Positions 1-64,000 of a stretch of 64,000 bases of DNA are shown here, piece by piece (position 1 is the stretch's first letter; every line of letters begins with the position of its first letter). The stretch covers positions 41,531,776-41,595,775 of the forward strand of contig NC_091188.1 in assembly GCF_040958095.1 (NCBI RefSeq). Reading direction: 5' to 3'. The DNA is from Procambarus clarkii. Lineage: Eukaryota; Arthropoda; Malacostraca; Decapoda; Cambaridae. The translations under genes and the position numbers were made by a program. The notes under the pieces are model-generated. The model was given only the letters and a program-made list of their open reading frames with translations. It was not told the DNA's origin and ran no database searches.

Positions 1-2364
1 TAGACAGGTTGGGGTAGGCCTTTCAAGAATTAATAGGCCAAGGATGTAAAAATTATTTTTATTTATAACAAGTATTTTTTGCAACATGCACATGTTACAA
101 AGCAAGCATAGACTTAACATTTATATCGTACAATATTTATGCTTTATTATATCCCCATTATATCACAATTATTTCTCAATCACTGAGTTGGAAAATTTAC
201 ACAAAAAATACAAAGCCCTTAACACTGTTTCATGAAGAAATTATACTAATGACTTGGAAATCTTTGTCACGTTATGAAGAGAGCAAGTTATAACTTAAGT
301 CAAGAATTTCCCTGCAACAAATAACCATTATATCAATCATTCTAAATATATAAAACTAGTCTAAATAAATTTGTCGAGTTCCTATTATACCAACCAGAAG
401 TCTCAATCATCTAAGGCTTCCTAGTACTTGTGGTATGTGACAAATAGCTAATGTTTGTTAGTGATGAAATTTCAGTTTGACTGTTACCCCTGCATGTACT
501 TTCTGTAAACAAAGCAAAAAAATAAAGATTCACTCTTAACACTGACGTTTAAATTCTGCTAGCTATTCAAGCTATGAAGAAATATCTTTCACCTTTTTAT
601 CTAAAATCTTAAAATGAAGTGTAGCAGCTGTCATCACAACCTGCATTAGCCAGAACACTATATACTGACTAAACCATTTAAGGCATTAATCACATCAAAT
701 GGTAATGCATACACTAGATGCAAAAAGCCTTTACTTAAAAGTTTTTATATTGTGCATTCATTTTAGAATAATGTATACATGCCGAGCCTACCACAAGCAA
801 TTTAATTCATTCACTCTTAGCTGTTATCACCAAAAGCATATTCAGTGTAAATGTGTAAATTGTCATATGCTCATATTGTCTTATGACTGTCATAATCAGA
901 ATTTTCCACTATTAATACATTGTAAAATGTATTGAGTTGCATCAATTGCACCATGCTAGAGTCCTGCATACAACATGCCACCTTGTGCATGAAACATAAC
1001 TAATCCACACCACTGCTTTAGGAAATGAAAACTGCAATTTTATACTTTAAATTTTGTTCTTGAACCATTACTGAATATACTGTGAAGAGCAATAACATTA
1101 TAAACATTATTTCCAATTACAATAATTAATTAAACTGCAACAGCTGCTGTTGTCCGTTCTAGTAGTACAAGAAGAATATCCTAGTATCATTCTATAAATA
1201 AGAAAATATATGTATATATATATATATATAGGTATACAGTATATATAAGTATATTAGGCATGTAATTAATGACAGCAACTAAATTTTTTTTGGTGCCGAG
1301 TTGAGTGCTTTACAAAAGATCAAATGCAGCAAACCATCAGAGGAAGAGTACTAGAATTCTCTCAGCAAAATTACATTTTGCTATATGTATTTCAGCTTTC
1401 AACTTTTAAGAAAATGCAACCTGCCATCAATGCACTCATTTCATACACATCTCGAGTAATACTTTCTCATTTCCACATGTACCCCACCAACTGTATATCA
1501 CAAACCCAACTATGTGACCCATACCATGGAAGCATCAACTCAGCCATGCACAATCAATTTCCTGTGTTTACATTATTATTTAGAACGCTGATCTAAAAAC
1601 TATATCTTTAATGCTTCCTTGATAATATCAATTTTTAACTTTAATAATTATGCTTTACTATCTCAAACCCACTACTGACACTAGCATACGCACCCCCAAG
1701 GTTAAGCCATGTACGTCTCACATGTACGAAGTACCTTTGGCAAGTCTTTGTTATGAACATTGGTTCAAAATTCTTGTGCCTGTCAAGATCTTTAAGTCAC
1801 TAATGCATTGTCTGTAATAAGTTAGTATAATACAGTACAAGTAAAATATAAAAAAGCTTCACATTCACAAGTAAAGGACCGAGCTAAATAAACAAGAAGT
1901 TGATTTATAAAGCAGAAGACACAAAAGATGCACAAGTTGCATAAAAAAAAAATTTATCTTCCACCAGTCACAAGATATCACACTAATGAAATAAATGAAT
2001 GAAATAAAGAATGTAATATTTTAATACAATTTCACTTGCAAATTAACACCTGTAGAACATAACTCCTCACTTTGAATTACTCAATTCAGGGATACTGCTG
2101 TTATCCTTTCAACTTTTATAAAATATACATTATTAAATGATAAAATTTAATACGGTAATTGAATCATTGTTATCATATGTTTACACTCGTACCACAAGAG
2201 CCATTAACGCAAACACACATGCTCACATATGCAACCTTTTAATCCTGAAGTGAAGTGTAGAGAAAAGGTTCTCGACTCCCTGGCGTAAACATAGAGAAGA
2301 GTCGTCGGAAGAGTGTGACAGCCGAGACAACATGATCGGCATAGGAGGGCTGGTAGTAAGGCTG
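1..2364 (-). other. LAMTOR1 3' UTR / downstream flank; no gene seen
   Basis: AT-rich sequence with stops in all frames and only short spurious open frames. On the minus strand, possible polyadenylation signals are an ATTAAA at 2151-2146 and AATAAA at 148-143 and 63-58. I cannot tell which is used. A short (TA)n tract lies near 1212-1232. No transposon was recognised here. Confidence 0.5.
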
Positions 2365-2457
2365 TCAGGGTATTCCAAATGGAACAACTAAATCTTCTTT
2401 ATGCTCCACTTTAATGTGCATTAATGCTGCTACCACTTTCTGGGCTGAAGTAGTCAT
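2365..2457 (-). CDS. LAMTOR1: LAMTOR1 coding exon 6 (C terminus and stop)
   Basis: Acceptor TTTCCAG|, 30 codons plus TGA at 2367-2365. Encodes MTTSAQKVVAALMHIKVEHK and then EDLVVPFGIP. The (D/E)HKE-(D/E)LVV-x-FGIP end is conserved in the family. A long GTGA microsatellite lies 33 nt upstream of the acceptor. Confidence 0.92.
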   Translation of the reverse strand: MTTSAQKVVAALMHIKVEHKEDLVVPFGIP

Positions 2458-5400
2458 CTGGAAATGAGTTGCAATTTAGTTGAATGCAAGTGAGTGAGTG
2501 AGTGAGTGAGTGAGTGAGTGAGTGAGTGAGTGAGTGAGTGAGTGAGTGAGTGAGTTTGTTTCATGTGCATATGCAAGCAAAATGACCTTTCACCTGCTCA
2601 ATAACACTTGTACAGTGAGGGAATTGGCAAGTATGGGTTAGATGAGGATCTAGAAGGCTTTTGAAGACTAGTCAATAGATAAATATTCTATCTGATGCCA
2701 TAACAGTAAGGTCACTGATAACATTTAAGTACAAGGCAAGGTCTAAATTACACTAAAGAAAGCCCCAAGCCATTATGAGGATAAGGATTTTGAAAAGGAT
2801 GGAGGAAATGAATGGTGCCCAATCACTTAGATGGTCGGGGATTGAACGCCAACCTGCAAGAAGCGAGGCGGTCACATTAGTCCAGTCCAAATGGTTGGAC
2901 TGTACAGTATAAGCACAAGTTTTACCTAACTTTTTGTAGATTCATTCAGTTATCCCCTAAGGAAAGTTCCACTGCATATTTGGACATGATCATGAACAGT
3001 GTGGCATGAGCATATAAGGTGCCACGGGGGTTTCACTGAAAATCACCCAATCCAGCCCAAAAAAGTGCATTAGTAAAACGTAAAACATTTCCATGGTCTG
3101 CCCTGGCATCACAAGTGTCCGTCAAAGACGGGCCCCCCAATAGTAGCTTATTTGCATGCCCAGGAACATAACCACCCACCTCCAGGAGGCAACACCATGT
3201 GCACCAGCCAAAATGCATCACGTCTGCAGATGCCTTCCCGGCTGTGGACACAACCATGGGTATGGATGACATGCCCGTGTGGAGGCAAAAGAAATCAAAG
3301 ATTAGTCAAAACAGTCCAGCCAAACCAAAGATGCCATATGCACATCCCTGCAATTTTTATATGGGACTCTGTTGGGAGAGACCAACCACAAGCACATTAG
3401 ATTGGAGGACCAAAACCCAAATCCAGAAGAGAGGCTACAATTGAGATGGATGCATGCCTCTATCTCAAGAAGCAGACCACTAGAGAAATGACCAAGTAAA
3501 ACTTTAATTGCTCAGAATCAGAGATTTGATGAAGCATTATCCAACTGCTGCCATTTCTTCAACAGGAAAGAGGACATATTACATAGTCTGAGATTAGTAT
3601 TCTTATTTAGCTTGGCAAAGGCAAGAGATAAAGCCATATCCAACAGAAAATGTGCCAAGAAACAAAATGAGTCAAGGGCCAGAGACCACCACAACCTCAA
3701 ACCCTAAAGACCAAAGAGGGTGCAGAAGCACGAGAAAATTCAAGCCCACTGGGGGCACGCAGCTAATAGTGTCAATAAAGAGCTGACCACTGCAGAAAGT
3801 GGGAAAGTGCCTTCAGTCAAACCTGGTTGAAAGGGAAACCATGCCAGCAAAGTTCAGGCAGTTAAGCTAATGCTTTAGATCCCGAGTGGACAATCTCTCT
3901 TTATTTTTCCTTATATTCTTCGCATAAAGTGAAAGAAAAGGAAACACACTTACATACACATTAATTTTTCAAAAGAAGTGTTGAGACTCAGCAAGACATG
4001 TACATATGCAATTTGTTGCCAACTGACAGGTGGAGTCAGTTCGGAAGATGCAAGTCATTGGAAACAATACACTATATATTCTTCAAATGGCATCAAATAG
4101 CATTTTTTACTAAAACAAAAATATATTATGTAGAAAAATCTAAATATTTACTTACCTTTAAAGTGAGTTTCCACTTGTGTTCACCTAGTTGTTCACCTAG
4201 TTGTGTTTTGCGGGGGGCTGAGCTTTGCTCTTTCGGCCCGCCTCTCAACTGTCAATCAACTGTTTACCATTTTTTTTCCCACACCACACACACACACACA
4301 CCCCAGGAAGCAGCCCATGACAGCTGACTAACTCCCAGGTACCTATTTACTGCTAGATAACAGGGGCATTCAGGGTGAAAGAAACTTTGCCCATTTGCTT
4401 TTGCCTGGTGTGGGAATCGAACCCGGGCCACAGAATTACGAGTCCTACGCGCTATCCACCAAGCCCCTAAGGGTATCAACTTGTGTTGATACCCTTGAGT
4501 GGTAAAATTAGGTATCTGTGCTATTGAATGAATTTGCTTATATAAAGAACTACTACAACTAAAAAAAAAAAAAATATTACTTGTAGATACGAGAAAGTGG
4601 TGGTAGCAGTCATATTGCCTAGTTAAGCTAGTAAGAGTATGCCCACTCATATTCCATCGCTAATTCCACTTTTATCAATAGTTAACCTAATAACCCATCC
4701 CACATATGTATTTATTTAAATGAAATGACAATATTTAGATTCATCTGTGACAATTATTAACACTTTCGCGCTTTATATTAGAGATAACTCGTCACCGTTT
4801 TCTCTTACGATTCCGCATAACTGCCTACTTTTCTCGTCCATCGAAAAAATATTTCTATAAATTCCATTTTTTAACCGAAATGGATGGGGATACTTTTGTT
4901 TTGTAGAGAATTTATTTGCGAATGTTTTGGTACCAGAATGAATATTATATCACATAAACTTCTATGAGTAAAAAAAAAAATACACAAAGTATGTTTGGGG
5001 GTGTGGCGAGCGTGTGGCAGTGGGTTCCCTTTAGCCGTTGATATATCCAACACGTGGGAAATATTTGTATTTGTTATGTATATGTCTGTGTAGGGAATTT
5101 TACTGCCATCACTGTCATACAAATTATAAAATGTTTCAACAAATATAAACATGACAAACATCAAACGAACGAAAACAATGCGTTCGTTTCTGCCGCGAAC
5201 GCATACTGAGCGACGTGGTTCTATATTTGGCGCTTCTCTTACACATGCTTTGTACAAATGTTATACAGTTCATCTTATAGAAAATTTTATTGCGAACACA
5301 TTGGTATAAAAAAGAAATACGTACATAGAAAAGTAGGGTCAGGAAACGTATAAACTTTCCAAGCATGATTTCCCCCCTGTGTTTTCGCCAGTGCGCTCGC

Positions 5401-8400
5401 GACTAACTACTCTCCACTTCACACACTCTTGCGGGTGGGCAATTACCTATATTAAACATTCATATGCATATGTCCGTGTAGAGAATTTTATTGCGATTCC
5501 AATGATACCAAAATTAGCGATGTAGGACAACTGTAGGCTTCGCAACTATTAAGAGAGTGGAAACATTTTGTTGCTGTTTGGCGCTCTCGGCGAGTGATCT
5601 GCATAGTTTTTTATTTGGTGTTGATACTCCTTATGCTTGGGCGGCATTTTATAGGTATGCTCTTATAGACAATTTCATTGCGAACACAGTGATACCAAAT
5701 TTAAATACGTGCGCCTTCAATTATTGTCAGGACAGTCAAAAGAGTGTACACTTTTTGGTCTTACCTGGTAGGCGCGCGAAGTGCCGAAAGCATCTGGGGT
5801 ATTGTTTTTTTTTGAGCGCCGAGAGCGCGAAAGTGTTAAGGGTCCAGAATGAATGTTGTCACCATTTCATGTTTGTATTTACAGTTATTTGGTGTAGGTC
5901 ACAGTAATTTAACATTTTCTGCAACAGTTAACTACTTCTGTGGTCTACCTCCTCAAGCCAAACACAGCAGCCAAATATCTTTGGTACTCAAAATTTGAAT
6001 CAGTAATATTGTTTATATGAAAATTAACAAAAAAAGTCCTATAATGAATCAACACCAAACAAGGCCCTAAACCCGAGCCCGAAATGCTACACGTACTAGT
6101 GGCTGTACAAGAATGTAAAAACTCTTGTATATATAAATACTGTAAATAAAAAAAAAAAAACAGTGGGTCGAGTTATTCGTTGTCTAGCACATTATTGACA
6201 TTCTCTGCAAGATATGGCTTTGTATTAATATTATTGTCATTATTATATTATGATGGAACTCATAACTCGAGTTAAGGACTTGATGCTGGGATGACTGGTC
6301 ATTCAGCATTGGAAAGTCTGTACTAAAACATGATGGATAACAAATGCATGGATTGCATTAAACGTCTTGGCACGATCACTTTCACAAACCAACCACTTCG
6401 GTCCTGGGTTGAGAATTACCTACAACTATCTGCCTAGGCATGAAGAGTCTGAAATGTTCCTTCATTCAATTTTCTAATGTACTGTATCAGCACTTCAATC
6501 TAATATAGAATAAAAATAACCAATCAAAGGCTTATTTAAACAAACATTATTAGTGTTTAGACCTTATTGAGAATCTTGTGCAAATTTGTACCTGTAAGGA
6601 ACAAATTATTTTTAATTACATTAAAAAATCTTGCTTCCCACTGCACTTACCAAATTTAAATCTGCCACTGAAATTGGCTGGGCAGATAGTATTCTCTCTA
6701 CAGCTGGTACATCACACAATAGTTCAGCCTCATGGTGAGTTCTGCTGGGAATCTGAAAGCAAAATTTTTCAAGTTAATAACAACAAATTAATTAATTTAT
6801 TGGCAAGAATTTTCTAATAAACCCAATTCCCACGTGACCATTCACTTGGCAATTACTAAAAGCCGAATTAATTTCACCATGCTCATTATTCAACTCAGAA
6901 TTTGTGCTCATGTAAATCTTCATATATCTTAGACATATGCTCTTCATGCATTGTTCCTTCAGGAAAACTTCCTATCCTAGGTGGAATGGTTACATGTAAA
7001 GCTGCATTTATACATTTGAAGTCCCTTGAAACATTAGGGACTTGCAGGCGAAGAGTCACAATAACGTGGCTAAAGTAAGTTGACCAGACCACACACTAGA
7101 AGGTGAAGGGACGACGACATTTCGGTCCGGCCTGGACCATTCTCAAGTCGATTGTGAAGAGGAAGTAGATGCAGGCAATAAATAGGCTAGAGAGAGGTGA
7201 GGAGCAAAGTGTAGTAGAGGAGATAGTAGTAGGAATAAGAACTGCAGAGGGCCTATTGGCCCATACGAGGCAGCTCCTATTATAACCACCGAATGAGAAG
7301 AAGATAGTACAATACAATACAATACAATTTTATTTAGGTAAGGTACATACATACAATAAATTTTTACAAGGATTGGTTGACTTATAGGTAGAGCTAGTAC
7401 ATACAATGCCTAAAGCCACTATTACGCAAAGCGTTTCGGGCATGATAGGAATGAGAAGAGAATAGTAAGGGAACGTAAAGAAAACAAAAAACAGAGAAGA
7501 GAGAAGAATCAATTAAGGACTTGAATAGTACCAGACATCTTTGGCGTCAAGTCATAAAACAAGGCATTTCTCTCAAAAAAAAAAATAAAACAAGTAGTTT
7601 GACATGCAATATATTTATAAGCATATAACTACCTCTAGCAAGCATACAAAAGTGAAAATCCAAATCAAGTAACGTGAATGTTAGACACAAACACATTCAA
7701 AGAGGAAAGAAGCCCCCCTTTTATATCCCTCCATGTGGTAGTGTATGTGTGAGTGACTATAACCAAACACATTACTGTATAACATCCTCATCATTACCCA
7801 ATTTTCCCCCTCCCCCCCCCCCACTCTTCTCATGGAATGGGGGAAGCATCAGTCTAGAAATTACAGTAGAGTAAGAGTTTAAATTATTAGATATACAGTA
7901 CAGTATTTATTTGCAGGAATATGAGCTCGCCCCAATTTCAGTTTGCAGCAAGTTTTGGACACAGTTCATACAAAAATATTTGCACCATGATTTTAAATCG
8001 AACCCTGAAGTTCAGCTATCACTTTAAAACACCAATTGTATTCACATCCAAAATTACTAACACAAACTTTTATGGCTTAATAAATTCCCATTCAAAATTA
8101 CTATATTAACAGAGTATGTTATTCTTTAGAGGCAAGGTTTGTGGCAGAATTTTTTATTTTAAATAAGCATGCAGAGCTGCATGGAAAAGTTATGGGCTGA
8201 TAGTAATATGTATACAGTATTGTCTCTCCCAAGACTTTCCAACAATGCCAGGCATTGAAATTGCTGTTTACGTTACATTTTTGGTAAAAAAATTTATCAT
8301 GCAGCAGTTTCAAAAGCCATAGGAAGAGCTACAGTTGCAGGCCATGCAAACCAATAAAATAGAGCATATTAAGCAACATTAAAAATACTTACCTCAGAAA

Positions 8401-11400
8401 GGCAAAGTAATCTAACAATTTACCTTTTGTGGTGGTACAGTATTGAGGCGTTGATTATACGTCCGCACCCTGTCTATGTACTCGTGCTGTTCTAAGGTGT
8501 GGCAGTCCAGAGCTCCCACATCAATAATGTTGCTGTAATATAGCAACATCATTAATGTTAAGATTATAAAAATCTTTTTATTTACTTTCCCAGCTTCCTC
8601 CCAATTATTTAAAAAAACCTTCATTAAAAAACTGGCGATGAATGTAATGAAATGCCATTTTCTAGGGAACCCCAGAGGCTCTCTGAAGCTATCCAGACTG
8701 ATATGTGCTATAATTAATTGAGAACATCAGTTATGGGAGTTCTTGCCTACCGGGGACCACGAGCCAGAACCTGGGCCCCCTCAGAGGCACAGGGAGCAAT
8801 AGCCATATGAACACTTCATTTAGAATATGTCATGTCTGACATTGACTGGGAAAAGCACCCAGAAAGGTAGGAGAACCAATACAAACCCTCTACTGGTGAA
8901 AATTGCAACCCATGTCCAAAAAGAGCCAAAGAACTCCCCCAAATAAATACAAACAAGCAAATCGTCATCCAACTAGTGTGCCCGCTCGTTAGTGCCCCCG
9001 GCTTCCCTGAAAAGGGGGGGGGGGGGAGAGAAGCCTGCTCAGGCGAGTCGGCAGCTCAACCCTCCAGATCGTAGAATGATGACAACTGCTGACTGGAGGG
9101 AGGGAAGGAGGGAGGAAGGGAGGGAAGGAGGGAGGAAGAGAGGGAAGGAGGGAGGAAGGGAGAGAAGGAGGGAGGAAGGGAGAGAAGGAGGGAGGAAGGG
9201 AGAGAAGGAGGGAGGAAGGGAGAGAAGGAGGGAGGAAGGGAGGGTGTCAAGAAGCCTCTGGGTCTCAACCAGAAAATGGCATTTCATTACTTTCAATGGT
9301 AGTTTTCTGTGGGGAGCCCCATTGGCTCCCTGAAGCTAACTACCCACAGGTAAGTAAAATTGAGTCAAAGCAACACAAGTCTAGAGAGGGCCTGAAACGT
9401 TGACAAGATACTGGCGTCCAGGACCCTGTTTGATTTACAAAACCCTTGTGCCCGAATGCCAACCCAAGAAATATTCCCAAAGACAGCAGCGAGAGCAGCA
9501 TATTTCCTCACATCATGGGCACGAGAGTAGACTGCAGGCTGGCTAGACTTGATAACCTTGCAGACAACCCGAGACACACGAGCCCTGGAACAGGGAACCA
9601 GGGAAACCGGATCAATCCAGAGCACATCCACTGTCACTGAACCAGTGGCCCGCACGAGTGTCGTAAAACCGCAACCGGACACAAAACATGATGCATTCCT
9701 AGCTTAACCAACCAAGCTTCAACAACCCACGGAACCCTTCGGAAGCCAGCCGTCTCATTCTTCGCCAGAAAAGAAGGAGAGGGCTACAAACTAACAAATC
9801 GACCCCTAGGACCAAAGAGCAGAAACACCTGCGCCAGAGAAGAGCATGAAGCTCCCCAACCAAACTCCCATAGGCTAAAGCCATCAAAAACAAAGCTTTC
9901 ATAAAATAGTCATGAACCGAAAGGGCCACCCAGAAACAAACTGAGAGGAGAGGAACGAGAGCACCTGGTCCAAAGAAGAAGGCTCCTTCTCGAGAAGAAG
10001 CTGGACCTGTGCCGGACCTGTGAGTTGGTCATCCGAAAGGAGGGGCAAGGAATCAAATGGTTCAGATGGGACAAGTCCAGAATGAACCGAAGATCCGCAC
10101 AGTCCTGTTTCGGAACTGGAAACAAGTGGGAAACCACTTTGAGAGACGAAGTCGTTTTGACCACACTCAAGCGAACCCACTCCAAGACGACCAGACAAAG
10201 ACACAGGGAAGAAGCTTGACATACCAGCCCCAAACCTGCCAATGGAGGATGAGCCGCCCAATGTCGCCACAAGCCGGTAGAGACGACCTAGTAAGCCCAC
10301 AAATTGTATGTGGGGGCGGGTGAAGGGGTGTGTGTAGGCAAGGGGGAACAAGTCAGACAACACCTGTACAGCAGGGGTGTGGGGGAGGGGGTAGTATGTA
10401 TGAAGGGGGGGGGAAGGAGTGTGTAGGGAAAGGGGAACAAGTCAGACAACATCTGTGCAGCAGGAAATCCATAAAATTAACAAAGATATTTATCACAGTC
10501 ATGCTATGCTATGATGATACATGCAAGATACATCTTAAAATGGCTGCATAATGTATACCAAAGAGTATATTATGCATATATAATGTATAGTATAAACATA
10601 CCAAACTGATCAATTATGCATTCCTTATACACTGAAGGTGGATCTACTTACAAATTTACTCTTAGTTCCGCCTTACAAACATCAAACTTTATTACCTCAA
10701 AATATTCTTTATTAACTATATTACAAAAACTAAAATTTAAGTACTTGTGTTACATATAAAGTAGGACAAGACACTGACTTTGGGAATATATATATTCATG
10801 TTCCACCATAATTCTAATAAAATTATGTCTAATATTAACAAGGTCTAATTTTAATCATGAAAATAACAAAAAATCATGCAATAACTCTTGTGTGCTACTG
10901 GTGTCAACAAAGAAGCTAACCTGGCTGTCTGCTGCAGAATGCGATTGAGAGCCGTCTGCTCATCGGATTTTTTGGTGGCAGAACTTGAATAGTGGTTGCC
11001 ATATTCACCGGTGCTGGAATATACCATCAGTTGCATTATCAAGAAAAAATATTTTGATTTAAATTAAACACCTAGATTTTTTTCAAAAGTAGAAATCAAC
11101 TTAAATTGTATTCCCACTAAAACAGAAGAAGAAAATCCATTGCTTATAAATAACCTAACACCAACACAAAAATTACATTTCATTAAAAGTGACGATGTTT
11201 CAGTATGTCTTTTAAAACCAATATACTTTCCAAACTGTTTCTACTGCTTTAATAAACATATTTTTCATGTCCACTCCTCAACATTGTGTGGTACCCACAC
11301 AACAGGGTACACACTACCATTCCTTTATGCAAATCCCAACTACATTGTACTATCATAACTTTTTTTAACGAGAGCCTTTGTTGCATCCAACAATTTCCTT

Positions 11401-13323
11401 TCTTGAATTTCTACCTTCGATTTTCCTTACATAAATTCCTTTTTATTAATCAACCCATCCAAGGGTTGCAGTCAATGCAACCCTTGGATGCAACCCATCC
11501 AAGCTGTGTCAATGTCTTTGCAATAATATAATAATCACAAAAATATGAACCTTCTTGCATTTAAAGACACTAGATGGAGTACCCAGCTGTGTTCAGGCCT
11601 CTTTTTCCCTTCCTCCCTTCTCTACCCCTCCCTACCTTTCTCCTATCTTTCTCTGCTCTACCCCATGTGTCTCCTCTCTTGCTCTCATCTCTCCCATCTT
11701 TCTTCCCAGTCTTCTCTCCCCCCTATCTCTCTCTTTGGCCTTCGCTGCCCCCTCCCCTCCCCATCTCTCTCCTTGGCCTTCTCTGCCCCCCTACCCCCCA
11801 TCTCTCCCCTCGGCCTTCTCTGCCCCTCTACCCCCCATCTCTCTCCTCGGCCTCCTCTGCCCCCCCTCCCCCCATCTCTCTCCTCGGCCTTCTCTGCCCC
11901 CCCCTCTCTCTCTCCTCGGCCTTCTCTGCCCCCCCTCTCTCTCTCCTTGGCCTTCTCTGCCCCCCCTCTCTCTCTCCTTGGCCTTCTCTGCCCCCCTCTC
12001 TCTCTCCTTGGCCTTCTCTGCCCCCCCTCTTTCTCTCCTTGGCCTTCTCTGCCCCCCCTCTCTCTCTCTCCTTGGCTTTCTCTGCCCCCCCTCTCTCTCT
12101 CTCCTTGGCTTTCTCTGCCCCCCCTCTCTCTCTCCTTGGCCTTCTCTGCCCCCTCTCTCTCTCCTTGGCCTTCTCTGTCCCCCTCTCTCTCTCCTTGGCC
12201 TTCTCTGCCCCCTCTCTCTCTCCTTGGCCTTCTCTGCCCCCCTCTCTCTCTCCTTGGCCTTCTCTGCCCCCCTCTCTCTCTCCTTGGCCTTCTCTGCCCC
12301 CCTCTCTCTCTCCTTGGCCTTCTCTGCCCCCCTCTCTCTCTCCTTGGCCTTCTCTGCCCCCCTCTCTCTCTCCTTGGCCTTCTCTGCCCTCTCTCTCTCT
12401 CCTTGGCCTTCTCTGCCCCCCTCTCTCTCTCCTTGGCCTTCTCTGCCCCCCCTCTCTCTCCTTGGTCTTCTCTGCCCCCCTCTCTCTCTCCTTGGCCTTC
12501 TCTGCCCCCTTCTCTCTCTCCTCGGCCTTCTCTGCCCCTCTCTCTCTCCTCGGCCTTCTCTGCCCCTCTCTCTCTCTCTCTCCTCGGCCTTCTCTGCCCC
12601 CCCCTCTCTCCTCGGCCTTCTCTGCCCCCCTTTCTCTCCTCGGCCCTCTCTGCCCCCCTCTCTCCTCAGCCTTCTCTGCCCCCCCCTCTCCTCGGCCTTC
12701 TCTGCCCCCCCCTCTCCTCGGCCTTCTCTGCCCCCCCCTCTCTCCTCGGCCTTCTCTGCCCCCCCCTCTCCTCGGCCTTCTCTGCCCCCCCTCCTCTCCT
12801 CGGCCTTCTCAGCCCCTCTCTCTCTCTCCCCGATCTCTCTCCTCGGCCTTCTCTGCCCCTCCCCCATCTCTCTCCTCGGCCTTCTCTGCCCCCTACCTTG
12901 AGGTTACCTTGAGGTGCTTCCGGGGCTTAGTGTCCCCGCGGCCCGGTCGTCGACCAGGCCTCCTGGTTGCTGGACTGATCAACCAGGCTGTTAGACGCGG
13001 CTGCTCGCAGCCTGATGTATGAGTCACAGCCTGGTTGATCAGGTATCCTTTGGAGGTGCTTATCCAGTTCTCTTGAACACTGTGAGGGGTCGGCCAGTTA
13101 TGCCCCTTATGTGTAGTGGAAGCCCCCAATCTCTCTCCTCGGCCTTCTGTGCCCCCTCCCCCCTCCCTGATCTCTATCCTCGGCCTTCTGTGCCCCCCCC
13201 CCCATCCCTGATCTCTCTCCTCGGCCTTCTCTGCCCCCCCCCCCCATCTCCTCGGCCTTCTCTGCTCCCCCCCCCCCATCTCTCTCCTCGGTCTTCTCGC
13301 CCACCAACTCTCTTCTCAGTATG

Positions 13324-13362
<39 letters not shown>

Positions 13363-13536
13363 GGCGATGAGTCACAATAGCGTGGCTGAAGTATGTTGAC
13401 CAGAGTTTCCTCCTCAGCTCTCTCTTGCCTATTTATTGCCTGTCCCTACCTCCTCATCACAATCGACTTGAGAATGGTCCAGGACGGACCGAAACGTCGT
13501 CGTCCCTTCAATTTCTAGTGTGTGGTCTGGTCAATA

Positions 13537-13597
<61 letters not shown>

Positions 13598-16500
13598 GGA
13601 AAATGTATTATTATGAACAACTGAAAAACTGCTGAAACAGTATCAACCAGGTACCAATCAGTCAACAGTACCAATCAACCAGGTATCAGTCTATAGAAAA
13701 ATAAGAAAACAAATCCCCAATTTCATACTCCATGAAAAAATTTGGAGCCAATATTTCTTAAAGTGGGCACTGGGGCTGACCCCGACAAGTCTATGACACT
13801 CCCAAATTACCCAGTGTCATCTTGAAAAGTTGGACGAGACTAGTTCCAAGTGTCTGACCTCCAACCTTGGACAGACATCTTTTATATAGATAAATAAATA
13901 AAATGTAAAACCTCTCTCCATTCATGTTTATTTCAACCACAACATTTACTTCTCTCCACGTCACCATAACTTTGTCCAACATTAACATTTAACAACCTAC
14001 CTTTCATGAAGGACCCCATCCATGTATACAACATGTTTTTAGTCCACCACCAACTGAATATATGTTGTATTTACATGCACAAAAATCATGGACTTACTCT
14101 ATAAAACCACTTGAAAATCACTAATAATAAAATTTTGATGAAGTACACTAAATTATTATTCTTTTTTTTCCACAAAATAGCCTTGTAAGTTAAGTATATT
14201 ATAAACCTCAAAATATAATAAACTGCATTAATATCAAACCAATCACTAATTACACAATTTCCTTTTCCACAGGCACTACTTCCTACATAAATTCAGCTAT
14301 AATAAACCTTTAATTTTTATTACTGTACCTTGAATTAACCTGGTAAGCATTGCTGACCGATTCACTTAGTAGACGAGTCCTCTCATTGACCTCACCGTCC
14401 TGCTAATGAAAGACAAGTTTAGCATACGCTTTTTCAAACTTAAAGAAAAAATTCTTAAACGTGTTTTTTTACACTTTCACATTCTCACGACACTAAAACG
14501 TGTCATTCGTACTCCGACAGAAACATTTCAATGATGCTAAAATGAGTCATCTGGTTGTTATTCATGAACATTCATATATACATCACTTTTGTGCATGTTC
14601 TATTAAAAATATATTTTTGTTTTTGTCCTCTAGAGAATTAATTTGCAAACTTTCTGGCACCAAATTCATAGTAATAAGTGAACAAATAACAAAGAAAACA
14701 TAAAATGATTGTAAACATTTTAAGCATAGCTGAGCGAGGGAGGCCACACACAGGAGAACGTTCACTGGGAAGGGAAAGGTCCACTCAGTGCACAACATGT
14801 AGGCCACCAGATAAAAAATATATACTGTACTTCATTTTAGTAGGGAAATACATATGAAACTTGTATATACAGTTCTAATCTTTAACAATTATTTGTAATA
14901 ATACTAGCTACTTTGTATGTTAATATTCTTTTCATGTAACTTGTGTTTTGAACAAAGGATGCCACATGTTGCTCACTAACAACAGTAAAGCCCAGCACAA
15001 TAAACTTTCTATATTTTGTTTGGCAGGAAATCCTCAAATAAAATAAATCTCAGATTAAATAATACCCAAATTTGTAACAAAATAGATGGCAAATTCGTTG
15101 GCGTTCTCATTGACCACAAACTGAATTTCCAGGGACACATTCTAAATATATCAAAAAAGTTTCAAAAACTGTTGGCATTCTTTCTAAGATCAGATATTAT
15201 GTACCTCGCCATGCCCTAGTGACGCTCTATTACTCCCTCATCTATTCTTATCTCAACTATGGTATTTGTGCTTGGAGTTCTACTACCCAAAATCATTTAC
15301 GTCCTCTAATTACTCAACACAAAGCTGCTATTGGGACAATATACAACTCTGGCCCCAGACATCCCTCAGTACCTCTTCTCAAATCTCTGAATATGTTAGA
15401 TATTAAGTCACTGCACATCCTCTTATGTGTATTATATATATATAAAACGCTGAACTGTAATGCCAATCCTGACCTTAAAAGCTTCATTGAAGGTTGTAAC
15501 AGAACCCATGAGCACCACACCAGAAACAAATACCTTTTTGATATTCCAAGAGTACGACTTAATCAAACTAGGAATGCTCTACAAATCAAGGGGCCCAGAA
15601 TGTGGAATGACCTTCCCAATCATGTTAAAGACTGTACCTCTCTTAACCAGTTTTAAGATGAAAACTAAGCACTACCTAATTAACTCCCTGTAACCTATCT
15701 TACCCCTATAATGTCAACCCATGTTTGTTATTTTTAAACAATGCTGTTTGTTGACCAAATTATATTTTTGCTGTTTTCCTGCCATGTTCCCCCTTTTTTA
15801 TTTTTATATTTTCTCAACACATTTTATACTTTAATCTCAATTAGTATTAAGTTATAGTCTTTAGTGTTTTTCCTGCCCGAAACGCTTTGCATAATAGTGG
15901 CTTTAGGCATTATATGTACTAGCTCTATCTATAAATTCATCAAAATCTGTATCACCCCTCATATGTATGTACTTTACCTAAATAAACATTTGAATTTTTT
16001 TTTTTTAATAAATATAAATAAATATATATTTATTCAGGTATAAGTACCTGTACCTACATACAAGATGAGTTACAAACACAATGTTAAATTTCTAGATAGA
16101 GTTAGTAAATACTGTACTATGCCTAAAGCAACTAATACGCACAGCATTTTGGGCAGGTAATTTGGATTTCTTCTGAATTAAGAAATTATCAAAAGAATGC
16201 AAAAAGCTGGAAAGAATATGTAGCACTGCAGAATGTCCACATTAAGTAAACTAAAACTTGGACTATTTTCGCTATACCCAAAGCACTGTGGCTTATACAC
16301 AACTGATTAGTCAGTAGCTATTACTTAATTGTAACTGGATGGGTGACCATACGGCACAGCTTCGCCGAAGTATTTCCGTCTCCAACAGGGAAACAAAGAT
16401 ATAAAACAATCAAAAGCTATCACAACGTTTAAAATACGCGCATAGAGGCATAAGTGTAATGGCATTCTTATTATCCTAAATGGTGAAAATAGCGCCGCCC

Positions 16501-16750
16501 ATGACAGCCTTCAGGCTCAGTAAACCTAATTACAGTACCACAGACCACTAGTTTCAAGCTCGGTAAACCTAGCTAGAGAGTAAACAAGTCAGGTATGGGC
16601 GGGTTCTTGAGCACACATGAAGACTAGCCATTGCATGCACGCTCTCATAACGAACCAGCTTTTGACTTCCTGTTAACGAGTGTCAATAATACCGAGTTAT
16701 TCCAGTACCTGAGAATGAGTCTCTTGCTCGGTGCTGCAACAACATCCCAT
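2365..16750 (-). CDS. LAMTOR1: LAMTOR1 (p18), late endosomal/lysosomal Ragulator scaffold subunit, six coding exons
   Basis: LAMTOR1 is the lipidated scaffold that wraps the other Ragulator subunits and holds Rag GTPases on the lysosome for mTORC1 activation. Coding exons on the minus strand are 16750-16709, 14402-14329, 11013-10921, 8532-8424, 6752-6651 and 2457-2365. They sum to 513 nt, 170 residues plus TGA, close to the 161 aa of the human protein. The N terminus MGCCCSTEQETHSQ carries the Gly2 myristoylation and Cys3/Cys4 palmitoylation signals expected of the family. The middle has DEQTALNRILQQTASNIIDV and LEQHEYIDRVRTYNQRL, matching the conserved helix around EQHEYMDRARQY in vertebrates. 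The C terminus ends HKEDLVVPFGIP, the conserved family end. All junctions use GT/AG and keep frame (phases 0,2,2,0,0). The introns are large and full of transposons. The divergent neighbour is SEH1 (+). Identification is strong; exon edges are by eye. Confidence 0.93.
2490..2554. repeat. (GTGA)n tetranucleotide microsatellite
   Basis: About 16 uninterrupted GTGA units. It lies in LAMTOR1 intron 5, 33 nt upstream of the exon 6 acceptor. On the gene strand it reads as repeated CTCAC. Confidence 0.95.
2750..3950. other. Unrecognised intronic sequence, probably old repeat
   Basis: More GC-rich than its surroundings, with several short open frames of at most about 80 codons on both strands and no domain I recognise. 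It may be a decayed mobile element. Confidence 0.3.
4165..4262 (-). repeat. CR1-like LINE 3'-end fragment
   Basis: TTCACCTAGTTG repeats followed by a GCTGAGCTTTGCTCTTTCGG-type segment. The same sequence type ends the CR1-like pseudogene at 17240-17340, so this is a 5'-truncated 3' UTR in minus orientation. Confidence 0.65.
4270..4475 (-). mobile_element. tRNA-derived SINE, family A (partial)
   Basis: On the minus strand it has a box-B-like GGTTCGATTCCC near 4420 and then the family body (ctgctagataacaggggcat on the plus strand). Its head (CCCCGCGGCCCGGTCCTCGA) is missing and it abuts the CR1 tail. Other copies are at 45846, 47636, 49238 and 50385. Confidence 0.7.
4757..5839. mobile_element. 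piggyBac-like nonautonomous element with TTAA target duplication
   Basis: Terminal inverted repeats CACTTTCGCGCT (4761-4772) and its complement ending at 5835 are directly flanked by TTAA on both sides (4757-4760 and 5836-5839). There is no transposase ORF. Inside, a diverged unit recurs about every 185-205 bp near 4908, 5093, 5278, 5483 and 5665 (aatttTattGcga... ggtaccaaa type). The TTAA duplication is typical of the piggyBac superfamily; the assignment rests on that and the TIRs. Confidence 0.65.
6060..6160 (+). mobile_element. SINE family B, 3' part
   Basis: Holds the shared 3' sequence GGCTGTACAAGAATGTAA and CTCTTGTATATATAAATA, followed by an A-rich tail. The tRNA-like head seen in the copy at 29777 is missing. 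Confidence 0.65.
6651..6752 (-). CDS. LAMTOR1: LAMTOR1 coding exon 5
   Basis: Exactly 34 codons (102 nt), phase 0 on both sides, between CTTTCAG| and TTTG|GTAAGT. Encodes IPSRTHHEAELLCDVPAVER and then ILSAQPISVADLNL. The LSAQPISVADL part aligns with LASEPIPFSDL of human LAMTOR1; the first half is diverged. Confidence 0.88.
7040..7290 (-). repeat. Penelope-like UTR fragment
   Basis: Contains the block around gacgacatttcggtccggcc and cattctcaagtcgattgtga (plus strand), and the palindrome GGGCCTATTGGCCC at about 7250-7263. The same blocks occur at 13361-13535 and near the Penelope-like element at 21060. Confidence 0.5.
7318..7444 (-). mobile_element. CR1/L2-type LINE 3' tail
   Basis: Minus-strand copy of the last 125 bp of the LINE at 21480-25265, covering the CCCGAAACGCTTTGCGTAAT block to the TAAATAAAATTG end. 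It is flanked by (AATAC)n. Confidence 0.85.
7445..8423. other. LAMTOR1 intron 4 remainder; nothing recognised
   Basis: AT-rich. A C-rich run lies at 7808-7822. No domain, TIR or SINE head was seen. Confidence 0.5.
8424..8532 (-). CDS. LAMTOR1: LAMTOR1 coding exon 4
   Basis: The acceptor is TTACAG|C and the donor is AAAAG|GTAAAT. The exon encodes NIIDVGALDCHTLEQHEYID and then RVRTYNQRLNTVPPQK. It holds the EQHEYxDRxRxY signature, the most conserved stretch of the family. Confidence 0.93.
9095..9243. repeat. Purine-rich minisatellite (GGGAGGAAGGGAGAGAAGGA type)
   Basis: Nearly pure G/A on the plus strand, unit about 20 bp. It lies within the DIRS remnant next to its 3' terminal piece. Confidence 0.9.
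9365..9929 (-). pseudogene. DIRS tyrosine recombinase fragment
   Basis: FMKALFLMALAYGSLVGELH matches the first conserved box of the YR domain, but the catalytic Arg appears replaced (GSLVGELHAL instead of G-x-RVSELHAL). Further on, SRAHDVRKYAALAAVFGNIS holds the H-x-x-R box. A frame break near 9690 separates the two parts. The missing Arg and the frameshift indicate an inactive copy. Confidence 0.68.
9930..10272 (-). pseudogene. DIRS reverse transcriptase N-terminal fragment
   Basis: Encodes SHLFPVPKQDCADLRFILDL followed by SHLNHLIPCPSFRMT, the start of a DIRS RT (family form: PLFxVPKKDGSxRxVxDLxxLN). It stops before the catalytic YxDD region. Confidence 0.7.
10300..10465. repeat. G-rich 89-bp duplication
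   Basis: AACAAGTCAGACAACACCTG at 10347 recurs as AACAAGTCAGACAACATCTG at 10436, within a G-run-rich stretch. Confidence 0.7.
10921..11013 (-). CDS. LAMTOR1: LAMTOR1 coding exon 3
   Basis: The acceptor is TTCCAG|C and the donor is CCAG|GTTAGC. The exon encodes TGEYGNHYSSSATKKSDEQT followed by ALNRILQQTA. DEQTALNRILQQTA aligns with DEQALLSSILAKTA of human LAMTOR1. Phase is 2 in and 2 out. Confidence 0.9.
11014..11719. other. LAMTOR1 intron 2, gene-proximal part
   Basis: AT-rich. A short direct repeat of GATGCAACCCATCCAA / CAACCCATCCAAGG lies at 11450-11500. Nothing else was recognised. Confidence 0.4.
11720..12891. repeat. CT-rich minisatellite, about 30-bp unit
   Basis: About 40 units of the form CTCTCTCCTTGGCCTTCTCT plus GCCCCCC. 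Unit length varies (27-33 bp) by CT and C slippage. It gives long spurious open frames on both strands. It lies in LAMTOR1 intron 2. Confidence 0.95.
12892..13119 (+). mobile_element. Interspersed repeat inserted in the CT-rich minisatellite
   Basis: Starts TTGAGGTTACCTTGAGG and shares the TGTCCCCGCGGCCCGGTC / GACCAGGCCTCC head with SINE family A. It then diverges (gctgctcgcagcctgatgta, tcctttggaggtgcttatcc). Minisatellite units resume after it, so it is younger than the array. Confidence 0.65.
13120..13312. repeat. Continuation of CT-rich minisatellite
   Basis: Five to six further units of the 11720-12891 repeat, with longer C runs and a (C)TGATCTCTCTCCTCGGCC variant. Confidence 0.9.
13326..13594. 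repeat. Two (TA)n tracts flanking a Penelope-like UTR fragment
   Basis: (TA)n occupies 13326-13360 and about 13536-13594. Between them (13361-13535) is the block CACAATCGACTTGAGAATGG and GACCGAAACGTCGTCGTCCC, the reverse of the 7040-7150 copy. Confidence 0.75.
13600..14328. other. LAMTOR1 intron 2, exon-2-proximal part; nothing recognised
   Basis: AT-rich. A short duplicated CAGTACCAATCAACCAGGTA-like stretch lies at 13640-13690. No coding signal. Confidence 0.4.
14329..14402 (-). CDS. LAMTOR1: LAMTOR1 coding exon 2
   Basis: Encodes QDGEVNERTRLLSESVSNAY followed by QVNS and two bases of the next codon. The acceptor is a tandem TAGCAG, so the exon could start at 14402 or 14399 (one Gln fewer). 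The donor AG|GTACAG gives phase 2, which joins exon 3 in frame; an upstream GTTAAT at 14339 would not keep the frame. The NERTRLL part matches the dileucine-type lysosomal sorting region of the family (REERKLLL in human). Confidence 0.85.
15003..16010 (+). pseudogene. 5'-truncated CR1/L2-type LINE copy (RT C-terminal part)
   Basis: Matches the last third of the 21932-24913 ORF. It starts at the FGxKSSNxINL region and runs through HKLNFQGHILNIS, YLNYGICAW and WNDLPNHVKDC, then the 3' UTR with CCCGAAACGCTTTGC. The frame is broken near 15160 (a base lost in the AAAAAAGTTTC run) and by other changes. It lies in LAMTOR1 intron 1. Confidence 0.9.
16015..16160 (-). mobile_element. Diverged CR1/L2-type 3' tail, tail-to-tail with the preceding copy
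   Basis: On the minus strand it has a diverged form of the family 3' end (CCAAAATGCTGTGCGTATTA in place of CCGAAACGCTTTGCGTAATA) and the TTAGGCATAGTACAG block. Confidence 0.7.
16709..16750 (-). CDS. LAMTOR1: LAMTOR1 coding exon 1 (start codon, lipidation signal)
   Basis: The ATG is at 16750-16748 and encodes MGCCCSTEQETHSQ, 14 codons. The donor is CAG|GTACTG, phase 0. Gly2 and Cys3-Cys5 fit N-myristoylation plus palmitoylation. This start is chosen because the MGCC motif is diagnostic of the family. Confidence 0.9.
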
Positions 16751-16880
16751 TGAGAAGATTAATAAGAAAAGTCTTCAGCAGGTTTGAGTCATATGACCGA
16801 GAGTCAGACGACAACAAGGTTCAGCTGGGATAGGTTCAGCCAATCACAGCTCAGGACGACTCTCAGCCAATCAGAGGCCG
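16751..16880 (-). promoter_or_regulatory. LAMTOR1: Putative LAMTOR1 5' UTR / proximal promoter
   Basis: Directly upstream of the ATG is a perfect palindrome, GTCATATGAC, at 16788-16797. It differs from the TFEB/CLEAR consensus GTCACGTGAC only in the two central bases. Two CCAAT boxes lie at 16840-16844 and 16867-16871, 27 bp apart, each in the context CAGCCAATCA. The transcription start is not visible. That these sites act on LAMTOR1 is inference. Confidence 0.45.
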
Positions 16881-17144
16881 TTCTTCCTACAACAACAAGG
16901 GATCTAAACTATAACGTTAGTTTTTTTTTTTTTTTTTGCACAATGTGCATAGTTCACCGGCATAATATTTGTCAGTGAATAATAATTAGTATTAATTAAT
17001 AATAATAATACGTAATATATTACAGTTAATATAGCATTAACGTTGCATTTTCTAAATGTATTACTCTATTTTAGGTACAGCGTTTCGGGTTATAAAATTA
17101 GATTATTTTTGGCCGCAACGCAATACGTGTTAGTGGCTTAGACT

Positions 17145-17222
17145 CGTAACTGTGTGACTCACCATAGATGTGAAGTGCCTTGTATAGTGACTGTTGTGAG
17201 CCTCTTGTTGAATCACTTGTGA
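17145..17222 (-). repeat. Dispersed repeat, inverted partner at 62486-62562
   Basis: About 78 bp (TGTGACTCACCATAGATGTG, GAGCCTCTTGTTGA) that is nearly the reverse complement of 62486-62562, with a few mismatches. The family is not recognised. Confidence 0.75.
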
Positions 17223-17239
17223 TATAAAAATATTATTAA

Positions 17240-19790
17240 AGTACTCGCCTAGTTGTACTCACCTAGTTGTGCTTGCGTGGGTTGAGCTCTGGCTCTTTAG
17301 TCCCGCCTCTCAACCGTCAATCAACAGGTGTACAGGTTCCTGAGCCTATTGGGCTCTATCATATCTACACTTGAAACTGTGTATGGAGTCAGCCTCCACC
17401 ACATCGCTTCCTAATGCTTTCCATTTGTCAACCACTCTGACACTAAAAAAGTTCTTTCTAAAATCTCTGTGGCTCACTTGGGCACTCAGTTTCCACCTGT
17501 GTCCCCTAGTGCGTGTTCCCTTGTGTTAAATAGCTAGTCTTTATCAACCCTGTCGATTCCCTTGGGAATCTTGAATGTGGTGATCATGTCCCCCCTAACT
17601 CTTCTGTCTTCCAACGAAGTGAGGTTTAATTCCCGTAGTCTCTCCTCGTAGCTCATACCACTCAGCTCGGGTACTAGTCTTGTGGCAAACCTTTGAACCT
17701 TTTCCAGTTTAGTCTTATGCTCGACTAGATATGAATTCCATGCTGGAGCCACATACTCCAGGATTGGTCTGACATATGTGGTATATAATGTTCTGAAAGA
17801 TTCCTTACACAAGTTTCTAAAGGCCGTTCTTATGTTAGCCAACCTGGCATATGCTGCTGATGTTATCTTCTTGATATGAGCTTCAGGGGACAGGTCTGGC
17901 GTGATATCTCTCTCTCTGACTCTTGAAGTATTTCATCTCCCAAATGGTACCTTGTATCTGGTCTCCTGCTTCCTACTCCTATCTTCATTACATTCGTTAC
18001 ATTTGCTTGGGTTAAACTCTAACAGCCATTTGTTCGACCATTCCTGCAGCTTGTCCAGGTCTTCTTAAAGCCTCAAGCTGTCCTCCTCTGTCTTAATCCT
18101 TCTCATAATTTTGGCGTCGTCAGCAAACATTGAGAGGAATGAGTCTATACCCTCTGGGAGATCATTTACGTATATCAGAAACAGGATAGGTCCAAGCACA
18201 GAGCCCTGTGGGACTCCACTGGTGACTTCACGCCATTCTGAGGTCTCACCCCTCACTGTAACTCTCTGCTTCCTATTGCTTAGGTACTCCCTTATCCACT
18301 GGAGCGCCCTACCAGTTACTCCTGCCTGTTTCTCCAGCTTATGCATTAACCTTTTATGGGGTACTGTGTCAAAGGCTTTCCGACAGTCCAAAAAAATGCA
18401 GTCCGCCCACCCTTCTCTTTCTTGCTTAATCTTTGTCACCTGATCATAGAATTCTATCAAGCCTTTAAGGCAAGATTTACCCTCCCTGAACCCATGTTGA
18501 TGGGTTGTCACGAAGTCTCTTCTCTCCAGATGTGTTACTAGGTTTTTTCTCACAATCTTCTCCATCACCTTGCATGGTATACAAGTTAAGGACACTGGCC
18601 TGTAGTTCAGTGCCTCTTGTCTGTCACCCTTTTTGTATATTGGTACTACATTAGCAGTCTTCCATATTTCTGGTAGGTCCCCCGTTTCCAGTGACCTACT
18701 ATACACTATGGAGAGTGGTAAGCAAAGTGCTCTTGCACACTCTTTCAATACCCATGGCTGAGATTCCAGTCCGGCCCAACAGCTTTTCTCACATCCAGCT
18801 CCAATAGGTGCTTCTTGACCTCATCTCTTGTAATTTCGAACCTTATCCAAGGTCACCTGGTTTGCTGCCACCTCGTCTAACGCCGTGACATCTCCCTGTT
18901 CTATTGTAAAGACCTCCTGGAACCTTTTGTTGAGTTCTTCACACACCTCTTTGTCATTCTCTGTGTACCTGTCCTCGTCCACCCTAAGTTTCATCACCTG
19001 TTCCTTCACTGTTGTCTTCCTCCTGATGTGCCTGTGTAGTAGCTTTGGTTCGGTCTTGGCTTTATTAGCTATATCATTTTCATACCTTTTCTCGGCTGCT
19101 CTTCTCACACTGACATACTCGTTCCTGGTTCTCTGGTATCTCTCTCTACTTTCTGGTGTTCTGTTATTACGGAAGTTCCTCCATGCCCTTTTGTTCAGCT
19201 CCTTTGCTTTCATACATTCCCTATTAAACCACGGATTCTTCCTTTGCTTCTCTTTTTTTTTTTCCTGTCGGGCTGGGACAAACCTGCTTACAGCCTCCTG
19301 ACATTTTTGGGTGACATAGTCCATCATGTCTTGTACGGACTTGGTTCCGAGTTCTGTGTCCCAATGTATATCCCATAGGAATTTATTCATTTCCTCATAG
19401 TTTCCCTTTCAGTACGCCAGCCCTTTGGTTCCCAGTTCTTTTTTGGGGGCGATAATTCCCAGCTCAACCAGGTACTCAAAGCTCAATACACTATGATCAC
19501 TCATTCCCAATGGGGCTTCCAACTTAACATCCCTTATATCCGACTCATTTAGCGTAAATATTAGATCAAGCAAGGCTGGTTCATCCCCTCCTCTCATTCT
19601 TGTCGGTCCCTTGACGTGTTGACTTAGAAAGTTTCTTGTTGCCACATCCAGCAGCTTGGCTCTCCATGTGTCTGGGCCTCCATGTGGGTCTCTGTTCCCC
19701 CAATCTATCTTCCCATGGTTGAAGTCTTCCATGATTAGAAGTCTGGATCCGTTCCTGCTAGCCACAGAAGCTGTTCTCTCTCTATTATAT
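17240..19790 (-). pseudogene. CR1-like LINE, 5'-truncated and frame-broken
   Basis: Read on the minus strand: the end of an endonuclease domain (LLIMEDFNHGKIDW, then GMSDHSVLSFEY, 19790-19409), a linker (19390-18821), RT (18748-18065 with VVPIYKKGDRQEALNYRPVS, FLDCRKAFDTVPHKRL, GVPQGSVLGPILFLIYVNDL and FADDAKI) and the C-terminal part (17842-17534, YVRPILEYVAPAWN, LEDRRVRGDMITTFKI). It ends at the CACCTAGTTGTGCTTGCGTG 3' UTR. Frames shift near 19400, 18800 and 17900-18060. At 19790 it meets the Penelope-like element. Confidence 0.88.
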
Positions 19791-21250
19791 TGATGGTGGC
19801 CAAGTTGTTTATTATATTCCTGTCTGGGTTTGCTACGGCAAACTTCCAAAAAACTCAGTGGGTAACAAAGCTTGAGTTACCTGCTGCTGATATTATTGTC
19901 AATCTTGTTAAGTTGTGCATTAAAGAATGTAAATTTACCTTTAATAATGAGTATTATTTACAGACTTTTGGAATGACAATGTGGAATCCTTTATCGCCAT
20001 TGCTTTCAAACTTCTACATGGAATTCTTCGAAAAGAAATTTGTTTCAAAAATAACTCCTGGAATCATTCCATGGTTTAGATATGTTGATATTTTGTGTAT
20101 ATGGCCTTCAGATGTAAACACAGACGAATTTGTAGCCAAACTTAATGACCAAGTCACCTCTATAAAATTTACTATGGAGACTGAAATTGTTAAATGTTTG
20201 CCATTCCTAGATGTACTTATTTATAGGGAAGACTTTTCACTAAAGTTTAGTGTCTACAGAAAACCTACGAATAATTTATCTTATGTTCATTATTTTTCAG
20301 GGCATAGATACAATGTGAAAAAGTCAATTTTTTCTTCAATGAGCTCTTCGAGTTGTGAGTCCAGAATTCTTAGACGAAGAGTTTAAGAATATTTATTCGA
20401 TTGGTCTCAAGCTTTGTTACCCACTGAGTTTTTTGGAAGTTTGCCGTAGCAAAGCACGTCGTACATATTATAATAATATATGCAGTGAAAGAATTCGCCC
20501 AAAGAATGTGTTATGTTTACCATATTTCTCTGGGTTTGAGAATATTGTCAAGGCCTTGAACCTTTTTTAATATACATGTATTGTTTAGCTACGAAAATAC
20601 TGTTGGTAAGCTATTAGTTAGGAACAGCCCTCGTAGTGATAATTGTGTCATTTATAAAATATCTTGTAAAGACTGTAATAAGTTCTATGATGGGCAAACA
20701 TCTAAAAGATTTGAAATGTAGAATTTCGCAACATAAATACTCTGTAAGACACGACCAATTGTCTAATGCTTTGTTTGTTCATCTGTCAGATGATGCTCAC
20801 CAAAATGATTGGGAGATGACTTCTTTAATAACGAATTGTAAAATCACCCATAACAGAAACATAATTGAATCTGCTTTGATACAGATCACAAAAGAAAGTA
20901 ATTTGAACATTAGCAGTGGTCTATATAACTTAGATCCATTTTTAATAGATCAATTAAAGGGCGATTTAAGTAGGATCATTGGAACACATTTGTCTCACTA
21001 ATTCATTGTAAATATTTACTATTTTATGCTATGATTATCCATGTGTGGGCCTGTGTGTGGTTGCTGCATCGGAAGGGCCAATAGGCCCGTCTGCAGTGTC
21101 CACGTATTGTACCTCACCTCACTCCATTCTCTCCTGCCTATTTATGTCCAGTACTCTACCTGTAAAATCACTCCTTCTGAAGATGTATTAATATACGAAA
21201 GTACTTAAGGAAATTCCTGTTTCAATGTTCCTCCGTGGTCTGACTGTCAC
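19790..21250 (+). mobile_element. Penelope-like element, RT plus GIY-YIG endonuclease, decayed
   Basis: The RT part (19880-20570) has FGMTMWNPLSPLLSNFYMEF, WFRYVDILCIW (catalytic DD changed to DI), FLDVLIYR and VYRKPTNNLSYVHYFSGH, the Penelope signature. The downstream part (20640-21000) matches the GIY-YIG endonuclease region: CKDCNKFYDGQTSKRFEM in a shifted frame, then ISQHKYSVR, NALFVHLSDDAHQNDWE and NIIESALI. The loss of a catalytic Asp and several frame breaks make it dead. The UTR has GGGCCAATAGGCCC at about 21077-21090. An inverted copy of part of its own coding sequence lies at 19826-19873. Confidence 0.85.
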
Positions 21251-21282
21251 ATTTTTAATCAGGTATTTATTTTCGTGATATA

Positions 21283-21326
21283 CACACACACACATATATA
21301 TATATATGTATTATTTATATTATTTA

Positions 21327-21418
<92 letters not shown>
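21283..21418. repeat. (CA)n/(TA)n microsatellite
   Basis: An ACAC stretch grades into (TA)n of about 120 bp, directly after the Penelope-like element. Confidence 0.95.
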
Positions 21419-21420
<2 letters not shown>

Positions 21421-21479
21421 CTCTTATAATACTCAAATAATCTCTTATAATCTCATATAACTACCTTTGAGTACTCTAG

Positions 21480-24400
21480 CTCTGCCTTTCCCTTCAAAAG
21501 GTTTTAACTTTAGTTATAAAAAAAAAAAAAAAAAAGAATAATATTGTCATCTTTATTATTGTCTTTTTTTTCTTTTTACTCCCATGTTCCTTAGTACACT
21601 GGCTTTGCCTGTGTCCTCTAGTATTAACTTCATTATCCAGTGTTCCTGAGTGTATCTCTATTTAAACTACCTCAGTTTGATTTAGTGTAACTTTAGTATT
21701 CAATTATAGTGTACTTATATTAGTATAGTAAGCAAGCTTATTATCTTATAGATTTCATAATTGTTTTTTTTTACTTTTTTGGTCATCTATTGTTATTAAT
21801 TATTCTAGTTAATTTTTTACATTCCTAGTTCCCATTAAGTTTTTTTTTTTCTTTTTACTTAAAATTACCATTAAGTTTATTTTACTTTAGAATTTTTAAT
21901 CTACTTTTTTCTTTGTTTTCTATTTTGTAATTTGCCATTCTTACCTTGTTTTCCTGCAATCAGCCTTTTTATGCAGACAAGTATAGACCCAGAACTAAAC
22001 CTCTTATCCACTATCTATGACAATCATCACTTCAATGATCAAAATTGCAGATATTTTACAGCACATGATGTAAACAATGTATTAACAGATAATCTCAATA
22101 TCTCTGTAATCAACTTGAACGTTAGATCCCTAGGTAAACACTTCGATGATGTTAGTGCCTTGATTGAAACTATTGACAACAAATTCTCTTTTATTATACT
22201 TACTGAAACGTGGTTGAAAGAGGATAATACTCAACTCTTTAACATGCCTAACTACTCGGCAATTCACAACTGTCGTCAAATGCAGAGAGGTGGTGGTACT
22301 GCCCTTTACTACCACCAAGAACTAACATGCTTAAAAATAATTAGAACTAGAGACTGCTGTGGGGAGTATATCTTCGCCAGTTTCAGAGTCAAGGGTGCCG
22401 AGTCTGTCCTGTCTGTGGGTGCAGTCTATAGAATTCCTAACACTGATGTGTCTGAATTCAACTCAAACCTTAGAAATCTAATACTAGATAACAGATTGAA
22501 CAAAAACCATCTAATTATCGCAGGGGACTTTAATATTGACCTCTGCGAGCCTGAACACCCTACTGCTGTTAGCATCCTCAACTGTATGAATTCCTGCTTC
22601 CTCATACCCTTAATCACCAGACCAACTAGAATCACTGATAGTACTGCTACGACTCTAGATCACATCTGGACCAACATAACCTCTCCGCTTACCTCAGGTA
22701 TAATCACCGATAGCACTACAGACCATTACCCCACATTTCTCTTAACTAACATTAGCAAACCACCTCTAGAGACAAGGGAGTTAAGCTTTAGGCTGCACAA
22801 TGAAACTGCTATAAACAATTTTATAACTGCTGCTGATAATGTCAACTGGGAGTCCGAGTTAGGTAACATAGGGGACATCAACCTAGCAGTGAAATCTTTT
22901 CTACAAACAACTCTTAGCCTTTATAACACCCACTGTCCTATGCTTACAAAACAAGTCACAAGCAAAAGACTTACCAATCCTTGGCTTACAAAGGGAATAC
23001 TTAAATCCATTAACAAAAAACACGACCTTGAGAAGAAGTATAGGCTAGGAACAGTCTCCAAAGAATTCTCAAAGAATTACTCGTTATTGCTATCTAAAAT
23101 AATTAGACGAGCCAAAACTAAATACTATGAAGATAAATTTACCCAAATAAAGAGCAATATTAAAAAAACTTGGAGCACAATTTCACAAATATTGGGATCA
23201 AAGAAGATTTTAAATAACAAACCAACACTCCTTTCCAATAACGTTGGTCAGCTTTCAGCCTCTGATTCTGCTATTGAGTTCAATAGGTTCTTCTCTTCCA
23301 TTGGGTCATCCCTTGCAAATGATATTCCATCTTCCTGTACTGATGTTAAGGACTATCTTACAGGTAACTATCCACAGTCTCTGTACCTAAAGCCTACTAG
23401 TTCCACTGATGTCAATGAAATAATCCTTTCCCTTAAAACCAAGACTAGTGCCCTCGAGGAGATACCAACTTTAATTTACAAAAAAGCCTCCAGATCTCTA
23501 GCCCCTGCTATTGCATTGCTCTTCAACAAGTCACTTGAACTCCAAACCTTTCCTGACATTCTAAAAAAAGCAAGAGTAACCCCTGTCTACAAATGTGGTG
23601 ATCTCACTGATGTTAACAACTACAGACCTATATCAATCCTGCCTAACTTGTCAAAAATATTCGAAAAGCTAATCTACAAGCAGCTTTACTCTTTTCTAGC
23701 CAAACACAATATACTTAGCTCTTGTCAATATGGCTTCAGACCCAAAAAAAGCACTAACGATGCACTTATTAGTATGATTAACTTAATTCACGCAGCTCTT
23801 GATAGAAAGGAGTTTCCTGTTGGGTTATTTGTGGACCTGCGTAAGGCTTTTGACACTGTCAACCATCAAAACCTTCTTCTTAAATTACATCATTATGGAG
23901 TCAGAGGACACTCCCTGCAATACCTCAAATCTTATCTTACTGACAGGCTCCAGTATGTTTCTGTGAATAATACAATTTCTCCCACCCTACCCATCAACAT
24001 TGGTGTTCCTCAGGGCAGCATACTTGGCCCTCTCCTCTTTCTCATCTACATTAATGACCTTCCAAATGCCTCCCAACACCACAAACCAATTCTATTTGCT
24101 GACGACACAACCTTCATTTACTCCAGTCCTGACCCCCTTGCTCTAAATGCCACAGTAAATACTGAGCTAGAGAAAGTCCATCTTTGGCTAACTGCCAACA
24201 AACTCACCCTTAACATTGACAAAACGTTCTATATTCTGTTTGGCAATAAATCCTCTAATCAGATAAATCTCAAAATAAACAATACCCAAATTTGTAACAA
24301 ATTAGATGGCAAATTCCTTGGCGTTCTCATCGACCACAAGCTGAATTTCCAGGGTCACATTCTAAATATATCAAAAAAAGTTTCAAAAACTGTTGGCATT

Positions 24401-25229
24401 CTTTCTAAGATCAGATATTATGTACCCCGCCCTGCCCTGGTTACTCTCTATTACTCCCTCATCTATCCATACCTCAACTATGGTATTTGTGCTTGGGGTT
24501 CTACTACCCAAAATCATTTACGTCCTCTCATTACCCAACACAAAGCTGCTATTAGGACAATAACCAACTCTGGCCCCAGACATCACTCGGTACCCTTACT
24601 CAAATCTCTGAATATGTTAGATATTAAGTCACTGCACATTCTCTCATGTGTATTATACATATATAAAACGCTGAACTGTAATGCCAATCCTGACCTCAAA
24701 AGCTTCATTGAAGGTTGTAACAGAACCCATGAGCACCACACCAGGAATAAATACAGTTTTGATATTCCTAGAGTACGACTTAATCAAACTAGAAATGCTC
24801 TACAAATCAAGGGACCCAGAATGTGGAATGACCTTCCCAACCATGTTAAAGACTGTACCTCTCTCAACCAGTTTAAGATAAAAACTAAACACTACCTAAT
24901 AAATTCCCTGTAACCTACCTCACTCCTCTATTGTCAACCCATGTCTGTTATTTTATTATTATTATTTTTTTTTAATCAACACTGTTTGTCAACCTATTGT
25001 ATTTGTGCTGCTTTTTCAGTCATGTTCCCCCTTTTTTTTTTATCTTTATCTGTATTTGTTCTCAACATCTTTTATTCTTTATGCTCAATTAGTATTAAGT
25101 TCTAGATATTAATGTTTTTCTTGCCCGAAACGCATTGCGTAATAGTGGCTTTAGGCATTGTATGTACTAGCTCTATCTATATATCAATCCATTAATGTAA
25201 CATCACTTGTATGTATGTACCTTACCTGA

Positions 25230-25262
<33 letters not shown>

Positions 25263-25265
25263 TAT
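21480..25265 (+). mobile_element. Full-length CR1/L2-type non-LTR retrotransposon
   Basis: About 450 bp of T-rich 5' UTR, one long ORF (21932-24913), and a 3' UTR with CCCGAAACGCATTGCGTAAT and TTTAGGCATTGTATGTACTA, ending TTACCTGAATAAACA followed by (TTTA)n. Other copies in the window: 15003-16010 (+), 25686-26653 (-), 57806-59375 (+), and tails at 7318 and 28615. The long intact frame suggests recent insertion. The left boundary is approximate. Confidence 0.85.
21932..24913 (+). CDS. LINE ORF2: endonuclease-reverse transcriptase, intact 993 aa
   Basis: Encodes the replication protein of the CR1/L2-type LINE. Residues about 45-275 are an APE-type endonuclease: INLNVRSLGKHFDD, IILTETWLKEDN, GGTALYYHQEL, LIIAGDFNIDLCE and the final TTLDHIWTN...TTDHYPTF (catalytic Asp-His). 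Residues about 550-800 are the RT: ARVTPVYKCGDLTDVNNYRP, QYGFRPKKSTNDAL, GLFVDLRKAFDTVNHQNLLL, GVPQGSILGPLLFLIYINDL and the catalytic FADDTTFIY. The C terminus has YLNYGICAWGSTTQN and WNDLPNHVKDC. There are no stops or frameshifts. I chose the first Met of the frame; the Met of MQTS, 12 codons later, is an alternative. No separate ORF1 is seen upstream. Confidence 0.93.
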   Translation: MPFLPCFPAISLFMQTSIDPELNLLSTIYDNHHFNDQNCRYFTAHDVNNVLTDNLNISVINLNVRSLGKHFDDVSALIETIDNKFSFIILTETWLKEDNTQLFNMPNYSAIHNCRQMQRGGGTALYYHQELTCLKIIRTRDCCGEYIFASFRVKGAESVLSVGAVYRIPNTDVSEFNSNLRNLILDNRLNKNHLIIAGDFNIDLCEPEHPTAVSILNCMNSCFLIPLITRPTRITDSTATTLDHIWTNITSPLTSGIITDSTTDHYPTFLLTNISKPPLETRELSFRLHNETAINNFITAADNVNWESELGNIGDINLAVKSFLQTTLSLYNTHCPMLTKQVTSKRLTNPWLTKGILKSINKKHDLEKKYRLGTVSKEFSKNYSLLLSKIIRRAKTKYYEDKFTQIKSNIKKTWSTISQILGSKKILNNKPTLLSNNVGQLSASDSAIEFNRFFSSIGSSLANDIPSSCTDVKDYLTGNYPQSLYLKPTSSTDVNEIILSLKTKTSALEEIPTLIYKKASRSLAPAIALLFNKSLELQTFPDILKKARVTPVYKCGDLTDVNNYRPISILPNLSKIFEKLIYKQLYSFLAKHNILSSCQYGFRPKKSTNDALISMINLIHAALDRKEFPVGLFVDLRKAFDTVNHQNLLLKLHHYGVRGHSLQYLKSYLTDRLQYVSVNNTISPTLPINIGVPQGSILGPLLFLIYINDLPNASQHHKPILFADDTTFIYSSPDPLALNATVNTELEKVHLWLTANKLTLNIDKTFYILFGNKSSNQINLKINNTQICNKLDGKFLGVLIDHKLNFQGHILNISKKVSKTVGILSKIRYYVPRPALVTLYYSLIYPYLNYGICAWGSTTQNHLRPLITQHKAAIRTITNSGPRHHSVPLLKSLNMLDIKSLHILSCVLYIYKTLNCNANPDLKSFIEGCNRTHEHHTRNKYSFDIPRVRLNQTRNALQIKGPRMWNDLPNHVKDCTSLNQFKIKTKHYLINSL

Positions 25266-25685
25266 ATATAGTGACAGTAAAGTGTTGGAGTGTAGATGTT
25301 CGGCAGTCCTTCAATGGCAGGTGTCAATGCCTGTCACAATTACAAAAAAAAAAAAAAAAAAAGATAGACTGCTTGCCTGTGGTAAGTACGAGGGAGGAAC
25401 ACGTAAAACACAAAGTATGAACAATGAAACTTTAATATACTTTAAACACAAATAAAAATAAAGACAAGTCCCGTGGTAATGAACAGTGCAATTAAACAAG
25501 TCAAAAAACAATATAACATAAATGATTAATAGGGATGAAGTTTACTCTACAATAATATAAATACACAGTGAAAAATAATCAGGTGCTGAGAATATTGGCT
25601 ATGGCTGAGACCTCCCTTAGTATACAGAGCCAGAGAGCTTATTATGCCAGAGAGAGATGTCAACTACAATACAATACAATACAAT

Positions 25686-26653
25686 ACAACACAATTTTAT
25701 TTAGGTAAGGTACATACATACAATAAATATTTACAAGGATTGTTTGACTTATAGGTAGAGCTAGTACATACAATGCCTAAAGCCACTATTACGCAAAGCG
25801 TTTCGGGCATGATAAACTTAAATGACAAGCTTAATACTAATTGAGCATAATGAGTAGAATGAAAACAAGAAATGAAAACATAGATGAAAAAGCAGCACAA
25901 ATACAATTATGTCGACAAACAGCGCTTTTTAAAGAAAAAAACAGACATTGGTTGACAATAGAAAGGTAAGGTAGGTTACAGGGAATTTATTAGGTATAGC
26001 TTCGTTTTTAACTTAAACTGGTTGAGAGAGGTACAGTCTTTAACATGGTTGGGAAGGTCATTCCACATTCTGGGCCCCTTGATTTGTAGAGCATTTCTAG
26101 TTTGATTAAGTCGTACTCTAGGAATATCAAAACTGTATTTATTTCTGGTGTGGTGCTCATGGGTTCTGTTACAACCTTCTATGAAGCTTTTGAGATCAGG
26201 ATTGGCATTATAGTTTAGCGTTTTATATATGTATAATACACATGAGAGAATGTGCAGTGACTTAATGTCTAACATATTCAGAGATTTAAGTAGGGGTACC
26301 GAGTGATGTCTGGGGCCAGAGTTGGATATTGTCCTAATAGCAGCTTTGTGTTGAGTAATTAGAGGACGTAAGTGATTTTGGGTAGTAGAGCCCCAAGCAC
26401 AAATACCATAGTTGAGATATGGATAGATAAGGGAGTAATAGAGAGTCACCAGGGCAGGGCGTGGTACATAATATCTGATCTTAAAAAGAATGCCCACAGT
26501 TTTTGAAACTTTTTTTGATATGTTTAGAATGTGTCCCTGGAAATTAAGCTTGTGGTCAATGAGAATGCCAAGGAATTTGCCATCTAATTTGTTACAAATT
26601 TGGGTATTGTTTATTTTGAGATTTATTTGATTAGAGGATTTATTGCCAAACAT
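25686..26653 (-). mobile_element. 5'-truncated CR1/L2-type LINE copy with open frame of 225 codons
   Basis: Minus-strand copy starting at the FGNKSSNQINL region (26653) with the C-terminal RT part open to 25976, then the 3' UTR down to 25686 and an (AATAC)n-like tail. It lies tail-to-tail with the full-length element at 21480-25265. Its 5' break is almost at the same element position as in the 15003 copy. Confidence 0.92.
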
Positions 26654-27182
26654 GTTATGTTGAACAGTGTCTTCTGTGTTGGCATGGTTATGTTTCTGAT
26701 CAGGGGGGAAAAGACACAGGCAGTCTGGGGCTTAAATTTATTAGTAAATTAAATTCTGCAGAACATGTAATTAATATAAGTAGGAATTAACAAATGTAAC
26801 ATGTCCATGTCCATGTCTGAGTACTAATATTTAACTTAAAATGTACCCCCGTAGTAAGTAAGAGTAAGCATAGCCTAGTGACATGGCAAACACGTTCTGC
26901 AGAAACCTAATGGCAGATGAAATGTAATTAGAACTAGTTATAACAGTCAGGACACAAAGGGGAAATAAAGTGTATAGACACATAACACTTAACGGAGCCC
27001 GACCAAGACATAATGGGAAATCCTAGAATTAACAGGCGGGCAGAAAATACCTAATGACTGGGGAAAAACTGATATGACAATGGGAGAAGTTTTCCCAGGG
27101 CGTGAGGCCGGCCGCCAAGGAATAAGGAGAAGGGGTTCCTGACTAACGGTAGGGCTTACTAGCACCTAGACTGGGCAAAGGA

Positions 27183-27737
27183 TTAGCTGCGGACAGCGGG
27201 ACACTTGGGGACCGGCGCTGCACCCCCCCTCCCCACTTGCGGTGGGGAAGACAGAGGGACACTGGCACAAAGCATGACTGGGAACTGCCACTTGCATGAA
27301 GGGGAGGCGGGTGGGAGTTTCGAGTGCTGCGACGGATCGTAAGGAGTGAGAGAGAGCCCCTCTCTACCCGGGAATTTATATGGCCCCAGACTTCCGCAGA
27401 CAATTGCGCTGCGCAATTGTTTCTTTGTCCCCCTTTTCAGAAACATCTCCGCTTTGTAATTCAAATCAGAGGCCATTTCTGGTCTTGTCCTTACTCTCAT
27501 GGTGGGTAGAGTAAATAGTTCTGTGATTTGGGTGTTCATGGTAGGTTGTTCTATTCTTATGTGAATTGCTTCAAGAATTTGTAATCTTCTTGCATCTTGG
27601 GTTTTGTCTATTATACAGGTATTTTTGTTCAACATTTCTCTTGTTAGGGTGATGTCATGGGCTTGTCTCATGTGATTCCTGGGGTCACCGGATTGAAGAT
27701 GGCATGTCAAACGCCTCGCCAGCTTAGTCGACGTCAT
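27183..27737 (-). pseudogene. Penelope-like GIY-YIG endonuclease C-terminal fragment
   Basis: The first about 80 residues (TSTKLARRLTCHLQSGDPRN, ITLTREMLNKNTCIIDKTQD, RRLQILEAIHIRIEQPTMN) match the C-terminal half of the GIY-YIG domain of crustacean Penelope-like elements, including the EA-x5-E-QPTMN end. The rest, after about residue 95, is not recognised. No RT is present next to it. Confidence 0.6.
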
Positions 27738-28614
27738 ACCTATGTACTATGTACCATCACGACCGGACAAAAGGAAAGCTTCGGCTATCACCTCTTTTTG
27801 TCCGGTCGTGATGGTCAAGCGGATTAAGGCGTCCCTGTACATACCAGTTGCGTTGCTCCTGGCAGTATGGGTTCGAGTCACTTCTGGGGTGTGAGTTTTC
27901 AGTTGCATATAGTCCTGGGGACCATTCAGGCTTGTTCGCATTTGTGTTCCTCACGTGCGCCCCAAAGAATGAGGTGATTTGATAAAATGCTATGCCCAAG
28001 ATTACCATCCGAGTGCCGGCGGGGAAGTGGTTCAAATAGCTTCGGCTATCACTTCCTTTTGTCCGGTCGTGATGGTCAAGCGGATTAAGGCGTCCCTGTA
28101 CATGCCAGTTGCGTTGCTCCTGGCAGTATGGGTTCGAGTCACTTCTGGGGTGTGAGTTTTCAGTTGCATATAGTCCTGGGGACCATTCAGGCTTGTTCGC
28201 ATTTGTGTTCCTCACGTGTGCCCCAAAGAATGAGGTGATTTGATAAAATGCTATGCCCAAGATTACCATCCGAGTGCCGGCGGGGAAGTGGTTCAAATAG
28301 CTTCGGCTATCACTTCCTTTTGTCCGGTCGTGATGGTCAAGCGGATTAAGGCGTCCCTGTACATGCCAGTTGCGTTGCTCCTGGCAGTATGGGTTCGAGT
28401 CACTTCTGGGGTGTGAGTTTTCAGTTGCATATAGTCCTGGGGACCATTCAGGCTTGTTCGCATTTGTGTTCCTCACGTGTGCCCCAAATACAAATATAAC
28501 GTGTTCCTCATGTGTGCCCCCAAATACAAAGCAGCACAAATACAAATACAGTCGTACTCTAGGAATAGAGAATTCCTAGAGTCGTACTCTAGGAATATTA
28601 AGGGCTATCTGCTA

Positions 28615-28758
28615 TCGGGCTATCTGCCCGAAACGCTTTGCGTAATAGTGGCTTTAGGCATTGTATGTACTAGCTCTATCTATAAAGCCAACAAACTTTG
28701 TAAATCTCTTTATGTATGTACCTTACCTAAATAAAGATTATTATTATTATTATTATTA
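28615..28758 (+). mobile_element. CR1/L2-type LINE 3' tail with (TTA)n end
   Basis: CTGCCCGAAACGCTTTGCGT to TTACCTAAATAAAGA, followed by (TTA)n, inside the SINE array. The next SINE unit resumes without its first 37 bases. Confidence 0.85.
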
Positions 28759-29108
28759 AGGCGTCCCTGTACATACCAGTTGCGTTGCTCCTGGCAGTAT
28801 GGATTCGAGTCACTTCTGGGGTGTGAGTTTTCAGTTGCATATAGTCCTGGGGACCATTCAGGCCTGTTCGCATTTGTGTTCCTCACGTGTGCCCCAAAGA
28901 ATGAGGTGATTTGATAAAATGCTATGCCCAAGATTACCATCCGAGTGCCGGCGGGGAAGTGGTTCAAATAGCTTCGGCTATCACTTCCTTTTGTCCGGTC
29001 GTGATGGTCAAGCGGATTAAGGCGTCCCTGTACATACCAGTTGCGTTGCTCCTGGCAGTATGGGTTCGAGTCACTTCTGGGGTGTGAGTTTTCAGTTGCA
29101 TATAGTCA

Positions 29109-29172
29109 GTTGTGTTGCCGCATGCCGTATGCCGTATAGTCAGTTGCCGCATGCCGTATGCCGTATAGTCAG
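29109..29172. repeat. 32-bp tandem duplication inside the SINE array
   Basis: CCGCATGCCGTATGCCGTAT followed by AGTCAGTTG occurs twice in a row. Confidence 0.85.
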
Positions 29173-29538
29173 TCCCTGTACATACCAGTTGCGTTGCTCC
29201 TGGCAGTATGGGTTCGAGTCACTTCTGGGGTGTGAGTTTTCAGTTGCATATAGTCCTGGGGACCATTCAGGCTTGTTCGCATTTGTGTTCCTCACGTGTG
29301 CCCCAAAGAATGAGGTGATTTGATAAAATGCTATGCCCAAGAGTACCATCCGAGTGCCGGCGGGGAAGTGGTTCAAATAGCTTCGGCTATCACTTCCTTT
29401 TGTCCGGTCGTGATGGTCAAGCGGATTAAGGCGTCCCTGTACATACCAGTTGCGTTGCTCCTGGCAGTATGGGTTCGAGTCACTTCTGGGGTGTGAGTTT
29501 TCAGTTGCATATAGTCCTGGGGACCATTCAGGCTTGTT

Positions 29539-29692
<154 letters not shown>

Positions 29693-29776
29693 GCTACAAA
29701 TAAGCCACAGGTATTATTACTTTAATATTATTAAATTAATAAATAAGTAAAGGATATTATTAATTTAAATAATAGC

Positions 29777-30045
29777 AGTCCCCTGTGGCGTAATGGTAAA
29801 ACACTCGCCCTGTGCTTCGCGAGCGCTTTGGCCTGGGTTCATATCCTGGCCGGGGAGGATTGACCGGGCACCAATCCTTAACTAAAGCCTCTGTTCACCC
29901 AGCAGTGAATGGATGGTTGTTAAACAATTTGGCGGGTCGTATTCCAGGGATAAATTAGGATTAAGGACTTGCCTGAAATGCTATGCGTGCTATAGTGGCT
30001 GTACAAGAATGTAACAACTCTTGTATATATAAATATATGAAAATA
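29777..30045 (+). mobile_element. tRNA-derived SINE family B, complete copy
   Basis: Box-A-like TGGCGTAATGGTAAAACACT and box-B-like GGGTTCATATCC are followed by the body (gttaaacaatttggcgggtc) and the 3' end GGCTGTACAAGAATGTAACA, CTCTTGTATATATAAATA. Other copies are at 6060, 30885 (-), 50937 (-) and 51448. Confidence 0.8.
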
Positions 30046-30376
30046 ATAATTCCGCGCCTCATTGGGCGGTATCGTATGCTCATACCGTTGAAAGTGTCGC
30101 CAACAGTTCGATTAGACATGTTGGGTTATATGGTTAAAATTCAGATAATGTCCCATTGTTAGTTTAAATTTGTGCATATGATCAGGCATTTATATGAGCG
30201 AATAAGACATAAATATATATATGATGGTGGCACGATGGCTCTTAGGTTCGTTAATAAGGACTCAACGTGCGATATTCAGCTCTATTCAGTGTTGCTCTTT
30301 TCGGGCCAGTGATGTTTTGAACTGTTGTGGGTGTTGTTGTTGTAGGAGTTACTGTAGTAGGTTGTTGCTTGTGGTG
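30046..30376 (+). promoter_or_regulatory. SEH1L: Putative SEH1 5' flank / 5' UTR
   Basis: Lies between a SINE and the SEH1 start codon. CTCATTGGGCGGTAT at 30058-30072 holds an inverted CCAAT and a GC-box-like core. In the last 156 bases the reading frame is open in frame with SEH1 back to an ATG at 30221, but that extension has no resemblance to SEH1 and is taken as 5' UTR. No TATA box is clear. Confidence 0.35.
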
Positions 30377-30487
30377 ATGTTTGTGGCTCGCAGCCTCACC
30401 GCTGAGCACAAGGACCTCATCCATGATGTGGCCTTTGACTTCTACGGACGACGCATGGCGACGTGTTCCAGTGACCAGAGTGTCAAG
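30377..30487 (+). CDS. SEH1L: SEH1 coding exon 1
   Basis: 37 codons, MFVARSL to CSSDQSVK, donor AAG|GTGAGG, phase 0. This is the first WD40 strand set. A 19-bp minisatellite begins within about 10 nt after the donor. Confidence 0.93.
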
Positions 30488-33400
30488 GTGAGGTTACTCT
30501 CGTGGTCACTCAGTCCTCCCTGTGGTGACTCAGTCCTCTCGTGGTCACTCAGTTCTCTCGTGGTCACTCAGTCCTCTTGTGGTCACTCAGTCATCTTGTG
30601 GTCACTCAGTCCTCTCGTGGTCACTCAGTCGTCTCGTGGACACTCAGTCCTCTTGTAGTCACTCAGTCATCTTGTGGTCGCTCAGTCCTCTCGTGGTCAC
30701 TCAGTCCTCCCGTGGTCACTCAGTCCTCCCGTGGTCACTCAGTTCTCTCGTGGTCACTCAGGTTCCCAGCAGTCGGGTACACCAAGGCCTATTCCTGCCT
30801 TGTCCAGGTCTCTCCATGGTCAAGTACTGACCCTCCGCAGGATGCAATTGCCAACTAGTGGATACCTGGTATCCACTAGTTTTGTTTTATTTTTTTATTT
30901 ATACAGTATATACAAGAGTTCTTACTCTTGTACAGCCACTATAGCACTTATAGCGTTTCAGGGAACGTCTTTAATCCAATTTTTCCCTGGAATATGACCC
31001 GCCAAATTGTTTAACAACTAGGTACCCATTCATTGTTAGGTGAACACAGGCTACAGTTAAGGATTTGTGCCCAGTAAATCCTCCCTGGCCAGGATTCGAA
31101 TCCAGTACAAAGAGATCGTGAAACGACAGGCAAGCGTCTTGCCACTTAGCCATGGGGATTGTGACATAGTGGATCAACCTGTCCTCTTACAAATTATGTC
31201 ACTTTTCGCTCATATGCATTACAACCAAAAAAGGCCATACTGGTAATTTGAAAATGAAAAATAATTTAAAATTTTGGATTTTGTTTCCCAAAAAACTGCA
31301 AGTTAAGGGTCCTCTGGTAGGTCATGAGGGCAGGAAGTTCTAAGGTTTCAAAACGTCATGAAAACTGTTAAATGAAAGTTTCCTCGTCTAATCTAAGAGA
31401 TTAAGCCAGAGGACCCAAAACAGAAAGCAGTACAGTTCAGTTTAGTTCATTTATTATGCACCCCATACCCATCCAGTCAGCATGTCATTTTCGTGAGCCG
31501 ATTTGACTTTGAATTACATAAATTTTTATCCTGAGTGCGCAGACGAACGAAAAGCGACGTAATATGTAAGAGGACGGACTGAGTGGATACCACCTACGAC
31601 CACCTTGATAATGATCCAGGACAGGCCGAAACGTCATCGTCTGTTCATCTTCTGGTGTGGAGTTATTGATCATATCTTTAGCCATGTTATTGCGACTGTC
31701 TGCTAGTGGATACCTGTTTACTGCTCCTCGAACAGAGGCATCAGGTGAAAGGAAGCATTGCCCAAAGAACTGATTTTCTTCAGTTGTGGCCTGACTGCCC
31801 AACCTGTCCTCTTAAAAATAATGTCAGTTTTGGCTGTTTACCCGTATGGCCGAAAGTGGACATAATTTGAAAATGAAAAAAAAAAATGAAAATTGGGATT
31901 TTTTTTTTTTAAACAACAGTAAGTCTAGGGTCCTCTGGTAGATTAGGTGGGCACGAAATTCTCATAAAGTTTCAAATCGTTATGAAAAACGTTAATTGAA
32001 AGTTTCCTCTCCTAACCTTTCCAGGTAAGCCAGACGACTCAAACAGAAAATGGGACAGTACGTCACTTTTGTGAGTCGATCTCATTTCAAATTATGTCCA
32101 CTTTTGGCCATAGTGCACATACGAGCCAAAAGCGACGTCATTTATAAGAGGACGGGTTGGACTGCCACAGGATCATATTTATTTTATTCGCTGAATATAT
32201 CTTACTTTTGTCAGCAGCGATGTATCTTATAAAATTATGATGCCCAATATTGGATTTTTAAATTCTTGCCTAAAAGAAGGTTATCTAGTATTTCTGAGAG
32301 GAGCCCCTTCGGCTCCCTGGAAGCTATCGAGCTACTATGCGATATATTAGACCAGGGCATTAGTCAATGGAGTTCAGTCTACCCGGGACCATGAGCCAGA
32401 ACCTTGGCCCCCTCAAAGAGGACACAGGAGCAATTGGATCCTGGAAAAAAACTGTGGTTGGGGGTTTTCTTAATCCGCCATCGACTGGGGCTAGGCACTC
32501 AGAAAGGTAAGCATAACATAACAAACCCCATTTGGTAAGAAAATTGCAACCGAAAACAGAACAGAGAGGCAGAACTCTCCCAGATCCCAAGGAAGCAAGC
32601 AGTCGTCACACCTTGCAGCTGCGATGTTTGTCCATGCAGCTCTCCCCTTCCCTAGGAGGGGGAGTTATAATTGTAATTTATAACTGTTGATTTTTTCAAT
32701 TTTTTATAATTGTTGTATAGGATACATTATACAGGTAGTTGTGATATAGTCATGCAGTCATCGGCTTATAACCAAGGGAGCCGAGTTCAGTCCTCGGTAC
32801 AGGACAGAAACAATTGGGTATATTTCCTTTCACCTGATGTCACTGTTAACTTAGCAGTATTTAGGTACTGGTGAGTATATTGTGGGTCACATCCTAGGGA
32901 AGGTCAGTAGTTGATGTAAGAAAATCTTGATAAGCCTAAGTACAGGATTCCTGCCCCCTATCAACAAGAATTATATATTATTTTATAGAATCTATTATAC
33001 TGTTCCTCATCTATTGTCATATTTCTTGCATTCATCAGCCAGATTCAATTATTGTTAGTGATAACATTTTTAAGAACCTTTAATAGCTAAAAGAAATTGT
33101 GTTGTGATTTTACCTCACTCTTCTAATTCATGTAATATTTAGTTAAAATGTTTCCGAGAGGCAGGTAGGAATTATTTCCTTGTTTCATACATTAGTACAT
33201 TAAGCAGATCTGGGACCTGAACGAGGATGGGGAATGGGTGTGCTCTGCATCTTGGAAGACTCACTGTGGCTCAGTGTGGAAAGTGACTTGGGCACATCCT
33301 GAGTTTGGCCAGATCATTGCTACTTGTTCCTTCGACCGAACAGCAGCTATATGGGAAGAAAGTGGTAAGTTTTTATAATGATAAATTTGTTATAAATATA

Positions 33401-36400
33401 CCTCTTAACCCCTCAACTGCGCCGGCCAACAAATGTCGTTATAAGAGTTGTATATTTTTTTTAATTAGGCTATATTTTAATGTTTTTTAAGGTATTCATT
33501 ACTCTTTGCATTTTGAAATGAAAATAGTTTAGTTTGGAAACATTTTGACATTAACTTTACCTGAACATTTATAAAAACAACAAAAATATATATCCTTAAC
33601 AATTGCACTTTGAAGTTTTTGCCAAACCAGGTGCGCAGTGCAAGGGTTAAAGGGTGTCATATTGTGTGCAAATGAAGATTTTAACAATGTGTTGAAACTA
33701 CTAGTTTTTGAGTAGTGTACTGGTCAACAACAGCTTTCATATTGGTTGAATTTTCTTGTGTCCAAGATTATCCTGAACTAACCAGGTGAATCATCAGGTG
33801 AAAAGGATGTTTCTTTTGGCCATTGATAATGCTTTGGTATGGTGATATCATTAACAGACATCATTGTTTCATTTGAGATAGTTTAATGGCATAGATATCA
33901 AAATAAATTTTATATTTTATTTAATTTATATATTATATTTTGCTTTTTTTTCTGGGTGAGATAATAAAATGTCGTATGTCTTACTTAGAATTTGTTGCTC
34001 TTGTTTGTAAACATTGTCATTCTGATAATAATGCTTGACATTTTGGTCGTGTTGTCCAAACAGTAAAAGTGTCAAAAGTTGCTCTCATCACTATACAGCA
34101 AAACTAAATTTATCTTTGAAAGTTCTACCTATAATTTATAAACAAGCTTTGTATTTTGAAGTTCATTGTAAATGGGGTGGGTAATCCAAAACAAAAAATA
34201 AAAAGCCTGTATACACTTAACATTATTACTTGGTTTGCTAACCACTAGTTTCCAGTATTTTTTTGTTATGCAGTTTTTGGTTTGTATAATATCAGTGTAC
34301 CTTTCAAATGGTCAACAATGTTTTCTTTACTCTTAAGATGCCACATAGAAGAAAAATCATGTTTACTCACATCAGTGTTGTTATTGAATAAAGTGTTCAT
34401 CCACCCATCTATTATCATTACTCTATTTTCAACTTACATAAGATGGGGAGGCATCAACCCAGAGGTAAAAGATGAATAATACTGTATATTGAAAGGTTAT
34501 AGTATTGAAGAAACGAAATATACTGTACAGTATCACACTTCCATTCATTTTAGCCTTCCTTTCACCCGTCCATCCCCAAATCCGTATCCTGATCCATTCC
34601 CAGTGCTGTAGTCAAAATGGCTTGGCACTTTCTCCTTATAGTTTCCTTCCCTTCATTATATCATTTCACACTACATATAGTAGCATCACAGTTTAACAAT
34701 TATCCACACACACTACTTTAGTTTGATTACTTCAATGTTGAGTTTGCTATTTGGTAGTGTTTACACTGTATTTCTTCCCCTGCTTTCCTTTGGCACTGGC
34801 CTTACTGACTCACTGCAGGGTTGAGCCTCTTTAAGGAAGCATCCAAGGCCAAGTATCCTGACTTCATCAGTGCTTCAGGAAAAAGATTCTTAAACTTGTT
34901 GCCAATGTAGAAGCATGGCAAGAGGGGCACAAGGCAACTATCTTCTAAATTTGTAATATGCACTAAGCATTGTATCCCAAACAGGGGTATCTTGAGCCTA
35001 ATAGAAAAAGGATTAAATCGACATGCTTAAGTTGATTTTCATTAAGGGAGGCATCTGCCCTCGTCACACAAGAAAAAATTGAAATATTTTCCTGTTTAAT
35101 GATACTACTGTACAAGAGAAAACATACACAACTAATGACTCTGAAGCAAAAGAAGACATAACCCAGCATGCACTTGCATGCATAAGCTCAAAACTATGTT
35201 AACTCATGCTGAGTGACCTCACTTGGACAGCCAAGTCAGACAGCACTGTACAGATTTGACTTAAAAAGTCTCCCCACAAGAAGAAACACAGAAATATCAG
35301 AGAAGATATTTCTGGTGGCAGTCAGTCTTTGCTGACAGTGTCAGGGAAGGAGATCTTGTCGCAGAGTCAAAGCAGAACAGGAGCAAGCCACATGCAAAGG
35401 ATCTGGCATACATGTGCTGAAGTGTCCCAAGTATGGACACACAATATAGAACATAATGTCATGGTTTACTCTGGGAACCGGTTAGTTGTTTCCACATTTG
35501 CTGCACATGAGAGTATGATGAAAAGGGGCTACTTTTTCTTGATTATCAGGTGGCTCATGGTAATAGAATTTGTCTGGGATTCAGTAGTTCAGTTACAATG
35601 AAGTTTGACATGTTCAAATTAATTCTTTTCATTATGCTATGCAGAATTTCTATGCAATAAATATTATGCACATGTGGTAAACAACCTCATCCACTATATT
35701 AAAATAGGTGAGTTAAGTTTAGATTTGTTAGTGAAGCATATTATCTCTATCAACAATATCTCAGATCTGTTTTTTCTGTAGTCAGTGACTCAGGGCATGG
35801 TGTCCACAGCACATGGATCAAGCGAGCTGGTCTGGTGGACTCTCGTACCTCTGTTATGGATGTCAAGTTTGCCCCTAAGATTCAGGGTCTACAGTTAGCC
35901 ACGTGCTCCGCTGGAGGGGTGGTAAGTTTGGAATAATTTAACGTTGATTGAAATGCATAGTTCTGGTTCTGTAAGAATTACATCAATGGTGCTGGTCATT
36001 TAAGCTGTAGATTTATTGGCTTGGAGTAAGGTTCAGAATCATAAACGCAATCAAATAGCACTGGATAATTTTCTGTTCTCTCAAATAGGTGCGCATCTAT
36101 GAAGCCCCTGATGTAATGAATCTTAACCAGTGGTCACCACAGTACGAGATGAATTGTAAACTACAGTGTTCGTGCATCTCTTGGAATCCTTCACCTTCTA
36201 GGTAGGTGAAATATAATATATATGAGATAGATCACATGGTTGCTTTCTTGGGTAGTGTCTTCCTTTCCTTAAGGACAGGATCAAACACAGCTAGGAATGG
36301 TCAACATTTACTTCCTGGTGATGTAGGGAACTATTCGATATACAGCTTTGTTATGAGACTGATAGCTGCATTGCAGAGTTGTTTGCTGGTTGTAACAGAG

Positions 36401-39400
36401 GCAGAGGACAGGTGTACAAAGAGTAGGTAGACTCTTTGTCTTGACTCTGACTCTTTGGTAGACTAGTAGGTAGATTAGTGAATAGTTCTGCACTGGAAGT
36501 ACTCAGTGCTAGTGGAATTCAGGTGAGCGTGCTTCATTTCCCTTTTAAGTGTTGCATTTAGTGTGATTTATTTTCTTATATAAATGAATAATACCCATTA
36601 AATTTATTAAATAAAGGCAATTATAAATGTACAATCATTTAAAAATAATGGTATTGATTGATTGCTGGTCAGCTTTATTTTTTTTTAGAACAGTTCATGT
36701 GTTAAATTGATTTAATGTACCTTAAGAGATTAAGTGATATTTTTATTCTCACAATGCTTTGTTATACAAATTTTGAATTACAAACTTTGGTATTTCATTA
36801 TTTTCAGGCTTCATTCACCCTTAATTGCAGTAGGTAGTGATGACCCTAATCCTGCCTCAGGAGGAAAGGTGTTCATTTATGAATTTTCGGCCAATACTCA
36901 CAAGTGGACGAAAGTGGAAACCTTGGTGACTGTGACGGAGCCTGTACACGACCTGGCTTTTGCTCCTAATCTAGGACGGTCGTATCATCTGTTGGGTATT
37001 GCCACTAAGGATGTCAGGATTATAGCACTTGAAGCCTGCCAAGTGAGTCATAGCTTGCTATTTCCAGATATTTACAAGAAAACAAAGCTTCATATTATTG
37101 ATATACTGTATAATTGTTGTGGACCTGTTGCTTGGATAACAGCTTCTTATCAACCTACTCTGGCTTTGCAAACTGGAGAAGCCACTACAGACCGACAACC
37201 AGAGCGCAACTCCATAGTCTCCCGAGACTCATGGATGCCTACTACTGTTATATTATTTTTCCACAAAATTATATACATGTTAGTGGCTTTGCAAGAAGAG
37301 TACCATTTTCATAACCAAAATCTATTTCTTTCACTGCCCATTGTACTTTCTTGTACATTTGTTTGTATGTATGAAATCATAAAATTGTATCTTATATGCA
37401 ATTTTTTGTTGTTGTTGTGTGTTTTGCATAAGATATGCTATTGCTGTATCCTCTCTTGTTGCTGACAGAGAAGACCCAACTCAAAACCAAGGCAGTTTGT
37501 CAACCTTTGAAGTGCGTCAAGCAGGGCAGTTTGATGACCATGGCTCCACAGTGTGGCGGGTGTGCTGGAACATGACAGGAACCATCCTGGCTTCCTCAGG
37601 AGATGACGGCTGTGTTCGTTTGTGGAAAGGTACAGTTGTTACCATAATATTATCATTATGACATGTGGTAATCTCTGTTAATTAGGTGTTAAAAGTAAAG
37701 ATACCTTAGTGTTTTGTTTTGATATTTTTTTAATGTCCTTCCCTGTTTCTGCTTGAGGAAAACATTTTGGTTGTTATTGAAATTGAACACTGAAGTCCCA
37801 TGGCAACAATTTTGTTATTTTTATTATTAAATTTCTGTGCAATATTTTGAGTCTCATTGGTGCAATTTGAAAGTGATATCATTTATGTATGATTATAAAA
37901 CTAAAGTTCCTTTTGTTACTGGGCAATGTAGCCTAAATGGCAACTGTTTTCTGAGCTGAAGCCTCTTGGTTGCTCTTGTAATAAGAGTCTATACCTGGTA
38001 TGGTCCACTTAATCCATCATCCGATGCCAGACTCTGTGCAGCTTAACCTTCTACCATGACTGGAGACTTTGCAAATGGCCTTGCTATATAATTAGGGTAG
38101 GAAAATAGTAAAGTCCTTTCAACCTACCACTGATTGACTGACTAGCTATATCACACAAGTAATGCTCATTATGCTCAACACACCCTCCAAGTCATAATCA
38201 GGAACCCAAGGAACAGCATTTCTCTGCAAACAACTACTAAGCTAAGTCGGGTTTTGTAACGGGGTAGGATGGTCCTGAGACCTGTGTTTGCAGAGGTGTC
38301 CTCATGCCTCCACTGCTGTTTGAAGGTGGCCTCAGTGTCTCCACTGTGTTTGAGAGGTGTTCTGGTGTCTCCACTGTGTTTGAGAGGTGTTCTTGTATCT
38401 CCACTGTGTTTGAGAGGTGTTCTGGTGTCTCCACTATGTTTGAGAGGTGTTCTGGTGTCTCCACTGTGTTTGAGAGGTGTTCTGGTGTCTCCACTGTGTT
38501 TGAGAGGTGTTCTTGTGTCTCCACTGTGTTTGAGAGGTGTTCTGGTGTCTCCACTGTGTTTGAGAGGTGTTCTGGTGTCTCTACTGTGTTTGAGAGGTGT
38601 TCTGGTGTCTACTGTGTTTGAGAGATGTTCTGGTGTCTCCATTGTGTTTGAAAGATGTTCTGGTGTCTCCACTGTGTTTGAGAGGTGTTCTGGTGTCTCC
38701 ACTGTGTTTGAGAGGTGTTCTGGTGTCTCCACTGTGTTTGAGAGGTGTTCTGGTGTCTCCACTGTGTTTGAGAGGTGTTCTGGTGTCTCTACTGTGTTTG
38801 AGAGGTGTTCTGGTGTCTCCACTGTGTTTGAGAGGTGTTCTTGTATCTCCACTGTGTTTGAGAGGTGTTCTGGTGTCTCCACTGTGTTTGAGAGGTGTTC
38901 TTGTATCTCCACTGTGTTTGAGAGGTGTTCTGGTGTCTCCACTATGTTTGAGAGGTGTCTCCACTGTGTTTGAGAGGTGTTCTTGTGTCTCCACTGTGTT
39001 TGAGAGGTGTTCTTGTGTCTCCACTGTGTTTGAGAGGTGTTCTCGTGTCTCCACTGTGTTTGAGAGGTGTTCTTGTGTCTCCGCTGTGTTTGAGAGGTGT
39101 TCTGGTGTCTCTACTGTGTTTGAGAGGTGTTCTTGTGTCTCCACTGTGTTTGAGAGGTGTTCTTGTGTCTCCACTGTGTTTGAGAGGTGTTCTTGTGTCT
39201 CCACTGTGTTTGAGAGGTGTTCTTGTGTCTCCACTGTGTTTGAGAGGTGTTCTTGTGTCTCCACTGTGTTTGAGAGGTGTTCTTGTGTCTCCACTGTGTT
39301 TGAGAGGTGTTCTTGTGTCTCCACTGTGTTTGAGAGGTGTTCTGGTGTCTCTACTGTGTTTGAGAGGTGTTCTGGTGTCTCCACTGTGTTTGAGAGGTGT

Positions 39401-42400
39401 TCTGGTGTCTCCACTGTGTTTGAGAGGTGTTCTTGTGTCTCCACTGTGTTTGAGAGGTGTTCTCGTGTCTCCACTGTGTTTGAGAGGTGTTCTCGTGTCT
39501 CCACTGTGTTTGAGAGGTGTTCTTGTGTCTCCACTGTGTTTGAGAGGTGTTCTGGTGTCTCTACTGTGTTTGAGAGGTGTTCTCGTGTCTCCACTGTGTT
39601 TGAGAGGTGTTCTTGTGTCTCCGCTGTGTTTGAGAGGTGTTCTGGTGTCTCTACTGTGTTTGAGAGGTGTTCTTGTGTCTCCACTGTGTTTGAGAGGTGT
39701 TCTTGTGTCTCCACTGTGTTTGAGAGGTGTTCTTGTGTCTCCACTGTGTTTGAGAGGTGTTCTGGTGTCTCTACTGTGTTTGAGAGGTGTTCTCGTGTCT
39801 CCACTGTGTTTGAGAGGTGTTCTTGTGTCTCCGCTGTGTTTGAGAGGTGTTCTGGTGTCTCCACTGTGTTTGAGAGGTGTTCTGGTGTCTCTACTGTGTT
39901 TGAGAGGTGTTCTGGTGTCTCTACTGTGTTTGAGAGATGTTCTGGTGTCTCCATTGTGTTTGAAAGATGTTCTGGTGTCTCCACTGTGTTTGAGAGGTGT
40001 TCTGGTGTCTCCACTGTGTTTGAGAGGTGTTCTGGTGTCTCCACTGTGTTTGAGAGGTGTTCTGGTGTCTCCACTGTGTTTGAGAGGTGTTCTGGTGTCT
40101 CTACTGTGTTTGAGAGGTGTTCTGGTGTCTCCACTGTGTTTGAGAGGTGTTCTTGTATCTCTACTGTGTTTGAGAGGTGTTCTGGTGTCTCCACTGTGTT
40201 TGAGAGGTGTTCTTGTATCTCCACTGTGTTTGAGAGGTGTTCTGGTGTCTCCACTATGTTTGAGAGGTGTCTCCACTGTGTTTGAGAGGTGTTCTTGTGT
40301 CTCCACTGTGTTTGAGAGGTGTTCTTGTGTCTCCACTGTGTTTGAGAGGTGTTCTGGTGTCTCCACTGTGTTTGAGAGGTGTTCTGGTGTCTCCACTGTG
40401 TTTGAGAGGTGTTCTGGTGTCTCCACTGTGTTTGAGAGGTGTTCTGGTGTCTCTACTGTGTTTGAGAGGTGTTCTGGTGTCTCCACTGTGTTTGAGAGGT
40501 GTTCTTGTATCTCCACTGTGTTTGAGAGGTGTTCTGGTGTCTCCACTGTGTTTGAGAGGTGTTCTTGTATCTCCACTGTGTTTGAGAGGTGTTCTGGTGT
40601 CTCCACTATGTTTGAGAGGTGTCTCCACTGTGTTTGAGAGGTGTTCTTGTGTCTCCACTGTGTTTGAGAGGTGTTCTTGTGTCTCCACTGTGTTTGAGAG
40701 GTGTTCTTGTGTCTCCGCTGTGTTTGAGAGGTGTTCTGGTGTCTCTACTGTGTTTGAGAGGTGTTCTTGTGTCTCCACTGTGTTTGAGAGGTGTTCTTGT
40801 GTCTCCACTGTGTTTGAGAGGTGTTCTTGTGTCTCCACTGTGTTTGAGAGGTGTTCTTGTGTCTCCACTGTGTTTGAGAGGTGTTCTTGTGTCTCCACTG
40901 TGTTTGAGAGGTGTTCTTGTGTCTCCACTGTGTTTGAGAGGTGTTCTTGTGTCTCCACTGTGTTTGAGAGGTGTTCTGGTGTCTCTACTGTGTTTGAGAG
41001 GTGTTCTCGTGTCTCCACTGTGTTTGAGAGGTGTTCTGGTGTCTCCACTGTGTTTGAGAGGTGTTCTTGTGTCTCCACTGTGTTTGAGAGGTGTTCTCGT
41101 GTCTCCACTGTGTTTGAGAGGTGTTCTCGTGTCTCCACTGTGTTTGAGAGGTGTTCTTGTGTCTCCACTGTGTTTGAGAGGTGTTCTGGTGTCTCTACTG
41201 TGTTTGAGAGGTGTTCTCGTGTCTCCACTGTGTTTGAGAGGTGTTCTTGTGTCTCCGCTGTGTTTGAGAGGTGTTCTGGTGTCTCTACTGTGTTTGAGAG
41301 GTGTTCTTGTGTCTCCACTGTGTTTGAGAGGTGTTCTTGTGTCTCCACTGTGTTTGAGAGGTGTTCTTGTGTCTCCACTGTGTTTGAGAGGTGTTCTGGT
41401 GTCTCTACTGTGTTTGAGAGGTGTTCTCGTGTCTCCACTGTGTTTGAGAGGTGTTCTTGTGTCTCCGCTGTGTTTGAGAGGTGTTCTGGTGTCTCTACTG
41501 TGTTTGAGAGGTGTTCTTGTGTCTCCACTGTGTTTGAGAGGTGTTCTTGTGTCTCCACTGTGTTTGAGAGGTGTTCTCGTGTCTCCACTGTGTTTGAGAG
41601 GTGTTCTCGTGTCTCCACTGTGTTTGAGAGGTGTTCTTGTGTCTCCACTGTGTTTGAGAGGTGTTCTGGTGTCTCCACTGTGTTTGAGAGGTGTTCTTGT
41701 ATCTCCACTGTGTTTGAGAGGTGTTCTCGTTACTCCACTGTGTTTGAGAGGTGTTCTCGTGTCTCCACTGTGTTTGAGAGGTGTTCTTGTGTCTCCACTG
41801 TGTTTGAGAGGTGTTCTCGTGTCTCCACTGTGTTTGAGAGGTGTTCTCGTGTCTCCACTGTGTTTGAGAGGTGTTCTTGTGTCTCCACTGTGTTTGAGAG
41901 GTGTTCTCGTGTCTCCACTGTGTTTGAGAGGTGTTCTCGTGTCTCCACTGTGTTTGAGAGGTGTTCTTGTGTCTCCGCTGTGTTTGAGAGGTGTTCTGGT
42001 GTCTCTACTGTGTTTGAGAGGTGTTCTTGTGTCTCCACTGTGTTTGAGAGGTGTTCTTGTGTCTCCACTGTGTTTGAGAGGTGTTCTCGTGTCTCCACTG
42101 TGTTTGAGAGGTGTTCTCGTGTCTCCACTGTGTTTGAGAGGTGTTCTTGTGTCTCCACTGTGTTTGAGAGGTGTTCTGGTGTCTCCACTGTGTTTGAGAG
42201 GTGTTCTTGTATCTCCACTGTGTTTGAGAGGTGTTCTCGTGTCTCCACTGTGTTTGAGAGGTGTTCTCGTGTCTCCACTGTGTTTGAGAGGTGTTCTTGT
42301 GTCTCCACAGTGTTTGAGAGGTGTTCTCGTGTCTCCACTGTGTTTGAGAGGTGTTCTCGTGTCTCCACTGTGTTTGAGAGGTGTTCTGGTGTCTCCACTG

Positions 42401-45400
42401 TGTTTGAGAGGTGTTCTCGTGTCTCCACTGGTTTGGCATTGAATTTTGATTTCCCCCTGACTGCCATCCCTTTTGACTCGGGCATGTCTCATGCAGGATG
42501 TTCCCCACTGACTGCCATCCCTTTTGACTTGGGCATGTCTCATGCAGGATGTTCCCCACTGACTACCATCCCTTTTGACTCGGGCATGTCTCATGCTGGA
42601 TGTTATCCCCTGACTACCATCCCTTTTGACTCGGGCATGTCTCATGCAGGATGTTCCCCACTGACTGCCATCCCTTTTGACTTGGGCATGTCTCATGCAG
42701 GATGTTCCCCACTGACTACCATCCCTTTTGACTCGGGCATGTCTCATGCTGGATGTTCCCCACTGACTACCATCCCTTTTGACTCGGGCATGTCTCATGC
42801 TGGATGTTCCCCACTGACTACCATCCCTTTTGACTCGGGCATGTCTCATGCTGGATGTTATCCCCTGACTACCATCCCTTTTGACTCGGGCATGTCTCAT
42901 GCTGGATGTTCCCCACTGACTACCATCCCTTTTGACTCGGGCATGTCTCATGCAGGATGTTCCCCACTGACTGCCATCCCTTTTGACTCGGGCATGTCTC
43001 ATGCAGGATGTTCCCCACTGACTGCCATCCCTTTTGACTCGGGCATGTCTCATGCTGGATGTTCCCCACTGACTATCATCCCTTTTGACTCGGGCATGTC
43101 TCATGCTGGATGTTCCCCACTGACTATCATCCCTTTTGACTCGGGCATGTCTCATGCAGGATGTTCCCCACTGACTACCATCCCTTTTGACTCGGGCATG
43201 TCTCATGCTGGATGTTCCCCACTGACTACCATCCCTTTTGACTCGGGCATGTCTCATGCTGGATGTTCCCCACTGACTACCATCCCTTTTGACTCGGGCA
43301 TGTCTCATGCTGGATGTTATCCCCTGACTGCCATCCCTTTTGACTCGGGCATGTCTCATGCAGGATGTTCCCCACTGACTACCATCCCTTTTGACTCGGG
43401 CATGTCTCATGCTGGATGTTCCCCACTGACTACCATCCCTTTTGACTCGGGCATGTCTCATGCTGGATGCAGGATTGATTTCAATTTTGTGTGTGTGACC
43501 AGTGTCAAATGTGGACTTCGGTTCCTGGAGCTCTCTTCATACTTGATGGCTTATGTTACAGTAGTGTGTTAAGAGATGATACACTACATTACAGTCTCCT
43601 GCTATGGCTGGTGCAGGTTTTGAGCTGCCCCATTTAACTGAAGCAGATATTGAGGTTTGCTCTCCATATGTTTGTGGCTTGCTTGGGGCCATGCCCTGAT
43701 TGGGCTGGTGCAGCACCCCAACCTCAGTTGGTTGTGATCCTTGAATTGTCCTTAGCTTGTGGCCCAGTAAGGCCCCTCTTCCCTTCATGGAGGTGTTATT
43801 GTACCCCATTCAGTTGAGGTTAGGTATGTTTATTTTTTTCTATTTTCTGTTGATCTTGATAGTATGCTTGGTATAAATCTTCCAAAAAGGCTAGTAAAGG
43901 AAGTAAAGGCTTATCTGATCCATCTATGCATCTGCAGACTGAGCCACTGACATCATGGTGTAATAATATTTAAAGCTCTGGAGTAATGAGGTTGGTTGGT
44001 TGATGAAGATTAAGCCACCCAAGAAGTGTCACGGGCATGAAGTGGTAGATTTTTTTGAATGAATGTGATCTTCAGTCATGAAAGGATATGCTGTGTTCTG
44101 TGCTTGCCTTTAAATCATCAGTCGTTAATATGTGGCGGCTATCGCGGGGAAGGATACTGCATGACAGAATTTATGAGGGCGTCCGGGTGCCAAACACTTT
44201 TCATTACCAGAAAAGTGGCAGTGTTGATGGCTTCAGGGTGGTTACTGCAAGATTCAGGGACTTTAAGCTCTTCTAAGGTCCTTGATTGCTTCACATTCCA
44301 GGAGATATTGAAGTAGTGGCTTTTATGCGATTGTTTGTCAGTAGATGCATTCCCACTTTCTGGGTTCACTAATTTCCCACTTGCATCTGTAACCTAGACA
44401 TAGTCAGTATAACCTAACTGCTATTTCCTGGTGGATTCCTTTTGGGATATTTAACCTGTCTAACTTGGTTACCTGAAGATATCATATTGCAGAGGGCGAA
44501 CCTTCTGCTACTCTCTGGTGAAGATGGCATTTGTTGAGGTAGTGAGTATTTTGGTGATGGTGTTTTTTATGTATTCTAAACTGGGTTAGATTCTTTTGTG
44601 GACAGTTTAGTGATGTTGAGTCCTTTATCTTTATCTACTACTCCTAGATACAAAATTGTGGTAATTATTTCCACGTTGTCTTTCCACTGCTTTTTTTCCT
44701 GATATTTGAAGTGCAGCTTTTGAGTCTGTTTGTATGATTGCATTTTGAGTGTCTTGTGCAATCACATATGCAAATTCCTGTTGCATGGCAAACAGCTCAG
44801 TTTGGGTTGAGGATACTGGTCCTCCCAGTTTCCAAAATGCCTGTTCGCTGTCCGTACAAAGACCAGCGCCAGCACACTCATATTCTGTGTCCGCCGATCC
44901 GTCAGTGAAGATGTGGGTGGCTCCTGCTACTGCAATACTGCTCATTTGCTTTTCTATGATGCGCCTTAGGATTGTTGAATCATAGGCAGCCTTTTTCATC
45001 GGAAGACCTTCTATTACTATTTTGAAGGTAGGCTCCTCCCACGGCGGGGAACAAGTGTAGTTTGGGTGTGGATGATCACCCTCTATCAAGAATCATGCTT
45101 TTTAATTGTAGTCTGTTTAGGACTTTTCCTGCTCTGGCAGCCCAAGAGTTTCCATTGTTTTGGTAAAGTCCAACCACCAAGGCCTGTCATACTGGGACTG
45201 AATCAGGGGTAACAGTTATCTTACTGATAATCATAGCTGTTCTTTGAAATATTCTTTCTTGAAGTGAGGGCAAACCCATTTCCAGTCTTAAGAGTTTCAA
45301 TTCTGGTCCACATTTCTGGTCCAGCTCTCATAGCATTGTTTTGTGCTACTTCAAACTTTTTCACTGTTGTTGTGATAGGCTTGTGAGTGCAGGTGCTGCA

Positions 45401-46643
45401 TAGTCGATCACTTATCTGACTGCCTCTACATAATAATGGTTTTTGTCTTGGTGTGGGTTGAGTTTGATCTCAATCTGCTTTGCCTCTTCACTGATGCAGT
45501 ACAGGTGCAAGTCCATTTTGGTGCAAGGCGCACTGCATCCCTTACTTTTATGAAGATGACAAAGTCTTCCGCATAGTTTAGCAGCCTGCAGTGTTGTGGG
45601 AATTTCATCCTCATTATTCTTTCCATTAAACAGTTGAACAGTAGAGGGCTAAGAATGCTTCCTTGTAGTGTACCATTTTCATGTCCTTTGCATTCAAAGA
45701 CTGTGCCATGAAGTTTCGCTTCTCTGTTTATGAGACAGTTTTTGGTTCCGGAGAGCAGGTTGCCTTTGACCTCTTTGTCGATGAGGTAGCAGAGAATAGT
45801 TGGGGTGCTAGCCAGTTCAAAGACTTTCTCGAGGAGTAATGAGGTAGGTTATCTTGAGATGATTTTGGGACTTAGTGTCCCCGCGGCCCAGCCCTCGACC
45901 AGGCCTCCACCACAGGAAGCAGCCCGTAGCCGCTGTCTAACTCCCAGGTACCTATTACTACTAGGTAACAGGAGCATCAGGGTGAAAGAAACATTTGCCC
46001 ATTTGTCTCCGCCTCCACTGGGGATCAAACCCGGAACCTCAGGACTATGGATCTGAAGTGCTGTCCACCCAGCTGTCAGGCGCCCTGTGTTAAGGGCATA
46101 TATATGCTTTAACATTTGGGGTGAATGTTTGGCAAGTGCATCCTATAGCCTGGAACATTATCAGGATACATGAGAATCAGTTTGGATTTTATATGAACAT
46201 GTTATTCAATATCTTACCTTCACAGAGTTCAGTATTTGTGACAGTTAAAAAATGAAATGGCAAAGGGCAGTGAATGGGATTCACAGAGTGGCTGAAAGCC
46301 TTAATCGGAATTTGTATTATTCATATCGACTGACTTAAATTAGGAGCCATTGGGAGCAAATACTTAGCTAATGAAATACTAGTATTTGTATGTCTGAATG
46401 TCAGTTGAGAGCATAAAGACTTATGTCCTCAGTATTATAAGAAATATTTTATTTTCAGCAAATTATCTTGACATATGGAAGTGTATCTCAACTCTCCGTG
46501 GTGAAGCTGTAGAGAATGTGGCAGAGGTTGGGACTTCGGGGGGTTCTTCACAGCAGTCGGGAACAACTGGCATGTCACAACACACGGCAAGATATTTCAA
46601 GTTGGCACCCACGGCACATCCGGCACATGTACCGTGGCATTAG
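30377..46643 (+). CDS. SEH1L: SEH1 nucleoporin / GATOR2 subunit, WD40 beta-propeller, seven coding exons
   Basis: SEH1 is an open six-bladed WD40 protein that pairs with NUP85 in the nuclear-pore Y complex and with MIOS in GATOR2, which relieves GATOR1 inhibition of Rag GTPases. Coding exons: 30377-30487, 33208-33364, 35782-35921, 36089-36201, 36808-37046 (or 37042), 37471-37629 (or from 37469) and 46459-46643. The frame-keeping choice sums to 1104 nt, 367 aa; human isoforms are 360-421. The start [20 protein letters not shown] is the family N terminus. Other family-specific stretches are [66 protein letters not shown] and [20 protein letters not shown]. The C-terminal tail is low-complexity and weakly conserved. 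Intron 6 is 8.8 kb and filled by minisatellites. The exon 5/6 junction is uncertain (see findings). Confidence 0.93.
30496..30762. repeat. 19-bp minisatellite in SEH1 intron 1
   Basis: About 14 units of TCGTGGTCACTCAGTCCTC with few changes. It starts almost at the exon 1 donor. The overlapping open frames are repeat read-through. Confidence 0.93.
30885..31160 (-). mobile_element. SINE family B copy, minus strand
   Basis: Reverse complement of the family: the 3' end (ACAAGAGTTCTTACTCTTGT) comes first, then GACCCGCCAAATTGTTTAAC and the box-B complement GGATTCGAATCC near 31090. Confidence 0.8.
31175..31581. mobile_element. MITE copy 1 with 7-bp target duplication
   Basis: Starts CAACCTGTCCTCTTA and ends TAAGAGGACGGACTG. 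Flanked by AGTGGAT on both sides (31168-31174 and 31582-31588). No ORF. It is in SEH1 intron 1, adjacent to a SINE. Confidence 0.8.
31800..32159. mobile_element. MITE copy 2 with 7-bp target duplication
   Basis: 360 bp. Starts CAACCTGTCCTCTTAAAAAT, ends ATTTATAAGAGGACGGGTTG. The inverted ends extend about 50 bp with mismatches (GCTTTTGGC, GTATGGCC / GGCCATA). Flanked by GACTGCC on both sides (31793-31799, 32160-32166). Confidence 0.88.
32295..32600 (-). repeat. DIRS terminal-like fragment
   Basis: Shares GAGGAGCCCCTTCGGCTCCC, GGAAGCTATC and GGGACCATGAGCCAGAACCT with the 8650-8800 terminus of the DIRS remnant. No coding part. Confidence 0.6.
32601..35781. other. SEH1 introns 1 (end) and 2 apart from exon 2; nothing recognised
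   Basis: AT-rich. No repeat family, RNA gene or further exon was recognised. A small hairpin-prone stretch is present near 35250. Short open frames are spurious. Confidence 0.5.
33208..33364 (+). CDS. SEH1L: SEH1 coding exon 2
   Basis: Acceptor TTAAGCAG|, donor GTG|GTAAGT, phase 0 in and 1 out. Encodes [40 protein letters not shown] and [12 protein letters not shown], near-identical in pattern to human SEH1. Confidence 0.93.
35782..35921 (+). CDS. SEH1L: SEH1 coding exon 3
   Basis: Acceptor TTCTGTAG|, donor GTG|GTAAGT. Encodes [40 protein letters not shown] and TCSAGGV. Phase 1 in, 0 out. Confidence 0.92.
36089..36201 (+). CDS. SEH1L: SEH1 coding exon 4
   Basis: Acceptor CAAATAG|, donor CTAG|GTAGGT. 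Encodes [20 protein letters not shown] and [17 protein letters not shown] plus two bases. Intron 3 is only 167 bp. Confidence 0.92.
36808..37046 (+). CDS. SEH1L: SEH1 coding exon 5 (3' end uncertain)
   Basis: Acceptor TTTTCAG|. Encodes [60 protein letters not shown] and [19 protein letters not shown]. The strongest donor, CAA|GTGAGT after 37042, puts exon 6 out of frame with either acceptor. The weaker GTCATA donor after 37046 restores the frame. Confidence 0.85.
37471..37629 (+). CDS. SEH1L: SEH1 coding exon 6 (5' end uncertain)
   Basis: Encodes [40 protein letters not shown] and [12 protein letters not shown], donor AAAG|GTACAG, phase 1. Two adjacent acceptor AGs (37467-37468 and 37469-37470) are available. 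The final WD40 blade lies here. Confidence 0.87.
38282..42432. repeat. 4.1-kb minisatellite, 30-bp unit, in SEH1 intron 6
   Basis: About 137 units of CCACTGTGTTTGAGAGGTGT plus TCTGGTGTCT. The main variable site is TCT(G/T/C)GTGTCT. A 22-bp short unit (ACTATGTTTGAGAGGTGTCT) marks 38941, 40253 and 40605, and the variant pair ending GAGAGATG / GAAAGATG recurs at about 38627-38655 and 39933-39970. These show segmental duplications inside the array. The unit is a multiple of 3 without stops, so frames over 1000 codons run through on both strands; these are not genes. Confidence 0.98.
42455..43470. repeat. 1-kb minisatellite, 51-bp unit, adjacent to the 30-bp array
   Basis: About 20 units of CCATCCCTTTTGACTCGGGC, ATGTCTCATGCAGGATGTTC and CCCACTGACT(G/A). 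Variants: GCAGGATG/GCTGGATG and TCCCCACTGA/TATCCCCTGA. Separated from the 30-bp array by only about 25 bp. Confidence 0.97.
43480..44625. other. SEH1 intron 6, unrecognised sequence
   Basis: No domain or repeat family was recognised. Short open frames up to 90 codons on both strands look spurious. Confidence 0.4.
44630..45845 (-). pseudogene. Non-LTR retrotransposon ORF2 remnant: RT end plus RNase H
   Basis: On the minus strand [18 protein letters not shown] (from about 45690) is followed by the catalytic box as YAEDFVIF, where the second residue pair is E-D instead of D-D. Then, in another frame (45089-44631), an RNase H domain: [36 protein letters not shown] and [10 protein letters not shown], with D, E and D in the expected places. 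RT with a C-terminal RNase H suggests the I/Jockey/R1 group. It sits in SEH1 intron 6. Confidence 0.8.
45846..46088 (-). mobile_element. SINE family A copy
   Basis: On the plus strand GGTTATCTTGAGATGATTTT, TGTCCCCGCGGCCCAG, then GAAGCAGCCCGTAGCC and the box-B complement near 46020 (GGGGATCAAACCC). The SINE reads on the minus strand. It lies 370 bp before SEH1 exon 7. Confidence 0.82.
46459..46643 (+). CDS. SEH1L: SEH1 coding exon 7 (C terminus and stop)
   Basis: Acceptor TTTTCAG|. With the G from exon 6 it encodes [17 protein letters not shown], matching ANYMDNWKCTGILKG of human SEH1, then a Ser/Gly/Thr-rich tail ending AHVPWH and TAG at 46641-46643. Confidence 0.92.
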
Positions 46644-47300
46644 CGTAACAAATATAAATGTATGCTTACTAATTAGTGCAGTTAAATGTTAATTTGATTT
46701 GTTATAGTGTGCTATAGTGTTTAGCCGCTGTGATTCATTCTAAAAGTAATAGAACAAAAACTCTCTAATCTATTCATATGTAATAAGCAAAATTAGCTTT
46801 TGTAAATATTTACAGTAAAATTTTAAACATTTACCATGAGGCTTTTTCTACAACTTTATACTGTATAATTTATTTTACAAGATATGTTTAGCACAGTTAA
46901 CTGTTCCAAAAAAATGTTTCTAGTATGTTTATTAATAAAAAGCCAAATTCAATGTTTTAAGTATTTTAATTTTCTTCCAAACAATAAGTAGAGCCTTGGT
47001 ATATAGAAACGCTTGTTGGGGTACAAAAATTCCTCAACTGGAAAATAACAATGGGCATACAGAATAGGGTGTCTGGACAACAAAGGCCACCTCAATTCAC
47101 TGAACTTCACTGTCCTTAACTAAACTTGTCTGTTCAGTTCTTTTACATTTTAATGTTAATATTCCTCATACTGAAGACCCACTACTGGACTCTGACAATG
47201 GGAGTTTGTAGTCCTATGACTGATGTGTCACTTTGAACAATGTCGACCAATTGTTACCCTCACGACAGACCCAAATGAAATCTTCATCTAAACGGTCTAC
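46644..47300 (+). other. SEH1 3' UTR and flank; no gene seen
   Basis: AT-rich, with the candidate poly(A) signal at 46934. No repeat recognised. Confidence 0.4.
46934..46939 (+). promoter_or_regulatory. SEH1L: Candidate SEH1 polyadenylation signal AATAAA
   Basis: First canonical AATAAA after the stop codon, 290 nt downstream, in AT-rich sequence. Use is inferred. Confidence 0.45.
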
Positions 47301-47505
47301 CTTAAAATATTTGGTACAAGTTTGTGACCCAGATAAAGCAAAAATGTATCATTAAATTTAAAATAACAGTAAGTTTGCCTCCCTCCTTTTGTTACAATGC
47401 CAGATAAATGATTTCTGTCCACCTCTTCTGAATTTGCTGATTCTGACTGATCCTACATTTATAAAAACTGACCCCCCTTATCTGGCACCTCTTTCACAGC
47501 CACAT

Positions 47506-47621
47506 CTAAGGCTGCGAGTTCCCATACATATTCTGTTGTAACAGCAGTAGGTGCAAAAGTGAAAATTTATGAACTCGAGACAAATCATATTCAGAAGTGG
47601 ACAGAGAAATTATTAATCTGA
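47506..47621 (+). pseudogene. Possible SEH1 exon-5-like fragment
   Basis: One frame reads VVTAVGAKVKIYELETNHIQ and KWTEKLLI before TGA at 47619. SEH1 exon 5 has LIAVGSDD...[22 protein letters not shown]. Shared residues in order are AVG, KV, IYE, N, H and KWT, with the SDDPNPASG loop missing. No flanking SEH1 exons were recognised. It could be a decayed duplicate or chance. Confidence 0.4.
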
Positions 47622-47635
47622 CATTGTAACAAAGG

Positions 47636-47905
47636 AGGTTATCTTGAGATGATTTGATTTGAGGTTATCTTGAGATGATTTCGGGGCTTTAGTGTCCCCG
47701 CGGCCCGGTCCTCGACCAGACCTCCACCCCCAGGAAGCAGCCCGTGACAGCTGACTAACACCCAGGTACCTATTTTACTGCTAGGTAACAGGGACAAAGG
47801 GTGAAAGAAACTCTGCTCATTGTTTCTCGCCGGTGCCCAGGATCGACCCCGGGACCACAGGATCACAAATCCAACGTGCTGTCCGCTCGGCCGACCGGCT
47901 AACAT
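47636..47905 (-). mobile_element. SINE family A copy
   Basis: GGTTATCTTGAGATGATTTC, TGTCCCCGCGGCCCGGTC, AGCAGCCCGTGACAGCTGAC and the box-B complement (GATCGACCCCGGGACC). The first 20 bases are partly duplicated (gaggttatcttgagatgatt twice). Confidence 0.85.
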
Positions 47906-48785
47906 TTTGCAAAGCAAAAGAAGGGAAGCAAACATTTTGCTATATTAAATCTAATGATACGTTTTTGCTTTATCTGGCCCACTAACTTATACCAAATATT
48001 TTAATGTAGTCCGTTGAATGACAATTTCATTTCCAATGAATTTTTAACTGTTTAATTGCAGTACTCGAATCGGTAGGTAGTAATGTTGAAGTACTGTAGT
48101 GTGTTTGTGTTACGCTACGGTCCATGTCATGATATCCCATCAAGCTTTATATGAACTCTGCCTTATATTAAGGGTAGATATTGACAAATTGAGTGATGAG
48201 GTCTGTTAGTGTACAAGCCAAGTTAATAATGGTGCCCGGGTGTTGGTTCAGGAAAACTGCCATGAGGTAATATTGATGTGACTCGACCAGATAGCTAGAG
48301 AGGTGCGTGAGAGGAAAAAACAAAGTTAAACATTAAGCATGAGATGACTAAATAACTGTCGAAAAGTTGGTGCTTCAACAAACCTTTTAAGTCTAAATTC
48401 ATGTTATTATATTAAAACATTCTCAAATCATATTGTAAAAGGTAAATTGGATATTGTCTTCATATCCATAGAAATAAAAGATAATTTAATAAAAATAACC
48501 ATAATGTACAAGCAACCTGGTCAACTATTTATTACAAAATATATGATCAAATAGCAGAAATATACAATAAATGTAGGGTCATTATAGTTGGAAATTAAAA
48601 TTTTACCAACAAGAAATTGGGGTAATGTCACTACAAAGTTTGAACAATAACGTGATAGAAAAGTGTGCTATTCCAAGTGTGCGATGATCTGGTTGCATTT
48701 TAGGGTAAGTTGTCTTCTGGAGCTGCTGTTGCCCTTAAGTTGGCTTCCTCCATGATGTAAAGTCAGTAGCAAGGGCGTCTCCTGT
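47906..48785. other. Intergenic, nothing further recognised
   Basis: AT-rich; apart from the right inverted-repeat arm I see no feature. Confidence 0.4.
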
Positions 48786-50264
48786 CTACCTTGCATTTAT
48801 TGCCTTCAGTTTCGGATTCAATATAGGAGACTTAAAGTTCTTCAAGTTCCTCGTCTTCCTCTGAGTTGCTGGTTCTGTTGCTGATGCAGCCGCTTGGTGA
48901 AGCCCTATTGTCAGTTTTGCCTCTTGATGGGGGGGGGGTGTCATTGGTATTGTTAGAAGACACAGAAATGCTAGTATTGTTGCTGCTGGTCCTGTTGTTG
49001 CTACGGTTGCTGCTGTTGTTGGGGGTCTGTTCTGGTTGAGTTGAGGTAGCTTGTAGGGTCTGTAGTAAATCCGCTGGACCCAACATCTTGGGTAGTCCGT
49101 TTGCCACAAACAGTGTCAAGTATCTCAACGTACTTTGTGATTTCTTTTTCTTTTTCGATTTGATGTACAAAGGACCTGGACATCAAATGGGGGGGAAGGG
49201 AGAGGGATGACTGTTACTGCCAGCTTCTCCGTTATCTTAAGGTTATCTTGAGATGATTTCGGGGCTTTTTAGTGTCCCCGCGGCCCGGTCCTCGACCAGG
49301 CCTCCACCCCCAAGGAAGCAGCCCGTGACAGCTGACTAACTCCCAGGTACCTATTTACTGCTAGGTAACAGGGGCATTCAGGGTGAAAGAAACTTTGCCC
49401 ATTTGTTTCTGCCTCGTGCGGGAATCGAACCCGCGCCACATAATTACGAGTCCTGCGCGCTATCCACCAGACTACGAGGCCCCCCTCCACCAGGCTACGA
49501 GGCCCCCCTCCGTATAGTGGATCAGTACAGGGACCAGAGTGGTGGCGGCCGGGGCTGCTGATTGGTTGTTTGGTGGGCTGGATTGCTGTTGCTTGTGTGC
49601 TGGACCCCCATTGGAGGGTGGGGGTCTGGTCTGGTCTGGTGCGGACGTCGTCGTAGCAGAGGAGTTGGGTAGTGCTAAGAACGTCCTGGCCTGGATGGAT
49701 GTTGAAGCTCGCCGGCTGATTGGTGGTTGGTGATTGCCGATTTCTGAATTTCTTTAGTTCTTGTGGGGGCAGTCCAAGGGAGATAGTGGTATGTGGTCCT
49801 CCACAGTTGATGCACAGTTGGGTGGTCGACTGGCAGTCTTTGTAGTAATGAATTTCAATTCAGATGCACCATTTTCCCCTCGGAGAGTTCGCAGTTCCTG
49901 GTGTAGTGGTCGGGCTTATAACACTTAAAGCATTGGCGTAGGAGGTGGTAGCGTTCTTTCTTGACGGTGTCCGGGGTGATTGATATGTCCAGGCATCTGA
50001 AGCCGTTTTCCACTGCTTGGGTCGCTGCTGCAGCTGTAGAGAAGGTCACCTTCAGGGTACGTCGTAGGTTGTCGTTCTTAGTGACTTTGCGGTCAGAACC
50101 ATATTCCTGATGTTGATGCTTGATAGTATGGTATCAGGTTCCTTGGTGGCGATGAAGACGCTGGTGCGGCTGACAAAGGTGGTTCTATCAGCCAGGTATC
50201 GACGGGTAGGCAAGATGATCAGGTCAGAGTCTTGAAGAACGACATGGTGTTCTGGAAAAAACAC
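48786..50264 (-). pseudogene. Non-LTR retrotransposon ORF1 (Gag-like, CCHC zinc knuckle), interrupted
   Basis: On the minus strand two open pieces (50264-50052 and 50049-49855) carry a zinc knuckle, CFKCYKPDHYTRNC (C-x2-C-x4-H-x4-C), after VENGFRCLDISITPDTVKKE. A Gln/Asn/Thr-rich tail (49186-48786, GSSGFTTDPTSYLNSTRTDP, SEEDEELEEL) follows, broken by a SINE at 49238-49485. This is the ORF1 type of Jockey/I-like LINEs. It could belong with the RT/RNase H remnant at 44630-45845, but nothing links them directly. Confidence 0.72.
49238..49485 (-). mobile_element. SINE family A copy inside the ORF1 pseudogene
   Basis: Well preserved: GGTTATCTTGAGATGATTTC, TGTCCCCGCGGCCCGGTC, CAGCCCGTGACAGCTGACTA and box-B complement GGGAATCGAACCCG near 49420. 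ACGAGGCCCCCCTCC is duplicated at its far end (49475-49512). Confidence 0.88.
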
Positions 50265-50343
50265 TTCCAGAGCTTCCTCACTTGATTAGAGAGTTCAGTA
50301 CTGACGCCGTCGGGCGGATGTCAACTGGTGGTGTGTTGTTGAT

Positions 50344-50384
50344 GAATCCAACCTAACATAACCTAACATAACCTAACGTACCCT
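50344..50384. repeat. CCTAACATAA repeats (telomere-like motif)
   Basis: AACCTAACATAACCTAACAT in about three to four units on the left side of a SINE. A similar AGCCTAACCCAACCTAACCT lies on its right side at 50612-50640. Confidence 0.75.
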
Positions 50385-50612
50385 GTCAGGTAGAGCGCCT
50401 GAGTTCCAGGTTCGATCCCTGGTGGAAGCGGAGACAAATGGGCAAAATGTTTTTTTCATCCTGATGCCCCTGTTACCTAGCAGTAAATAGGTAACTGGGA
50501 GTTAGAGCTACGGGCTGCTTCCTGGGGGAATGTGTAACAAAAAGGAGGCCTGGTCGAGGACCGGGCCGCGGGGATGCTAAGGCCCGAAATCTTAAGATAA
50601 CTTCAAGATAGC
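50385..50612 (+). mobile_element. SINE family A copy, plus strand
   Basis: Reads forward: AGGTAGAGCGCCTGAGTTCC (box A side), GGTTCGATCCCTGG (box B), GTTACCTAGCAGTAAATAGG, GGCCTGGTCGAGGACCGGGC and ATCTTAAGATAAC. It shows the correct orientation of the family. Confidence 0.87.
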
Positions 50613-50936
50613 CTAGCCTAACCCAACCTAACCTAGCATATTCATGCTGGTGCAGGTTTTAGATCCTATTTACTAGTTCAGTAGCTATAGAGGAGAAGGA
50701 AATGAAGCAACATACACAATGAAATCACAATAGCATAATATATTTATGTCCCCCAAGGCTGACCTGGGACGTAGATTCTATGCCACTACCTCAGTAGATT
50801 TTCTCGACGCAACAGTAAAAATTGATCCTGGCCAAATGATGCAGTAACAACGTTTTCAAAGCTGAATAAACGTTACTCGAGCAAACCCAGCTGTCAAAAA
50901 TGCTCGAGTAACGTTTATTAACGTTGGATCAACATT

Positions 50937-51195
50937 GTTTTCTTTGTTATTTATTTATATACACAAGAGTTCTTACATTATTGTAAAGCCACTATAGCAC
51001 GCATAGCGTTTCGGGCAGGTCCTGTATCCTAATATTCCCTGGAATACGACCCGCCAAATCGTTTAACAACCAGGTACCCATTCATTGCTGGGTGAACACA
51101 GGTTAAGGATTGGTGCTCGGTCAATCCTCCCCGGCCAGGATACGAACCCAAGTCAAAGCGTCTGGTGAGTGTGTTACCACTGCACCACGAGGACT
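50937..51195 (-). mobile_element. SINE family B copy, minus strand
   Basis: ACAAGAGTTCTTACATTATT, ACGCATAGCGTTTCGGGCAG, ACGACCCGCCAAATCGTTTA and the box-B complement GGATACGAACCC near 51140. Confidence 0.85.
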
Positions 51196-51447
51196 ACATT
51201 AATGCAATGTATACTGGATTGACGTCATCAACATTAAAACAATATTGTTATCGGGTTATCGAAGCTTGCCATAGACCAACCACTGACCTTCCTCAGGATG
51301 CACTCCACAACAGTTAACTAACTCCACGGTATTTATTTACAGTTAGGTGAATAGCTCTTCCCGGGATTCGTATTCGGCTCAAAATGTTGGTTATTTAAAT
51401 ACAAAGATGCCATTAATCCCAAGTGGGATTAATGGTTAATAAGAGCA

Positions 51448-51625
51448 CCAGTCGCTGTGGTGTGGTGGTAAGACACTCGCCTGGCGTTCCGCGAGCGCTT
51501 TGTCATGGGTTCGTATCCTGGCCGGGGAGGATTTACTGGGCGCAAATCCTTAACTGTAGCCTCTGTTTAACTCAACAGTAAAATGTGTATTTGGTTGTAA
51601 AAAACGATTCTCCGCGGCGGGGATC
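51448..51625 (+). mobile_element. SINE family B copy, 5' part
   Basis: TGGTGTGGTGGTAAGACACT, CGCGAGCGCTTTG, GGGTTCGTATCCTGGCCGGG, then the body. The usual 3' end is replaced by unrelated sequence near 51600. Confidence 0.8.
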
Positions 51626-52019
51626 GTATTCACCTGCGTGCCGATAGAGGTCAAACTGTGTTTCGTAAAAAAAAAAAAATGAAATTAATGTAATGTAATA
51701 AAATGTAATGGTATAATGAAATTTTCAAATAAAGTTAGATATATATACACACATACCAAAAGAATAGGGGAGGTAGGAGGAGAAAATATCAAAGTGTTTA
51801 GTGAGGATCCACAAGGTCTTCTCTGAGTACTCTTTATTTTCTTCTCCGAGGCTATGGGTCCCTACACTTGCACCAGAGGTGGTACCCCTTCTTGGTCTAA
51901 AAAATATATATGTGTGTGTGTGTCAATACTTAGTATTAAAACCCCAATATAAGACTATTAACAGTTAAAATCTTCTAGTTAACAGGCATATAGTTATTAA
52001 ATGAAGTTGAGTGATGTTT

Positions 52020-52760
52020 TGATTGTTGCCGCCGAAGGCGGCTTAATTATTATTGTGCACCCCATACTCATCCTGTGAGCGGTAGCGCAAAAGCATTACA
52101 GAGGGCACCAAAGTTGTTTATCAGACCTATCTTAGATTATTACATAAACAATTTCATCTATCCTTCACACCTTATAGTTACAATGTCAGCTAGTTACAGA
52201 GAAAGTGCTATTTCAAGAGCTATATATTTACAGTAAGTCATCATACATTAATGGTAGGTCTTATCGCTAATACATAATAGTTTGACTAATGGGGATATTA
52301 CAGAGTCATAGGGGAGCTTCTGTTTATTATTTGTCCTCACAATACACTACTTGTTTCTGAATCTCATATGTCGTTCATTACTGAAAGCGAAATGTGGATA
52401 CAGTGCAAAGATTTTAGGTAATTAGGTAATTTATCCATGGTAATAAGATAGTTTGCCATATCAGACAGGGTGAGCTTAGATTTATCTCTAAATGGCTCAA
52501 TTTTACTACAATCCAAGATATGGTGTTCGAGTGTGTCCCTGTCTTTGTCCACACACTTTACACTTTACTCCATCTAGATCCCTATACAAGCAGAACTGCC
52601 AGAGATACTTGTAGCCAAGTCTTATACGAGCTGTGACAACATCTGTTAGTCTACTGACTTTGTTACTTGCCCCATACACATGTTTTACTTCACACATTTC
52701 ATTGTGATGAACAATGGACCTGCTAGTTCTAGTTTTCACAGTTCTACTTTCTTCAAATTC
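52020..52760 (-). pseudogene. LINE ORF2 C-terminal fragment with Cys/His motif and 3' UTR
   Basis: Minus-strand frames give HHNEMCEVKHVYGASNKVSR, VVTARIRLGYKYLWQF, then CKVCGQRQGHT and, after a frame break, LEHHILDCSKI (C-x2-C...H-x4-C). The same domain is better preserved at 63501-63923. The 3' UTR has the ATTGTGCACCCCATACTCAT block, also seen at 62240 and 31455. Confidence 0.72.
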
Positions 52761-52951
52761 ATCCAGGAGTTCTCGTCTAATGACACTTTTAAGGGACCTA
52801 GTTGAGGAGTCGGGGGTTGGCGGCTGTTGGGTGTAGACGTGTCGTTCGTGGCCCTCGCCAGTTCTACCCTAGTGGCTGTGTGAGGAGGGTGTCTGTGACG
52901 GCTGTGGGGGTGTTGTCCCCTGGGTGGGCGTGGTACGCCTGTTGAGGATAC

Positions 52952-54037
52952 ATGGGGTCATACCGGCCTCCATTGAAGAGGACCTCGTTGGCTGGTCTGG
53001 CTTTTACGGTGCCAGTGGACCACTTGTTAGTTGGTGTTGCCCTGGTGGATGTTCTACATGTGCAGTTGTCGGAATTGGTGGGCGTCCAGCTGCTACAGGG
53101 GAACCGCGCCGTGGTCAAGTTTCGCCATCAGGCTGCATTTCAGGCGTTTCTGGGGCGGTGTGAGGGGCGTGTTTACCCTCTCCCTGATGCCGCCGGTTCT
53201 GTTAAGGTAGTGAACCTCAGCGTCGCCTTGACGTATGTGTCGGTGCGTGGTGCCCCCTTCGAGTTTAACGACGCTCTCCTAACTGCTGTGTTTGGACGGT
53301 TTGGTACTGTGTTAAGCATTCGTTGGGACAAGGTACTTGCAGGGCACTGTACTGGGATGCTTGACGATTCCCGCACCCTGACCATGTCTCTGAAGAGTAG
53401 TGTTCCGTCCTCTGTGTCCGTGTTGCGTTATACGCTCCGTTGCCAGTATCATGGGCAACCGCGCACCTGTTACAGGTGTGGTAATGTGGGTCATCTCGCT
53501 GCAGCGTGCGACGTGGGAGCAACTGGCAGGGTGCATGTTTTTCGTGAGGACGACTTTCCACCCCTGTTGACTTCGGGCGCTTCTGAGGATGGAGTGGGTG
53601 CTGTGCCTGAGGCGCCTGATTGCTTGTCTGCTGCTCTGCCTGTTGAGGCGGTTACTATGCCTTCTACGTGCAGTCTGTTACCTGCTGTGGCCCCGGAGGT
53701 AGTTATTGCGCCGGAGTGTAAGACTCGTGGGCCGTCGCCCGCACTGCGTGTGGTGGATGTCCTCGTGGCTGTCCATGTCCCGCCCCCGTCTGTGGATGTG
53801 GTACCAGCTCCCGGGGATGCGGGTCCTGTTGTTTTGAAGGGGGGGGGGGGCTTCGGCAGGAGGAGGTGGCTGCCGTGTATGTTTGTGTTGGCGACTGTAG
53901 TTCTGCTTTTTCCATCCCTTTGCAGAAGCGTGCACGTCGGTGTTCTGAGGCTGCTTCCCTGGATGATGCGGGCAGTGTGGGTGATGTGGGCTCTGTGGAC
54001 TCTTCGGACGGTGCGGGTGTGGCCTGTGTGGATGTGA
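52952..54037 (+). CDS. Gag-like retroelement ORF with CCHC zinc knuckle
   Basis: 361-codon GC-rich frame. An RNA-binding-like N-terminal region (VHVQLSELVGVQLLQGNRAV, VVNLSVALTYVSVRGAPFEF, VFGRFGTVLSIRWDK) is followed by YTLRCQYHGQPRTCYRCGNV, whose knuckle is CYRCGNVGHLAAAC (C-x2-C-x4-H-x4-C), and FREDDFPPLLTSG. After about residue 215 it is a Val/Pro/Ala-rich stretch. The start is uncertain: the frame may begin upstream of 52952. A long G run at 53839-53848 may have shifted the 3' part. RT was not found beside it, so the element type is unknown. GC content is much higher than in neighbouring sequence. Confidence 0.6.
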   Translation: MGSYRPPLKRTSLAGLAFTVPVDHLLVGVALVDVLHVQLSELVGVQLLQGNRAVVKFRHQAAFQAFLGRCEGRVYPLPDAAGSVKVVNLSVALTYVSVRGAPFEFNDALLTAVFGRFGTVLSIRWDKVLAGHCTGMLDDSRTLTMSLKSSVPSSVSVLRYTLRCQYHGQPRTCYRCGNVGHLAAACDVGATGRVHVFREDDFPPLLTSGASEDGVGAVPEAPDCLSAALPVEAVTMPSTCSLLPAVAPEVVIAPECKTRGPSPALRVVDVLVAVHVPPPSVDVVPAPGDAGPVVLKGGGGFGRRRWLPCMFVLATVVLLFPSLCRSVHVGVLRLLPWMMRAVWVMWALWTLRTVRVWPVWM

Positions 54038-54571
54038 AGATGGTGGCTGTGCCTGCGGAGGGGCCTGCTGGGGGTGGTGTGGTGCGGCCTGTCTCGAAGC
54101 GTTCGTGGCGGGCTCGGAGTGTCTCCCCTTCGTGGTGTGCCTTGGGAGATGGTTGGGGAGTATGGTGCTCTGGCGCCCCCCGCCGAGGATGATAGTGCTG
54201 TGAGGGGCTCCGAAGTTGCTACCTGTGCCCCCCCCCCCCCTCCTGCGTCACCTGCTGTTGGCTCTCCGCAGTGTTTTTGTTGTTGTTAAAGATTCGCTAC
54301 CTGGAACAAAAAGTTCCAAGTAACACGGGCTATGGTGAGCCCGTAGATAGTTATTCTCCGCACTCTAAGGGGGGTCCCAGTGGAACCACGTGGGCTCCAG
54401 TAGTACCAGTAAGCGACCTAGAGTCCTTGCTAGTGTTCCTTGCCTAGTAGACTTTACCCTAGCTTGTGCTCATTGTAAAACCTTGTATCCTGCTTATGTG
54501 GACCAAGGCTTTTAACGTAAGATAGTGTGGTAAAGTAATTATTGCTATTGGTGTGAATGTATATGGGGGGT
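54038..54571. other. Unrecognised sequence between two retroelement pieces
   Basis: GC-rich until about 54300, possibly the rest of the Gag-like ORF in another frame (54074-54289). It then has AAAAGTTCCAAGTAACACGG and moderate AT. No domain recognised. Confidence 0.35.
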
Positions 54572-54811
54572 TGTTAAGGGGTTAATAAATAAGTTGGTTA
54601 GTTTTAAAGGAGTATCCATTCTTCCTGTGTAGGAGATCTATGATCTACCTCTAGGCTGACATTTTCAGTAAGCCACTATAAGTATTACTCTTATATTTAT
54701 ATTGGGGGCCGGGCCTTTAAGATCTCCAATGCTTGATACATCTGAATTCTAACTGCTGACCCTACACCAATATAATACTAGATCCCCATAGCAGACACAT
54801 AAGTCGTAACA
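54572..54811 (+). repeat. Candidate 5' LTR (TGTTA...TAACA) of a Gypsy-like retrotransposon
   Basis: 240 bp bounded by TGTTA and TAACA, with AATAAA near 54583. Two bases later comes TGGTTGGCCTGACCGG; a primer-binding site typically starts with TGG just after the LTR. A Gag frame follows at 55081. No 3' LTR is in the window, so this is inferred. Confidence 0.45.
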
Positions 54812-55080
54812 AGTGGTTGGCCTGACCGGGATGAACTGTAATTGTAAAAAATTAAATTTTTGAGTGCCAAAACTAAAAATTCTTGTTTTCCGCAGAACGG
54901 TTGTGTGCTAGCCTAGGGTCCAGCTCATCTAGCAAAGGACATTCTTGCACTGACTGGACACCCAGCTGGATCCCTTCACGATAGGTTAGTGTGGCCTTGT
55001 GTTAGGGGCCGTGCAAATTTTTGTTTTTTTTCCAATTTTTATTTTTTAATTTTTTCTTTGGCTAGGAGCTAAATTAATTA

Positions 55081-56080
55081 GTGATGGAGCATATAATGCA
55101 GGAACTGGCAAAGGACCCTTCAGTAGTAGAGATCAAGAAGCTTACCAAGTCTAATTTAGTATTGTTAGGCAAGGAATTTGGCCTAGAATTAAATGACGCG
55201 GATAAAAAGTGGACTTTGGTGAATGAAATATTACAACATTGTTTTGATCAAGAACTATTGGCAAGTGATACACTTTTATGCCAGTCAAGCCAAGCGGAAA
55301 GTGCAGCTCATAGGGACAGAGAGATGGCTCTAGAGTAAGGAAAAATAAGACTAGAGGAGCAAAAACTCAAAACCAAGGAGGCTAGAATTAGAGCGAGTGC
55401 CACTGGACCTCCACCTGCCGGGGATTCAACCCCCAAGCATTATGAGAAAAAGTATAACTTGCCTGAATTTTCAGAGTCGGACCCTGAAAGGTTTTTTCAA
55501 CCATTTTCAGAGATTGGCCACGTCCATGAACTGGCCAAAGGAAGAGTGGGTGAAAATCCAACAGGGAAGACTTAGGGGTAAGGCCCAAGATATTTTTATA
55601 AACATGCCTGACGACGAGTGTTTTGAATATAGTAAAGTCAGGGAACGTATTTTGCGGGCATATGAAATTACTCCTGAAGCTCACCGCCAAGCTTATCGCA
55701 ACCTTAGGCCTACTCACGACCAACCGCTCACTGAATTTGCTAATGATCAAATTAGATTGTTTGAAAAATGGATTCGCTCGGCTAAAGCCGAAACATACGA
55801 GGCAATTAAGAATTTAGTTTTAGTGGAACACTTTATAGATAATATGCCAGAGAATGTAGCACAGTACATTAGAGGAAGGGTAGAGGTAGATTCTAAGATA
55901 GGGGATTTGGCCAAGATGGCAGAAAACTACCAGTTGGCGGGCAAAAGGCCCAATAAAAATAATTATACCCCACAGGGTAGCAAAACTTATACCCACAGCC
56001 AGTCCAGACCAGCTATTTCTAACCCTTTAACTACTGCACCTTCTGTTTCAGAAATCAACGTTGAGTCAACGTTTCGTTGA
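55081..56080 (+). pseudogene. LTR-retrotransposon Gag, frame-broken and truncated
   Basis: 55081-55338 encodes MEHIMQELAKDPSVVEIKKL and GLELNDADKKW, and stops at a TAG. Further in-frame sequence reaches EKKYNLPEFSESDPERFF, then a frameshift near 55490 leads to FNHFQRLATSMNWPKEEWVK, IQQGRLRGKAQDIFINMPDD and YRNLRPTHDQPLTEFANDQI (55397-56080 frame), a Gypsy/SCAN-like capsid region. It ends where the LINE at 56157 begins; the zinc knuckle, protease and RT are missing. Confidence 0.75.
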
Positions 56081-56156
56081 CTCTTTTCATCTGTATATAC
56101 ATCGTGCAGTCCCATCATTTTAATGAGTGGCAGTTCTTTGAATCCATTTAGACTCG

Positions 56157-57804
56157 CTAGTTCCATTTCGTATGTGTTCTAACAGTGCAACTGACACAAT
56201 GTTGTTTTTTGTTATCACGCAGAAGCTTTAGTCCCATCATAAGATTAATTTCAAATATTCTATCTCTAATGATAAGTATATTTAATTCTTTCCGCATGTT
56301 GAGAACTTTGATAGTTATAGGACAGTCAAGTATAATTCTGAGTGCTTCATTTTGCATTTTTTCCAGTCTATCAATACTTTTGCCATTTTGCAGGACCAAA
56401 GCTGGTGCATGATAGTCTATCAGAGACCTTATATAGGCTAAATACATCATTCTTGCTATTCTAATATTAACACTATATTTCGGGCTGTACTCCACTACAG
56501 TTCTGAGAGCCTTGAGTCTGTCTCTACATTGTTGATGTAACTTATTGACTGCAGTTGAGGTACAAGGGACAGAGACTCCAAGGTATTTGAAAGAAGAGAC
56601 ATAGTCTATTGGTATGTTATCTATCTTAAGTTTTCGTGGTCCACTTTTGCGGTTGCCAATTTGTCTGTTAAATACCTTAGTTTTAGCAGCGTTGATTACA
56701 AGACCAAGGCTCTCACAAGCTGTATGTATACAATTTAAGACTGTTTGAATTTCTCGGTGGGTTTTAGTATGCACAAGGATGTCATCTGCGTAGCTGATAG
56801 TGATGTTTGCCGGACTAGTTGGGATTGATTTTAGTAAAGCATTAATTTGAACATTAAACAAGGTAGGACTAAGTACTCCTCCTTGTGGGGTGCCTAGTTG
56901 CATTACTTTAGTTTCACTCTTGTAGCCTTGGAACAGTGCAGAGGACTTCCGGTTAGTAAGATAGCCTCGTATCCATTGTAATAAATGTCCCCCTATATCC
57001 ATTCTCGCTAATTCATACATAATCACTTCCCTATTAGCAATATCAAAGGCATTTTTTAAATCAAGAAATGTTGTGTACTTGTGCCTTTTATCTCCATGAA
57101 CAGTAAGAAAGGTTGTGATACAGTTGTGTACACTTTTACAATGTGTGAAACCATTGATATCAGGTGACATGTGCTCTTTAACTCTATACAATAATCTATT
57201 AAACACCATTCTCTCAAAGGTTTTGCACATGCAACTGGTCAGTGAGATGGGACGGAAAGCATCAGGTTGGCCAGGCTTTGGTACAGGTACCGTAAGACTG
57301 GTGGTCCATGATACTGGCAGTGACATAGCTGGCATTAAACAATTCTAATAATGGGTTACCGGGTACACGATGTAGGAGTCTTAGAATATCATAGGTGATA
57401 CCGTCCTCACCAGGAGCAGTGCTACTGCCCCTGGAGAGGGCTGCATCCAATTCATAATCTGTATATGGAACATCACATTCATCATGTTGCTTGCTCAACA
57501 TGAAATTTATGAGAAAATTTCTGTCTGTGGACCTCTCCCGCAATTTCTCCCTAGTGCTAGCTGGTAACATTCCAAGGCTGGAAACCTGAGCCCATTTTGC
57601 AATTAACTGATTGGCTTTCTGTAGCGGGTTTGGGTGTGAAACTTGTCTACTATTTTTACCAATAATTTTGTTTATGCCTTTCCAGGCTTTGCCCAGGGGA
57701 GTATGCAGGTTAAGTCCACTAACAAAACCCTCCCATTCATTTTGTCTCAGTTCAGTCATTCTCTCCCTTGCCGCTGCAAGCGCGGCCTGAAACAGTTTTA
57801 ACAT
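56157..57804 (-). pseudogene. LINE reverse transcriptase part
   Basis: 57804-57262 is the linker and the start of RT (SSTAPGEDGITYDILRLLHR). A one-base shift near 57335 leads into a 392-codon frame with VPVPKPGQPDAFRPISLTSC, TTFLDLKNAFDIANREVIMY, LGTPQGGVLSPTLFNVQINA and the intact catalytic ISYADDILVHTKT, then VSSFKYLGV. The TGA/TAG-free frame stops at 56157 before the expected Cys/His C-terminal domain of the type seen at 63501. Confidence 0.88.
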
Positions 57805-57805
57805 T

Positions 57806-59375
57806 TTTGAAAAACTTATATATAAGCAGCTTTACTCATATCTAGCCAAACTCAATATACTTAGCCCTTGCCAATATGGCTTCAGACCCAAAAAAGCACT
57901 AACGATGCACTTATTAGTATGCTTAACTCGATTCATACAGCTCTTGATAAAAAGGAGTTCCCTGTTGGGTTATTTGTGGACCTGCGTAAAGCTTTTGATA
58001 CTGTCAACCACCATAACCTTCTTCTTAAATTACATCATTATGGAGTCAGAGGACACTCCCTTCAATACCTCGAGTCCTACCTTACTGACAGGCTCCAATA
58101 TGTTTCTGTGAATAATACAATTTCTCCCACCCTACCCATCAACATTGGTGTTCCTCAGGGCAGCATACTTGGCCCTCTCCTCTTTCTCATCTACATTAAT
58201 GACCTTCCAAATGCCTCCCAACACCTCAAACCAATTCTATTTGCTGACGACACAACCTTCATTTACTCCAGTCCTGACCCTCTTGCTCTAAATGCCACAG
58301 TAAATACTGAGCTAAATAAAGTCCATCTTTGGCTAACTGCCAACAAACTCACCCTTAACATTGACAAAACTTTCTATATTCTGTTTGGCAATAAATCCTC
58401 TAGTCATATAAATCTCAAAATAAACAATACCCAAATTTGTAACAAATTAGATGGCAAATTCCTTGGCATTCTCATTGACCACAAGCTGAATTTCCAGGGA
58501 CACATTCTAAATATATCAAAAAAAGTTTCAAAAACTGTGGGCATTCTTTCTAAGATCAGATATTATGTACCACGCCCTGCCCTGGTGACTCTCTATTACT
58601 CCCTTATCTATCCTTATCTCAACTATGGTATTTGTGCTTGGGGTTCTACTACCCAAAATCACTTACGTCCTCTAATTACCCAACACAAAGCTGCTATTAG
58701 AACAATATCCAACTCTGGCCCCAGACATCACTCGGTACCCTTACTCAAATCTCTGAATATGTTAGATATTAAGTCACTGCACATTCTCTCATGTGTATTA
58801 TACATATATAAAACGCTAAACTATAATGCCAATCCTGATCTTAAAAGCTTCATAGAAGGTTGTAACAGAACCCATGAGCACCACACCAGAAATAAATAGT
58901 TTTGATATTCCTAGAGTACGTCTTAATCAAACTAGAAATGCTCTGCAAATCAAGGGGCCCAGAATGTGGAATGACCTTCCCAACCATGTTAAAGACTGTA
59001 CCTCTCTCAACCAGTTTAAGATAAAAACTAAACACTACCTAATAAATTCCCTGTAATCTACCTCACTCCTCTATTGTCAACCCATGTCTGTTATTTTTTT
59101 TTTTTTTTTTTTTTTAATCAACACTGTTTGTCAACCTATTGTATTTGTGCTGCTTTTTCAGTCATGTTCCCCCTTTTTTTATCTTTATTTGTATTTGTTC
59201 TCAACACTTTTTATTCTTTATGCTCAATTAGTATTAAGTCCTAGATATTAATGTTTTTCTTGCCCGAAACGCATTGCGTAATAGTGGCTTTAGGCATTGT
59301 ATGTACTAGCTCTATCTATATATCAATCCATTAATGTAACATCACTTGTATGTATATACCTTACCTGAATAAACA
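57806..59375 (+). mobile_element. 5'-truncated CR1/L2-type LINE nested in the minus-strand LINE
   Basis: Starts at the element region preceding KQLYSFLAKHN and runs to the TTACCTGAATAAACAT end. The frame is open from 57868 to 58899 (with FADDTTFIYSS) and is then broken by a short deletion at 58896-58900. Nucleotide identity to 23660-25225 is very high by eye. Short AACAT at both edges may be part of the target duplication. Confidence 0.9.
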
Positions 59376-59380
59376 TCATT

Positions 59381-60478
59381 TGAGGAGTTCTAAGGCTCTT
59401 ATATGCTTTACCTGTCTGTCTAGCAATTGATTTAAGCTCTTTCAGTTTAGCATCATCATAGTACTGGTTGTGTCTGACCTGTTTACCAGTACTTCTTTTT
59501 GTTTGGCGTGACTCACTATTGTTGATGGCCTCATAGGTATTATTCACGAGGTCATCATAAAACTGTTGTACATTCTCAGGCTCATAATTGTTATACCAAT
59601 GTTCTATGCTGTCTATAAAGAATTTTTCTTGCTCTTTCCTTACTGTTAGCCTGCGTCTACTCAGCTTAGTGCCAGGTAGGTCAACATTAGCCACGTGTAT
59701 GTTAGCTGTTATGGCTAAATGGTCAGACATTAAGTCATCCATAATATCAGTCTCATGAGTTGTGTATGACAGGTTAAAGCCAATGCACCTATCTAGGACT
59801 CCTCCATATATTTGCGTTGGTTGATTCTTACTGATAATTTGAACATCATCATATGCATCGAGAAGTGCCAACAATCTTCTCCCGTTGGTGTTTGTGAGTT
59901 GATCCCCTAATTGTTTGTGTTTAGCATTTAAATCCCCAATTAATATTGTAGAATCAGTATGTGCAAAACTAGGTAGGTCAGTATACTGGAAGAGGCCAGT
60001 AGGTGCATAGGCATTCATAACATTAAGTGTAGAGTTACCAACGTGTACCCGGATACCATGATATTGTAGTGTAGAGTTACCAACGTGTACCCGGATACCA
60101 TGATATTGTTGTGTAGAGTTACCAACGTGTACCCGGATACCATGATATTGTTGTGTAGAGTTACCAACGTGTACCCGGATACCATGATATTGTTGTGTAG
60201 AGTTACCAACGTGTACCCGGATACCATGATATTGAAACCCCTCTCGTTGTTGGGCGGGGAGTGGCTCATGCGGCAGTGATTTTTTAACATACATAAGACA
60301 CGTATTTTTTGATCTGGGATTATAGCACTGATAACTAGGCAGATTCTGCGGGGTTTTACCTGCAGGAGTTAGGGTTTCTTGGAGGCAGACAATGTCTGTC
60401 TTCAGTCATAACCTTATGATGGAGGTCTGAATACCGTTTTCTAAGAGAAGCAATATTCCAACTGAGTATCTGGTTCAA
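59381..60478 (-). pseudogene. LINE endonuclease part
   Basis: Begins with ILSWNIASLRKRYSDLHH (about 60470), then a frameshift, then an open frame from 60294: YVKKSLPHEPLPAQQREGFQ, a run of 14-residue repeats, MNAYAPTGLF, STILIGDLNAKHKQLGDQ, GGVLDRCIGFNLS and MDDLMSDHLAITANI (catalytic SDH). The 59323-59380 end of the frame belongs to the inserted LINE. Confidence 0.85.
60030..60235. repeat. 42-bp tandem repeat inside the LINE endonuclease
   Basis: About five units of GAGTTACCAACGTGTACCCG, GATACCATGATATTGTTGTG and TA. On the coding strand each unit adds 14 residues (YHGIRVHVGNSTQQ) without breaking the frame. Confidence 0.92.
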
Positions 60479-60843
60479 CAACCTGTCCTCTTAAAAATAA
60501 CGTCGCTTTTGGCCGTTTGCCCGTATGGCCGAAAGTGGACGTAATTTGAAAATTAAAAAAAAAAAAAATTAAAGTAAATTTGGGATCTTTTTTTCAACAA
60601 CAGTAAGTTAAGGGTCCTCTGATAGGTTAGGTGGGCAGGTAATTCTCATAAAGTTTCAAAACGTTATAAAAAACGTTAATTGAAAGTTTCCTCTTCTAAC
60701 CTTACTGAGTAGGCCGGGCGACTCAAACAGAAAACGGGACAGTACGTCACTTTTATGAGTCGATTTCATTTCAAATTACGTCCAAATTCGGCCATAGCGC
60801 ACATACGAGCGAAAAGTGACGTTATTTTTAAGAGGACGGGTTG
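60479..60843. mobile_element. MITE copy 3
   Basis: Starts CAACCTGTCCTCTTAAAAAT and ends TTTTTAAGAGGACGGGTTG. Internal sequence matches 31800-32159 closely (AAGTTTCAAAACGTTATAAA, GGGACAGTACGTCACTTTTA). A second end copy, TTTTTAAGAGGACAGGTTG, follows at 60845-60863. No clear 7-bp duplication here. Confidence 0.85.
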
Positions 60844-60863
60844 ATTTTTAAGAGGACAGGTTG

Positions 60864-61039
60864 AAGCAGGAGAGTGTGACAGAGTGACCGGTGGTGGCAC
60901 AGCAGATGAGCCAGGGTGGTTACTGGCGCCCCCAGCTGGTATACCCCGGGCAGCCCGTCTCGGCGGGAACTCCCTCCATGTGACTGATGATACCAGGCTC
61001 CAGGCGGGAGGATGGGGAATTAGCCTCGGCTACCATCCT
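60864..61039. other. Unrecognised GC-rich sequence
   Basis: About 175 bp with GGTTACTGGCGCCCCCAGCT. It may be part of the SINE C flank; no homology recognised. Confidence 0.3.
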
Positions 61040-61359
<320 letters not shown>

Positions 61360-61664
61360 AAATATGACCGAAAAAGTAAGATTAATAATTCTAACACGAA
61401 TTTTCTCAATGTTTCTTATATTTCTTTTCACTGTTGATGGTAACTGAAAAACCAATTCTCCAAAATTCATTTCTATTTCTAGTCTGACGCGACACTTGAA
61501 CGCGTTTCGTAAAACTTATTACATTTTCAAAGACTTTAGTTTACACACACACAACTATAACTGAACAGAGTTTAAAACAGCTTCGATTTTATACCAGCAT
61601 TTGGGTGAGGTGATATGTTACAACAGTTTTGGATGAGGTGAAAACAAACTTTCAACACAAGACA

Positions 61665-62225
61665 GAACACGAAACAATGGGTATAATATTTTGTAAGTTA
61701 AGGGGAAGAATGGAAGTAACTGCAAAGGGCCTATTGGCCCATATTTCTTGATTTATTTATTTATTTATTTATATATTTACAAGATGGTTGATGCTTCTAT
61801 ATTGGTGCGGAGTCTTGAAGTGGGTAGAATATAGTTGTGCATATATTGTGTTGTTGTGCAGTATAGTTGTGCATATATTGTGTTGTTGTGCAGTATAGTT
61901 GTGCATATATTGTGTTGTTGTGCAGTATAGTTGTGCATATATTGTGTTGTTGTGCAGTATAGTTGTGCATATATTGTGTTGTTGTGCAGTATAGTTGTGC
62001 ATATATTGTGTTGTTGTGCAGTATAGTTGTGCATATATTGTGTTGTTGTGCAGTATAGTTGTGCATATACACAACTATATTCTACCCACTTCAAGACTCC
62101 GCACCAACATAGAAGCATCAAGAAATATGGGCCAATAGGCCCTTTGCAGTTACTTCCATTCTTCCCTTTAACTTACCCAATATTATACCCATTGTTTCGT
62201 GTTCTGTCTTGTGTTGAATTCAATT
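61665..62225. repeat. Inverted repeat with tandem-repeat loop
   Basis: The left arm (61665-61835) and right arm (62070-62225) are reverse complements over most of their length: GAAACAATGGGTATAATATT, GAATGGAAGTAACTGCAAAG, GGGCCTATTGGCCCATATTT, GATGCTTCTATATTGGTGCG and GAGTCTTGAAGTGGGTAGAA are each matched on the right. The left arm has an extra (TTTA)n. Between the arms is a 32-bp tandem repeat. Confidence 0.9.
61836..62067. repeat. 32-bp minisatellite in the loop of the inverted repeat
   Basis: About seven near-identical units of GTGCATATATTGTGTTGTTG and TGCAGTATAGTT. Because 32 is not a multiple of 3, the same peptide series appears in three frames; these are not genes. Confidence 0.95.
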
Positions 62226-62330
62226 TCTTTCTTTATTATGCACCCCATACCCATCCCGTGGGCGGTGGTGTAAAGGATTACAGAGGCACATAATCGGTTC
62301 AGGAACTCAACCCTCTAGTTCGTTTAGCTA
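62222..62330 (-). repeat. LINE 3' UTR fragment
   Basis: TTATGCACCCCATACCCATC and CGTGGGCGG match the 3' UTR of the LINE remnant at 52020-52120. Confidence 0.6.
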
Positions 62331-62485
62331 AGCAAATAATCTTTTGACGCTAGTTACAAAATTAGTAATGTTATATATACATGTACACATACTCATGCAT
62401 ACATGTACATATACATACGTATACAAATATACATACACATACATATTTAATCACCCACACAAATACACACATCAATAATCTTTGT

Positions 62486-62562
62486 GTCACAAGTGATCAA
62501 CAAGAGGCTCACAACAGTCACTATACAAGGCACTTTACATCTATGGTGAGTCACACAGTTAC
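62486..62562 (+). repeat. Dispersed repeat, inverted partner of 17145-17222
   Basis: CACAAGTGATCAACAAGAGG, CTCACAACAGTCACTATACA and ATGGTGAGTCACACAGTTAC. It leads directly into the 42-bp minisatellite. Confidence 0.75.
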
Positions 62563-62565
62563 TAG

Positions 62566-63495
62566 TCTTGCTCCACACCCACCCAACTGGGCGGCAGCTT
62601 TACAGTCATGTGCTCCACACCCACCCAACTGGGCGGCAGCTTTACAGTCATGTGCTGCACACCCACCCAACTGGGCGGCAGCTTTACAGTCATGTGCTCC
62701 ACACCCACCCAACTGGGCGGCAGCTTTACAGTCATGTGCTCCACACTCACCCAACTGGGCGGCAGCTTTACAGTCATGTGCTCCACACCCACCCAACTGG
62801 GCGGCAGCTTTACAGTCATGTGCTCCACACCCACCCAACTGGGCGGCAGCTTTACAGTCATGTGCTCCACACTCACCCAACTGGGCGGCAGCTTTACAGT
62901 CATGTGCTCCACACCCACCCAACTGGGCGGCAGCTTTACAGTCATGTGCTCCACACCCACCCAACTGGGCGGCAGCTTTACAGTCATGTGCTCCACACCC
63001 ACCCAACTGGGCGGCAGCTTTACAGTCATGTGCTCCACACTCACCCAACTGGGCGGCAGCTTTACAGTCATGTGCTCCACACCCACCCAACTGGGCGGCA
63101 GCTTTACAGTCATGTGCTCCACACCCACCCAACTGGGCGGCAGCTTTACAGTCATGTGCTGCACACCCACCCAACTGGGCGGCAGCTTTACAGTCATGTG
63201 CTCCACACCCACCCAACTGGGCGGCAGCTTTACAGTCATGTGCTCCACACCCACCCAACTGGGCGGCAGCTTTACAGTCATGTGCTCCACACTCACCCAA
63301 CTGGGCGGCAGCTTTACAGTCATGTGCTCCACACCCACCCAACTGGGCGGCAGCTTTACAGTCATGTGCTCCACACTCACCCAACTGGGCGGCAGCTTTA
63401 CAGTCATGTGCTCCACACCCACCCAACTGGGCGGCAGCTTTACAGTCATGTGCTCCACACCCACCCAACTGGGCGGCAGCTTTACAGTCATGTGC
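62566..63495. repeat. 42-bp minisatellite, about 22 units
   Basis: Unit CTCCACACCCACCCAACTGG, GCGGCAGCTTTACAGTCATG, TG. Variants are CACACTCACC and GCTGCACACC, some in a recurring order. The 42-bp length is a multiple of 3, so frames of 300-390 codons run through on both strands (for example APHPPNWAAALQSC repeats); I do not call these genes. Confidence 0.97.
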
Positions 63496-63500
63496 ATGCA

Positions 63501-63923
63501 TTACCTACAGTAAGCAAATTTTGGATACTTCGCTAAGATTTCGGGCAGCAGATCATTATGAATGAAGTACTTACACATTTCTTGGACACTATTGATGGTG
63601 TTATCTCTAAATTCCGCGATTTTTTCACATTCCATTATATAATGACGCAAAGTATGCGAATAGTTCTGCTGACAGAGTTTACATTTAGTCAAATCTACAT
63701 CAGCAGATGTAACAAATTCCCAGAGGAACTTGTAGCCGAGCCTAAGCCTAGCAGTGGTAACATCTAGAAGTCTGCTAACCTTATTGGATGACCCATAGAC
63801 GTGCGGTTCTTCCTGCATAATAGAATGATGATAGATGGAGTAACTGGTGTGAATTTCACTTTGCCTCAAGTCTCCGAAATTTAGTTGATGTTCCCGGAAT
63901 ATTACTGCCCTCAGGCTGCTCAA
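63501..63923 (-). pseudogene. LINE ORF2 C-terminal domain fragment
   Basis: Open 140-codon frame: HHSIMQEEPHVYGSSNKVSR, LLDVTTARLRLGYKFLWEFV, LTKCKLCQQNYSHTLRHYIM and ECEKIAEFRDN. The C-x2-C-x5-H-x3-H-x4-C cluster is the C-terminal Cys/His motif of this LINE type, homologous to 52364-52739. No RT lies upstream within the window. The 42-bp minisatellite begins right at its 3' end. Confidence 0.72.
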
Positions 63924-64000
63924 AGGCAGTCATAAGAATAGTGTAATAAACGCAATTATACTCAGAGCATTTACTGATTGTTCTTGCTGGTATAAAATCT

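Follow-up and report, generated by a model that had tools for sequence, protein, structure and literature searches.

Within the window, the 64-kb stretch of DNA analysed here (positions 41531776-41595775 of contig C39, in an assembly that comprises 2308 contigs and 4.03 Gb), two conserved genes lie head-to-head. LAMTOR1 is encoded on the minus strand (16750-2365) and SEH1 on the plus strand (30377-46643), with 13,626 bp between their start codons. Both genes were detected by a translated search of the window with human proteins, and their exons are listed in Table 1 together with the features between them. A preliminary description of this DNA had placed the two genes in divergent orientation about 13.6 kb apart, and our measurement from start codon to start codon bears this out. 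The gene identities that it proposed are likewise upheld by phmmer matches to chains of solved structures: the LAMTOR1 product matches 6b9x over its full length (residues 1-169; 3.3e-25), and the SEH1 product, a SEH1-type beta propeller sequence, matches 7uhy over residues 1-336 of 367 (2.8e-157, against a cut-off of 1e-60).

Table 1. Exons of LAMTOR1 and SEH1, start-proximal flanks and spacer repeats, in window positions
Feature	Position	Strand	Basis or remark
LAMTOR1 exon 6 incl. stop, C-terminal VVPFGIP	2365..2457	-	translated search, splice-site reading
LAMTOR1 exon 5	6651..6752	-	translated search, splice-site reading
LAMTOR1 exon 4 (SNIIDVGALDCHTLEQHEYIDRVRTYNQRL)	8424..8532	-	translated search, splice-site reading
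LAMTOR1 exon 3	10921..11013	-	translated search, splice-site reading
LAMTOR1 exon 2 (DGEVNERTRLLSESVSNAYQVNS), 71 nt	14329..14399	-	motif search and reading
LAMTOR1 exon 1, start codon, N-terminus MGCCCSTEQETHSQ	16709..16750	-	GT donor next; MGCC aligns with LAMTOR1 chains
389 bp adjoining LAMTOR1 start	16751..17139		no other copy found (scope in text); two inverted CCAAT boxes
Endonuclease/RT element pieces on minus strand, then RT element	17140..21166		repeats
AT dinucleotide array	21294..21418
Non-LTR retrotransposon frame, 1012 aa, endonuclease and reverse transcriptase	21875..24913	+	without internal stop
Further repeats	25271..29540		include 261- and 409-bp tandem arrays
Inverted 95% copy of 24237-24957	25932..26652	-	copied stretch is part of the 21875..24913 non-LTR element
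AT dinucleotide array, 74 units	29542..29689
Short dispersed repeat	29775..30054	+	7358 first-look genome candidates
322 bp adjoining SEH1 start	30055..30376		no other copy found (scope in text)
SEH1 exon 1	30377..30487	+	translated search, splice-site reading
SEH1 exon 2	33208..33364	+	translated search, splice-site reading
SEH1 exon 3	35782..35921	+	translated search, splice-site reading
SEH1 exon 4	36089..36201	+	translated search, splice-site reading
SEH1 exon 5	36808..37042	+	this 3' end leaves the join to exon 6 off by one base
SEH1 exon 6	37469..37629	+	translated search, splice-site reading
SEH1 exon 7 incl. stop	46459..46643	+	translated search, splice-site reading

The six LAMTOR1 exons have consistent intron phases and encode a product of 169 residues. 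Exon 1 encodes MGCCC, and thus the N-terminal MGCC start that is a predicted lipidation signal. The initial translated search did not pick up exon 2, which was recovered through its acidic, arginine-rich, di-leucine motif; its length supplies the phase needed by exons 1 and 3, and its translation lines up with the ER/LL stretch in LAMTOR1 chains. SEH1 has seven exons, and tandem arrays lie within its introns. A 19-bp array (30497-30761) starts ten bases past the end of exon 1, and in intron 6 a minisatellite repeats its 30-bp unit about 139 times (38282-42435), with 20 copies of a 51-bp unit coming next (42451-43469).

The SEH1 exon 5/6 junction and the integrity of the locus

If the expected splice sites are used, the join of SEH1 exon 5 to exon 6 is out of frame by one base. 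We considered an extra small exon between them and rejected it: the best of 20 candidates has an acceptor score of 8 and a donor score of 3, where the other SEH1 exons range from 8 to 12 for acceptors and from 4.5 to 8 for donors. None of the best ten of these 20 candidates has both sites in the normal range, and wherever a candidate's donor scores 4.5-6.0, its acceptor is weak. Three later exon 5 donors (scoring 6.0; 5.0, a GC donor; and 4.5) allow an in-frame join to exon 6, and the exon versions that use them gain 236, 248 or 326 bases that are not conserved. The exon 5 frame stays open through nearly the whole of the next intron (37043-37465, about 140 codons). Possible sources of the mismatch are an assembly base error, a real variant or a longer exon 5.

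The same mismatch, together with the lack of a convincing small exon among the candidates, could mean that this SEH1 copy is decaying and hence that there is no working pair. However, the remaining exons are intact and strongly conserved, the later donors could restore an in-frame join, and no second SEH1 copy was found in a search of the same 4.03 Gb assembly in which 19 of 19 candidates were scored. That search returned ten matches, seven at the SEH1 exons and three on two other contigs (C66 and C24); the latter are pieces of 33-55% identity that we take for other WD40 genes. Because no other SEH1 copy was found, we consider it extremely unlikely that this one is dead. The corresponding search with LAMTOR1 (18 of 18 candidates scored, matches accepted up to E 10) found no second copy in the assembly and gave six matches, all on C39 and all at the six exons, with exon 1 alone a weak match (E 4.36). 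The LAMTOR1 query was read from these same exons, so their recovery is by construction and the search adds only the absence of other matches.

We also weighed the possibility that the two genes were brought together by an assembly join inside the repeat-rich spacer, where two AT arrays and tandem arrays of 261 and 409 bp offer places for one. Against this, the window contains no N at all, and a single contig of 43.4 Mb carries every LAMTOR1 and SEH1 exon. We regard such a join as very unlikely.

Repeat content of the spacer

That the spacer is filled with repeats, as the preliminary description had it, is confirmed by copy searches: between 17140 and 30054, at least 10,909 of 12,915 bp are multi-copy when disjoint pieces from the local and genome-wide searches are added. 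About 2.0 kb of this interval is without a demonstrated other copy, and part of that lies inside the 1012-residue retrotransposon frame, possibly a young LINE. With the local library of 264 kb only (the window joined to its flanks), another copy exists for 9,127 of the 13,626 bases in the spacer. In that library the same holds for 567 of 4,193 bases in LAMTOR1 intron 5, 98 of 2,364 downstream of LAMTOR1, 7,561 of 17,357 downstream of SEH1 and 7,173 of 8,829 in SEH1 intron 6, the last largely through its tandem arrays. Genome-wide searches added to the spacer repeats the segment 20000-20600 (601 bases, to which 39 other long copies are 94-96% identical), 395 bases of 25271-25670 and, starting at 26693, at least 786 bases.

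Comparison of eight spacer frames with Pfam identified reverse transcriptase or endonuclease domains in three of them and no domain in four; the remaining frame has two matches that both fall below the curated cut-off. The leftmost block of repeats (17140..21166) contains RVT_1 at 18068-18820 and Exo_endo_phos_2 at 19412-19876, and its RT element is one that we take, by eye, to be Penelope-like. The short dispersed repeat next to SEH1 has a tRNA-like head by eye and is perhaps a SINE. Neither the Pfam comparison of these eight frames nor the 264 kb copy search led us to recognise a host gene between LAMTOR1 and SEH1. Transposable elements, LINEs especially, are described as active in Procambarus in the part of the source available to us (PMC10454600).

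Start-proximal flanks, neighbouring genes and chance

Neither 16751-17139 nor 30055-30376, the stretches adjoining the two start codons, has another copy in the 264 kb, or genome-wide among the candidates scored (40 of 2248 and 40 of 7358, respectively), although repeats within both flank queries filled the scored places, so that copies of the outer 389 and 322 bp could be missed. Among these scored candidates, genome copies of the LAMTOR1-side query begin at query position 396, and no other copy of the SEH1-side query extends past position 365. Inverted CCAAT boxes stand at -94 and -121 from the LAMTOR1 start, and one stands at -316 from that of SEH1. Further, a 14-base word, TTGTTGTTGTAGGA, is common to both 5' flanks, in the same orientation relative to each gene, and occurs at just these two places in the 264 kb. 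The word was noticed post hoc and is close to a TTG repeat, and a shared word of 14 or more bases was present in 12 of 2000 random segment pairs; we count it as a weak hint against a chance neighbourhood.

A rival reading is that an ancestral bidirectional promoter once co-regulated the two genes as members of mTORC1 signalling and was kept by selection in this lineage before transposons stretched it, with its shared control partly left at the two ends. The divergent order, the roughly 0.7 kb at the spacer ends for which no other copy was found and the word common to both flanks would all fit such a history. However, inverted CCAAT boxes lie near the start on the LAMTOR1 side only, and the start codons are now 13.6 kb apart, far beyond the spacing of less than 1000 bp between starts by which bidirectional pairs are defined in the excerpts available of two studies (PMC2648788, PMC3552671). 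In addition, the human orthologues are unlinked, as far as the excerpts of two further sources go: LAMTOR1 is placed at 11q13.4 (PMC10759533) and SEH1L on a different chromosome, at 18p11.21 (PMC6779875). On balance, we hold an ancestral shared promoter of this kind to be unlikely.

The wider neighbourhood was surveyed over 100 kb on each side of the window, 12.5 kb of which reads N. In the joined 264 kb, 187 of 421 open frames are without a second copy there, and ten flank frames picked by eye were compared with Pfam: three match MTHFR, one a zinc finger and one a retroelement protease, and five match nothing. The MTHFR pieces lie on the plus strand at window-relative positions +111705 to +132737 and comprise catalytic and SAM-binding domains. 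On the right, MTHFR is the nearest gene recognised, on a search of ten frames that may miss nearer genes and small exons; to the left, the C2H2 zinc-finger frame lies about 83 kb outside the window. To our knowledge, neither MTHFR nor a C2H2 zinc-finger gene belongs to mTORC1, and we count these neighbours in favour of the chance reading. Within the window to the right of SEH1, a tRNA call at 49410-49503 was set aside as probably repeat-derived, with four other partial copies in the window, and a CCHC zinc knuckle frame and a SCAN-like frame lie about 1.3 kb apart at 52946-56077, perhaps parts of a gag-type or domesticated element.

How often two genes of one pathway would become neighbours by chance was estimated by simulation under assumed inputs of 20,000-30,000 genes and pathway sizes of 28 and 50. 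For pathways of these sizes, at least one adjacent pair arose in 2-12% of runs and a head-to-head pair in 0.6-2.6%; for a set of 300 pathways with 50 genes each, the formula gives about seven head-to-head pairs. Because the present pair was picked out for looking meaningful, chance is the fair default. If the genome holds about 25,000 genes, as we assume, the mean gene spacing is about 160 kb, so that 13.6 kb is close; this fits a retained old neighbourhood, and we count it against the chance reading.

Interpretation and comparison with known systems

We conclude that LAMTOR1 and SEH1 are probably ordinary orthologues that are neighbours by chance in this lineage, with a spacer that has grown by repeat insertion. 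A promoter near its own start most likely drives each gene today. From the established roles of the two families, LAMTOR1 would hold Ragulator on the lysosome, with its MGCC start as the site of lipidation, and SEH1 would serve both the GATOR2 complex and the nuclear pore. The spacer would have expanded as LINE-type and Penelope-like elements, together with short dispersed and tandem repeats, were inserted; the repeats themselves are present, and we infer the order of events. If all of them came later, the two starts could have lain about 0.7-2.7 kb apart before the insertions, an arrangement that would need no pathway reason.

This bears on two suggestions of the preliminary description. The first, that insertions stretched a once shorter spacer, is consistent with the roughly 0.7 kb without another copy at the spacer ends, and we infer the stretching itself. 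The fit speaks weakly for an old shared promoter, because any transposon-filled spacer shrinks likewise when its repeats are taken away. The second, a functional linkage through mTORC1, is unsupported: the human genes are unlinked in the excerpts cited above, and chance should produce such an adjacency at some place in a genome. Beyond weak hints, a functional mTORC1 pair gains no positive support. More specifically, a compact bidirectional promoter might have joined the dosage of Ragulator and GATOR2 when the pair arose, and the pair might be conserved across decapods or malacostracans and still be co-regulated across the transposon-stretched spacer; we think this decidedly improbable.

In a limited collection of literature, we found no report of LAMTOR1 and SEH1L gene order, no joint mention of Nup44A with CG14184 (Drosophila LAMTOR1 in the excerpt available of PMC6971369) and no map position for Drosophila CG14184. 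In that collection, "bidirectional promoter" was absent for LAMTOR1/SEH1 among the matches listed, and a search for bidirectional gene pairs with crustacean and microsynteny matched an ortholog resource, available in part. As it stands, the locus is ordinary genome anatomy, with two conserved genes annotated and a spacer made largely of repeats. If other crustaceans keep the pair, linked control of two parts of the mTORC1 amino-acid branch would be suggested.

Set beside known systems, LAMTOR1 matches the Ragulator scaffold p18 along its full length, including the MGCC start, the HEYIDR core and the FGIP end, with nothing of note to distinguish it and ordinary divergence. SEH1 resembles the WD40 protein of GATOR2 and the nuclear pore, as its match over residues 1-336 of 367 at 2.8e-157 indicates, but differs in that its exon 5/6 junction, at the expected splice sites, is one base off in this assembly. 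More than 10% of human protein-coding genes stand in close head-to-head pairs, according to the excerpt available of PMC3552671, and we count this in favour of chance neighbours. The present pair shares with such bidirectional pairs a divergent orientation with no host gene recognised between its members; it differs in spacing, which, measured on start codons, is 13,626 bp rather than less than 1000 bp.
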